Shown here one piece after another: positions 1-64,000 of a stretch of 64,000 bases of DNA (the stretch's first letter is position 1; the number at the start of each line of letters is the position of its first letter). The notes under the pieces were generated by a model. It saw only the letters and a list, made by a program, of their open reading frames with translations. It had not been told where the DNA came from and searched no databases. The position numbers and the translations under genes were made by a program. Origin of the DNA: Asterochloris sp. CNOR1 (lineage: Eukaryota > Chlorophyta > Trebouxiophyceae > Trebouxiales > Trebouxiaceae); assembly GCA_963969365.1 (NCBI GenBank), contig OZ017756.1:310001-374000 (forward strand), written 5' to 3'.

Positions 1-2491
1 TGTCGAGCGGACATGGCAGCGTAGCTCTGGGCTTTCCAGGCTGCAGAGTTATTGCAAGACCGGGGCACAAGCCACTGCCTGTCAGGTGCATGCAGGCCCA
101 GCAGGCATGGCGCATCTGCGGAAAACAGCAGTGCCTGCACCAAGTGGGGGCAGTGGCTTGCCTGACTGACAGACTCACCAGGCATCCTCTGCGCTGTGCC
201 CCTCTGGCTGAGCTTCTCTGGCGCGCCACCTGCGGTGCAAAGTGACCAGGCTTGCCCACTGCCACCTTCAGCTCTAAGTCAGCCGGCCCTGCTCCATGAG
301 ACATAGGCTGACACCCACACTTTGATGGGACATGAGACATAGGCTCACTAGGCCCTCTGGCAGAGACCATGGCAGGATGGATGCTGTCACACTCACTCCG
401 CTACCAGCCGCATGAGGCAGAGTGCGATCTGAGCAATGCTCCAGAGCCACACAGTGCCTGCATCAGCATCAGCTGCCTACAGCAGAAGCACAGTCTCCCG
501 CAGGCTCACATGACTGTCCCCGCAAAGTTTGGGGGGCCATCGCCCAGGCACTGCTGGCGCAGGCGGCTCCAGTACCCGTCGCAGATCACAAGCGCACTGC
601 CCTGCACAGAGTCGCCCTGCTGGAAATGCAGGGTCACGCCCTCATCGTCCGTATCATAGCGCGTCGCCTGCATGGGGATGTGAATGGTCTCCCCGGTCCC
701 ACCAAAAGATAAAGACACTTGGGCCAACCCTTATCAGTCAGTTTCTTGATCAACTCCAGAGTCAGACATGAGTGCACTCGGAGTCCAAGTCAGGGCGCCA
801 CCAGGCCTACGCCTGCAGAGGCGTGGTGACCCTACCATAAAGAGCACATTCTGGCTGTGGTAGGGGCCCGACCATGGAGATAACTGCTTGTGAATTGCAT
901 TGGGTCCTGTCAGAATAGCAGTAAGCAGCGTTCAGCAACACACAGGGCTGTTTGAGCAATGAGACAGATCACGGCTGCCACCTACACTGAAGCGGTGGGG
1001 TATGGCAAGTGCGACACCTTGCGCTTAAACAGCACTGCAGTGCCACCCTGCTAGGCATGGGCAATTGCTGAAGAGCAGATGTGGCTGTGCCTCACCTTGT
1101 GCTCAAATTGCACCAGGTCGGCCACAGGTTCATACAGAGCCTGCCTGATCTCGTGCCACCCTGTTAGGAAGGGCTTGTAGCCATAGCGCTTTGGCAGGTC
1201 CCCTACGTAGTCGTGAGGTGGCATTGCTTCCGCCTGCATGAGGGGTGGAGCTGTGTGGGAGCAGAGGAAGTTTGTGTGACATGCTGCGCCCACCAGCAGC
1301 ATAGGTGACTCTAGGGCGGGACAGCCTTAATGTGCACCTCCACAATTGCTGTAGCTGGCTGGAAGCACAGGTGCAACTGGGTTTGACGCATTCTAAGCTG
1401 AGCACCGAAATGCACATTTCAGTGCATGGGACGTTGGACAGTTGGTGCAGGTGACACTGCCTCTGTCTCCAAGCTGTGCCAGACCTGGCGGATGGACAAT
1501 GCTCGAGCATAGCGGAGTGCCTCCATCTGCAAATGGCAGGGTCAGTGCAGGCAGCCGAAGCAGAGCTGGACAGTCTGAGGGCGCCATGCATTCCCCTGCT
1601 GCGTGGGCCATATTGCAGGGTCAGAGCGATAGAAGCATGACTTGTACCAGTGAGAGACTTCAAAACTGCTGTTGCGTGTTGGAACCAGCCTGAAGGCCAT
1701 GGCCCTGCCCGGCAATGAGGGGAGCAGTGTCGAGCTTGTGTGACCGCCAGTACATTAAATCCCTGCTAGACAGCAGACGGGCAGTGCACTACAAAGCTTG
1801 CCTTCTTGCCGTGAATGGTGAAGCGCTTGAGGTTCTGAGGGGGTGCTCCTCCATCGCGCAGCCTGGAAAGAAAGATGTGCCAAGATCAAATGACAGACAC
1901 ACCAACATGCCACACCCTTCTGCTGTGGCATAGGAGCTGGGCTGCACTCGGCCTTTGGAGGTCAGGCGCACCACCCTGAAACATCCACAACGGGCAGCAG
2001 CAGTGCCCAAGCACACAAACATGCAAAGTTCCCAAAGCATGCAGATAGCATGCTGTGGCCTGTCAGGGCTGCAGCAGGTCTCATGGCTGCGGTGGGCCTC
2101 ACTTGGCAAGGACAGCAGGATCAATGGCTTCCAGCGCTTTCTGCCCATTGGGGTTGAAAAGCACTCCTGAGCCCTGCATGCGGTACCCTGAGCTGCCCTC
2201 AAACACCTGCACAGAGGCCTGTCCTCTCCATGGTGCAGCTGAACATCACTGCCAGCATTCTGTGTGCTTGTGACTCAGCTTTGCCAACATGTGCCCAGCA
2301 GCATCACCGACCTTGATTCGCACATCTGGCATGGCTCTCCTCAGTGCCAATGCTGCTGCCAGTCCTCCAGGCCCCCCACCTGCATGTTAGTGGAGCTGCA
2401 AGAGGCACACGCCCACAGAAGGAGAGCACATGCTTGGCTCAGGCATGCAGATCTCACCAGCAATCAGGACATCTGCCCTGGTAGCTGTCAT
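1..2491 (-). CDS. FAD-dependent monooxygenase (zeaxanthin epoxidase / salicylate hydroxylase-like), 3' end beyond window
   Basis: Group A flavoprotein monooxygenase: it would use NAD(P)H, FAD and O2 to hydroxylate or epoxidise a substrate. Exons on the minus strand are 2491-2458, 2379-2312, 2206-2103, 1862-1802, 1233-1096, 667-510 and 229-179. One exon between 1800 and 1240 is not resolved. The start (MTATRADVLIAG) leads directly into the FAD-binding loop GGGPGGLAAALALRR. Then come VFEGSSGYRMQGSGVLFNPNG, a block reading RYGYKPFLTGWHEIRQALYE, and the second FAD motif as CDGYWSRLRQQ, followed by FAGTVMWRAR. The first intron splits a Gly codon; the exon ending at 1802 appears to use a GC donor. 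The protein may be zeaxanthin epoxidase-like, but UbiH-like or salicylate hydroxylase-like enzymes share these motifs and no C-terminal domain is visible. It is divergent from the membrane protein at 3005. Family is seen; substrate is unknown. Confidence 0.8.
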
Positions 2492-3004
2492 TGCAATCAG
2501 GCTGCGGGATCAGGGATGCTGTACAGCTGCCATGTCTCTGAGGTTGTCGCCAATGCGGCTGTCGTGGCAATCAAGTGCGCTAAGTGAAAGATGAATCACG
2601 GGTAGTATTGCTGGTACCTTTGATGATGTGCATCCAAGCAGCTGAGTTTCGGGCAGAGCGTAGCGTTATGTCCACTGACCCATTCGCGTCAGATGGGGTA
2701 TCCAAGTTATCCTTTAACCAACAAACCCCACCACCCACACAGGTCACAGGGTGAGGGGTCTGTGCAGCCCTTATTGCACTGGTAAGCTCAGGCACCTTCG
2801 CAGCCAAAGGTAAGTCGAGCTGTACAGCCCTGCAACTTCTGACATCTTGGCAGAGACACTGATGCCCCCCTGATGCAGCAACACACCAGTACAATGGTGG
2901 GTGGCGTGGAGGTGGCCTGCGTGGTCATCATTGTTCTGGAGAATGTGATCTGCCATGCCTGCAATCAACACAGCTGGCTGCACACCCAGCTGCGGCTGCC
3001 CTAC
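2492..3004. promoter_or_regulatory. Divergent intergenic region between FAD monooxygenase and rolling-stone-like gene
   Basis: About 510 bp lie between two opposed start codons, so this must hold both promoters. I see no convincing TATA box or conserved repeat. In-frame upstream ATG codons (for example at 2873 and 2894) could extend the right-hand gene leftwards. Confidence 0.5.
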
Positions 3005-5911
3005 ATGGTCTGGGCTCCCGCCAGAAGCCCCTTCAAACCATTTGGACCGCCAGACACCTATTGGGGGTTTGATGTGCTGCAACCTGCCCAGCTGGTGAGG
3101 GTGGACTGCATGGTGGCTGTTCAATGCTTTCGCCCTCATACGAAAAGACCTCAAGTGACTCAACAGGAGGCATTGCATCAGTGAGGCCGCCAGCCGCACC
3201 ACCACAATGTGTTTGTGTGGCATGCTTGCACGCTCTGCACAGGTGCTGAGGCTGCATTCATGGCGGCTGTTCTGGCTGCCTGTCTTTCACATGCGCAAGG
3301 GCAGCTATTTGTCTCGTTGAATGGTGACCTGCTGCATACTTGGCGGCACTGGTTGTGGTGGTTGGGGGTTGCACAGCTGGCTGGGGGTTCTGCATTGTGG
3401 CCGTTCAGCATGGCAGTCTGCTGCTGACCCAGCCCAGCAACGCGTTGAGGGCACTCCAGCGCCACTCTGCAGAGACCGCAGATTGCTGCACGGCTGATTT
3501 GAGCGGATAATCCCAACCCCTGTTGGTCAGGGCCCCAGCTGACCTCTCGTCCCTTGCCATGCAGACCACTTCGTACTGGCTCAGCCTGCGAGGCGTCATG
3601 GTGCTGCGCTGCAGCGCGCTGGCCTTCTGGGTCATCAGCATGACTGTCATGATCATCACAGGTGGGCGCTGCAGTCGACCTGCAGGCTGCAGCCAAGCAG
3701 CACAGCTTCTCTGCTGCACCGCAAAAGTGCTGCCTGCTGCAAAGAGACATGCTGAGTGGCATTGCAGCCTGCCGCTTGCCTGATGCAAGTCTCTGCTTTG
3801 TGTCAAATCCAGGGCAGCATGCTTGGCTGGGGAAGAGGTCTCTGCAGTATGGACCTCCTCTCTGACTTACCTGCTCTCCCAAATCAACAGATCGTGCAGA
3901 ATGACGTCCTGTGCATCGACAGGTCTGTACACGCTGTCCCCTGTGTCGTCCCTTGCCTGCGCTCCATGAGTACCACCTCGGGCATTGCACTGCAGGAGAT
4001 TTGAGCATGAGCCAAGAGTGGTGGTGGTCATTCTACACAAACTGGACTTGGACGCTGTTTGGATTGAGTGCTGTGCTGGGCATTGCGCTCAGCGGCCTCC
4101 ACCTGCAGCAGGACTATGAGCAGGTCAGTACAGAAGCAGTGCTGGCTGTTATGAGCAAGGTCGTTCACATGTGAAATTCGCAGCGCCGCCACAAATAGTA
4201 GTACATGTTTGAGCATGTGTGTTGTTCTGCCAAGCAAAGATCTCCGCCTGAGACTTTGCACACAGCCCCCATCCCAAGGTTACTAAAGCCTCGTCGATGT
4301 TTCTCATCCAACAGTCTGGCTGCAGGGCTCCTTGGTTTCCTCCCCTAAGGCTTGGCAGGCGGTGGCCAAGGTGCGACATGGGCAGGCTGACAGCTGCCTG
4401 CCCTGGGCCCCCGCCGCAGCACCTGCAGGGCGTCATGCTTGTCGGGCTAGCTGTCTGGCTGCCGTGCGTGCTGGCTGCGCTGCATGTGCCACTTTCACTC
4501 ACTGCCCTACGCCACTGCAGTGGAATCCACTGTCAATCACATTCTGCCTCCTCTACCAGACCATAGCGGCAGCAGCGCTGTTCCTCTCCGCCTTCTACTG
4601 GTGAGCACCCTGCACCAGAGGTCTGCCTGACCCTGCTGCCACATTTCCAAGACCCTGACACACCTCTGCTACTTGTAGGATCTTTCTATATGATGGCGTG
4701 GTGAGCACCCAGCAAGCTGGCTGAGCAGATGGCTTTTCAACACAGAGGCTCACTACAGCCAAGATGTTCTGCCTTTGTGTGTTGCAGTCAGCTGCTGAGG
4801 CCAGCAACTGCCTGTGCAGCACATCGCACAGCCTGAAACCCCGTCATGCCCAATGGATCACCATACATGTTTGTGCAGCATACCCCATTTTCCAAAGCAC
4901 TGCCTCATGCCCTGAGGTCACCTGCTGAGCCTGGCATGAGCATGTGCAGCATGCAACTTGTGACTAGCTGCCGTGTGCCCTGCAGTCGCGTGTGAGCTTT
5001 GCAAACGTCTGCAAACATGGTCTCGTCAATTTGTTTCCCCTGCTGGAGGTCTTTTTGACCAGAATCCCCTTCATGTCCTTGCACTTCCAGGTGAATGGCC
5101 CCCACCCACTGCTGCTCTGAGCCCCATTCCTATCTCACTTGGATGTGGTGGGTGGCACCCACGGCAGGCTGCTGCAGTGAAGGCAGTGTGTCTGCTAAAG
5201 TGACCCCACGGGGCGGCCTTCAGTGCAACTCTCAGACCACGACATGCCACACTTGCAGTGCTAGCAGCTGGACTTGGTGCCATCTCAACCTGCAGGTGCT
5301 CTTCTGGTACGGCAGCATCTACCTTGTCTTTATGTGGAGCTACTGGCACGCTGCTGCCCATTGGGTGTACAACCTGCTGGCATGGTCCAACCCCACAGGT
5401 CAGGCCTGGTGCTGGTGTGTGCGCTTGAATGCTGCAATACCTGCGCAGTCGCTGCTGCTGGTGCACAGCTGTGCAGTCTGCATTTACAAACAAAGACCTT
5501 ATCAACCGCAGCTTCTGACGCAAAGCTCTGCTTTCTGCAGCTATCCCTCTGTATCTCCTGCTGGCGCCCATGACAGCAGCGGCCTTCTTTTTCTATGCCA
5601 GCCTAGCAGCCCTGAGGGAGAGGCTTGCCAGGAGCTATGGGGGCACCTGCTTTGGCTTTGGGGAGTGTTTTGAGGCCTCAGCCAGTGCAGATGTGGCCAC
5701 TCCTCAGCGCACGGTGCAGCTCCAGGATCTGGGGGTGGGATCTGACATCATGATACCCCAGGTGAGCAGACGCCACCAAAGTGTACTTGGTACTTACAGG
5801 GCAGATGGTCTGTTGAGCAGGAGTGTATGCCTATCTTCACATCAGCTTGAGACTCTGCAGTGCGGCATAAACTTATGCATAAGCATGCTCTGGAGAAATG
5901 ATATCCGCTGA
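3005..5911 (+). CDS. Rolling stone-like multi-pass membrane protein
   Basis: Predicted integral membrane protein of the plant/animal rolling stone (Rost)-like family, function not established in algae. Exons: 3005-3094, 3565-3661, 3996-4123, 4521-4600, 4679-4700, 4986-5090, 5296-5398 and 5541-5911. All junctions keep frame. Recognisable blocks are LRGVMVLRCSALAFWVIS (membrane segment), WWWSFYTNWTWTLFGLSAVL (the family's Y/F-T-x-W-T-W signature), LLYQTIAAAALFLSAFYW, a loop with FANVCKHGLVNLFPLLEVFL, VLFWYGSIYLVFMWSYWHAA and IPLYLLLAPMTAAAFFFYAS. About six membrane helices are visible. The exon at 4679-4700 is only 22 nt. The C-terminus is uncertain: the last exon reads open to a stop at 5911, but a good GTGAGC donor at 5761 could lead to a further exon. 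An earlier in-frame ATG at 2873 would give a longer N-terminus. Family call is from pattern memory of the Arabidopsis relatives. Confidence 0.72.
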
Positions 5912-6164
5912 CAGCAGGGCTTCGGTTGACAGCTGCTGAGACAGTCGGGCAGTCCATGCAATGAGGGCTTCAGTCAAGTCTGTAAGACCTCTGCCAAGTG
6001 AGGAGCTTTGCGCTGCTATAGCCCTGCTGGGGGCGTCTGCGCCGTATGGTGCAGCATGGGGCTCAGCAGGAACTGTTCCCTGCACTCTGCTGTCAGCTGC
6101 ATGAAAATGTTGTGCAGCCTGGAGTTTAGCAGGAACTGCCTCTCAGACTCTGCTGTCAGCTGCA
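5912..6164. repeat. Short tandem repeat between convergent genes
   Basis: Between the ends of two convergent genes, the stretch about 6040-6165 holds two copies of a ~63-bp unit (read on the minus strand, each begins ATGCAGCTGACAGCAGAG). Both resemble the last exon of the minus-strand gene just to the right (its KLTACSEQEL codons), so they look like decayed downstream copies of it. Confidence 0.5.
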
Positions 6165-7799
6165 TCACATGAAGTATACCAGCTGCTCTGCATCCTCGTC
6201 TGCCAGCATGAGAGTTTCTTCCTCGTCCCTCATGCGCAACACCTCCATCAGTTCCTGCTCGCTGCATGCCGTCAGCTTCTGCCTGTGCATGACCTGCTGC
6301 GTCCACAACAGCAGATTGGCCACCTATGGCCAGCAGGGTTGTCACAAGGCAGAGCATTGTTGCTGGTACTGCTGAGGTCTGTGGTGCCTGTTACCCCATG
6401 TGTGCGTCAGCAGGCAGCGCTTGGCCGAGACCTGCCCAAATGGCGAGGGCCCATTTAATAGACTGCTGCTGCACTTGTGCAAAGCTGCGCAGCTGACAAC
6501 ACAGCCCCCAGCAAGCAATGCACCTCCCGGCTGTGTGCCTGCTCTGGTGGTTGCACATACATGGGCTGTGTGAGCGGTGCAAGTGATGCACGACATGGTT
6601 GCAGGCAGCTGCGGCCACAAGCACTTACAATGAGCTGCACGATAGACATAGGCACCCTGCCAAGCCATGATAACTACATTCCTGCACAGAGTTGCCGCCT
6701 CGGCAATGCACAGCCTTCCCTTGTGCAGGCAGCTGACTCCCTTGGCCGATCCTCTTCATTCAGGCGAATGAGGTCCCTGGCCAGTAGTCCTGAGCCAAAG
6801 GCCTGAACAAACGGCTGGGTGTGCTCACTTGGAACGTGTGCTGCTCGCTGGTGAGTCTGCCGCTCATGGCCTCGATCAGCGCCCTCTGCAAACATTGTGA
6901 GGCCCTTGCCCGGCAGCAGGAGGCTTCTGCCTCACAGTGCCGCAGGAATGAATGGTGCATGCCAGGCCAAGCAGGGCTGCTGGAGCGCTTCTTTCGGTTC
7001 AGGGCAGCACATCACAGGGACGCTTGCTGTCTTGACTGGCAGGCTGACCTCAACGAGTCCCACGCTGCCTGCAGGTGGCCCTGGTCCATGGCTCTCAGGC
7101 TGCAGCTGCTGCTCCAAGTCTGGTGCCTTCCCCTGTGGCAGCACTCTGTGCCAGGCAGCTCGCTGGTGGCTGCCAGCTGGTGAGGGGCAACTGTGGCCGG
7201 GGGCCGGCTGCAGTGGAGCCTTGCTGGTGTGGCGTGCCAGCAGGGGCTGCGTCAATTGATCTGGCACACGCAGGGACGACGTCGCCGCTGCTGAGCAGGG
7301 GCGGGCAGGCTGTGAGCCAGCGCGGCAGTGCGCTGCAGGTGAGGTGTGGCTGAACAGCTGCGGCTGACTGACTCCTGAGGAGCGGGCTGCAGAGCCTGCA
7401 ATGTGCAGCATGGTGTTACACTGCAGCAATAAACATGATTTCAGCTTGCAGGGTACGCCTTGACAGCAGTGGCATGTTGCTGTGCAGGCTGGCGTAGCAA
7501 TATGCCCTGCAGCAGGCGGTGTGAAGCCTCAAGGCAGCAGTGGAGACACAGTTTGGAAGCATGAAGCCCTTAGCAGAATCGAGCTTGCCTGAAGACCCAC
7601 TGTACACCCTGCTTCTGCTGGACTTTCGCCTGCCTGCTGGTACATCTGTGGTCTGTGAGGGCTCAGGTTCCTCTAGCAAGTCAGGGGTGCTGGCTGCTAG
7701 GCCACCCCCTCTCTGCAGATCACCTGCGAACGCGTGATGCTCGTTCACAGTCGGTAGAGGCTGTGACTCGCACATTGCTTGATCTGCTGCTGCTTTCAT
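6165..7799 (-). CDS. Unrecognised protein with helical core and acidic C-terminus
   Basis: I do not recognise this family. The first exon starts at ATG 7799 and encodes a polar, Ser/Gly/Arg-rich segment (MKAAADQAMCESQPLPTVNE and on). A long low-complexity Pro/Ala/Ser region follows between about 7330 and 7040. Well-supported later exons are 6885-6829 (RALIEAMSGRLTSEQHTFQ), from 6802 (AFGSGLLARDLIRLNEEDR), one near 6490-6430 (FAQVQQQSIKWALAIWA) and the last, 6323-6165 (VANLLLWTQQVMHRQKLT, then an acidic run MRDEEETLMLADEDAEQLVY and stop). The pattern suggests a mostly helical protein. The phase between the last two exons is not settled: an alternative frame continues to about 6016. It starts 145 bp from the plus-strand gene at 7944, so the two probably share a promoter. 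Confidence 0.5.
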
Positions 7800-7943
7800 G
7801 ACAGCAGGGCTCAGGTCAAGGTGCCGACAACCAAAAAGCAGCAAAGAAGCGGAAATTTGGAGAAAGCATGGACAAGTTGAGCTTCCCGTCTATTAGTTTA
7901 TACCATGCAATAATCGAGCACATGTTGTGCAGGAGCAGGCTCG
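7800..7943. promoter_or_regulatory. Compact bidirectional promoter (145 bp)
   Basis: Only 144 bp separate the start codons of two divergent genes. This is the shortest head-to-head spacer in the window. It contains an AT-richer patch around 7900-7915 and no motif that I can name. Confidence 0.5.
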
Positions 7944-9193
7944 ATGACAGCCGACATCACTCTGATCAGCATCAAAGCCAATGACCATTGTGAGTTGGGT
8001 AAGTCATCAAGCCAATGCACAGCTGTCGTGTCCCTGCATCCTGCTGGTCTGAGCATCAAGATGCACTCCCCTGATGCTGTAGGAGCTCCCCTGGATCTGA
8101 GCATGACATTCAGATGCAGCGAAAACATCACAGCAGCACACTGGGAGGTGTCTTACATTGCAGGTTGGCGTCCCCAGAGCTGCCGCCGAGCAGGCAGACC
8201 ACCAAGCACTTAACTGAGATGGCAGCATAGCACAGCCCCTGCAGTTCTGGCCCAGCAAAAGATTCATGCTGCACTGCAGACTTTGTAGCACAGCGTCAGG
8301 TGCTCCAGCTGGGGCGTACAGACCCCGCAGACTATGCAGCCGGTGCAGAGTCCAGCCTGAAGTTCCGGGTGAGCACTTTCACCGGATTTCGGAAAGGATG
8401 TGGGCCTGCACAGCTGGCCTCGTGGGCATTGTGTGATAGCCAATGCCTGCAAGCTGCATGGGTGCAGGGTGCATGCATAAGGAAGAGGTCAAAGACTCGA
8501 CCATGTATCAAGTGCGTCTGCAGGAACACGGCAAGCACCATCTCTATAGTTCACCTGTGTGCTGTCCAGCACGCCAGGTCGGGCGCTGACACTGCAGACT
8601 GCTGAGCATGCAGGCGGATGCCATCAATGTCAGCGGGCTGCCCAACAGTGTGCTCAACAACACAGGGCTTCTGATGGTGAGAGACCCAAGCGCTGTCAAG
8701 TGCATGGTGTGTCAAGCAGTGCCAGGTACATGGCCGTCCATCAGGGGTAGACCCTGAGTGCCACTTGTTGATTGGTGCCTTGTCATAAATTGGAAGCCAG
8801 AGCTACAGGCTGGGCTCACGTCGTTCCTGCAACCACTCCACCGGCCACTTGCTGACGGGGTCTACATGTACAGGCGGTGCTCAAGTCCTCCAGTGATAAG
8901 GAGCTTGTTCAGGTGTCCATGGTCACACAGGTCAGCAGCCAGGGCTAGGGGCCCTGCACCTGTGCAGCACAGACCCACTACCTATTGCTCACAACAGATG
9001 GCCTTTGTCATGCTATGCTGCTTTCTTTGTGCATGAGGCAGCAACCAGGGCTGACCACACTGGACCCGCGAGACAGCTCACTCCATAGAAGCACCCCTGG
9101 TGCTTGCACAGTGACAGCTTGCACTGGAATGATTTGCAGGTGCAGAAACAAGGCGACACATACATGCGTATCATGCTGAGCCCGCTTGAGTAG
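7944..9193 (+). CDS. Conserved small protein, ASF1-like beta-sandwich suspected, 132 aa
   Basis: Six exons (7944-7998, 8083-8163, 8280-8368, 8614-8676, 8874-8930, 9140-9193) join without a phase conflict and total exactly 133 codons including TAG, which strongly supports the model. The protein reads MTADITLISIKANDHCEL, then GAPLDLSMTFRCSENITAAH, WEVSYIADF, VLQLGRTDPADYAAG, INVSGLPNSVLNNTGLLM, ELVQVSMVTQV and ends GDTYMRIMLSPLE. The order (short strand, 'xPLDLxMTFxC', 'WEVxYI', a loop, then 'GLLM...QVSMVTQ') recalls the layout of the histone chaperone ASF1 and related immunoglobulin-like sandwiches. I cannot name the family, and the ASF1 resemblance is only of layout. No membrane segment or signal peptide is visible. 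Its neighbour on the right is the convergent PRR gene, whose stop lies 242 bp away. Confidence 0.78.
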
Positions 9194-9434
9194 TTGTGGA
9201 AGTTTGCAGATGGCCTCAAGGATATCCTTCATAGCTAGCTGCAAACTGAGGTGCTCACAAAGCGGGCAATAAGCTCAAGGGGTAAAGGCCTCAAAGGCTT
9301 CAGACCATAATCAGGAATTGGTGGAGCCACACACAAATGCTTGCTAGTGCACACCCATGAAAATACTGTATAAATGAAGCAGAAAAGCAGGGCCCTGACT
9401 GAATATAGGGGGGTAGCTGTTCACAGGGCAGTCT

Positions 9435-12400
9435 CAGTTGCCCTCATCAGCTGAATTGGAGCCCACGTCAGAGCCATTGTGCAGCGCCGCAACTCCTGCC
9501 TGGAGCCCGGCTCCAAAGCTTGTGGGGGGCTGCCAGCGGCCAGCCTGCAGGAGGGGGGGAAGTGTCAGCGCTCAAGTCTTCAGTGCAGCAGGAATGTACT
9601 GCAGTCAGTTTGCAGGGAGGTGTGAACATATGGAGTGTCTGTACAGCAGCCACGGTGGCTGAAAGGCAGTGCAGGCAGGGCGTGGTGCTTAAGGATGGAC
9701 GTCAAGCGGCCACCCTCGTAGCTAGCCCCTCAGGCAATTGATTGGAAGGGTCTACGCTGCCAGCCGCATCTTTGGCCGTGCCAAATGCAAGCAGGGGGTT
9801 GATGGGGTCAGCTACTTGTATGCGTGCGATGCCAGACCTGACATGCACCTCCCTTGCAAAACTTGTGGCTGGGACATGGCCACGCAGCACATGGCCTGCT
9901 TTGCACAGCAGTCCACCTGTGTCCCCAGCAGGCCTATTGCAGATCAAGCTGGCGCAGTTTCTGTTAGGTTCCCACTGTTAGGTCTCAAAAGAGGCTAAAG
10001 CAACAGCAGTCCACCAGGCGTATATGCACCTTCGGAAAGAGACTGGCTGGGCAGCTACACCTGTAGGCTGCTCACATCAATGACGCCCCGCTCAACAACA
10101 TTGTTTGAGGCAGCCCTGGCACGCCCTCACCAGCTTCAGCCGTGCCCCGCATCAATCTGCTCAGATAAGACTGCCTTGGAGTCAGTTTGTCCACAGCTGG
10201 ACATTGCGCCCTCTTCCTGCCTTACCACAGAACAGCCAAGGCAGCCCTGCCTGAGGCTCTCTCTGGCAAACATCACCAGCAAGTGGCTCACCGGGGTTAC
10301 CGCTGCCTCCTGTGGGCTGCTCACATCATCGTCGTCTTCGCCCTCAATTTCAGCAGGGACAACCACCTGCAGCTGGTGCCCACCAGCACTGAAGCTCTCA
10401 GCGGGCCGCACAGCTGCATCCTGCTGCATTAGCGACGCTTGGGGGGCCATGGAGTCACCAGACGCTTCTGGGTTGTCAATCTGCAGTGAGACACAGCTTT
10501 GTGTGAGCTGTAGGTCACCAGACACTTCTGGGTTGCATGCTGCAGTAGGGCATAGCTCTGTGTGGGCTGTGCGGCCACGGGCAGCTGAAAGCCTCAAAGG
10601 AGCTGCGTAGCCACCAGCAGCTGGAAGACCTGCAAGCTTGAGAGAATGTGCAAACAACAGAGCTGTATGAACCAGCTCCGCCGCCGCTCCTGCCATCAAG
10701 TCGGCAGGGACTGCCTGCTTGTACCATATCACTGCAAGTCAGCTCCACCCAGACAGAGTGCAGTTGTCAGCCCACCTCGACATCCATGTCTACTGGCTCT
10801 GCAGCTGCTGCCGCGATTGGGCTGGCAGGGAGTGCCTGCCCTGGCGAGGGCTGCGCCTTGCTGCCTGCAGCAGATGCAGAGGAGAAATCTCCTTGCAGTA
10901 CGCAATGCCAGTGGAAGCTACACAGGTCGCTGCAGCAGACTGCAGGTCAGGATTCCTATGACTCTGAGGGAGTGTCAGTGCACTGTTGCTCAGAAGAGGC
11001 TTTGGGCTGGCTCTGGGCAGATTGCTTGCCTGCACAGCAAGATCTGGAGCTCTGCAATGCAAGCCAGTGCACAGAAGCTGCTCTAACCAGCTGAGGCAGT
11101 CTGTCAAGGGATTTTGCAACTCCTGCCCGGTGTGCTCACCTGCGCTGCCTTGAGGCAGCTGTCCACGCGCACTGTCCACGCGCACAAACTGACCCTTGAC
11201 CCGCGGACGTGCCTCGGCCAGCTGCTTGCGGCTCTCATACCGGATCATCTTCCTGAAGTTCATATTCTGCAGAACGCAATAGGATCCTGAGAGAAGAGGA
11301 TGCTCACCATCAGGGCTGTCAGACACCCTCAAGTTGCTGCTGGTGTACCAGGCCAGTCAGCATTACTCAGAGACCCTCAATTTGCTGATGATGTACCAGG
11401 CCAAAGCAGCAACATCCCGCTGGGAAGCTGACGTCATGGCATCGTAGTAGACAGTCTCCAGAGGAGACTTCAGCACAACAGCATTGCGGTGGCTAGGCTA
11501 GGCTACAGCCCACAGCTGGCACTGCTCTTGCGCACATGTTACACATGCTGCAGCGCCACCCGTTTGCCATTTTCACATCTTGCAAGTGTACACCTGTGTG
11601 CACATGCATATGTGAGGTGCCACAGGCCTGGAGTCACAGACGACTCACCCTTCGCTTGGCCTTGTACTTGTTGAGGGCGTGCAGGCGCCGCTCAGCCCTG
11701 CTCATCTCGCGAGCGGGCCCCTCCTCGCAGAGGGCCAGGTTGGCTGCATGCACCTGGGCAGCGGTGGCAGAATGTGCACGGGCCATCTGGCTGCCACTGC
11801 CTGTGGGCAGAGAAGAGGGAGAGGTTACGCATTGCATTGTAGGCAAAGGCAGCCCTTTGCATTGCTATGAGACACAACCATCCCTACAGACAGAACCATC
11901 CCTACAAATGAATCCCCAGTGTCAAGCTGGCCCCCGCCCCTCTTGGTCCTCACCCTGACTGCTGCTGCTCTGAAGCAGCCTTCTCGTGCGCCTTGCAGAC
12001 GTCTGACGGCTGCAGATGCTGGACAGCAGGAGGAGCCAGGTTGCAAGCTGCTGCCTGCCACTGAGTGGCGCCACCGGCCTGCAGTCCCAAGCGTGGCCGA
12101 CTCTGCTCTGTTGATCTTCCCAGCCCATGCAGATACTGTCAACATCACCCACCTTCATGCAAGGGGACGCATGCCGCAGGTCGCGCCACCGAGCTGCCCT
12201 CCCCCAGCATGGCTGAGTCTGCTCTGCCGATCTGCATCTGCTCAGCCCGTGCAGCTACCGCGTCCTCGCCAGGTCCAGGGGCATGACTCCTGTGCTCAGA
12301 CTGCTGCCCAGGGGACTCCCCGCTCTGGGGCGGTGCCGGCCGCAGCCTGCTCTGCGCGTTGTTTTGCTCGTGCCTGCGGGCCGCTGCCGCCTGCCGCTGG

Positions 12401-15400
12401 TCAGCCTGCAGCTGTTGGGCCTGCTGCTGCTGCTGGTCGGCCTGCAGCTGCGCCTGGTGCCATGCAGCTGGCACGCTCCCAGGCTGCCAGGGTGGCATGC
12501 CACTGCTGGCAGCACTTCCAGGTCCCTGCACATGAGCATGCAGCTATCTCAGTGATCAAGCGGGGCCAGAAGGCTCTGTAAGCCACTTGTGGCTGGCAGG
12601 CATCCTGCACGCCAAAGCTGTGCCAGTCAGCAGGTGGATGCCAAGGTGCATGCCCTTGCATGCAGTTGCGCAGCAGGCTTGCTGCCTGACGCCAGCCTTG
12701 CACCCACTGATGATGCCGTCTCTCATCACGGCAACTATGCTTTCTGTGGTGGCAGCACACCTGGCAAATGTCCTACTCCCATACACCCTTAGCTACAAGC
12801 CTCATCATGTGTCTTTGCACACAGGGCCGTCCAGCACTGCAGCAAAGCCCCTGGACAAGGGTCTCAAATCCCCAGCCGAACTTGTACTCCTGAACACACT
12901 GCTTGAAGGGCAGCTATGGATTCAATCATGTAGCTGCTGTGCCCTGCTGGAAATGACCGCCAACTCGAGGCCAAGACTGACAAAGCTCGGCTGCAGGTCT
13001 CACCATGGAGCCCATCATGGAGCCCATCATGTAACTGTTGTACCCCTGCTGGAACATGGCCGCCAGGTGCTGCTGGGCAGTGGCCATTTCGCCCAGGTAG
13101 TTGCTCTGCTCCTCCTGGGGGCCTCTGCTTGCCTGCATCATGCTGAGGGCTGCCATGCGCAGCTGCTGCGCATAGGCCTCTGCGACCTCGCCAGAGGGCA
13201 GGCTACTGGGTGCGGCCCATGGGAAAGGCAGGCCGGGGAAGGCACCAGGCATTAGGCCCTGCTGGCCACCTGCAGCATGGGGTTACAGGTCAGCACTGTG
13301 CCTAAAGCTGCAGCATGGGGGTACGGCTCAGCACAATGCCTAGATCTGCAGCGTGAGGGTACAGGTCAGCGCAATGCCTAGGAGGACAGCACACTGCCTG
13401 CTTGATCCACGTACCATGGTGATGCATTGCTTGGTTGCCAAACGACCACACTAGACAGCTCTGAGAAGCCTGTTGAGATGCAAGAATGGGACAGATGCGT
13501 CCTCGCAACTGTGAGCGGTAAGGATGTCGAGCCCCTGAGCGCGCACTCCAGAAGTATTTGCGTTCTCAAGCCCAGAAACTCACCGAGTGGACCTGAGGGG
13601 TAGCCCTGCCCTGCTGAGCCTCTTGCCACAGCAGCGGCCCTGACAGCTGGTTGCTCCTGCTGCAGCGCCGGGTGTGACTGCTGCTGGGGCATGACCTGCA
13701 GCCCACCACAGGCACGATCAGCGAAGATGTGCCGACAGCTCCAAGAGCAGAACTGGCATGTGACAAGAACATGACCTGACGGCAGTGCAGGGTCCTGGGG
13801 AGTTGAATTGGCCCCTAGACTGACAAATTGCTAGGTCAAGTCACTGGGACCTTCCTGTCACAGCACACCAGCATGTTCCCACTTACAAGGTTGCAGAGGC
13901 ACCAAGACGCAGATGCAGCCCTCAGGGCAGCTGCTGATTGCAGGTCTGCTGCATGCAGATGGAGCTGCGATCACCCAGACACAACGGCAGCCCCGCAAGC
14001 AAAGTTGGGTAGCTTGCCTGCTGCCCGGGAAGGGCAACCTGGCGGCCCAAGGTTCTGGCATTGCTGCCTGCCTGGACAGGGCTGGCCTCAGCAGTGCGCA
14101 CAGACTGGCTGCTGACCGGCAGGTTGGTTCGGCAGCTGCCGGCGCTGCCCAGCAGGCTGGACAGGCCTGAAGGGCTGGTGGAGGGGGCCCGCATAAGCTG
14201 CTGCAGGCACAAGAATGAAGTAGGATGGATCAAGGTGCTGGCAAGAATAGGTAAGGTTTGGGGTTTGAAGGGTGTCCAGGAGGCTGGATAGGCCTGAGAA
14301 GCTGGCAGAGAGGGTTTGCACAGACAAAACAAACAGGGGCAAGCTCGGCCTCTAAAAGGTTGTCATCAGGCCTCAGGGGCATCAATGGGCTCTGCAGGGG
14401 CAAACAGGGCATAAGGCTAGCTGAGGCCAGCAGCCAACCGGTACAGAGGCGCAGCTTACTGATAAACAATGTGTCAAGCACAAAGAATTGAGCAGCAGGG
14501 CCAGGCTGCATGGGCATGCAGTCCCACTGCACACAGCGGCAGAGCTGCCCTGCGTGAGCAGCAATCAGCATTGCAGCCTCAAGCATGCACCTGCTGGTGC
14601 CAGGCACCAAGCAGTGCAAGCCTTGAAAGCATGATGCCAAGACTTGCAGGCCTTTCTGGCACCTGTAGCATCACGAGGCTCAGCCGCCTGGCCTGCAGTC
14701 TGATAGCTGCAGCAAAGCTGCGTCAAGCTGCTATGCAAGCACGCTGCCCAGGCAAATCGAAATCCCTCTGCCTGCAGCCTGTTTCTGTCAGCCACCACAC
14801 TGCACAATTTCTTGTTGATCAGAAAAAAACGCGTATCTTCTTGCTGTTTTTTTTACCCAGGCGACATGGCTGGATCAAGCTTGCGCTCACTGTACTGTCA
14901 TAGACAACATCTTTGAGGCAAAACCAAACATCAATGAACTCATAATTTGTGCACCGCCTGGACTGGAGCCTGTCCTTGAGACAGGCACTGGCGACTGCAC
15001 ATACTTCGCTCACCTCTAGTCTCAGGGAGACCGACTGCCCTGCCTGGAGGCTGCTGGCAGGCACCATGTTGCCATCGGGAGCACTGCGCTGCCTGCTCAG
15101 GGCCTCTGTTGAGGGGGCCGCCCACGCACGGAAGCCCTGCGGCGAGCTGTGCAGCACTCTGTGGCCGAGCCCTGTAGAGTGCAGGCACTGTGGTCACAGT
15201 GCTGCGGCTAAGGTGCAGACAGACTGCAGATGAGCAGGAATTTCACTTCTGGCTGGGGTGCTCACAAGCTGTCCCGCAGGCCAGGATTGCAAGAGTGTGT
15301 TGGCTACTGAAGCGCAAGGGAACCATAAATCAGCATGAAGTCAAGGGAGCCCAAGGTCAAGGTCACAAGCGTATCAGCACCCAGTGAGCACCTCTGCAGC

Positions 15401-18400
15401 CTAGCAGCAGGGGGATGACGCCTCGGCGCCCATGACATGCACAAGGCTGGCAGTGCATGGCAGAATGAGCTGACATGCCAAGCACAGCCCATCAGGTGGG
15501 ATGTGCCCGCCTGTGCAAAGTGTACAGGCTGCTGCTTTGAGTGCAGGGCCAGCACTGGGCCGACAATCCCAGGGGCTTTCCGCATAGGCAGTGTGCATCC
15601 CCGCCAAGTATACCTGCCCTTGCTTGCAGCAGTCACCAGGTCTGCGGCCGCTGTCTCGGACTGTCCTTGCGTTGCCACTGACTACAGGACACAGCGGCAC
15701 CGTGCAGGCAACACCACTAGCCCCTCCCAGGCACCCAGCCCATCTCAAGCCAATCCCCTGCGTTGTGTGGCTGCCCTCACCTGCCGCAGGGGTGGGGTCT
15801 GCTCCTGCTCCTGCAGCCTGCCCCTCACTGCCAGGCTGACGCCCAGAAGCCAGCTGCACCTCTGCCACCTGCCCGCCGGCACCTGCCGTGCCAGCAATGC
15901 CAGCACCTGCCCCACCGGCTGCGCTCTGGCCCGTGCAGCTCGGTCTGTGGGCATTCCCTGCAGCGCCTCCCACTGGCCCGGCTCGTGACAGCGGAGCAGC
16001 AGCTGCCGCCTGGGCTGCCGTCCCCTGATGTGGTCCAGCGCTGTGCACCGCCGGCCCACTGACTAGCGTGCCGTCCTTGCCGGCAGCAGGGTCCGGGCTG
16101 GCGCTGGTCTGAGCCCGGCTGCCCAGCTTGGTGCGGCTGCTGTCCTGGCCGCCGCTGCCCCCGCCCGTGCTGGTCCGCAGACCTGTGTCACCTGCAGAGC
16201 CGGCCTTGTCAGCCTGGCTTGGCTGCTCCTTTCCTTCTGCGCTGCCCCCGCAGGAGCCCAGCTCGTCAGAGGACCTCCGGTTCCTGTGGGCACATGTGGA
16301 TCTTGCAGAGCAGCCACAGCCTGGCATGGACTGCAGCAGTGGAACGGTTGGCCCTTGACAGCTCTGCCTGGAAGCAAGGAAGCCAGGCGCACCTGCTTGA
16401 AGGTGCAGGTATGATTCATCATGGATATTGTATGCTTGCAATGCTCGTGCGTGGCAATCCTCAGCCTCAGCACATGAGACAGTGAGGGTGGTACCTGGTG
16501 TCCAGGCTGCCTGCCCCGCTGTCAGTGGCAGCAGGGTACCCATGGCCCTGCAGCTGGGGCACGGGGTTGCCCTGTGCTGCAGCAGGCTGTGCAGCTGCCT
16601 CGGGGGGGCCATAATGCTGTGCCACCTGCAGGCAGTGCGTTGGAATGTCAATGAGTGAAAGAAAAGTAGGCGCAGGGCGTGGGGATAACGTGTGCAGCAG
16701 TTATCTTGCCTGACCCTGCTTGAGGGGCCGCAGGTGCGATGCGCTGCGTGATGTACTTTAGCGCATCGCATCTGCGGCCCCTGAAGCAGGGTTTACTTCG
16801 CGGTGCCACCGCAAAGCAGCGCGTGACACGCTCCTTGAATGTTTCTCGGGACCTGTGCTTCTGCTGCAGAAATGTACAGCAGATAAATGTGAACTGCCAA
16901 AGAAGGACGGCGCAGAGTACAGCCAGGCAGATGCAGAAGGGACCTGGCTCGCTTTTTGCAGTTTGCACTGCAGAGCAGCCGTTCCCCTGGTAGGACACGC
17001 AATCACGGCAGCCACCGCATGTAAGGTCCCATCTGCTTGCATGGGAGACGCACGGTGTGACTGCCAGGGATCTGAGAGTATCGCTGCCGCTCGCAGCAGA
17101 CCAGCTTGCAGGGGTGTGCTCCTGCCAGAACAGCCCTGTCAAGTGCTGCAACAGGTGTTGATAGAGACAGGTTGATTCCACAGTCACATTCCCCCAACCA
17201 CCACTGCAGCTTGTGAGCAGAGCCAGCACCTCACCTTGCGCCACCAGACCTTGGTCCACAGGTTCTGCAGCTCGTTCTGCCGCAGGGGCTGCACCAGGTA
17301 GTCTGCCGCCCCGCTGTGGAGGCACTTCATCACAGCCTCCTTGTCACCGTTGCTGGACATGACTGCAGCCACAGCGCAGACAGAGGGTTCAGTAAAACCT
17401 GAACACACAAAGGGCGCCAGCTGACTGGAAGGTGTTCAGCAGCAGCCAGAAGGGACCATGTGCCTCATGCATCAGCGTGCCAGTGCAACTGCTTGCGGCG
17501 AATCCTTGGAGACTGCAACAGACAGCGCCCCCCGGCTGGAAGGGTTGTCTTGCAGCACTGGCTTGTCGAGTGCAGTTATGCTGCTTCATCTGACAGGGAG
17601 GCAACTGGCATGGCAGTGGCTGCTGCTGGCCAGATGTGGGTTTTGCATGGAGCCCCGCTGAGTTGTGGCGTCTCACGGGCAGAGGGTGGCATACTGCAGG
17701 AAAGTGCAGAACCACAATTGTAAAGAGCGCCTTGTGTGTATTTGCCCAGAGTGCAGCCTTGCAACAGCAGTAGAGAGGGGCCGGCCATCAGGTATACCGT
17801 ATCAAAGCCTACACTGACACTTGCCAAAAAGAGGCAATGGACTGCAGTCAACCTGCGGCATGTCTGTGCACCTGCCACAGGGTTCCCAGGCTTCAAACCT
17901 CACTGTGAAAGGAGGCTCAGCAGCAGAGGCTGACGCAACCGCCAGAAAGTGCAGTGGAAACACTTTTCGGTGACAGGCGCCATGTCAGGCTTTGCTCTGT
18001 GTACCTCCACGAGAAGCACACTAGGTGTGGACGCTAAACAATGGCACCCAGGTGTGCCTCAGCAGCAGTGGCAGAAAGTGCTGTTGTAGCAGGACATTCC
18101 GTGCCTGTGCATGCACCCTGCCCTGTGAGTGGACCAGGCCTCACACAGATAGTCCCAGCTCGCCAATGACATGTGTGTGCATCAGCGCCATACCAGCCAG
18201 CACGCAGCGTGGAAATGTAAAAGTGCAATGCAGTTCCAGAGGACCAGACCATGTCAGAGATGCAGTCAGCCTCCACTGGCCCACACAGGGAGCACAGGCT
18301 CACCAATGACTGGAGTGTGCTTCAGCGCCTCATCAGCCAAGACCCGTCGCAAAAAGCGGCAGGCGTTCACCGTGGGTGGGCTGTGCTCCTTCAGAATGAT

Positions 18401-18775
18401 GTCGAAGGGGGCCCCGCCAGTCTCCTGCTGCTGTGCACACAGCTGCAGCGCCTCCCTGCTGGTTTTCACAGCTGCAGCCTGCACAACGTGCAAGTGGCTC
18501 TTGAACGGTGACATGGCCGCCCGCGTCCATCAAAAGGGATTTGCCTCTGAGGAACAGTGGGGCCTGCATATGCTGCAGATGCTTGCCTGAACACAAAGCC
18601 AGAGACCAGCGGTGAAGTTCCAAGGTGACCCACATCCATAAAGTTCGCCCACCTTGTAAGACACTTGCTCCAGCAGGCCCACTGTGGCTTTTCTGCAGGC
18701 GGTCCTGGAGTCCACGACCAGGACATGAAGGGGGCCAGAGGCAAGAAGCCTGGGATCAACAGGTTCAGGCTCCAT
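9435..18775 (-). CDS. Pseudo-response regulator with CCT domain (PRR / TOC1-like clock protein)
   Basis: Clock-type transcriptional regulator of the plant and algal nucleus. The pseudo-receiver spans exons 18775-18653 (MEPEPVDPRLLASGPLHVLV, then VDSRTACRK), 18478-18304 (GAPFDIILKEHSPPTVNACR, then HTPVI) and 17362-17235 (VMSSNGDKEAVMKCLHSGAA, then DYLVQPLRQNELQNLW). The phospho-acceptor Asp is missing (ILKEH, as in plant PRRs) and the usual switch Lys is Gln. A long Ser/Gly/Ala/Gln-rich linker follows: exons 16330-15781, 15171-15014, 14200-14018, 13695-13584, 13269-13004, 12525 to about 12153, then less certain ones. The CCT domain is split between an exon ending at 11649 (RLHALNKYKAKRR) and 11266-11140 (NMNFRKMIRYESRKQLAEAR, then PRVKGQFVR). 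The tail includes an acidic EGEDDDDVSS block near 10330. The last exon ends DVGSNSADEGN, stop at 9435. Exons between 12150 and 11650 and after 11140 are not fully resolved. Confidence 0.88.
10441..10570 (-). repeat. Two-copy tandem repeat (about 62 bp) in the PRR 3' coding region
   Basis: Two imperfect copies, each containing TCACCAGACxCTTCTGGGTTG and a following TCTG(T/C)GTGxGCTGT. If read in the PRR frame they give NPEASGDS and NPEVSGDL. They are probably a duplicated coding segment of the disordered C-terminal part. Confidence 0.6.
13270..13383 (-). repeat. Three tandem copies (38 bp) of a 3' splice-site region in PRR
   Basis: Three copies of a 38-bp unit start at 13270, 13308 and 13346. 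Read on the minus strand, each ends CTGCAG like a splice acceptor, and the leftmost one is the real acceptor of the PRR exon 13269-13004. Copies differ at several bases. Confidence 0.8.
16713..16792. other. Near-perfect inverted repeat (33-bp arms, 14-nt loop) in a PRR intron
   Basis: Left arm 16713-16745 (begins ACCCTGCTTGAGGGGCCGCA) and right arm 16760-16792 are reverse complements apart from one G-G mismatch and one G-T wobble. The loop is 14 nt. It lies in the intron between PRR exons 17362-17235 and 16330-15781. The size and low mismatch count fit a microRNA-type precursor or a small foldback element. No target-site duplication was evident. Confidence 0.85.
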
Positions 18776-20262
18776 CGCGCTTGCTTTTGCGCTTTAAAGT
18801 GGACTTGGCTCCAAACACGGAGACACACTCCCCTGGGACAGGGAGATGCAGATGGTGCCCAGTGACTGCCCACCAAATAATATCTGCCGAGAATCTGATA
18901 AGCCACATGGTTTCGGAGTCAATGTCCCCAAAAAGCGCTGCGCTGCAAGCTGCACATGATGATGTGATACACAACAAGGCCTGATTCCAACAGCTCTCAG
19001 TCAGACACCTGCTGGCTAGTGCCTGTTCTGGCGAGAGACTCCACTGATGACCATCTAGCTCTGCGACATCTGGTGCCAGTCAATGTCGTCTGGCAGCTGC
19101 TCTGTTTTGGTAATTGGCAGTCCGATACTGAGTCAGTTGGATCTGCAGGATGGCGGCTCCAGCAGCAGTTTATCCAGTGCCACCAGCGACTGTTCAAGTG
19201 GCATTTACTGGTCTGGAGCTTCTGACGTCTGCTCCACTTCAGATCTAATCACCCGATGCAGGCGACAGCTGTGGCTGCTATACAGGCAGTGATGGTGGCA
19301 ATGTACTTCTGGGGGGTTGATAAGCTGCACTTGTCTGGCATTTCTCTATGCACTCCCAGTCGGGGATGTCCTGTGGAACTGCTGCTACACAGGCAGTGAC
19401 AGCAAGGCCATCTCCGCACCACAGAAGCTGAGGACTTATCACTCAGCCAGCTCCTCTGCGGTGCAGTAATTGCTGAGGGAGTTGTCCAAGCCTGGGGAGT
19501 AGCTTTATGTTGAGAGGCTCAGCCCTCAAGTCATGATGCTCCATAGGCAGAGATGGCAGGGTCAACAGTGCCAGGTTCGTCCCCCTTTGTTAAGATGTCT
19601 GCCCCAGTTGATGCTTTGGTATTTGAGTGGCTTCAGCTCCCTCAGAGTGAACTCGTATGATGCCCTAGGCAGCTTCGATAGTCACAGGTGTCAAGGCAGG
19701 AAGCTACAGTGCTTCTGCAGGGCAGCTGCCTGGAGTGGAGCATGGGATATTGTGAGATTTTCGCTGCTCAAGGATCCAATTGCCACAATGATGGCAGCAC
19801 AGTCATTATGATGGCCCTTGAATGTGTAGCAATGTGGACCCAGTGTCTTGCTGCCTGTTGTCCAAACATGGTGTGCCCACTGCATCTGACATGAATGTAC
19901 ATTGACCTGTCTGCTGACTTTTCTAGGACTTCCCACATGTAGGCAAGATGTCTGAGGCCTCCACCATATGAGTACAGTCTCATGCATGCTCACATGTGTG
20001 TATGGCATGCACAGGGCAGTTCTGTCCTGGAGACTCATTGATTACTGGCCAGCACTTGCCACTGTTTCTGAAGATCACGGTATTCACTGGCTTTACCATG
20101 AGTAGGCTATTGAGTGACTGACCTCTCTAATATGTGGTTGTCTGAGCCATTGAGCGGATGGTTCGCTGCCTCATGGTGGTCAAGCAAGCTGTTGATACTG
20201 CAGGCCACTCAAAGTCTGCTCCAGGTGTCCTGCCTGGGGCCACACAAGGCAGCCCCAGCAGG
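18776..20262. promoter_or_regulatory. PRR upstream region and 3' flank of the epimerase gene
   Basis: About 1.5 kb without a supportable gene. The left part must hold the PRR promoter and 5' UTR. At 18877-18885 the sequence ATAATATCT is one base from the plant evening element (AAAATATCT), about 100 bp upstream of the PRR start. The rest has no coding structure that I could link to either neighbour; open frames there are short and lack splice-consistent extension. Confidence 0.4.
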
Positions 20263-23226
<2,964 letters not shown>

Positions 23227-23672
23227 GGTTGATCGCGTGTGACTGTGGGCAGAAACTGAGCTGGATGGCAAGAAAGCAAGTCGAGTCACAAAGAGCTGCA
23301 CAAAAGAGCTGCACAAAACAAGACCAAGTGCACAAGGATCTACAGCATGCAGGCTTCTCTTGCGCAGCAGCTGCTGCAGCCGCGGCCGACATGCGACTGC
23401 CAGGCCCTGCAAATGCCCTGCTTGTCACTTGGCAGGCGGGCAGTGGCATCCAGGAGAGTATCCACCGCAGGCAAGCAGCTAGTCTGCTTTGAATCAGGGA
23501 ATGATGCACTCCGCTGTTCATCAATTGCTGCCATGAGAGCCTGGCACTGACGCAGCCGCGGGCGACGTCTAGACAGGCAGCCTCTGAGAAAATGCAAGAC
23601 ACACAGCACTGCGTCTGCTGCAGCCCATATCTGCTGGTGGGGTGCACATCACATCTCAGAAAGTTCTAGATC
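23227..23672. promoter_or_regulatory. Bidirectional promoter region, epimerase and plastid Cpn10
   Basis: About 446 bp between opposed start codons. It must contain both 5' UTRs and promoters. I see no clear TATA box or repeat. Confidence 0.5.
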
Positions 23673-24947
23673 ATGGCTGCAGGTGCTCAGAATGGTGGAC
23701 AGGCGCGGCGGCAGATGCCCTGCCACGCCTCAGCAGCTGTGGCAGAGCGGCCGCAGCAGCAGGATAACCTGGACGTCACCCAGGTGCGAAGTGATTGGGA
23801 GCTCAAGAGCAAGTGCAGTCCTCTGGGAGCAAGCCTCCCGCAGCCTGTGTGCTTGCACAGGTCATTCACCTGCCTACTGCATGTTGTCTTGGGGTCACTG
23901 CAGACACAACCCATCGCCAGCTGTGACTGCCCCAACTGCCCACCTGGGCCGAAGTGATTTTCCAGCATGGCCTCAGCATGCAAAAGCATCTGAGCTGAGG
24001 CGCTGCCCCTGCCGGTGCAGATGGACCCCCTGGGTGAGCGCCTGCTGATCAAACCTGACGAGGAGAAGCAGGTGAGGGAGAGCCCACACTGGCTTGAAGG
24101 GGCCAATGCACCACTGGGCTGGAAGGACTCAGCTGAGGAGTTGCATCAAATCAAGCTCATGCAAGAGCAGCTGAAAGTCTGCAGTACACTGACCAGATGC
24201 AGGCATGCTCAATGGAGAGCATACAGCATGCTGCCTTCAGGCCCGGGCCTGCAACAGTCTGTTTGTGCCCCCACAGCTTAGAGGGCCAGGATGCCCTGGG
24301 CAGCTTGCATGCTCCTCACCAGCTGTGGTGGCCACTACCCCACCATGCTTACAGGGCAATCATGAGCCCTGATGAATGTGCAGGCCACTGCTGGCGGCCT
24401 CCTGCTGACTGGCGGCGCGACAAAGACAGTGCATGATGCTGTCATTGGGGAGATACTGGCTCTCGGCGAGAATGTGGACATTGGTGTCACCGTGGGCGAC
24501 AAAGTCATCTTCAGGTGAGCCATGCAAGCGGCTTGCGGCTGCTTCGAAAAAGCTTCCACCTTCACTTAAGGTGGTAGACTAAGCATTCTTGTCCATTAAC
24601 GGTTTTGCACAGGCCTCGCTGGTGTCAGAGGCATTAGCAGTCAATTTGGCGCTTTTTGCTGTGGACTGTCTTGGCTGGGCGCCCACAGATCTGGCATAAC
24701 ATGGACCGATACTTATTGACTTGGTCTCCAGCGCTGTGCTTGGCCAGCAGATGCTTTGTGGTGTCCCTCTTAGCAACATGCAGTCCTCACTCTTAAAGCT
24801 GCTGGTCATAAGCTGTCCAACCAATCCCGTTCTACTAAACTTGCATGCTCTGTGTGCTGCAGCAAATACAGCACAACAGATGTCAAGGTCGGGGACGGAG
24901 CAGTGCACTTTGTTGATCAGAAATCAGTGCTGGCCAAGCTGAGTTGA
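23673..24947 (+). CDS. Chaperonin 10 (GroES-type co-chaperonin), probably plastid
   Basis: Co-chaperonin that caps the Cpn60 folding chamber. Exons 23673-23783, 24021-24071, 24384-24514 and 24863-24947 total 126 codons (125 aa) without phase conflict. The first exon (37 codons: MAAGAQNGGQARRQMPCHAS, then AAVAERPQQQ) looks like a transit peptide. The mature part begins MDPLGERLLIKPDEEKQ. The mobile loop is ATAGGLLLTGGATKTVHD, ending in the hydrophobic LLLTG patch that docks on Cpn60. Then come VIGEILALGENVDIGVTVGD, KVIFSKYSTTDVKV and the terminal strand VDQKSVLAKLS. With a single GroES domain it matches the Cpn11 class, not the double-domain Cpn20. The call of plastid over mitochondrion rests on the leader composition and is not certain. 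Confidence 0.9.
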
Positions 24948-25173
24948 AGTGTGGCCTCTCAAGTCATGAGCAACGTGATTGAAACACAGACCATCGAGAC
25001 CACCACCAGCTCTGCAACAATGTGTCTGTGGCCTTGCACTTCATTGTTTCATCCAAGCTGATTCATATCAGCTGATACACAGAAAGGGCAGGGCAAGGAC
25101 AGAGCCTTTCTTTTGACGCAGCCCTCGCCACTGCCTTATGTTGACTAACAGGACGAAATGCTGCCAGCTGCCC
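24948..25173. other. Intergenic region between convergent Cpn10 and DRG1
   Basis: About 226 bp holding the 3' ends of both transcripts. No gene or repeat is seen. Confidence 0.5.
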
Positions 25174-28100
25174 TTACACCTTCTTCACCTGCAGCAATCA
25201 CAACAACAAGTTCTTGCATTCTCAGAGGCTGGCTTCAATTCAGGTGTGCACAGACAGCACGTGCCAGCTGCTGTAGGTGTTTTATGACGCCTGGCAACCC
25301 TGCTCATTCCACAAGTGACAGGATGCTGCACTCATCCGGGGAAGTCAGACATGTGGTATGCTCTTCACTGGCAGGGCCAACCGGTTGCCAGGTATTGTCC
25401 CAGCTGGAGAAGGCACGCTGGCAGCAGCATGTGTCTAAAAAAGCAGCTCAGACATAAAAGTTGCACGTCATTCTGCTGTGTGCTGTGGCAGTGCAAGCCC
25501 CCACATAATGATTGCTCACCAGCTGGACAATGTCCTCATCCTCAAGGACGTGGTCCTTGCCCACTTTCTGCGGCCGGTGCTTGGTGCTGGTGCCCCAGAC
25601 GAGGGCGTACTTGAACTGCTTGATGATGCCCTTGTGCAGGCGGTTGCAGAAATCCTCCACGGTTGTGTGGCTTTTGGGTAGCACCACTGGGTCGTTGTAG
25701 TCTGGCAGCTTGCCCTGCAGGTGGGGGTCTAAGCCTTGTAGGGAGCACCACCGGGTCCTCCAGCCTGGTGCTCAGCAGAGGGGGCGGGCAGCAATCTGTC
25801 CGCGCTGCAGCAGCAGTAGTCACAGGCCGGGTGATTATGCACAGCACACAGTGTTCTGATGCACAGCCCCTATGGTGCCACAGGGAGTCAACAGCTAACT
25901 GAGAAACAGAGCGCCCACTATGGGCTCTGTGCAGCTGCCTGCAAGGGCCATGCGCGGCAAAGAGAATGTGCAACCTGGCATGCAGCCCTGTAACAAAGTA
26001 GGCTGCCAACTTGGCCAGCACGCAGAAACAGTCAGCACAGGTGCTCAGCACCTTGGAAGCCGACACAGCAGCAGCCCTGAACACATGTCGCCAGTATTTC
26101 ACATCAGGTGTGTCCATCAGAAAGGCCCCTGGTGTGCTGCTCCCAGGTGCACAGCAGCGGTGCTGACCTTGAGGGTATGAGGCACAGTCGAAGTGGCGAC
26201 TTTGTGCACCATCGTGCCTCGAGCAGAGAGCGTGTTGCAGAGCGTTGAAAGTGCACAGTGCAGACCTTGGGCTTGGTGTAGACACGCACAAGGTCCAGGT
26301 ACTCCCAGCACATCTCCACCAGACCGTCCAGGTTCCAGTTGTGGTAGGCGCACACAGGGCAGTAGTGGGGCAGCCTGTCGATGACATTAAGCTCCTGCAG
26401 GCAGCGCAGCCAACAAGGAATTCCATATATGATGAAGCAGGTGGTATGGTAGGGGCAAGCTTGGGGGCAGTCAACAACAGCAGCGGCCGGACATGCTACT
26501 CCTGCATGCACCCCACTGCAGAACCTTAATGCGCTCTAGTGCACCATGCTTCAGTTCCTTCAAACCTTGTTCACCCTCAAGCCACCCACCTCTGTGGTGA
26601 TCTGGTCGATCTTATTCAGCACGTAGATGGCTGGGATGTAGATGCGGCTGCCCTCGATGATGTCGATCAGATCCTCGACGACGCAGTCCTCCTTGAAGTG
26701 GATGTCTGCGTTGTGCACCTTGTACTCTGCGCACACAGCTCTGCAGGCTGCAGGCAGCACCAAGGCTACGTCAGCATCCCTGATGGTCAGGCAGAGCAGC
26801 CTTGCGTGGCCACCAGACAATCAGTGTTTCCCATAATCCGTACTGTTTCTGTCACACACACAACCCAGGGTGGGACATGCCCCTCTTGCAAGACTCAAGG
26901 CACAGCGTGGCCTTGGCAAACCCGAGACACAACCCAAATCATCTGGTGGGCCTGTGTGGAATGCAGCTCTACAGTTTGCAACCAACAGCAGGGATGCCTT
27001 GAGGTGCCTGCTAGGGATGCAGCCATCCTGTAACGCAGTGAAGCTCTGCAGTGTCTACCCTAGACGCAGTGCAGACGGCTTCACAGGCTGCGCACAGCAA
27101 GGACAACAGCAACAGGCATAACCAGGCCATTTTGATCTTGAGTGGCGACAGAGACTCTGGACCCCTGTTGGTATCAGGCAGCACCTTCACATGCAATCGG
27201 TGCCTGTTGCAGCAGCCAGCTTAAGTCTGAGGTCTGACATAGACGCTTGCCTTAGTTGGCCAGCAACTTGACATGTTGGGGCTACCCCTTGAACAAGCAA
27301 TCTCACATTCGAGGTCCAGTTTGGGCTCCTGCACTGTGGTGCTCATGGTGATGCCGCCCTTGTCCTTCTTTCTGAAGGTGATGGCCGGCGGCCGCTTGTT
27401 CAGGCGAATTCCAAAGCCTTCGAGCTCTTTCTCAATCAGACGCTTGTGGGAGATGGGCTTCAGGCAGTCCAGCACAATCAGGATGAGGTTGCAGGTGCGC
27501 GCTGTGGAGATGACCTGCAGCATTAGTGTTGAATTTGCTGGACAGACCAACACATCAGGGGTGATGCTGCTGCCGTACAGGATGACAGCGCAGCAGCATG
27601 CTGTGGATGTGCTGCAGCAGACATCTGAAAGGTGTTGGGCCAATGAAGTGCAGTGATGCTGTCATCACCAAGCCAAGGCAATGAGGATGAGGTTGCAAGT
27701 GCAGGCAGTGGAACTGTGACGCAAATTTGGAGGTGGCTGCCTTGAGAACCAAGGTGTGTAAGCTATTGACCTGCCGGGGCAGTGAAGATGACGCCACACA
27801 GTCCAGCACAATGAGGCTGACATGGCAGGGGCAAGCGGTACAATGACCTGCAGTTGAGGAAACGGGTGCAACCAAAGAAATGCTATTGGGCATACCCCAC
27901 CAATGAAAATTAGGTTGCGGTTGTGGCCTGTTTTGAAGGCCAGCAGCAGCCCTGGGCAGCTCAGTTGGTTGACAGCAAGACTGCGGGTGCTAGCAGGCCT
28001 CATTACCAGTGCAGCACTCATACAGGCACTGGCAGTGAGATAAGGCCACAATAGCAGGGCAACTGCTGCTTGCGAGGCTGCTGCATGAGGCACTCCGGCG

Positions 28101-29692
28101 TCAGGCAGGTGCAGGATATGACAGACCGCTTCAATGACCCTCAAGGTTGCTTGCTAAATATGTGTGTGCAGCACTGCTTCAGCATCAATCAGTCTGATGA
28201 CTTGCCAGTCCCATACCCGCCCACTGTGCCCCCTGAACTTCAACTCTGTCTCTCTCTCTCTCAGGTGTGCTTACCTGGCGCCCACGTCCCTTTCCGTCCT
28301 TGGCACCCTCAATAATTCCGGGTAGATCCAGCAACTGAATCTTGGCGCCTCGGAACCTGATTACGCCCGGCACGCACGTGAGTGTCGTGAACTCGTACGC
28401 TGCCACCTGCAGCATGGTCATGTGAGAGGTGGGCATGGTCTGTGCTGTTGTGTGCCTGGTCCCCTCTAACATTCACACTGATTGCTTCTTGGCCATGCAA
28501 GAGCCTTTGGTGTTGTTAGCGTGCTGTGCTCAGGGCAGGCGCCTTGGGGAGGAGAAATGCTGTTACAGAGCCCAGAGGTAGAGTGCGCTGCATGATCTGT
28601 CTGCCCATGCTGCTGATGCAGGTCTGGGGGTAGCCTTGCATCCCCGCAGACAGCAAAGCAGCATGCAGTCTGACACTCACACATACTACATGCACTGCGA
28701 GTGTGCTGGCACTGCAGCCCCTTTTCCAATGCACAGAGAGTGCCACACCAGATGTTCAGCCCACCTCAGAAAACGTGCCCGTCAGCTTATTCAGCAACGT
28801 GGACTTCCCCACAGACGGGAACCCCACCAGCCCCACTCTTGCATCCCCCACTTTATTCACATCAAAGCCTGCAGCAGCAGCTTTTGGGGTTGGCTCAAAG
28901 TGAGCTGGTAGGAATTGGGCCAGTTGGCTGCATCACACCATATGGCTTCACCCCGGCTGGGGTTGGGAGGGGATGCATGTCCTCCATCCAAATGGGACGA
29001 GCAGCTCTCAATTGGTAACAGTAAACGTAGAAGCAGGTTGTCAAGCATAGGGATGCTGCGCACCTTCACCCTTGCCGCCACCTCCTGAGCCACTGCTGGG
29101 CTCCAGCAGCTCACGCCTCAGCTTGGCCAGCTTGGCCTGCACGGAGCAGCAGCCTATTCTGCCTGCCAATGTCGAGCCCACATTGCAGACATGTGTGCAA
29201 ACAATGTGCATGCTCTCAACATGTCCATGTCAATGTGTGCCAGCGACGTGGTGTATGCATGGCTGGTAGCCTGTGCAGCTGTGAGCGTGTCGCCTTGGCC
29301 ACTCAGGTTGCTTTCACGCTGGTGCCTGTGGGCTCGCTGTGCACAAGCCTGGACGCCAACGGGTGCAAGCATTGCAGGCCAGCTGCAGCCTGGCTTGTTG
29401 CTGCTCCCTGTTGTACCTTGAGGAGCCCCAAGTGAGCACTGGTGGCCTGCAGCAAGGGCAACAGCAAGGTCAGCACTGGTTGCTAGGTGTTGTGCTGGTC
29501 CATGGCAAGCATTTGCAGACTGACCTTGTTCTTCTGAGTCCTCGCCATCTCATCCTCAATGTCCTGCAGGGCAAGACGCGGTCAGCAGGCAGCACCTGGC
29601 AGGTGTTACAATGGCTTGAGACATATCGACTGCATATGAGATAACAAGTGGAAAAGCTTGCTCAGCACCTTGATCTTCTGCATGGTCGTCAT
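25174..29692 (-). CDS. DRG1: Developmentally regulated GTP-binding protein 1 (DRG1 family)
   Basis: OBG/DRG-family GTPase associated with ribosomes and translation. Eleven exons (29692-29669, 29563-29525, 29446-29417, 29136-29064, 28868-28765, 28406-28275, 27514-27307, 26747-26590, 26394-26266, 25714-25520, 25188-25174) total 369 codons; 368 aa matches the usual length. N-terminal helix: [21 protein letters not shown]1: [10 protein letters not shown]2: [12 protein letters not shown]3: [19 protein letters not shown]4: LNKIDQ. The inserted S5D2L region includes [20 protein letters not shown]. The TGS domain runs [20 protein letters not shown] to [20 protein letters not shown]. The last coding exon is 15 nt (VKKV, stop). 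It is DRG1, not DRG2, because of the TTVEDFC and KVGKDH motifs. Intron 27515-28274 contains decayed copies of exon 7. Divergent from uL11m. Confidence 0.96.
27661..27930 (-). repeat. Decayed copies of the start of DRG1 exon 7
   Basis: Three stretches in the intron just upstream of exon 27514-27307 resemble that exon's first 60 nt. On the minus strand, one (about 27852-27787) keeps CTGCAGGTCATT and ATTGTGCTGGACTG; one (about 27715-27665) keeps TTGCAACCTCATCCT; one (about 27930-27900) keeps CGCAACCTAATT. None stays in frame. Confidence 0.7.
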
Positions 29693-30016
29693 GGCTGCTG
29701 TTGTGTTGACTGCCCTCTGCTATGGTCTGGGGTGAGAGGTCCAACTCAGGCAACTCAGGTGCAGTGCTTGCTGCTTCAAATGGAAGTCTGCTGCGCCAGT
29801 GGTGGGATTGCAGAGAAGCTGCAATGACCGGCTTGGGAAGAACGGAACTGTCGTACTCGACTGCTATCCTGGCGCAGCCTCCAGCCTCGATCACCTGGGA
29901 CAGCCAGAGAACTGCACCCAGGGGCACTTGAGGCGCCTGCCAGCTGGCATTGCTGCAGTTGAGCATTGCCACCATCTGACCCAGGGCAACCTCCGTCAGA
30001 GGAGTATCTTTCAGGC
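29693..30016. promoter_or_regulatory. Bidirectional promoter, DRG1 and uL11m
   Basis: 324 bp separate the start codons of a ribosome-associated GTPase and a mitochondrial ribosomal protein. No named element was seen; the sequence is mixed and non-repetitive. Confidence 0.55.
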
Positions 30017-31232
30017 ATGTCAGCAAGGGGCAAGGCTGCTAAAACCGTCACAGCCACAATCAAGCTCCTGATCCCAGCAGCTGGAGCCAAGCCAGCTCCC
30101 CCTGTGGGCCCAGCCTTAGGACAGGCTGGGCTCAATATCATGTCCTTCTGCAAGGACTTCAATGCCAAGACATCAGAAATTAATGTGAGCTGCCAGTGCT
30201 TAACTGCAGCAATGTCGTTGCAAAACAACTGGCGCTCCCTGCTGTGCATGCATGGCCTGAGTAGGCAGCGGCAGGCACACAGTCACTTTGGCAGAAGCGC
30301 CAACTTGCTGGAGAAGTGCAGCATCAGTGCTGCAGCTCTCCTTTGAAGATTCTGCAGTGTCTTCAGAGTCTCAGTGGATGTGCTGATGCCTTGGATGGAC
30401 TTGCCCTGCATGAGCTCTGTACATGTAATGCAGGCTGGCACTCCCATCCCTGTAGTCATCACAGCCTTCAGCGACAAGACCTTCACATTTGTGAGTGCCA
30501 TGCCTGCTGCTGGCCAGGTGTTGGTGCGTTCATGTCTGCATCAGGCAATGCTCCCAAGCCCTGCCGTCCACAGCTGCTGCCAGGGAGCCTGTGTACGTCT
30601 CTGCCACATCTGTTTGCACTTGGGTGGGAGCCTGGCCCAAATGCGGCCTCTCCGTCTGGGTGTGCCTCCGATCTATGCTGTTCAGAACCAGTCGCCAACA
30701 ATAGGCCACTGCCCTTCAGCCTGCTTCCACCCCCTCTGCTGATGAGCTTCCACCCTGTCTGCACCCTGCATTCACCCTGCATCTGCTGCTGCTGCTGCGT
30801 GGCAACATGCCTGCTCAGTGGGAAGCATGCCTGCCAACGGCTCTGCCAGGTGCAGCATCCCTCAGCCTCCTGCCCAGACTGCTGCTGCACCCTGCCTGCC
30901 AACATCAACGTCACGCTGCATGGTGCAGCAGCTCCCAACTCCTGTCGCGACCCCTGCTGTTGCCGCTGCAGACCACCAAGACGCCGCCTGTCACACACTT
31001 CATAAAGCAGGCGGCAGGGCTTGAGAAGGGGAGCCAGCGACCGGGTCATGCAGGCGCCGGCGAGATCTCGTCCAAGGCCATCTTTGAGATTGCCCAGGTC
31101 AAGCAGGCCGACACCCCACACATCCCCCTGGAGCACATCTGCAGCTCCATCGCCGGGACATGCAGAAGCATGGGCATCAAGGTTGCTTCTCGGACACCGG
31201 CCGCCGCGGCTGCACCTGCTGCAGAAGCCTGA
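30017..31232 (+). CDS. Mitochondrial large-subunit ribosomal protein uL11
   Basis: Component of the L7/L12 stalk base of the mitoribosome. Three exons (30017-30184, 30434-30490, 30972-31232) give 161 aa with matched phases. The N-terminal domain reads [20 protein letters not shown], then [20 protein letters not shown] (the classic [19 protein letters not shown] motif). The middle is [17 protein letters not shown]. The rRNA-binding C-terminal domain is [20 protein letters not shown], then a [13 protein letters not shown] segment and [13 protein letters not shown]. The FCKDFNA form and the KQAD helix point to the mitochondrial, not plastid, paralogue. The presequence is short or absent, as is usual for uL11m of this type. 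The Ala-rich C-terminal tail ([11 protein letters not shown]) is an extension. Confidence 0.94.
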
Positions 31233-32278
31233 TGCCTGCTGTAGATCCCTTTGCTTGATTTGATGTTTGACTCTGACATGTGTCGAGCTTCTGTGTCTGA
31301 CTGCCAACATGCTCTGCTTGGCACTCCAATTTTGGCTTTTTAGCTCATTTCTTTGTGTCTCTTGACGTGAATGTCATTTCACTTCGCCTATAAGTGCACT
31401 GAAAGGTGCAGCCAATCGCTTCTCGGCCAGACTGGATGCAGGTGGGAGATGCTGGTGCAGCTGGACTTGAAATCATTGTTTGAACTGCTGTCAAGTGTGC
31501 TGACCTTGACAATGTCACTCGTGGCACATCTTGAGGTCACTAAAGGGGCCTGTGGTGGGGTTTGAATGCCTGTCAGTGTTACAGGAGGTAAAGATTCATG
31601 TGTTGGTGATAAGGCCGCCTTAGCAGATGGCACAGGGGCTTTACAGCAGTGCAGCTGACTTATGCTGAGAGAGGTGAAGAGCTCTCCACTATTCATCTGA
31701 AGCCAATGTAGGTAGCTCACCTTGCTGTCATGGGGCAGACTTCACTCTTTCAAGTGAGGCTGGCTTCGCTGTCTTTAGAGCTCTGAAGCCTTGAGGCTGC
31801 TGACAGGCGCATGATCAATGTTCCTCCTGCACTAAGCAGCCTCAGCACAGAGAGATGCCATAGTGCCCCAAAGCTGTTACAAAACGGCAACCTTGTGCCC
31901 TGCAAGCAGGCCTGGACAACAGCAGCAGGGCAGCTAGTAAGTAGACTATGAAATCTGGCCACTGACAAGCCTGCCTATTGTTTTCAGTTTGGCTGCATGT
32001 GCTTGCCAGCATCAATTAGGGATTGTTGGATTCCATGTCATGGCAACGATCACCAATCATTGCACAACTGGAAGCCCCCTCCTTACATGCATATACCCTC
32101 AAGCTATTCCAAATTCAATGCTCTAGATCAAGACACCTCGTCAGGCATAGGGGTTAGCAGGGAGATTTCACAGTCAAGCAGAATCTGAGCTCAGGGTGGG
32201 GCACAGAAAAGCAGGGCTCTCTCTAGGACGGCTCCATACAGCACCTCTCAGTGCTGAGACCGAGACCTGACATTCGGG
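31233..32278. other. Intergenic region between convergent uL11m and GH5 genes
   Basis: Just over 1 kb. It contains the 3' UTRs of both genes. Base composition is less GC-rich than the flanks, with no open frame that shows splice-consistent coding. I see no RNA gene or repeat here. Confidence 0.5.
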
Positions 32279-35200
32279 TCAATTGAAGTTCCATGGCTTC
32301 AACTTGAGGCCTGCACTGGAGGTGGAGGAGGGCCCAGCCAGGTACGCAATCTTGTACCTGCATCAAGTGAGCATGCTGTGAGCATGCCTTCGGGAATGTT
32401 CTGCAGGATGAGGGGGTGCAATGCATCACTGGGTGCACTGAATTGGCCTCTCACATCAGCACACAGGTTGCTAGGGAGCATGCATGATGCACAACCAGGC
32501 CCAGGCAACAAGGATGGCAGCCTATTGATGAGTGCCAATCACCCTGCATCTTGCCCACATATATGCTGTTGCGAGCTCAATGCTGTAAGAAATGTTGGGC
32601 CAGGCATGCAGGCAGCTGAGTGCCACTCACCATTGAATGGTAGCCCAGTCATTGCCCACTATGCCGCCGGTGTCGCCGCTAGTGGGATTCCAGCCCCAGA
32701 AGACAAAGGACTGGATGTTGCTGTGGTCTGTGTTGAACTCTGTGCCTGGGGAGACGGTGATGACACTGTTCATCCAGCTGACCATGTCCTGGTAGTTCGA
32801 GATGTCATTCTGGCTCGCAAAGCTGCAGCCATACTCGCCAATGATGACTGCAAAGCGCTCGCACTGGCTTGTGGCGCCAGTGCCGGTGCAGTAGCCTGCA
32901 GCGCAATACGCCAGCAGGAGTTAGGGCTGCAGCCACGCCTGCCAGTGATGACTGCAAGACCCTCTCAGACACCAGCACTGGTGCTGTGTTGCAGTCCAGG
33001 CAGCCAGCAGGGATGAGGCCCACAGCTGCACTCCGCTATGATGACTGCAGAGCGCTTGCACAGGCCAGGTGTAGTATCGCAGAGCAGGCAGCAACAGTGG
33101 CTCGAGGTGGGGCCAGAACAAGCTGTCCTGCATGGCATGCACCGCTTGCATGTGTCGGTGCAGTATCTGTAGGGCTAGCCTGCATTGCAAGCAGCGCTAG
33201 GATAGCTCGATGATACTGCTGCAGCTTGCCACCAATGGGGGTGGCGCGCCCCACAGGGAGCAGCCTAAACACCTTCACGGGAGCTGCTTCGCCTGTGAAG
33301 CGGACAGACAATCCGCAGCAAACCCCAGAGGCCCCTGGCGGGCTCGTACAGCTGCCTACCAGTCAATCAGGCTGTACCCAGCACTGCCTCAATCGGTCTT
33401 GATTTTTTGTGCATTCGCATTTGCAATCTTGAGCAGAGGCGGCTGCCAGGCACCATGCAGCATCAGAACTCAGTTGGTCTGTGCCCTATTGTGCAATGGC
33501 GTCACCTTGGGTTGTCTTGCGGCCAAAGGACCTGCTCATACGCCACCATAGCCAGTAGCCATTGTAGCCGTAGATTGCACCAGTCACAGAGGGCCCATAC
33601 ACGTGAGGGCCCAGCACAATCTGTACAGCAGAGGTGAGGACAGTGTGAGTGCTGGGCCAGGTCTGGAGCCCAGGCAGCTGGCTGCCCAAGCCTGCGGCAG
33701 TGACAGCTTGTGTGTTGCTGCCAGTGCAGGGTGTTGGGTTCGCAGCAACAAGGCAGGCAATCCAGGTACCCTCACCGTGCACAAGGGTGCAGCCTATTCT
33801 GGCACCACGAGAGGCAGCACACGCTTGGTGCCAATGGCACATAGAAAGGGGAATCATCACTGACAGCAGCTGATGCTCATGTTTGTCTTGAAGTAGCTTT
33901 TCACCATAGTCCAGGCAAACCAATGGCTCCAGCCAATTGATGTGACACACCTCCCTGAAGCAGGGCAGCTTCAGCGGGGAGTCCCTGCCTGATGGAGGCA
34001 TGGCTGACTGACAAGCGCCGCCATTGCTGGCGCAGGCCCCACCTGGTTGATGTATGGCATGCCAACAATGGTGGTGAAGAAGTTGTTGGGGTTGCTCATG
34101 CCCTGGTAGTTTGCCAGAACATCTGCATCTGTGAAGAAGCCATCGCCCCAGTTGACAACCATGGTCTGCCCGGTGCCCTGCAGATGGGTTGACCAGAGTT
34201 TAGAAAACAAGCAAGGGGTTGCCACTGCCTGCCCAGCTCCCTGCCAATGTTGCTGTTCCAGTGCTGTAGCCCTCAGGGTCCACACAATGGCCCTTCCAGG
34301 CGTACAGCAGGGTGTGAGCAAGCCTTTCACGTCTCTGGCACCCCTAGACCATGAGCCTGGGCCTGCCACATGAGGCACACACCCTGCCTAAGAGACAGCA
34401 GGCATGTGATGGGTTGCATCTCTGCCCTACGTCCTGAATACATACCTCAGCAAGCTCCAGGCTGCAGGGGAGCCATCGCCTACATGCAGGTCTCACACAA
34501 CAGACTTGCTCGGTGCTCAATGGGCAGACAGCTCACATTTACGGTTCCTGGGTGTCCCACACAGGGACAAGGGGTATCAAGCCTCAGGTGTCTGACCCCG
34601 TGGAGCACTGCCCACTCTCCCAAGCACACACCTGAATGACGAACAGTATGCTCTGGGCTGCGGGGGTGCCGATGGCCCACACGCCATTCAAGACTCCTAG
34701 GTAAAGGTCTTGCAGCGCGGGCCAGGTCTGGCCCCCGTTATAGGTGGGCTGCTCCCACATAAGGCCATAGCTGTCAGGCTCCTGCAACAAGCCAGGTACT
34801 ACTTGAGGGCAGAGAGGGGGTAAGCGGAATTTTCTTCATCAAGACAAGTCAGCTTTATTACAAGCTGGTGTCATCTCAATTATCGTGTAGCTGTCAGTCT
34901 CCCTGCAGCAAGCAGGTACCACTTGGTTGTGGGAGGGTCAATGCGCTTCCACACATACATGCCCAGACTCACATTCAGCAGGTCCAGGATGAGCTTGCCA
35001 GCTGTGTTGGGCAGGTTGATCATGTCGTTGACCAGGCCAACCCAGTTCTTGATCCATAGAGCAGAGTTCACCAGCTCCTGGTTTGTCTGCCACACTCCAG
35101 GGTGCCAGTCGGGCATCTGCAATAGGGCACAATCTTGTAAATAGGTGGCAGGGGTGAGGTGCCAGGGGCAGCCTGAGAGTCCAGCACCACGGCTGGATGA

Positions 35201-38200
35201 TGGCAGGGAAGCAATTGAGGGGCCAGCTTGCCGTGTAGACACCATAGCAGGGCTAGGCTGCATGTGGGCAGTGCAGAATGGGATAGAAAGTATATTGCAC
35301 TGGTTTAGCATGACACATGCAGGATGGGACAAGCAGCACGTGGCTGCCCTGATCAAGCACGCAGGTGGATGTGGCTGGCTGCATGCCCTGCAGGGCTGTG
35401 CCTCGCTGAATACGTACAGCTGCTGTGATTGCCGGCTGGACTGCTGCCTGCTCTGTGTGCTAACGCCGATGAAGCACAGGCTGAGTAGGGGCAGTATATT
35501 GTGCATTGTGGCTGCTTGCCCCGCATGGAAGCCAAGCTTGCAGAACAGGTGAGCTGAAGAGCTGGCTTTTCCCTGCCCAGCGCTGTTAGATCCACGTCGA
35601 ACATTCTCCCACAACAAGAGAGCTTCTGGCTGCAAGACTGCCAGTCTGAGAGTTTGCTGCCGCATAACTGCAGTCACAACTGCCGAAGGCAGCACGACAA
35701 GCCACCATGGCTGCATGCAACGCTGTCGACTAGCAGAGCTGTGTGGGAGGTAGCAGTAGCTGTCCACAAAGTTTGGATGTCCTTTCAGTCCTCCACCTAC
35801 TTCCCACATGACCATCAGCAGCAACAGTGGAGAACTCCAGCAGCAGCCCCCCTGAACCACCCGCTACATAGCACCAGATGGCAGCAATCAGGTTGACAGG
35901 CATACAGCCCCCATGCAGAATAATAGCAGCAGCTGAGATAACTCACCACGTAGAACCCATTGGCTGCAAAGAGGTTGACGGTGTAGAGGTAGCGCTGCTT
36001 GATGAGACCGCTGGCCTGGCCATAGGCGGCATTGCACTGCCCCTGTGCGCCATAGACCTGAGGGGCTGCCGTCAGCTGAGGCACTGCGCCCCCATTAGAT
36101 CCGTAGCTGATGCTGAGACCGCTGCAGGAGGGGCAGGGAGGAGAGCCTGAGCACCTTCTAGACATGAGACCGCATGGGTGCTTGTTGAAACTGCAGCACC
36201 CTGACCGCCAGCTGCATCAGGGGTAGGTGAGGAACACGTTCACTGCGTGGTCGTAGGTGCAGAGATGGGCAAAATCAGGCCAGGCAATGTCCCAAATCAA
36301 AGGTAGCGTTGTGGTGTGTGTGCTTGCCATCACTGTGACTGTCAGGCCAGGTCACCATCAGGCTTGGTTGGAGAGGCAGCTGCTGTCCTCATCAAATGCA
36401 GTGAGCTTGCCAGCTGGGCAGCAGTTGCTGCTGCTGACAACAAGTCAGGATGGTCTTGCAGCCAAAATCTCCGCACCAGGCTGAACAGGAGTGGTAGCCG
36501 CCCTGTGCAGCTGGGGCAGCATGGTGGAGACTCAGGGCTTGCATCACCAGCCACGCCCCTTGGCGGGGGCTCCATGCCAGGCCTGCTCACCTTGGAGGGG
36601 TGCAGTGGCTGGATTGCGAGCAAGCAGGGTCTTGAAATGCCTGGGTCGAGTGAGCCTGAAACCCTGAACCCTAGATCCTTCTGGGCACACACCTGGGAGG
36701 GGTGAGCCCGTTCAGAAGATACTGCTCGTTAGGGATGACGCAGGACTGGGGGTAGCTGGTGAAAGGGGTCTCATACAGCGTGTTGAAGCTGAAGGGCAGC
36801 TTGATGGTGTTGAAGCCCAGAGCCTTCATGCGGCGCATGACGTAGGCCAGGTCCTGCGTGGAGGCGTTAGAGCCCTGGTTCAGACCCTGCAGGCACACAC
36901 CAGCATCTGTGTATGCCAACATCAATTAGGTGCTGCCAGCATAAGGTAGGTTAGGTGGGTTCCAAACCCTGGCTCAGATGCTGGGAGCGCAGTGCGCCTG
37001 TTCAGGCCATGCCTGGAAGGAGCCAGGGTTCAAGCGTTATGCAGGCTATGGACGAAAGGGGCACCAAAGTTCAGGTGTGCTTAGCCGATGGGATGCGCGG
37101 TACAGGCAGTATGAGTCCATATGCTTTGTGCGAGTTGGTCATGACCGTGGAGCGTAGGCTCGTCATGGGCAGAGAGACCTGGCGCACAACAGGGTATTGC
37201 ACGAGGTGCTATGCCTTGTGCCATGGTGGTGCTGAGCTGTGCAGCTGACACATGCAGGTACAGGTGGGTTCTGGCTCACCTCCACCTGACCGATGTCAGT
37301 GTTGCCAAAGCCGTACCTGCAGACAGATGAGGGACGCCATTAGTGCTTGTGGTCTCTGCAGCTCTGGACAATCCTAGCATGGTAAGGCAAAGAGCAAAAC
37401 GAGACGCCTCCCGAAGTGGCAGGAGAAAAGCACATACTGTGGCAATTGTAACAAGAGGCTGTCTTGCTCAGGAGCCTGAGCAGCTGAGGCCGCAGCTAAG
37501 GCTCTCATTCACGCCTTGCATGCAGGAGAACTGCTCCCTGCCCACCACCCACACTTTGCTTTAACTGGAGCAGATCATGCAGGGTGCTTGGCCACTCACC
37601 ATGCCGTGCCAGGGCCCACCAGACACATTCTGCTCACAGTGAACCAGACCAAGCAGCCTCCGCGAGAACTCACCAGGCAATGCCCTTCAGGACAACTGGC
37701 TTGCCGTTCTGGTCCATCATCTGGTCATTCACTGTGGTCAGGAAGGGGCTACCGACCGGCAGGTAGGAGTAGGGCGCAAACCCTACATGTTTAGCGTCAG
37801 TGGCATTGGTTCTGCGATGGGTCCACAGATGTTTCAGAGGGGTGGGTCAGCCAAGGTGGGCTCGCATGCGTTGTTTCATGGCCTGTAAGCTTCTTCACAG
37901 GAGGCATGCTGCACGTTGGTGCTGCGCAGCACTGCATGTGCATGCAAGTCAGGTGGCAAGCATGGCGCACTGCCCTGAAGCAGATGTGCAGGAGAAGCAC
38001 ACCTGGTCTGCTGACCAGCAGTGCAGCAGCAGAAGGAACACTTGGCCTGAACTGCCTAGGCAGGAGAAAGAGGGGACATGTCCTGCAGGCGCATCCTGCT
38101 GCAGGGCAGACAGCTGTGCTGCTCGCAAGACTGGTTCCCCCAAGAGGCTGCCTCACCTGTGGGTGGTGCTTGAGCAGTGGTGGTGGGTGGAGGGGCCTGC

Positions 38201-41059
38201 ACAGCAGCCATGTGAATACTCAGCAGCAGCAGACATACCCAGGAAAGACAGCACAGGCTGAACTCATGGCAAATGCCCTGACTTGGCCAGACACAAGCGT
38301 AGCAGGAAGCCTATGCAGACAGCCAAGAGTGCAACAGTGCAGCAAGGCAGAGCCTATGGGCTGAGTCTGCCGGCAGGCTGAGTCTGTCCCTGCTGGGAGC
38401 CTTCTGATGGCAGCGCAGCACACAAAGACAACACCGACGTCGACTCACTGGGGTGCTGCGTGGGCTGGTGGTAGGTGGCGGCGTCGGTGACGGCGTGCGC
38501 GCTGCGGTGGTGGTAGGTGGCGGCGTCGGTGACGGCGTGCGCGCCGTGGTGGTGGGAGGAGGGGTGGCAGCTGGGGTTGCAGTAGGGCTGACGGGAGTCA
38601 CAGGGCTGCTTGGGGGGCCTGCTGGTGTGGATGGGGCCACAGAGTCGGTGGCGCCCTGGACACACTGCCAGTACACCGCACTCTGGCGGTAGCAGCCGTA
38701 GCCGTCAGGGCAGCAGCCAGAGGCCCTGCAGGGCAGAGCAGTATGCATGCTTCAGGGCTTAGCAGCTGCACCCATCCAGCCAGCCCCCACAGGCCCTGCA
38801 AGGCAGCAGGGTGGGCACCAATTGGACATTGATGGGCGCAACTGCTGCGGGAAAGGTCACATCCTGGCACATGCAGCCGCAGCCATCAAGACAGCAGCCA
38901 AAGGGCCTGCCGGGCAGAACACAAACTGGTTGCGGCACACGCCGCAGTCATGTCAGAGCTTACTGCATCACAAAGCCACACACCACAAGCCATGTCTGTC
39001 TGGCAGAACCCTCAGAGAAGAGCACTTGTGGACGCTGCCAGACGTGAGATGCCAGTGGACCCTGCAAACTTGTGCATCTCCCCAGGCTTGCTGAAGGACT
39101 CAGAAGCCACCACTTGTGGTCGTTGCAGACGCCCGCAGCTCACTGTGAGCTGCCCTGGCGCTACATTTTGCAAAGCAACCACTCTGTGCTGTGTTGGCAG
39201 GTCTGGGGTAGACCCTCACCACTTATGTTGCCATACACACCCGCAGCGACCTGAGAGCTTCTCTGGGGCTGGTTTTTGGCATGGTGACCAATTTGGCACT
39301 TTTGTAGATCTGACTGACCTGCCATGCTGCAGTCCCTCGCAGCTGCAATGGGGCCTCCCTGGGGAGCACCTTCAGCACTGCAGACAACTTGTGTCTTTGT
39401 CTGCAGGTCTGACTGAATCCTCACCACTTGTGGTCGCCGCAGACACCTGCAGCCACCTGGGAGCCTCCCTGACACAATCCGCCGGTGCCACCGCATTGGC
39501 CCCATGTGGCGATTGGGACCGGGCAGGTGCCTATAACTGTGGGGTCACCAGCGAGGTCCATGGCCGTGCGGTTGGCACCCACTATGCACTGCCAATAGTA
39601 CTGCAGGCAGTGGAACGGAAGGCTATGCACTGCCAGTATGACTGCAGGCAACGGAAATGAACATCTTGCAACTGGAAGTCTAGCCTGTGTAGGTGACACA
39701 GAATGGTGGTGGAGGGGGTGCGAGGACACGCCCTTATGCTAAAGGTATTGGTGATCATAAGGAAGCGTTCACAGGTCTGGATGCTCTTGCCACAAAACAG
39801 TTGTCAAGTGAGCGCAGGCTAGCATCACAACAATTGGCGACCTGCCATGCTGCAACACGTAAATAGCCCATTCCAACATGTACACATTGCCAGCCAAACT
39901 GCCAGCATGCACTGGCTCATGCAGCGTTCCAGCCCCCAGGCAGAGGCAGATGCTCACAGCATTGCTCTGGACGCAACCACTGCCAGCCTGGCAACACACT
40001 GTCTGAGCCGAGTTGCTTGTGGAGCCTCCTGCACGAGCAGAGAGCAGAGAGGTTGGTGTGTGTCAGGCACCAGATTCTGATCACTCTGCGATCAAAGCAC
40101 CTCACCCCTGCAGCTAATTAGCATGTGGCAAGGCGGCATGCTGTCACAGGCAAGTCAAGCGGGCAGCCGTCCAGATCTGACAGTTGCAGGGCAGCCTCCA
40201 CAGATGTCAACTGGCGCCGCCACCCAAGGATGCTGGCAGCCACCCACATGTGGCAGCCAGATGCCTGGCAGTGTCATATGGCTCTGCAGCTTCTGGGGCA
40301 GCTGCACCAAGCCTGAAGTGCACTGACATGGAGCAACCTCATGCATGGCAGACGCCCAGATGATTGGGCAGCTGCATGATATCTGTGGCCCCAGAAGTGA
40401 GCAGCGCTTCAGCATAGCAGCCTCCAGAGTCTGGGGCAGCAGTGTGAAGCCGCCAGTATGAGTACTCAATACCACAGGCATGAGCCTTCAGTGCTCACCG
40501 CCGCACTGTGTCCATGCTGCTGAGCAGGCTGGGTTGAGGAGCAGCTTCCGTGATGTAGCTTGACCACCGCCCATCTGTGGCGAGTTCACTGCAGAGCATG
40601 AAAGCCTCAGAAAGGCAGGTAGCTACAACTAAGTGCAAATAGAACGCTGCACGTGCTGGGTCTTGGGGTTGTTGCATACAGGGCACAGTTATATGGCCCA
40701 GACGGCTGTACATTCTAATGCTTAGGTCACAGCACAAATGCTGTGTGCTGGCAAGCAATATACAAGGCCCTGGTGATGGTTAGGATTAGCGTGAATGAAC
40801 CAGGTAATCCATTGGAAACCCTGGGCCCTGCTTATGGGAGCTCACCACAGCCCTGCTTCATGGTAACCGCCCAGGTCTCGCACAGGCTCTGGACTGTTGG
40901 GTTCTTGACCGCCTCGGCTGTTTGGCATTGCTGAACGAACTTCTCGCAAGCCTCTTGGGGAGCCGCTTGCCGGCATGCTGTGCTGCAGAACCCTAGCTCC
41001 AGGGGCTGCCCAGAGGCCAGGGCCACCACGGCCAAGGCGCACAGCAGACGGCGGGCCAT
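32279..41059 (-). CDS. Secreted GH5 endoglucanase-like enzyme with two N-terminal CBM1-like modules
   Basis: Secreted beta-glucanase. Sixteen exons (41059-40846, 40588-40499, 40028-39958, 39600-39425, 38725-38449, 38196-38157, 37782-37674, 37316-37280, 36886-36693, 36121-35947, 35116-34973, 34781-34632, 34177-34043, 33620-33506, 32895-32631, 32357-32279) total 757 codons with every phase matching. Order: signal peptide (MARRLLCALAVVALASG); Cys-rich segment; CBM1-like module 1 (AWTQCGG to YYWQC); module 2 (TWGQCGG to VYWQC); Pro/Thr linker (TARTPSPTPPPTT twice); GH5 barrel. Barrel landmarks: VVLKGIAWYGFGN; NTIKLPFSF; NGFYVMPDWHPG; LLNEPDSYG with the proton donor Glu; HVYGPSV; IIGEYG with the nucleophile Glu; VFWGWNPTSGDTG. 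It probably acts on cellulose or another beta-1,4-glucan. Introns contain decayed exon copies. The many introns argue against recent transfer, though CBM1 modules are mainly fungal. Confidence 0.92.
32925..33200 (-). repeat. Decayed copies of GH5 exon 15 upstream of it
   Basis: Just outside the real exon start (32895), the plus-strand stretch 32931-32964 (AGCCACGCCTGCCAGTGATG) matches the exon's AGCCATACTCGCCAATGATG. A second copy at 33022-33080 extends further into the exon, and a third weak one lies near 33120-33170. The catalytic-Glu codons are altered in the copies. Confidence 0.75.
38471..38551 (-). repeat. 42-bp coding tandem repeat (Pro/Thr linker)
   Basis: Two copies with a 42-bp period, starting 38471 and 38513, each encoding about fourteen residues of the GH5 Pro/Thr linker (core ARTPSPTPPPTT). 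In frame, so it lengthens the linker without breaking it. Confidence 0.85.
38740..38935 (-). repeat. Decayed copies of the CBM1-module-2 exon
   Basis: In the intron upstream of exon 38725-38449, two stretches (about 38815-38770 and 38925-38870) resemble the exon start. The real exon reads ASGCCPDGYGCYRQS; one copy still reads FGCCLDGCGCMCQD. Each begins after a (C/T)(T/C)GCAG-like acceptor. Confidence 0.7.
39060..39350 (-). repeat. Decayed copies of the exon carrying CBM1 module 2 (donor side)
   Basis: Downstream of the exon ending at 39425, the minus strand has repeated relics of its last codons (SQVAAGVCGDHKW). One near 39260-39210 reads SQVAAGVYGN followed by AAGTGGTGAG; another near 39140-39100 reads AAGVCNDHKW. 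Each keeps the exon-donor junction. Confidence 0.65.
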
Positions 41060-41256
41060 GATGTAGAGTGTTGAGCTCACATTTAGAGGATGACCTATTC
41101 TTGGACCTAGAACTGTATCATACGGGCTGCAGCAGCATCAAGGTTCCATTGTTGTGGGAGAGAATCGCAGCAGACAGTGACATGCAAGAGTTCAGATTGA
41201 TGCCTTCATTGACGGCTGCTGTCTGGACTGCTGCCCCCAGCCATGCAAGGCATGAA

Positions 41257-44200
41257 TCACACCTTGCCTGCCAAGTGCAGCGCAGCAAGGCGGTACACGT
41301 CAGAGTGCGCGTCCACAGTCAGCTGCAGCTCCTGGGGGGAGCAGTATCCTCCGCCCATGCAGACCACCAGCGGCACAGCCGCCTTGCGGCAGGAGCGGTA
41401 GACCATCAGATTGCGCTGCTGCAGCCCCTCTCTGCTCACTCCCAGTCTGCAGGCCAGAGATGAATCCTTGGAGCTGCCTAGTGTCCGTCTAACTGCAGTG
41501 CTCAAACTGCTCTGCTCCCACAAAGATATTGTGCTCAACCACAACCTGCAGACCGCAAAGAGCAAGCGCGCAGCTTGGGGCTGGCGGCTTCACAGCTGTC
41601 AGCGCTAAGCTAGCTGCAAACATGTGATATCGGAAGCTGACCATCTGCAGGCTGGTACAGATGGTTAGCAGGCAGCCAGAGTGCAGGCCATAATGAGGTG
41701 GCTTGCCAGGATGATGCCATCTGTAAGCATGACTGCCAGGTCTTGCTGCTTGTTTTGTGCCTGGCCAGCTGAGGAGGTGCAGCCTGAAATCTTACATTGT
41801 CTGCAATAAGCAGAGAATCAACCTGCTAGATATGAGCTGCTCCTCAGCGAACTTTGGTCATGCATTAAAGTGGACCACCTGCCAAACTTGTGCAGGCTGG
41901 CTCGGGCAGTCCCCCACTTCCCAGAGAGTGCTTCTGCAGACCACATGTGGGTGTGTAGCAGTAGTTCACCAGCTGCGAGTTGTGCCCACATGCCAAACTT
42001 GTGCAGGCTGGCTTAGGCTAATAGTCCCCCACCTCCCGGAGTGTACTCCTGTGAAGCGCCTATATGGTGGTGCAGGAGTCCACACGCTCGGAACTGTGCC
42101 CACCTGCCAAACTTGTCCTGCTTTAGCGCATCCACGCCTGCCTGGAAGAAAACCAGCTCTGGCTGGTGGCGCGCAAACAGCAGAGGCAGCCAGTGTTCCA
42201 GCTGGCCGAGGTACTCGTCATCTGCACAGTCGTCAGGCAGGGCCACGTCATACGTGCTGGTGCGGCGAGTGCTCCAGGGCCAGTTCTTGGCGCCTGCGCC
42301 AACAGATTGCCAAAAGCGTGGGGCGGCCTGGTCTGCTGGGTCGTTAGGCATGGCGACACTCTATACGTTGGTGCAGTGGGTAAGATAGGCCCAGCTTCTG
42401 GCGCCTGACCCAGCAGGCAGGCTTGCAGTTGAGTCGCAACCTTCCTGTGCGCCAGGCAGGCCTCAAGCTTCTGCAGAGTGCTAGGTCCTGCTTCTGCCTA
42501 CTGATTGCTACAGGAGTGCAGGGCTCTGGTCACCTCAGGTAGGCGCAGTGGGTTAGAGCAAGCAAGCTAGGCCAGACACAAGGCAGCCCTTGATGGCTGG
42601 TAGCTCACCATGCATGTCAAAAGTGGTCACTCGCTCATCCTGGTGAAAGATGTCTGAGGTTCCGTTGCCCTGCATGCGGTCACCGCTGAGGACAGCGCAG
42701 AAGGCTGCAGGGCAGCACAGCACTTACACGCACAGCAGATGCTACATTGCAGGTGCAATGCAGGAGGCTAGTAGGCAGCTGAGTGCAGCTCAGCACGAGC
42801 AGCGTACTAGGCTAAAGGCAGTACAGCAGGTGCAGCAAGATTGTGAAGGCACAGACCAGAGCAGCAGGCAGCTAGGTGCAGCAACAGTTGCATTTATGAC
42901 AGCGGGCATTGCAGAGGGCTGCTAGGCGCAACAGCAGGTGCATTTGCAGGCACACCAGCCCGCAGCAAGCAGTGGCAACAGTACCTGCACCTCACTTGCT
43001 GACCTGGTGGACGTCAAGATCTGCAGGGAATGCACTGAGCATGAGAGGAGTCATTACTGTACTCACAAGGGTAGCACAGGGGGCCTCCAGATGAAGCTGG
43101 CCACAACCATCATGCACAGGCGACAGCTGACAGCAGACTATCTGGGGAGCCGTCATCTTTTTGAGACAAAGGCAGCACAGCAGGTGAGGGCATGAAGCAC
43201 TGCGCCAGTACGTCACGGCGGCACTGCTGGACCGGCGTGGTCTGGCACAGCAGGGCACAAGGTTGTCGCCTTGTCAATCAACAATGCCAGCACCTTTCCA
43301 ACGGAAAACAATGGACTGGCATAATCTGGCATTCCAGGGCGGAAGGTTGTGAGTTTGAGATCCCAGCAGGTGCCCTGCACCACCCACCAATCACAAGAAT
43401 GCGCTGCAAGCCATACTCGTCAAAGGCTGCCATGGCGCTGACTGCAATGTCATTCCACACGCAGTAGCCCTCGCCGATGTGCCTGAAGGAGTGGTGAGTC
43501 CCACCTGCACAGCAGGTACATCACATAACCTTGGACACTTCTTGAACGTTTTTCTTACCTTAAGAGAGGACAGGCGTGGCCTGCAGCAGGGCCCTAGACG
43601 CATGCCCGTGAAGTGCTGAGCCATTGCCCCTCAATGCCAGCCAAGAGGCAAGCAGGTCCTTTGACAGCATGCATGCCGACTGTTGGAGAGTAAACAAGTG
43701 GGTCTGGCCACCTGCAGCAGCGCCTACAAGCAGCCACGCACAACACTGTTGCAAAGACACTGGTGCAATTCACAAGCCAGGACCCGCGCTCGACCTGCCA
43801 CCAAATCAATGCCAAGCAGTGCCATGTCCATAGGAAAGGCCGACCTCCGGCTGCACAAGGCGCCTGTGCAGATGTGCAGGGTGATGGGCATGCAGAAAGA
43901 AAGCAGATACTGATTGCAGAACAGGGCACCATGGGGGCACTATGGTGCACAGCTTCTCAAGGCCAAACCCACCCGCCAGGTTGCAGGTGATGCCAAGATT
44001 CCACTCCAGAAGGGAGCGAGTCGCTGCCAGCGTGCCCCCGCAGGAGCAGTTGCTGCGCAGCACCAGCTTTGGAGACCAGGGGAACCCAATGCCCCTGACT
44101 TCCTACAGGCAAGCCAAGGCGTCATGCACTCCCATATGTGCAGTCACGGAGCATGGCCAGGCAACAGGTGCTGGTGCAGTTGCCCTCAGGGCTGGCATTT

Positions 44201-45364
44201 TCTCTTTAGCAGGCAGCTGCAAAAGTCATTACACCTCTGCAGGTCGCAATGGTCTGGCGCACTGTTAGCACCTGGCCAGTTCTTGACGCCTGCAGAAGCC
44301 CGCCCTCAAGTCCTGAACACACATAGAACCACCGCCTCCCCACAATGCATGCAGGCAGCATGAGCCGCAACCGGCAGCCAGAAGGCTCAGCATCTGCCCG
44401 AGATGGCAGAACAGGCATCCAGCCAGGTGGGCAACTGCAGGGCAGACTGCTCCAGGACCTGAGACTCTTCCTGAGCATTCATCTCAGGGTCTTTAAGTCC
44501 AGGCTCACCTTTTGGGTCAGCTCGCCGCTGTGGACCCTGGCGACATACTCCGGTGTGTGCACACGCTGCAGCTCCTGTATTGAGGCTGCAGGGGCCTGCC
44601 AGCAGGACATGCAGGAGGTGTCAGCAGATAGATGAGACAACCCCAGTTTTATGCGGTGGTGCTGTTGCCAACATGCCGGCACAGGGATCAAGCAGAGACC
44701 GCAACCCAGTCTGCACAGGCTGCAATGCCCTCCCTGCAGAGAATGTGGGTGGCATCAGCAGATGCATGCAATGCAGTGGTGCTGCTGTCACAGGGAATGG
44801 GCAGAGGATGGCGGCCTAGTCTGGTTGGGATGGCAGGGTTAACAGATAAATGGAACGTGGTGATAGCAGCAGGGAGTGTTGAAGCAGGGCGAACTGGCTT
44901 CACACGAGACAGGTGCCTGCCAGCAGAGCAGGCAGGCAGATAGGGGGAAGGCTGTGAAGCTGCGAGGCTGGGCTTGGCACAGGGGCTGGCTTCACAAAGC
45001 TGCTGCACGCTGCCAGCAGGTGATCCGCAGCAGCAAAAGATCAACTGCAAAAGCTACCAGGGCTTCTCTATGGCAGCAGTTTCACACTTGGTCGGCCTTG
45101 TTCCAAACCTTAGCACTACCTGTCAGGGGCCGGCAGAACTTGACCACAATGTCACCTCTCTGTACTCGATAAGGCCTTGGAGCTCAGAATCGCCCATGAG
45201 CTGCTCCCTGTTTTTCGCATACTTGGTGTCAGGGAATCTGTGCTTTGGGCCCAGAGGCAGTTCCAGATGGTCTGAGTAGTAGGCCAGCAGCGTCCCACTT
45301 TTTGCTGGCTTCCTGATGTGCTCCAAGGCTGCACCGGACAGCTGTGCTATTTCCCTGAAATCCT
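41257..45364 (-). CDS. Histone deacetylase family protein (class IV-like), first exon unresolved
   Basis: Zn-dependent deacetylase, probably of histones or other acetyl-lysine proteins. Exons 45364-45156, 44595-44509, 44102-43973, 43504-43388, 43020-43004, 42669-42609, 42293-42104 and 41446-41257 keep phase. Landmarks: HRFPDTKYAKNREQL; VHTPEYVARVHSGEL; GGTLAATRSLLEW; NLAGGTHHSFRHIGEGYCVW with the catalytic His pair; ILVIDLDVHQGNGTSDIF (Asp and His metal ligands; six of these codons are in a 17-nt microexon); TTFDMHGAKNWPWSTRRTST; DVALPDDCADDEYL; LVFFQAGVDALKQDKFG (third ligand Asp); VVCMGGGY with the transition-state Tyr. The C-terminus is DAHSDVYRLAALHLAGKV. The first exon begins mid-codon, so an upstream exon with the start lies in 45365-45700 but is not identified. 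This pattern resembles the bacterial-like/HDAC11-side family more than RPD3. Confidence 0.9.
41870..42118 (-). repeat. Three copies of an HDAC 5' splice junction
   Basis: The end of exon 42293-42104 and its donor (plus strand CCACCTGCCAAACTTGT at about 42098) recurs at 41985-42003 and 41875-41893, both followed by GCAGGCTGGCT. The copies lie downstream of the exon in transcript order. Confidence 0.8.
43228..43375 (+). repeat. Two-copy element with tRNA-like promoter boxes (possible SINE relic)
   Basis: Two copies with an 84-bp period (from 43228 and 43312). Each has TGGxxxGGC..T(G)GTCTGGCA, then AAGGTTGT. The first contains TGGCACAGCAG, which fits a Pol III A box; the second has GTTTGAGATCCC, close to a B box. 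No cloverleaf folds convincingly. Confidence 0.25.
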
Positions 45365-45717
45365 CTGCAGGTCCAAGGTCAGACTTGATGATCTGTCACA
45401 CTGTGTTGCTGCTAACTATACAGTCAAGGTGAGGTGGCTTTGATGGACCTCAAGAGATGATCAGTGTCAAAGGGGGTGGCTACAGAAGCAGCAGGATGCT
45501 GCCAAGCAGTGGCACCTTGGAGTTGTGGCAGAGAGTGGGTAATCTGCCTGCCTAGTGGTAAATCACGGGGGCAATGTGCTGCTCTGAATATCAGCTGGGT
45601 GAAGCTGGGTCTTCTGAATGTGAGGCCTAGCATGTGAGGTCCTGCATCTAGGGTTTAGGTTAGGGCTGCATTTAGGATCCCTCCTTAGAACATGGTAACC
45701 TTGATGTTCACCGCCAC
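45365..45717. promoter_or_regulatory. Bidirectional region between HDAC and methyltransferase, with telomere-like motif
   Basis: About 350 bp that must contain the missing HDAC first exon and the methyltransferase promoter. At 45648-45665 the plus strand reads CTAGGGTTTAGGTTAGGG, two near-units of the plant/green-algal telomere repeat. Read on the minus strand it contains the telo-box AAACCCTA, a promoter element of many plant translation genes. It lies about 53 bp upstream of the methyltransferase ATG. Confidence 0.5.
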
Positions 45718-48700
45718 ATGATGCTCCTGAGAAGGGGAGTGCATGGCCACTGCTGGTGCAGAGTACAGTCTGCAAGAGCAGCAACATCCAGTGCCACTGT
45801 TCCAAGGAAGACAACCCAGCTGCAGAGGCCGGCCCAGCCATGCAGGATCTGGCAGCCCCAGACATACAAGTCAAGAGTCCTGGAGCTGTTTGACCAGTGG
45901 GCTGGAGAGTGAGTGCAAAGAGGGACTTTTTTGCAGCATGGCGCTGCAAAGTGACACAAACCTCTACCCCCACATGCTGTCACGGCTTCTTCGGTGAATG
46001 CTCTGAATTATGTCCCTTGTGTATCTGACTCCATCAATATGTTTGTGTTCATGCAGCTACCATGAGGGAGACTTCATGCATGGGCCACGAGCCACGCGCC
46101 TGGTGGGCCTGGCAGAGCTGAAACCTGGGGACATTGTCCTGGACATAGCTACAGGCAAGCAGGTGGCCATGAATGGCCCAATGGCCAGATTGCCCTTGAG
46201 CACACATGCGGTGGCTTGCTGCATGTGCCTCATCCCATCACACAGGCTTGCCAGGGTGCCCTGCTGAGCAGGACGTGGGACCATGTTGCATGTGCTGGGC
46301 CCCATCACAGCACATAGGCAGCGGTAGCTCATGCACGTTCCCAGGTATGTCCCAGCCCCGCTGGGGCTCTGCAATGTCTTTAAGAAGTGATCTCCGGTTG
46401 CAGCAGGGCACAGCAGTCAGGTTGCTGGATTTGCTTTGATTCCGTCCTGGGGCACCTGCAGGCACAGGCAGGTGGCTAAGTAGGCCTGCAGACCTGTTTT
46501 GCCCCGCAGATCCAAGGCACAGCAGGCGGGTCCGGGACTGTCTAGTGTGAGCCCTGTGCACCTGCAGGCACAGGTCTGGTGGCAAAGCGGGCCTGCAGAG
46601 CTGTTGGCCCCACAGGGGAGGTTCATGGCCTGGATTTCAGCGAGGGCATGCTGCAGGAGGTCAGTGCTTGCAAGCCGTCTGCAGGCTGCCCGCCGCGCAC
46701 TGCCCTTGTGCTGCGTCACGCTTCACTGCTGCACTCACCACTTTTTGGGCTGCCCTGAGCCTTAGTCGCACATGTCGTGCACGCCTGCAGTCCTCTGCGA
46801 TGTCTTCGCGAGGCTATGCTGCACAGTGCTGCTGTGCGCAGCTGCATCTTCACAACGTGTGATGAACGCTGCACTTGTGGTGCCGCCCTGAGCTAGGCCC
46901 ACACTGCAGAAAGGTCAGTGCTTCAATATCATGGCACTGTTGCACTGCTGCTCACTACGCAGCGCTGCTACACTTTTGGTGCTGCCGTGCACCAGGGCCA
47001 CACCTGTTTGACATGCCTGCAGCGCTCTGCTTGCTCCCTGGCTTGCCCCAGCAGCTGCTGCTGGCAAGCAGCCCTCGTCTCACTTGGCAGCCCTGCATCC
47101 CTGCTGCAGCCCATTCTCTGCTACAGGTATGCGTGACGTGTGCACCCCTGCTGGCAGCATTCCACCCTCCTGGCTTAGCAGGCCACAGCGCCAGCCTAGC
47201 CCTGCACATTGCAGGGCTTGAGCCACCAGGGTGGCTCACTGCGGCTGCGCCTGAACCTGTGCCTGGGACTCGACGACAGCAAGCGCATGGGTGATGCAGA
47301 GCCTGATCGCACCTCTCCTGTTGCAGCTTGAGGCGAGCCCCTGGCTGAGATCTCAACTGCAGAACACTGGAACATGTGTGCTGCTCTACAGGCTCACTCC
47401 TTCTTCCCTGCTGCAGCTGCTAGCCAAGCCATTGATGGCGATGCAAGGACAGAAAGCTCTTCCCTAACGCCTTTGTTGTGAAAGCAGCAGCGTGAGCAGG
47501 AACCCAAAGCGTCCCTCCTGCATGAAAGAGGTCCTAATTCCCTTCAATTTGCCTGATGCAGCTGCAGTCCAGGTTGCGCCTGGGCCCCAATGACGGCAAG
47601 CTCTTCTTGGACGTGGGTGATGTGGAGGAGATAGAATGTGATGACGCCAAGTATGACGCCATTCTCTGCTCAGCAAGCATGAGCTATTTGCTGGACCCGG
47701 TTCAGGCACTGCGCCAGTGGAGATGGTGGCTCAAGCCTGGGGGACGTCTCTGCTTCAACATCGATGCTGCGCCGTGAGTGGCTGCAGCAGTGTCAGCTTG
47801 GGCCCTGGGGGCCACTGCAGCTCAATATTGTTTTGCAATTGTGCACAGCTGCAGCTGCGCTGCACCTCAGTGTCAAGACCAGAGGGGTGTCAGTAAGCGC
47901 CATGAGCTTGTGTTTCAGGTCTTTGGGTCAGCTTGCCTTGGCTTTGATGCTGCACTGCGAGTTGATGCAGCTGGGCGCCTTGCAGCATAGCTTTGGTCAG
48001 CGGCTTCCCAGGCCAGCTGCTGCCCAGGCCACAGAGGCACCGCTGCCTCTGCATCACATGTTGTATTACATGGGAGGGCAGTCACCACAGGTGCCAGCAG
48101 GTGCTGCAGCACGAAGCAGGTGTGGCAGCATCATCTGCGATTCTCGGGTCATTGCGCATATGCATCTGTTCTGGAGCCAGCCACACGCGCACATGCAGCA
48201 GAACATAGAGAGTCCTGCCAGCGATTGGCGTGTGCAGCCCTGAGGAGCATTACCACCATTTGACACCCCAGCATGCTCATGCCTTGACCGCAATGACTGC
48301 AGGTATACTAAGATGACGCATGTGGTGTTTCAGCTGTGCGAGCAGTATGGGCTGCACTTGCAAGAGGCATCAGCCCCATTGGGCACCGCCAAGGCTATCA
48401 GGAAGGTGCTGGCAGATGCTGGCTATCGGGATGTGAAGGTGGGAACCTGTGGGGACATTCAGCCAAGGATGCTCAGACCTGATTGCACTATCATGTTTAC
48501 ACCACATAAGGAACAGCGCTCTTGCAGCTGGCAGAGGTGGCTACAAGATGTTGAGGGCGGCGAAGGACTCCAAAGGCCTCTAAACATGTTCTGCCTGCAT
48601 CATAGCTGGCAAAAGCAGGGGCTATCAGGATGTGAGGAGGAGATATGGGCGCAGTTTGCCTCTGCTGAAGAGGGTGCTCGCACTTGCCAGGCACTGTCAT

Positions 48701-49339
48701 GTCTGCACTGCAATGCAGTTGCTTGCTACAAGCTCGTGCAAAAGGTCGACGGCATTCAAGGTCAGCACGATGTCTTCCTGCCTGCACTAGCACGGAGTCT
48801 GCTGGCAAATGTTGGTTGCCAGATGTCTGGGTGGGGGGTTGAATACTCCTCCTCTGCAGCTCAACGGGCTGCTCTGTACATATGCGCAGTTGGTCTGTGG
48901 CTGCAGACCAGGACGTGCACTGTGCAAAGCAGCTTGTGCCAGTAGGCTCGCTCTGGAAGCTCAGCACCTGCAGGGTGGGGCCTAGGCTGCATGCACTGGA
49001 GGGTGACCTATGTGGGTGTGCAGGGCTGCTCTAGGCGTGTGCAACTGAGGGGCTGGGCGGGCTGACTACGCACTCTGTGCTGTGCAGGTGACAGCCACCG
49101 CTGCAAACTCGCGCCAGGCTGCTGGCAGGAGTCCAGAAGAGTACATTCAGACGCTTTGGGAGATGCACCTGACTGACCTCATGCTCCCCCTACAAGACAT
49201 GCTGACAGAGAAGCAGCTAGAATCTCTGGCAAGCCAATTCAGGGAAGCCATTGAGCCTCTTGTACATGCACTGCCGCGAGACAGGGATGGGGGAGTGGTG
49301 GATGAAACGAGAAAGCTGTGGGCGCGAGCGGTTGCCTAG
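45718..49339 (+). CDS. Class I SAM-dependent methyltransferase (UbiE-like), organelle-targeted
   Basis: Methyl transfer from S-adenosylmethionine; substrate unknown, possibly a small quinone-type or lipid molecule. Six exons (45718-45908, 46057-46154, 46568-46659, 47562-47773, 48303-48438, 49088-49339) give 327 codons, all phases matched. The first exon is a leader rich in Arg/Ser/Thr (MMLLRRGVHGHCWCRVQSAR), suggesting plastid or mitochondrial import, and ends in LELFDQWAGDYHEGDFMHGP. Motif I is VLDIATGTGLVAKRACRAVG, built across a GC-AG intron (donor GCAAGC at 46155). Post-I is VHGLDFSEGMLQE. Later motifs: YDAILCSASMSYLLDPVQAL and WLKPGGRLCFNI. The C-terminal third (LQEASAPLGTAKAIRKVL, then a helical EEYIQTLWEMHLTDLMLP) is unlike standard UbiE. 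Echo copies flank exons 3 and 5. Confidence 0.88.
46453..46510 (+). repeat. Upstream copy of methyltransferase exon 3 junction
   Basis: The stretch 46453-46510 repeats 46559-46613 (the acceptor and first 45 nt of exon 3): both start CACCTGCAGGCACAGG, continue GTGGC(T/A)AAG(T/C)(A/G)GG, then CCTGCAGA(C/G)CTGTT. The copy has an in-frame TAG, so it is not a usable exon start. Confidence 0.85.
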
Positions 49340-49995
49340 GTGTCAGTGCACAGCACTGCATGCCTGAGAAGCCAGACAACTGTGCAGCATGGGAGGCAGC
49401 ACTCTGGTGGTACTGGTGTGATTGAGAGGAGTGAAGTGGCACGCGGCTGGCCATGCAGTGCCCTAGTGGCAGGGAAACGAACATGACTTTATGATATTAG
49501 CAGTGCTCCCTGACAATCAAATGCATTGTGCTCCATCATTTATTGCTGGCTAATCTCGTCCATGTACACCTTTTGCTTGCCCTGCTTGCTTGCTTGCCCA
49601 CATGCAGGTATTCTTTTAAATGAATGCCTTTGCCTCCACGAGTGCATTTCAGTGTCAAGTGCCATGACCTAGATGTCACTTGACTTCCCATACACTCAGG
49701 GGCATTCTGGGGTCAAGCCCCAAGCAAGGGTACAATACCTGAAATATGCTGGAGGAAATGTACTTGCCATCATGTGAGTCAGCACACGAATAACGGCTAG
49801 TACTCAGATATTTATTCAATCACTGCTTTCCGATCACCTCAATCAATAAATGGGATGACCACCACGGCCAACACGAGCAGGTGGGCGACTGAGTGCTCGC
49901 ATGATAACTGCATGACAGGGCTTGCTGACACATCTTGCACTTTTCGCTGCAGACCACACCAAGCTGACACGGCGTGGCCTAGGCATGCCGTTGTC
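49340..49995. other. Intergenic region after methyltransferase
   Basis: About 650 bp, less GC-rich than the genes, with the methyltransferase 3' UTR. No gene, repeat or RNA is recognisable. The part from 49740 to 49990 may carry the promoter of the next small gene. Confidence 0.5.
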
Positions 49996-50355
49996 ATGGG
50001 AGCTCGTGTTGATCAGCTGGAGGTCTACAAATCTGCGCTGCTGGACCAAGTCCAGGAGCTTCAGGTCAGCAAGCAGCGGGATACCATCGCATTCCCTGTG
50101 AAAGAGCTTGTGACGTACAGGGCCAATGCAGACCTGGTGGTGTGCAAGCTCACAACAGAGATGTCGGCCCTCAAGAAGTGAAGACTTGCAATCTCAGCAG
50201 CCACTGAGCCCTGACTCTCCTGCTCCACAGGCCCCAAGAGTTCGTGAATCCCGTGAACTCAAGCCTCAAGACGCTGCTTACATCTCTGTGCTGATGTTTG
50301 TGCTGGCCTTGGCTTGGGTCATTTCGGTCCGTTCGGTTTCCCACTGTCTGTCCTG
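49996..50355 (+). CDS. Possible small coiled-coil protein with a C-terminal membrane anchor
   Basis: Weak candidate. ATG 49996 begins MGARVDQLEVYKSALLDQVQ, a likely short coiled coil. One splice model joins it at 50059 (CAG/GTCAGC) to an exon from 50231 that reads APRVRESRELKPQDAAYISV followed by LMFVLALAWVISV, a single hydrophobic helix near the C-terminus, then stop at about 50356. This would be a tail-anchored protein of roughly 60 residues. The other model reads through to a stop at 50181 (TEMSALKK) and has no membrane segment. Between the two models the codons at 50060-50180 also look protein-like. I cannot name a family. Confidence 0.35.
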
Positions 50356-50381
50356 ATCGGTTTCCCACTGTCTGTCCTGAT
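50334..50381. repeat. 24-bp perfect tandem duplication
   Basis: Two adjacent copies of a 24-bp unit beginning CGGTTTCCCACTGTCTGTCC, at the 3' end of the doubtful small gene. Confidence 0.9.
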
Positions 50382-50733
50382 CTGTCAGAACACTTGCAAA
50401 GTAAACAGTGCTCCTTCCATGTCGGTGTCATGATGCTGCTGACGTCTCTGCGTGTGATGTAAGTGCTGTGCCATGGGTTGGCTCAGTGTCCGCTGAATAA
50501 ATGACTTGTCAGTCGTGTTGGCTTGGCTCTGTCGGTGTAATGCTGGACCAGTTGAATTTTCAGCATACTCCACTGGCACACCTGTTGGGCTCCTGCAGGC
50601 TAGCTGTGGGGGCACTGTCAACTCAGATGGGGAGCCCATTGGGGTCCTGCAGCTCGGCCATGTGGCCAGAAGGGAAGTCCAGTATGACGCAAGATACCCC
50701 CCTGCGAACATACCCAGCAGTCCGGTATATGCC

Positions 50734-53521
50734 ATGCTCCATCGATCTTTGTCAGGATGTGTTGGTTGCCTCTTCAGCCAGGCATTGAAGAGGCAGTATG
50801 CAAGCAACACAGTTGGCACCCTCACCGGCCTGTACAAACAGGCTGCCACTGCTGCACAGGATGCTGTGGAGAAAGTTATGCAGCCAGGTCTGTGGTAGTG
50901 TGTCAAAGCAAGACCTGCTGTGTGGCCGCAGCTTGCCCCAAGCCTTATCATCAAACCACTGATCGAAGCAGGGCAGTGTTTGACAGATTGCTAGCCACCG
51001 CCCAGTATTTCTGCACTGCTCTGCAGGTGGCCGTTGGACTGCAGACAGCATCCCAGACCTGAAAGGAAAAACTTTTGTTGTGACGGGAGCCACATCTGGC
51101 ATTGGCTTCCAGGCAGCTCAGGCAGGTACAGTCCAGCCCAGCAGCATAGCCGCAAGGACTGCCATGCACAGGGCTCAGGCTGATTCTGCACTTGTCGCAG
51201 GCCCTAAGTCACTCAGGAGGAGAGGTAGTGCTTGTTGGCCGCAATCCTGACAAAGGCATCAGGTGCGGCTGCTGCATGCCCTGAGAGTACACACACCCTC
51301 AAGCATGCTAGCCTGCAGGCTTTGCTGTGTATCCAGCAGCCTGTCAGATTCTCTCTTCTTTACCCATTTGAAAACTTCTCCAAAGTGCAAACACTGCTTG
51401 TGGGGGGATTGCCCAGAGCCCTGCCCACCAGCAAACACGTGTGCCTCCTCAGGTTCCGAATTTCTCTATAGGTCCCTACAAGCTGTCCAGCAAGCCGTGC
51501 CTGGCGCCAAAGTCAGCTTCTTGGAGTGTGACCTGGAGTGTTTTGCCTCCATCAAACGCTTTGTGCACCGCCTCCGCGAAGAGCATGAACAGCTCACAGT
51601 GCTGCTAAACAACGCTGGCGTTTTCATGCCACCTGGCGGCAAGACCAAAAGGGGGTTTGAGGTGAGTGTGCATTGCTGGCAGGCGTCATTACCTCAGGGC
51701 TTTGTTTTGCTAGCTGCAGCGCTGCACTGCTGGTGGGGCATTGCTTATAGCTGCTGACAGCTTGCTGCCTCCAGCCTTTGCATGGGTGTGGCAGTCTTCA
51801 ATCCTCGCTGGCACCGTGTTGCCTCAGAGGGCTTGTGCACTGTTTGGCACTGTCTGTAGCCTCATTGCAACGGTCAACTGATGTGCAGCATAAAGTTGCC
51901 TTTGATTGCTGTTTGGCCTTACAGAGCAGGCTGGTGACAGACTTCATCAATTCATCTCCCTGACTTGCCTCCTGCTGGCTTTTCGCCGTCCAGTCAGTGC
52001 TGCCTAAGGTTTTTGATGACCACTGGCTTTGCCACACCCAGCCAACACATCTGCTGGCACGCTGTTTGAGCATCGCACTTCTTGGCACTGCAGAGAACTC
52101 TGATGACCAATGTCTTTGGCCCTGCCTACCTGACGCACCTCCTGCTGGACCAGCTGAAGGCTGCGGCACCTTCACGAATTGTCTGGGTGTCCTCCCAGCT
52201 GGAGGCAGTGGGCACTCTCAACTGGGACGACCTCAGGTGACTGAGCCCAGCTGCCTCTTGAGTCACATCACATCCCCTGCTGCACAAGCCTGCAGACATC
52301 CTGTTGACCTGTCTGGTGTCCTTTCAGCTGCAACCATTGCGCTTGCAGCAGAGGGTTTTTCCCACAGGACAATCTTGGATGCCTGCTCTGCCTTATGCGC
52401 ATCTGTGCGTGCTGGGCATGCTCTCAGTGGTCTGCACGGGCCATTCCTTCTGCTGTGAACGGTCTGCGGCTTTTCTGGTCATTGCAGCGGGAGAACAGAG
52501 CTGTCACTTTGTTCTGCTTGATCATGCTTGACTTTTCGCCATTAATGCAATGGGAGGGCCAGGTGCTGGGGTGCTGAAGGTGCCTTGCTGCCCGCAGAGG
52601 CGTCAAGGCAGGCAGCAGCGACGTTCAGGCATATGGCACGTCCAAGCTGATGATCCTCATGCTGCAGCGGGAGATGCAGCATCGGCTGCAGGGCTCAGGC
52701 GTGGACTCAATTGCCTGCCAGCCAGGTGGGGACAGCTGCAGGGTGCACTGCTCCAGCATTGCTGATCAGCTGCTTCTGCAGACTTGTTGTGTGTGGGCAC
52801 TGTGGCCTGCTGCAGCTTACAGCACGCATCAAGTCCACCACAGTTCACTACAACAGGTAATGTGCAATCCCCCTGTGGGGGAAAAGTACCATTGAGCGAT
52901 TGGCCAGCTTGAAGTGCAGCATGGGTCATCAACGCTGCACGTGCTATGCCAACTGGGCTGCGTTGCTTGAGCCCTCCAGATGCCTGATGCTGCAGACTCT
53001 TGAGGTCCTGCTGTCTGGGTGGGCACTGGCCACAGGCTGCCATGCTTCAGCCAGGTCTAGTCTTTGACAGGGGGGCGCAGCTGCAGGTTGCGCTGCTCCA
53101 GCCCTCTCTACTGGCGGATTGCTGCAGCCCAGTGTCCTCAGAAAGGACCTGGCAGGGCTTGGCCTAGGGTGGCAACCTGCTTCAGACCCTACCTGCATGC
53201 CCTGCAGGCATGACCAGCTCACCTGTGTTTGGCAAGGCGGACCATGGGAAGCCGCAGGCATACGTGTTTGAGGCTGCACAGGCACTCATGGGGCAGACAG
53301 AGGAGCGTGGGGCCCTCCCCCTGCTGTATGCCAGCGTGGCTGCAGATGTGGCGGGTGGCGCATACATAGGCCCAGCCTGGGCAGGCCCTGTGCCTCTCAA
53401 TCTCATGAACACTGGGCAGCATGAGCCTGCTAGTCATGAAGTCAAGGATGCTGCTGCATGCAGCAGGCTATATGATGCAGTCATCAACATATTGCATGAG
53501 CATGCAGGGGACACTAGTTGA
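50734..53521 (+). CDS. Short-chain dehydrogenase/reductase (retinol dehydrogenase / protochlorophyllide reductase-like subfamily)
   Basis: NAD(P)-dependent oxidoreductase of the extended-loop SDR type; substrate unknown. Seven exons (50734-50887, 51027-51121, 51201-51262, 51472-51661, 52094-52236, 52598-52725, 53208-53521) total 362 codons, all in phase, provided the second intron starts with GC (51122). Landmarks: LKGKTFVVTGATSGIGFQAA (cofactor loop TGxxxGIG); VVLVGRNPDK; FLECDLECFASIKRFVHRLR; LLNNAGVFMPPGG (NNAG); TNVFGPAYLTHLLLDQL; IVWVSSQLEAVG (catalytic Ser); VQAYGTSKLMILML (YxxxK); ACQPGMTSSPVF. The N-terminal 50 residues are basic and may be a targeting segment. A longer 5' ORF reaches back to 50506 in the same frame. 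The C-terminal 90 residues (ALPLLYASVAADVAGGAYIG) match the normal SDR end. Confidence 0.92.
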
Positions 53522-53905
53522 GCAGTTGAAAGGGACAGCGCCCTTGTAACAGTGGCAAGAACAGGGGTGCTGCAGATGGCTACACTTCAAGCAGTGGCGC
53601 ACTGCTGCAAAGAATTCCCAGCACATTTAGCAGTGCCTACATGGCAGAAGAGAGTACTAGATTGTGGCACTACATGAGTATGGAGGCCCCAAGTTTCTTG
53701 GAGATACTACCAGCAGTTAACTTCCCAATCCCCTGCTGCCGATGCGTTCGTAGGCCACAGAGCTAAGGTGTGGTGGTCTTTTGGCGTTTTTGAGCTCAGA
53801 AGGACACAGTGGATGTTGCAGGCTGCCTGTCTCATAGGCCTGCCTACCTCATCAACCTGAGATCGTGCCAGGCTAAACTTGCTGAGCATTCCAGCATCCT
53901 GCAAG
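53522..53905. other. Intergenic region, SDR to LLP gene
   Basis: About 380 bp between two plus-strand genes. A TGTAA at 53545-53549 is the usual green-algal polyadenylation signal but lies very close to the stop. Nothing else is recognised. Confidence 0.4.
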
Positions 53906-55393
53906 ATGGCAAAATCGATACGCAGCAAGAGCAAGAGGGCGTTCAGGAAACAGAGAGCGTGAGCTTTGACTGAATGTTGGCTGCTGATGTCTTTGCTTTC
54001 ACAACATCTCCACTCTCCAATCGTGCAGGCTGCTGTCTCATGGCCTGGTCAATCATGTGCTGCTCTCTTCAGGGAGAAGCTTGCTGTGGCGCCCCACAAG
54101 GCGGAGGCTGAGGAGCGCTTGCAGGCTGTGATGGACAAGTCCCTGGCAGCTGGTGAAGCAGCCCAGCTACAGCGGGTGAGCCTTGGAGTCTGGTTGCTTG
54201 GCCCAGCATTGCACCTGGCCCATCATTGCCCGTGGGTGTCGCTGGGCGGCATCAACAGTGCAGGGTACTTCCACACTGTGATGTGGGTGACAGCCAGCGG
54301 GGCAACCCTGCAGTCTGTAGGTCGCACGCATGCCTGGCTGAGTCTCGATCCCAGCCGCTCTGCCTTCAGTGGCCTGCTGTGCAGCATGCTGCAGGGCCCC
54401 GTTTGCGCTTGTTTGCTGGTGGTCATGCAAATTTGGCAACAGGAGGTCACGTGTGACGCCCCGCGAGGGAGCCTGCTTGGCATGGCCTATGCGTCCTGTA
54501 TGCTGAGCTGTATTGAGAAGCTGTCCAGAGGGCGCCGCCACTGCAGGGCAACTTGTTCAGCAAGCAGTGACTCCCTTGTCGTGTGCATGCTGTCAACGCA
54601 CCCTCTGTGCTGTACAGTGGTATCTTTGCACTCCACTGCCGCTCTGCGCATGCTGGCACCACATGGCAGCGGCTGTGCAGCCAACATCTGTGCTCCTCTT
54701 CTAGAAGCATGTCTGCTGCTTGTCACACACTGCAGCAACATCCAGAATTCTGCGTGCTGTGGAGCAGTCAGGACTGATGCTGTTCCGCTGCGGCCCACTT
54801 CTGCCAAAGCGCTGTCATCTTGCCGCAGGCTGCAGAGCAGGCAGATGGCATGCAAGTGGAGGCTAAGCCTCAGGATGCAGCTGAGCAGGCTGCAGAGGCA
54901 CCCATGGATGTGGACAGTAACAAGTGAGTCCGTTTGCAGGCTGCAGGCAGCAGTGCCTCACCCAGCCCTGCTCTGGCCAACGTCACACGCCCCGCCTGCC
55001 AAAGACATTTCAGGCCTGTGCTGACTGCCAAGTTTTGCAGCGCAAGCCTGCAAGCTGCATCGGACTGGCCTCTTCAGGCTACACTGCAAGCGTTGCCTGC
55101 TTTGGGCTGCCTGCCCTCAGGTTCAGTTCCATCTGGTGTGCCAGGAACCTGTTTGTATAAGCATTGCTCCACCCTGTACTGCAACCAGGCCTGTGCCTCA
55201 CCTGCGACAGTCTTTGTGCTGCAGCAAGAGCAGGAAGGGCTTCAAAGTACGGGGGAGGATCAGCAAAAAGGGTGCCAACAAGTCACGGAATCCACTGAAC
55301 ATTCCGTTCAAGCCCAGCAACACCAAAATGGCCAAAGCAAAAGGCGCACATAAGAAGCCAAGCAAAGCCAAAGGCAGAAAGGGTCGCAAATAA
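53906..55393 (+). CDS. LLP / UPF0642-like basic nucleolar protein, 139 aa
   Basis: Small, very basic, probably nucleolar protein of the LLPH / UPF0642 type. Four exons (53906-53958, 54073-54175, 54829-54923, 55225-55393) total 140 codons with phases matched. The N-terminus MAKSIRSKSKRAFRKQR is the family signature (MAKSxRSKxKR). An acidic/helical stretch follows (KAEAEERLQAVMDKSLAAGE), then AEAPMDVDSN, an MDVD-type patch seen in yeast relatives. The C-terminus is highly basic: KSRKGFKVRGRISKKGANKS and ends KPSKAKGRKGRK. Ribosome-biogenesis or RNA binding is the likely theme by family but is not shown by the sequence alone. Confidence 0.8.
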
Positions 55394-56023
55394 GAGTGCA
55401 AGCTCGTGCAAGAAATGAACAGGTGCCAATCAAAGTTGCTTAGATCCTCCCTCAGAAGGGTCCTCACAGTCAGTGTGTCTCTTGCATTGGACCTCGGCTG
55501 CGTCAGTCTACATCATGAATGCCACTCAAGCATCTGTGAAGCACTGCCTGGCAATTCATGCTAAGTTGCGGCCCAAGAAAGTCATGTGCTCACCTGCATG
55601 CAAGTCAATGGCTACATTACTGGGCTGTACCCATACCTGCGCAGATATCAGCAAAGAGATGACTTACAATGCATGGCTGCAACGTGCCGTCTGGCCTGTG
55701 CACGCTGGGCAGTTGCGTAAGTCAATGTGGAACCCTTTGGGTGCAAGTTGCCTCCACAGTCTGCAGCGCTGAGCGCATCAGTGCCTCAGCAGTTTGAACC
55801 CCATTGCAAGTTGCATGCAAATACACTGGTGGAGCTTAGATGTGCAGACCCATGTCACAAATCAAAGATTTACATGCGTGCAAATTCAGAGCTACCCCAT
55901 GAGACAAGGCTATGCCTGTCTGTCAGCAGATATTGGACGTAAGACTGCAGTGACTGGTGATCTTCTGGGCAGCAGCTAGCGGTCGCTTATTACAAGAATT
56001 CATGTACAACTTATTACAGCAGA
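55394..56023. other. Intergenic region between convergent LLP and CXIP4-like genes
   Basis: About 630 bp with the 3' ends of both transcripts. Open frames are short and show no splice-consistent extension. No repeat or RNA gene is recognised. Confidence 0.5.
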
Positions 56024-57378
56024 CTATTCAGAGGACGAGGTACTGTCGCGCTTCCTGCGCTTGCTCTTGTGCTTGTGCTTTTTGTCCTTGGACGATTTCT
56101 CCTGCACACGGCTGCACAACTCAGCCTCTGCAGTGCTGATGCTAGTAGGTCAATGCAGTCACCATTTGCAGGTAGTACCTTTTTGTGCTTTGACCTCTTG
56201 CTCTTTGAGCTGCTATCTTTGTGTTTGCGCTTCACGCCCTTGCTCTGCAGCACAGCACTGATGTCAGCTCTCAGGCAGATACAAGGCCAACCAGAGGAAT
56301 GGCTTGTGACCTCATATGTTGCACTGCAAGATTTGCTGCACATGTCTCACTGCAGGGGCCACAAGGGGTTTATCCCCATGCTCTCTTTCCCCTCTTACTC
56401 GCCAAGGCGAAAGCCCACAAACATGCAATGCAGCGCAAGCCCAACTTGCACGGCTTGCGCACCCCAGCAGGTATGCTGGTCCCTTCTCCAGTGCCTCTTG
56501 ATCACTATCAGGTGCGACATGAGGGCAAGTCACCTTGTGTTGCCGCTTCCGCCTCACGCTCCCAGAGTCTGAATTGCTCTCAGAGCCCGAGCCATCAGAG
56601 CTCAGCGAGCTCAGATCACTCAGGTCCTCCGCCTGGGGCCCTGCTGGGATGCTGGGCAGCAGGGGCTTCCCAGACGCAGCAGCCGCCGCAGCCGCCTCAG
56701 CCGTTGTCGGCGCCTGAAAGTGAGCTGAGAGGTGGTTGCGGCACTGCTTGGTCAGGTGGCCAAGCTGCCCACAGATGCGGCAGGCCCCCCGGTTCTGCCC
56801 CCCGATGGCGCCCTGATTACGTGCCAGCGTTATGAGGGCCGAGAAGTCCTCCACAGCAGTGTTGAATCCGCCTACAGCATGGAAGGCAGCTGTCTGGGGT
56901 GCATGAGCAGAGCTTGGCATGGGTGCCAAGCATGTAAGCCACTTGCTTGAAGTCAGCAGCCTTGCAGGAAGACAAAGACTGGTGCGATGCAATGACCACA
57001 TGCTGCAAGTGTTTGGGTTCCACAGATTGGCTGGAAGCAGCCCCTCAATTGATGCAGCTGGTACAAAAAGGCACCCAAGCTGACAACACACACCTGTCTT
57101 CTCAACAATGTCTGCTGCAGCCGCCCTCCGCGCAGCTCTGCCCCCCCCAAACTGTGGGGCTGGCAGCCCTGCCTCCACAGCTGCATTGTCTCCTCCTGAT
57201 TGCTGCAAGCCCACTGCATCTGTCCAGATGCTGTGGGTATTGTGTGCTGTGCTGCAGCAAGTATAGCGTGAGTGAGTTCAATAAGCAGGGGTTGGCAGGC
57301 AGCCACTCAATTGCAGCAAAGAACACACCTTGTCCTGACTCTGTTGGTGCTGGCTTTTAGCTTGCCAGTCATCGACAT
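56024..57378 (-). CDS. CXIP4-like CCHC zinc-knuckle protein
   Basis: Nuclear or nucleolar zinc-knuckle protein related to plant CAX-interacting protein 4. The exon 57378-57329 begins MSMTGKLKASTNRVRT, like the CXIP4 start (basic, NNRV-type). The main exon 56871-56534 carries GGFNTAVEDFSALITLARNQ and the knuckle CRICGQLGHLTKQC, followed by RNHLSA, the CXIP4 form of the motif. It ends in an acidic/Ser-rich block (DLSDLSSLSSDGSGSESNSD). Exons 56244-56179 (KGVKRKHKDSSSKSKRSKHK) and 56101-56024 (KSSKDKKHKHKSKRRKRDST, then SSSE, stop) form the Lys/Ser tail. The exon between 57329 and 56871 (about 57170-57095) is real-looking, but its frame and acceptor are not resolved. The role in RNA metabolism is inferred from composition. 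Divergent from SUV3. Confidence 0.78.
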
Positions 57379-57805
57379 GGCTACGGGTGGCTTTTAGCAC
57401 TGGGAAGTGTAGATGTGCAGGCAGATGCAGTGAAGTGCAAGCTGTGGCCTCAGCAGTGGCGGCTGGCACCGTGGAAGTTCAAACCGATGTTCAAACATAC
57501 GTCTGAGGACAACCCAACCAACTTCATGGTCTGACAGCTATCTGGAGCCATGGCAGGCCGGAAGGACAGGTCCGTCCAACTTCTGCGGCTTTGCCTAAGA
57601 ACAGGACTGGAATGGTGGCCTGGGAGGCTGCATCCGGAATTCAGGGCTGCTCAGCAGATTGCTCTCAACCAGCTTGGAGGCCACAGGCAGATCTCCACCA
57701 CGGCAGAGCAGCAGGCCAGGCCACGCAAGGCACAAGACAAACAGGCATGCTTGGATACTCTGCTCTTCTGTTATTCTCCGTTGAGCTGTATCAGCGCCAT
57801 TGTAG
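57379..57805. promoter_or_regulatory. Bidirectional region, CXIP4-like gene and SUV3
   Basis: About 430 bp between opposed starts. An open frame from 57550 on the plus strand is in another frame from SUV3 and may be a 5' leader exon or chance. No named promoter element is seen. Confidence 0.4.
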
Positions 57806-60800
57806 TTGCTGGCAACGCGCAACATGTGGACATCAACCACGTACTTGGCTGTGCAGAGTGGGAGCGCCACACCCAGGCAGCTGCTGCAGGCTGCCCAGCG
57901 CGTGGCTGCAACGGGCAGTGTGCCTCCCCGGGTGCCCGAGGGGCCAGACTCCGGCGCAGAGCAGCCAGACGGCAGCAGGCAGCGCAGGGGCAGCATGGCT
58001 GCCAAGAGGAAAGGGCGGCCTCGTTCAGAGTCCCCAGCAAAGCGGCAGGCCACAGGGAGCCGTCCCTTCCTGCCGCCGGCTGCCGCTGCTGCTGCCCAGG
58101 CTGCTGAGGCAGAGCACAGGGCGCTTCAGCGGCGGAAGGCTGCCAAGGCCGGCTCGCCGGGCCGCGCCCGGCCGGCTGCTGCACAGCCTAGGGCAGCAGA
58201 GGAGCCAGCCGTGGCCCAGGCCAGGTCCATCCATCTGGACAATGGCAGCTCTGAGGGGCAAAAGCCCCAGGGCAGACCCAGGCAGGCTGCAGCCCGGGCC
58301 GGATTCACAGAGCGGGATGGTGACAGTGCTGGAGGGCGGGAGCCTCACAGGAGGCTGGGCCGGCAACAGCGAGCCCGTATTGCTGCCCAAAAGACTGCAG
58401 CAGGATACATGCCTGCCAGCAAATCCACCAAGGCTGGCGCCGGCAGCGATGGCGCAGATGCTGGCATCAATACCAGAGGCAGTGCCAGCAATAAGCAGGG
58501 CCCTGGCGACAGGCCTGCCGCTGCCGAGGACCAGAGCAAAGTCAGCAAGCAGCTGCCGCCCGCCAAGCTGCCCAGCTACCAGGAGCTCTTGAAGATAGGG
58601 GCAGTCCATGACCTCAAGCCTGCCCAGCACCAGGCTGTGCTGGACCACGTCCTGCACTTCAGGCAGAGCAAGAGGGCGCAAGACCAGGCGCTAGCACTTT
58701 ATGTCAATGCCCAGGTGAGCAATGCTGGCGCTGACTCATGTCATCAGGCAGTTTGAACAGGGCAGGTGCTGTGCCTATTGGTGCTCAGCTGAGCGCTGCA
58801 CCGTGTTGTTGAGCAGCGTCGAGACACTCCACACGTCCCCCACAGGGTGGGGCTGCGTATGCTGACAGGACCGGGTGCTGACGCTGTATGTCAATGCTCA
58901 GGTCAGCAGTGTTGTAGCTGTATAGTGTTGTTGGGCAGGGTAGGGGAGTCAGGTGGAGGCTGCCATATGCGCAAGCTGTGCCAGCATGACAGCGCATGCG
59001 CTGTCGGTCCTGTTGCTCACCCTCCCCCGTGCGTCCCACCTGCAGATGTTCCAAAGGACGACAGGCGTGCTCCAGTCCCTGATTTTGGCCCACATGACCC
59101 CCGATCTGGCAGACTCTTTCACACGGGCAGAGACAGGCACCCTGCAGGAGCAGCTGTTTGACATCTATGCTGAGTATGTGCTGGAGGAGCACCGTGACGA
59201 ACTGCAGGCTTACAAGTGAGTGTCTTAAGTTGACCTGGCTTGAGTCCTGCATGCTGGCGCATGGGCATCACAAGCATGAAGAGCCTAGCTCTGTTCTGTG
59301 GGAAGATTGGCTGCAGATGAGGCAGGGCTGTCTGCAGATGCATGGCTTTCGGCATGCACCATCCCCCTGGGTGGGCGTTGGCTGCAGGTTGTTGGTCTGC
59401 TGCACCAGTGGCTTGCGCATCAGCAGGTCGAGCTACAGGGCCACACAGAAGCTCAAAAGTTATGGCAGCACACAGGCATCGTGTGCCTCAAATCCTGTCC
59501 CACCCGGGCTGCAGGATCAAGCGAGTTTTGCTACCTGAGTAATGTCAGCTGTGTGGTGTGATCATGCTGTTGCTCCTGCACTGCCTCAGCACGGCCCAAG
59601 TGGGAGATGGGTGGAGCGGGGTGCAGGGCCAGCATAAGAGTCCCACATGTCTCTCTGAAGTTGCGGCATCAAGACAGCCAACAGCTGCAACTCTCCTCTG
59701 TCTAGAGCCTTACTCAACATGCGCATTGGCGTGGAGGGGTTGGCGAAGCTGCTAGTCCTGCAGCAGGCAGGCACCAGTGTTTGTGTTCAGTTGCAGAGGT
59801 TGATGGGGTTGGCGAGCTATCCTGGACCACTCAGTTGGGACCAGCATTGTACTCTGTGCCCGCAGGGAGCGCGTCAACACGGTTGACATGCGCAAGTCCC
59901 ACCTGTGGTACCCTGTTGCTCGAGCGCTGGAGCGGCGCATTGTTTACCACGCTGGGCCCACCAACAGCGGCAAGACCTATGAGGCATTGCAGGTGGGTTT
60001 TCCAGACCCTAGCAGCTCAGAAATGATGCCCATTACGCGGCTGCAGCAGACAACATGCCGGTCCTCCAGGACTCGCATGGGCGGCGCAGTCAGATGGCAG
60101 CAGACAAAGCAGTCCAGCACACTTGCACGAGCTGATGGACAGGCTTAGGCTGGCGCCACAAGGTCTTAACATCGGGGCTGTAGCTGTGGGCTGCCAGTGG
60201 CTGTGTGACAGACCAGTGTGAGCTGAAGAGCAGGCTCGGGCAGTGCACCAAGATTGCTAATGCCCTGCAGGAGAGGTGGACACTACTGGCATGCCCTGGC
60301 TGCTGCTCAGCCACACTGGCTGCTGCAACGTTGTCTGCTGCAGTCATGGCTGCTGCTCAGCCACACTGGCTGCAACCATGTCTGCTGCAGTCGTGGCTGC
60401 TAAAGGTGGCTGTGGGGCGCAATGCGGCGCTTCTCTGCGCCTGCATGCCGCAGACAAGTCAGCTGCAGCTCATCCAGAGCAGGTGCACTTGCTCATGCCC
60501 CCAGGTCTCCTGCAGAGTTCACAGCGGCCTTCACTGACCTCACAGCAACATGGACTGCGACAGGCAATGAACGGGGCCTGACCAGGTCTCTGCGCCTGTT
60601 GCACTGAATTCCGCAGGTCTGGCAAGCAAAGGCACCCTGGCCTGCTCCAGTCAGTCCTCGTGGTCCCACTGCAGGCCATGTAGGCTGCTCAGACAGGTCT
60701 CTGATGTACATCATTGAGAACAATGCTCTGCAGGCCATCAGGGCAGCTGAACCAGGCTGCACTGCAGCGCCCTGCTGACAGCGGGCAGGGCCAAAGCTGC

Positions 60801-63800
60801 TGCCAGCGTCGCCCTGAAGCTCTCTGTGGGCCATGAAGGCGGCTGAGGCAGGCTTGCGCTGTGATTCATGACATCGGCAGACAGGCAGCTGCTATCTGTC
60901 ACCAAGTTGGTCACTGCTTTGGGTGCAGGCAATGAAGGCGGCTGAGGCAGGCCTGTACTGTGGGCCCCTGCGGCTACTGGCCATGGAAGTGTACGATGCC
61001 CTGAATGCTGAGGGGACGCCCTGCAACTTGGTGACGGGGCAGGAGCGCACGGTGCTGCCGGGAGCCAGCCACATGTCCTGCACCGTGGAGATGACGTCCA
61101 TGAGCCAGCGCTTTGACGTGGCTGTGCTGGACGAGATCCAGGTGAGGGGGAGGCAACTCACTTGCAGCTTGAAGCGCAAGCCTTGCAGCTGATGTTTGGC
61201 CTCTTGGGTGGGCGCATCGTATGCAGTGCTGCACAAAGACACAGGTAAGGGAGGCTGGGTGGCGTGCTGCCAATGCCCTGCATAAATTGTCCTCCATGAG
61301 CCAGCGCAGGTCATCGACATGCCTTCGAGCCACTAACTCGTGAACGTCTGCCTTGACCACCGTCAGATCTGCTGTTGTTGTAGAGGCACCCATCCTTTGG
61401 AGTGCTGTTGTGCTCAACATCCTGCAGCCAACAGTGAGGCCTGACAGCGCTGGCAGTGCTGGGGAGAGACCCACATGAGGGAGCATTGTAACAGGGTGGT
61501 GTCTGGCATCTGTGCAGCTGACTTCCCAGAATGGTTGCTTGAACACAGAGTCCTTTGGCAATGTTCAGGACAGGCTAGCAATATTTGCTGCTGTAACTAC
61601 TGGGATATGTGTGGCTCTAGCAGCAAGAGGGCAAAAGGACGATGTCCTTGTCTGTGCCATCAAAATGGCTGCATGCATTCCCTCTATATGAAATAGTCTT
61701 TTTCAGCCTTTCACAGCCTGACCTGCACCCCATTGGAGGCCTTGCTTTGGGTCAATGCTTGGGCACTCTGCAGCGCATCCCCATTTGCCCTGCCCTGCCC
61801 TTACAGTGTCCACACCTTCCAAGCGCACTGCCGTCCTGGGGTCACAGACTGTTCCACCTCTCTGGCTTGCCCTCCGCATCTCAGATCGCCTCACTCCCTG
61901 TCTGCATTGCGCTACAGCTGATTGGGGACCAGGCAAAGCCCTCACATAGTCTCACCCACAGCATTGCTCTGCAGCTAATTGAGCACCAGGCGCGACCCTC
62001 AGGTTGTCTCACCCACTGCACTGCCCTGCAGCTGATTTGGGACCAGGCCGGGCCCCTCAGATTGTTTCACCCGTTGCGCTGCCCTGCAGCTGATTGGGGA
62101 CCAGGCGTGGCGAGGCCCTCACACTGTCTCACCCGTTGCGCTGCCCTGCAGCTGATTGGGGACCAGGCGCTGCGAGGCCCTCACACTGTCTCACCCGTTG
62201 CGCTGCCCTGCAGCTGATTGGGGACCAGGCGCGGGGTCACGCCTGGACACGAGCCTTGCAGGGCATCCCTGCCAACGAGATCCATCTCTGCGGGGACCAG
62301 TCTGCCCTCAATGTGGTGCGCCAGCTGTGCGACTTCACCGATGAGGCCCTAGAGGTCAAGCAGTACCAGCGGTGGGTGCCACCACTGGCAAAGCACAGCC
62401 CTTGCCTGCGGCCTGCATGCAGGAGGTGCTCACCAACATGTTGCAGATGGACGGTGGCGGCAGAGTTGACCCTTTTAACAGTCTGGACTGCACTTGGCAG
62501 CATACTGCACGGCAGTGCCACATGTGAGCCCAGACTGCTGTTAGCAGGCGAGGGCGAGGCTTGCGCCCAGCACGATGTCTGTAGACACAGTATAGTAGTG
62601 CTATTGAAGGGTCCACGACGGCTATTGGGAGTTGCCGTATGCCTATTGGCCCAAGCAGTGCCACTGGTGGAACTCCAGCAGCCAAAGCACATTGGCTCAA
62701 CAGCTGCACCATGGGCGGCTGCTGGTCCACTTGACTGACAGCGCAAGTCAAATCTAGAGTATCCCAGATCTCCTGCGGGTCTGATGTGGGGGACTGTCAT
62801 TTGTGGTTTCACTAGGTCAAGCATGCTTGCTCAGTTCTCATATGAAACAAGTAGCAACAATGAATATGCAGGTTTGGGGAGCTGGAGATAGAGCAGCAGC
62901 ACCTGGCTGGAGGGTACAGCAGCGTGCAGCCAGGCGACTGCATTGTGGCCTTCTCCCGCAAGGACATCTTTGAGATCAAGGCAGAGATTGAGAGGACCAC
63001 AGGCCATAAGGTGGGCACACTGCAGTGCTTCCACGCATGTCCTCTGAAGGCCAGGATTGATGCTGTTGCTGGCTGCACTCTCGAGCGCATGCCATGCAGA
63101 TATGACGTCATGGCTGCAAGTTGCTGCATCTCAAATTGTGTCGTGCATCCACCTCACACAGGGTTTGCACCTTTAGATCACGCCCAACATGGAGGGCTGG
63201 TGCAACAGACCCTTCTAGCTCAATGAGGGTCAGGGGACCATATCATACTGCTCTGACATTGCACGTGACCAATGATGGGCACCAGCAAAGTTCCCAACAA
63301 ATCCAAGAGACACACTGCAAAAGTGTGCAGGTGTGCGTGGTCTATGGCGCCCTTCCCCCAGAGATGCGGCGCCAGCAGGCTCGCCTCTTCAACGAGAGCC
63401 GCAATGGCTATGACGTCCTGGTGGCTTCGGATGCCGTGGGGATGGGCCTCAACCTCAACATCCGGCGCATCGTGTTCCACACGCTCCAGAAGTATGAGGG
63501 CCGCGAGATGGTGAGCAAGGACATTTGATTGTTTCCAAGTGAAGCTGCTACGTCTTGGCATTGCGTGGGGGTGAGGGCCTCATGGTGCCGTTGGGCATTC
63601 ACCCATGATGATGATGCCTGCATCTCATCATGTCAGGCGGACTGGGCATCAACACTTGCCGCTATCTTTTGCACCCCTGCAAGAGTGCGAGAGGCGCAAC
63701 ACTGCGTCTGCTTGCTTTCAGGCAGGTCCTGGCCAATGAGGGCATGTCCAGAGCTCTGCAAAGCTGAGACATGCTTCAGGCCCTTGCAAAGGGTGCCACT

Positions 63801-64000
63801 GGTGCATGCATGTGTGCAAACCACTGGTGTGCATTGATATTCTCCAGAGTATCGGAGGCAGTTGAGCCTACAGCCAATCATGCGTGGTCTGTTGGGGCTG
63901 GTAGGCTGAGGCTGGCTGGGCCAATGGGCCACAGTGGGCCCTCTGCTGCCTTGCAATGCCATCTCAACAGCAGGCCTGCCAACCTGTTGCTCAGCTGAGC
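57806..64000 (+). CDS. SUV3: SUV3-type mitochondrial RNA helicase, 3' end beyond window
   Basis: DExH/Ski2-like RNA helicase of the mitochondrial (and sometimes plastid) RNA-degradation system. Exons seen: 57806-58714, 59046-59215, 59866-59992, 60929-61141, 62214-62371, 62872-63010, 63331-63510; the gene continues to the right. The first exon has an import-type leader ([20 protein letters not shown]) and a long, Ala/Gln/Arg-rich disordered region before [20 protein letters not shown]. Motif I is [14 protein letters not shown]. Motif II is the SUV3-specific DEIQ in VLDEIQLIGD. Then [59 protein letters not shown] and the motif V/VI block [18 protein letters not shown]. Introns contain striking tandem copies of exon edges. 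The start could instead be a spliced exon upstream; the leader makes 57806 reasonable. Confidence 0.94.
58866..58915 (+). repeat. Downstream copy of the SUV3 exon 1 donor junction
   Basis: The stretch 58866-58915 (with CTGTATGTCAATGCTCAGGT) repeats the end of the first exon and its donor at 58688-58725 (CTTTATGTCAATGCCCAGGT). Confidence 0.8.
60300..60405 (+). repeat. Two-copy repeat in SUV3 intron 3
   Basis: Two ~52-bp copies, each with GCTGCTCAGCCACACTGGCTGC followed by GT(T/C)xTCTGCTGCAGTC. They are not similar to a neighbouring exon. Confidence 0.6.
60660..60865 (+). repeat. Three decayed copies of SUV3 exon 4 start
   Basis: The real exon 60929 onward begins GCAATGAAGGCGGCTGAGGC. The best copy, 60829-60862, keeps CATGAAGGCGGCTGAGGCAG; weaker copies lie at 60728-60775 (GCAGGCCATCAGGGCAGCTG) and 60669-60702 (GCAGGCCATGTAGGCTGC). 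Copies become more degraded with distance from the exon. Confidence 0.8.
61918..62235 (+). repeat. Six tandem copies of a 3' splice junction (SUV3 exon 5)
   Basis: Copies of CTGAT(T)TGGGGACCAGG-type exon start preceded by GCCCTGCAG-type acceptors begin at 61918, 61974, 62032, 62090, 62152 and 62214. The period is 56-62 bp and the last two units are nearly identical. The copy at 62214 is the one that stays in frame with the DEIQ exon (phase 0) and continues into HAWTRALQ; the others run into the next unit. Divergence increases to the left. Confidence 0.93.

Follow-up and report, generated by a model that had tools for sequence, protein, structure and literature searches.

Echoes of exon edges in Asterochloris introns: probable remains of frequent short tandem duplication

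Why should an intron hold copies of the exon edge that borders it? The question is raised by a stretch of 64,000 nucleotides from Asterochloris sp. CNOR1 (the window), for which the initial annotation described such copies, here termed echoes, in the introns or 3' flanks of at least eight genes.

Exon edges and their own introns

Gene models were obtained with a gene finder self-trained on 264 kb around the window, and 5 of the 56 models were dropped before counting for having fewer than 300 coding bases. In the edge test, 45-base exon edges were compared with their own intron on the same strand, 257 of 532 introns being dropped for a flanking exon below 45 bases or an intron below 120. Across the 264 kb, 57 of 550 edges matched their own intron, compared with 18 of 5500 edges of other genes, 5 of 550 reverse-complemented edges set against their own intron and 4 of 423 far exon edges. 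Similarity of introns to their own exons is thus above that to other exons, the comparison that the initial annotation had named as decisive. Its claim that both splice sides are affected also holds, as donor edges matched in 27 of 275 cases (other-gene edges 7/2750; Fisher p 7e-23) and acceptor edges in 30 of 275 (11/2750; Fisher p 2e-23). A replicate on seven loci from six other contigs (23 kb), picked non-randomly by an HDAC search and excluding locus L008, which overlaps L007, gave 8 of 44 own-intron matches and 3 of 880 to other genes after 37 of 59 introns had been dropped on the same length criteria. That exon edges are echoed in their own introns is strongly confirmed.

The copies share the orientation of their source, as proposed. 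At lags of 100-500 bp, the 264 kb contain 135 direct and 6 inverted matches, against 2 and 1 in one shuffle, and self-BLAST of the window returned 26 direct and 0 inverted matches less than 1 kb apart (E<1). The other contigs gave 114 direct and 6 inverted among 1494 probes, and E. coli, for comparison, 4 and 3 among 3327. Ungapped pairs numbered 106 against 0 in one Markov control, with a lag below 500 in 104 of the 106. Local inverted similarity is nonzero: at score >=17, 734 probes in the 264 kb were direct and 100 inverted, and exons compared with their own gene reversed matched in 3.4% at the loosest cut-off, mostly in two genes. One inverted pair, 23262-23388 / 31198-31328, was considered as a dispersed repeat and rejected, as no further copy turned up in a search insensitive enough to miss the diverged second copy too.

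Echoes are frequent and non-universal, being present in 64 of 532 introns and 20 of 51 genes. Echoed introns are longer (median 365.5 vs 230.5), and longer introns also give more room for detection; that introns have grown by echo-leaving duplication is a reasonable reading. The window holds 64 pairs at score >=14, and each of the eight genes named initially contains local direct pairs (Table 1). Exon-edge echoes as such were recovered by a strict automatic scan (10 echoes among 140 introns of the window) in GH5, SUV3 and a merged epimerase/PRR model, and by homology and hand alignment in DRG1, HDAC and SUV3, the three genes in which PDB homologues back the exons at the echoes. For the methyltransferase gene, the epimerase part and the gene at 6165, the pairs stand and the exon edges are candidates. 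In DRG1, two stretches matching 4a9a enclose the unmatched query residues 228-264, and in HDAC residues 322-358 lie unmatched between two stretches matching 9rje. The gene models contain errors: some echoes were taken for exons, in DRG1 and SUV3, one model fuses epimerase and PRR-like domains, and an internal stop is present in 3 of the 12 models that overlap the window.

Table 1. Echoes, tandem pairs and their source edges in the window (fractions are matching over aligned positions)
Gene	Feature	Position	Strand	Remarks
SUV3	Array (period 57-62) of acceptor CTGCAG and exon start, about 5.5 copies	61880..62233	+	Last copy enters exon beginning at 62214
SUV3	Exon with 5' edge repeated in the array	62214..62371	+	Homology to human SUPV3L1 (7w1r)
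SUV3	Echo of start of exon at 60929, 31/35	60829..60863	+	Exon by homology
SUV3	Weaker echo of exon start at 60929, 29/38	60670-60707	+	Part called an exon by gene finder
DRG1	Acceptor CTGCAG and exon start	27451..27520	-	
DRG1	Nearer echo, lag 204, 29/34	27679..27712	-	
DRG1	Further echo, lag 333, 52/70, CTGCAG retained	27786..27853	-	27822-27847 taken for exon by gene finder
HDAC	Exon end (...KQDKFG) and probable donor, first copy, entering second	41986..42116	-	
HDAC	Donor-side echoes, lag 111, 99/132	41875..42002	-	
HDAC	Acceptor-side echo of 42221-42305, 61/87	42332..42416	-	42221-42305 is start of predicted exon 42033-42293
GH5	Acceptor and exon start	38683..38740	-	
GH5	Echo of 38683..38740, lag 181, 46/58	38864..38921	-	
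GH5	Pair 39124-39265 / 39328-39471, 105/147, mostly intronic	39124..39471	-	One end overlaps predicted 22-base exon
PRR-like part	Exon end and donor	18278..18339	-	
PRR-like part	Donor-side echo, lag about 140, 48/63	18137..18199	-	
Epimerase/PRR model	Donor-side echo of 12158-12233, lag 116	12042..12117	-	
Epimerase/PRR model	Acceptor-side duplication 10454-10511 / 10514-10570, lag 60, abutting	10454..10570	-	
Methyltransferase gene	Abutting tandem duplication 46404-46509 / 46513-46615, 80/107	46404..46615	+	Candidate exon edge; acceptor-like CAG ends each copy
Epimerase part	Pair 21887-21928 / 22135-22176, 35/42, around CTGCCCTGCAG	21887..22176	-	Candidate exon edge
Unknown gene	Tandem pair 6049-6102 / 6112-6165, 46/55	6049..6165	+	Candidate exon edge; within long predicted intron

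Geometry, placement and decay of the copies

The initial annotation proposed that tandem duplications cross the exon-intron junction and that a single copy stays coding; in its geometry this proposal is borne out. The copies are direct and local, and among 65 echoes (the first echo per edge, further echoes of the same edge being left out) 20 have a matched span of 0.8 or more of their lag, as abutting copies do; there are clear single cases as well. The remaining 45 match over a shorter part, and decay would give the same result. Junction-crossing units, again listed for the first echo per edge, include two in the right flank, one of about 78 exon and 5 intron bases at a lag of 84 and another of 33 exon and 37 intron bases at a lag of 72. 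For pairs lying wholly in exons the lag is divisible by 3 in 9 of 14 (p 0.017), as expected if selection filters coding duplications, against 93 of 267 for all other pairs (p 0.60).

On placement the initial reading needs correcting: the duplication process is not visibly directed at exon edges. At score >=18, matches were found for 7.08% of probes on the exon side of junctions, 2.43% on the intron side and 2.06% in intron interiors, where duplications also occur, and in another run the intron side gave 1.9-3.4% vs 3.1-3.2% in the interior. Interior rates at this score vary by run (2.45%, 3.1-3.2% and 2.06%) with the introns and targets admitted, and a first, small interior test gave 5 of 245. 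The prominence of exon edges is probably due chiefly to the absence of decay in the exon copy. In simulations where duplication is untargeted, exons are frozen and most events are old, the shape of the observations is reproduced when duplication stopped about 0.12 substitutions per site ago, with both rates overshot (exon 11.0% vs 7.1%, interior 3.3% vs 2.1%). Duplication at a constant rate was rejected as a full explanation because its exon-to-interior ratio is too low, at 1.5 vs 3.4 observed (0.8-1.0 vs 2.7 on an earlier statistic); it also yields an excess of high-scoring echoes. The old age distribution has to be assumed, and is consistent with the scarcity of young copies, as identity reaches at least 0.9 in 6 of 146 pairs of lag >=60.

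Decay was followed in 74 echoes, with introns below 100 bases and edges below 25 dropped. Mismatch rates by codon position are 0.167, 0.141 and 0.214, and the 33 indels include no multiple of 3, in alignments made by an aligner that disfavours long gaps. Among 711 substitutions, counted in the first echo per edge, C>T (106) and G>A (105) occur equally, and CpG sites show 68 transitions in 309 vs 143 in 1713 elsewhere. Repeat-induced point mutation (RIP) was considered and rejected, as transition rates are alike at C/G (0.104 per site) and A/T (0.112) and the CpG excess is ordinary. Splice dinucleotides are intact in 25 of 46 junction-crossing echoes, with 27.0 expected under neutral decay; 21 of the 46 echo splice sites score at or above the 10th percentile of true sites, and 37 are weaker than their own true site. 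Codon-position mismatches, indels and splice dinucleotides show no sign of frame or function in these echoes, which decay neutrally. The gradient described initially, with more decay further from the exon, was not upheld, as the nearest copy is best in 5 of 7 multi-echo edges and the trend over all 74 echoes is non-significant (rho -0.13, p 0.29).

Explanations for the pattern

The copies are direct, local and often abutting, and exon edges are enriched without an intron-side excess at junctions. Very probably, this reflects frequent, untargeted short tandem duplication, in which junction-crossing copies are tolerated and decay in the intron while the exon copy is kept. Units would be of about 30-450 bp with a mean lag of about 160, and their placement would show no visible relation to splice junctions. 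A copy crossing one junction would be tolerated because the mRNA is unchanged when the exon-joined copy is used, that is, the 5'-most donor or the 3'-most acceptor. The spare exon end and its splice site would then be intronic, lengthening the intron and decaying as intron DNA, and selection on the exon copy would keep such pairs recognizable for longer than pairs internal to introns. Most visible events would be fairly old. The duplications themselves may arise by replication slippage or end joining, and we infer both the age profile and the splice site used in vivo.

Alternatively, splice junctions may be hotspots at which a transcription- or splicing-linked process, such as R-loop breaks, copies junction DNA. 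Echoing of exon edges about three times as often as interiors, above the constant-rate untargeted prediction, speaks for this, but a hotspot should copy both sides and the intron side lacks a clear enrichment in either run; nor is one needed, as frozen exons and old age reproduce the ratio in simulation. We regard a hotspot as unlikely. Markedly less likely is a function for the echoes as alternative splice sites, mutually exclusive exons or splicing decoys: nearly half of the junction-crossing echoes do reach the 10th percentile of true splice sites, but their dinucleotides survive as under neutrality, their indels break the frame, their CpG sites decay as in unconstrained DNA and most are weaker than the site that they copy.

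A shade more improbable still is the Rogers model, in which an exon segment containing AGGT is duplicated in tandem and a new intron results. Its raw material, short tandem duplication, is abundant, and one intron in the right flank (129224-129341 in window numbering), 118 bases long, shows a lag of 119. However, an in-register test found 1 of 336 introns vs 0.75 expected at score 8 and 0 at >=10, and so no excess of newly created introns (lag equal to intron length) in these 336 at this sensitivity. It could also be argued that the pattern is an artefact of gene prediction, base composition or shared splice-site motifs, since the models are self-trained and edges in the 264 kb share CAG|GTGRG or CTGCAG|G. 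Motif-sharing edges of other genes nevertheless match in just 18 of 5500, far edges (4/423) and reverse complements (5/550) also seldom match, the direct-over-inverted excess is independent of gene models, and PDB homologues support exons in three genes. For the core observation the artefact reading is already refuted, and we give it next to no credence overall.

To our knowledge, how introns lengthen without transposons is poorly resolved. If untargeted duplication is accepted, it is possible, though we hold this tentatively, that it is a main source of intron DNA in this lineage and that the exon-edge record shows a wave that has since slackened. Simulated rates giving about the observed exon-edge frequency are 0.005-0.01 events per bp per substitution per site, of about 160 bp each; over a divergence of one substitution per site this inserts on the order of one base for every base of intron. 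Insertion would then be balanced by deletion, introns would consist mostly of recycled local copies, and exon edges frozen by selection would form a fossil record of intron turnover. Because selection on the protein holds one copy while the other decays, duplication rate, unit size and age could be read from a single genome. Echoes with good splice signals also mislead gene finders, as in DRG1 and SUV3 here, which is a warning for annotation, and they offer a ready supply of candidate alternative splice sites.

Relation to known systems

Thomas 2005 and Messer and Arndt 2007 reportedly described short local tandem duplications in eukaryotes. Gao and Lynch 2009 are said to have found ubiquitous internal gene duplication that includes splice sites; judged from citing text, the within-gene copies with their splice sites are shared with the present case. 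Introner elements are repeated intron-associated sequences inserted in many genes of eukaryotes, whereas the copies here, within the 264 kb, resemble the exon next to their own intron. They were rejected as an explanation on the rarity of matches to other genes' introns (18/5500, 264 kb), and interior probes against random introns of the 264 kb showed no introner-like dispersed similarity (2/245 at >=16, 0 at >=18).

The duplication process itself is already known. In the part of the source drawn on, short insertions in primates and flies are local tandem duplications (PMC2374710), which share direct orientation, adjacency and small units with ours; here units are of about 30-450 bp and leave an exon-edge mark in about one intron in eight. 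In the tandem genomic duplication model of intron gain, as presented in the passages used, duplication makes a new intron (PMC3443670; in potato, PMC4974935). The type of mutation is the same and splice sites are copied along, but in the present case it is an intron already in place that gains a copy of its own edge, and the search for newly made introns was negative. The potato gene also has an 83-bp duplication inside an intron, which its authors, in the portion consulted, set aside (PMC4974935). Tandem exon duplication and degenerate intronic exons have been described (PMC9013439), and according to the Exonize excerpt intronic matches can flag unannotated or degenerate exons (PMC12343006). 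Exon-derived copies in introns of the same gene are common to these studies and ours; as far as the excerpts go, they aim at exon copies and alternative splicing, whereas the present copies are partial, often straddle junctions and are decaying. Tandem or mutually exclusive exons keep an open frame in the copy; judged on indels only, these copies do not (0/33 a multiple of three).

Our literature searches found no description of exon-edge echoes in algae. At >=80% identity on the same strand within a gene, matches take in 2.21% of exonic bases, 1.20% in introns. Beside the approximately 2% in human, 0.08% in fly and 0.06% in worm given in the cited part of a study using a related, non-identical method (PMC9013439), this density seems high for a compact genome.

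Exon edges repeated in their own introns

A simple gene finder trained on 264 kb (the window and 100 kb on either side) predicted 51 genes, each with 300 or more coding bases, and 532 introns of mean length 293 and median length 250 bases. Introns make up about 60% of this stretch and coding exons about 30%, as predicted. The assembly comprises 56.4 Mb in 21 contigs, and the window, at 310001-374000 on contig 11, has a G+C content of about 57%. In the gene models, the splice consensus is CAG/GTGRG at donors and CTGCAG/G at acceptors (slash at the junction). The acceptor signal is strong (TGCAG/G), with T, G and C before the AG at about 90%, 91% and 96%, and the donor reads GTGRG. Across the whole window, ARAGORN (bacterial code) found no tRNA genes and Rfam gave 0 matches at gathering cut-offs.

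Edges of 45 exonic bases were compared with their own introns, excluding splice-site bases and requiring a score of at least 16. Over the 264 kb, 27/275 donor edges and 30/275 acceptor edges matched, so that decayed same-strand copies of exon edges (echoes) occur at both ends of introns, as the initial annotation had proposed. Matches were rare for edges from other genes (donor 7/2750, acceptor 11/2750), edges lying over 1.5 kb away in the same gene (3/893 and 4/893), reverse-complemented edges (1/275 and 4/275) and the opposite ends of the exons concerned (1/210 and 3/213). Introns thus resemble their own exons more than random ones (57/550 versus 18/5500 for other genes), the comparison on which the earlier claim of echoes depended. 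The result was repeated in seven HDAC-family loci from other contigs, where 8/44 own edges matched (5/7 loci), against 0/44 reversed edges and 3/880 edges of contig 11 genes. A scan of introns of at least 100 bases and edges of at least 25 bases found 74 echoes on 65 intron sides, in 64/532 introns and 20/51 genes of the 264 kb. The pattern is real and reproducible. The further suggestion that copies decay with distance from the exon was not borne out: the nearest copy was best in 5/7 multi-echo edges, and the correlation over the 74 echoes was slight (rho -0.13, p 0.29).

Local direct repeats are also abundant when gene models are set aside. Matches less than 1 kb apart in the window are 26 direct and 0 inverted, and at lags (distances between copies) of 100-500 bp the 264 kb holds 135 direct and 6 inverted pairs, with 2 and 1 in one shuffle. 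An ungapped scan including short lags gave 106 pairs in the 264 kb, 104 with a lag below 500, and 0 in one Markov control. Probes of 45 bases (score at least 17) matched nearby in 734/17593 direct and 100/17593 inverted cases in the 264 kb, and in 4/3327 and 3/3327 in a stretch of E. coli DNA. On six other contigs, seven loci gave 114/1494 and 6/1494, and the pattern is therefore not confined to a single region.

Repeats and other features noted (window coordinates unless prefixed C11, the contig)
Feature	Position	Observation
Chaperonin-10 (GroES)-like small gene	23673-24947	four exons; putative, from by-eye reading of the predicted protein
Inverted pair	23262-23388 / 31198-31328	69% identity, about 8 kb apart; sole inverted pair at E<0.01 in window; no further copies in genome at sensitivity used
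GH5 tandem repeat	38435-38562	unit about 44 bp; mostly in predicted exon
SUV3 intron minisatellite	61880-62233	unit is acceptor plus start of next exon
Top-scoring local pair	C11:274152-274376 / 274556-274779	left of window, within predicted intron; 225 bp, 94% identity, lag 404

Copies in individual genes

Exons of three genes were supported by Phmmer against PDB chains: DRG1 by yeast Rbg1 (4a9a), HDAC by 9rje and SUV3 by human SUPV3L1 (7w1r). The acceptor and start of the DRG1 exon VISTARTC... recur at lag 204 (29/34) and lag 333 (52/70); the latter echo was partly called exon by the gene finder, and those residues are unmatched in the protein alignment. In HDAC, copies of the exon end ...KQDKFG and its probable donor follow at a period of 111, and residues 322-358, from this region, lie unmatched between two stretches matched to 9rje; an echo of this exon's start is also present on the acceptor side. 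Ahead of the SUV3 exon starting CTGATTGGGGACCAGGC lie about 5.5 repeats of this start that include CTGCAG and have a period of 57-62, a minisatellite that could possibly seed variable-number repeats beside a coding exon. Pfam supports the names epimerase and GH5; the predicted GH5 protein carries a repeated Pro/Thr-rich linker (TPSPTPPPTTTAAR...). A response-regulator domain scored 26.8 bits, under the Pfam cut-off of 30.2, and neither the methyltransferase piece nor the gene at 6165 had a Pfam match. Of the genes named initially as carrying echoes, DRG1, HDAC and SUV3 hold them at homology-supported exon edges, whereas in the methyltransferase, the gene at 6165 and the epimerase part the pairs exist at putative exon edges.

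Origin and decay of the copies

Echoes are tandem duplications. As had been proposed, many cross the exon-intron junction: 43/65 extend at least 5 bases on both sides of it, and 20/65 abut, the matched span being at least 0.8 of the lag. The lag is divisible by three in 9/14 wholly exonic pairs (p 0.017) and in 93/267 of all other pairs (p 0.60). Echo decay resembles that of free DNA. Mismatch rates by codon position are 0.167, 0.141 and 0.214, multiples of three account for 0/33 indels (the aligner disfavours long gaps), and transitions affect 68/309 CpG and 143/1713 other positions, with no strand bias. Identity between copies is higher in exon parts (2481/3192) than in intron parts (1047/1455), which would follow if just one of two exon copies decays. 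Introns created by duplication showed no excess (1/336, 0.75 expected). A splicing role for echoes might be read from the 21/46 echo sites that score at or above the 10th percentile of true splice sites; nothing suggests that they are kept, and GT or AG is intact in 25/46 junction-crossing echoes, where overall identity predicts 27.0.

Echoes could gather at junctions if these were hotspots for duplication, which would be expected to raise matches on both junction sides. For introns 200 bases or longer (score at least 18), however, matches to the intron were found for 7.08% of exon sides, 2.43% of junction intron sides and 2.06% of intron interiors (6.6-7.5%, 1.9-3.4% and 3.1-3.2% with other introns admitted). 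A hotspot is thus not favoured, and junctions appear special mainly in visibility. We simulated untargeted duplications, retaining those that preserve the mRNA and freezing exons. Constant activity was rejected, its exon-to-interior ratio of 1.5 being too low against the observed 3.4. Activity that ended about 0.12 substitutions per site before the present gave 3.3, with intron sides equal to interiors and near the observed. Absolute rates were overshot (exon 11.0% versus 7.1%, interior 3.3% versus 2.1%), and the age profile is therefore fitted just roughly. The scarcity of young copies (identity at least 0.9 in 6/146 pairs with lag at least 60) agrees with such a stop. The cause is very probably ordinary: frequent, mostly old, short tandem duplication, which selection on the mRNA would filter and which frozen exons would keep in view.

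Duplication density and known systems

What surprises is the density of duplication for a compact genome. At simulated rates of 0.005-0.01 events per bp per substitution per site, exon edges carry echoes about as often as observed (the best ratio fit needs a somewhat higher 0.015); combined with a mean lag of about 160 bp, calculated from the lag histogram, these rates suggest, crudely, that for each substitution per site duplication would add, to within an order of magnitude, one base for every intron base.

Tandem duplication is an established intron source (review PMC3443670; potato case PMC4974935), and most short insertions in primates and flies are reported to be tandem duplications (PMC2374710). 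Exonize flags intronic exon matches as possible degenerate exons (PMC12343006). Among the papers listed, from mostly non-subscription literature, none described junction-straddling echoes as a class. The share of exonic bases covered by within-gene exon copies at 80% identity is reported as about 2% for human, 0.08% for fly and 0.06% for worm (PMC9013439). Our approximation of this measure gave 2.21% (1.20% in introns; 1.98% after low-complexity filtering), while the reverse complement gave 0.33% and other regions 0.04-0.07%; the loosest cut-off gave 9.10% for the measure itself, 3.40% for its reverse complement and about 0.66% for other regions. The species comparison is rough because the aligner's default score threshold was imitated. 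The lichen alga Asterochloris glomerata, with a 56 Mb genome and 9 introns per gene as reported in PMC6652019, has an intron load similar to that of the genome studied here.
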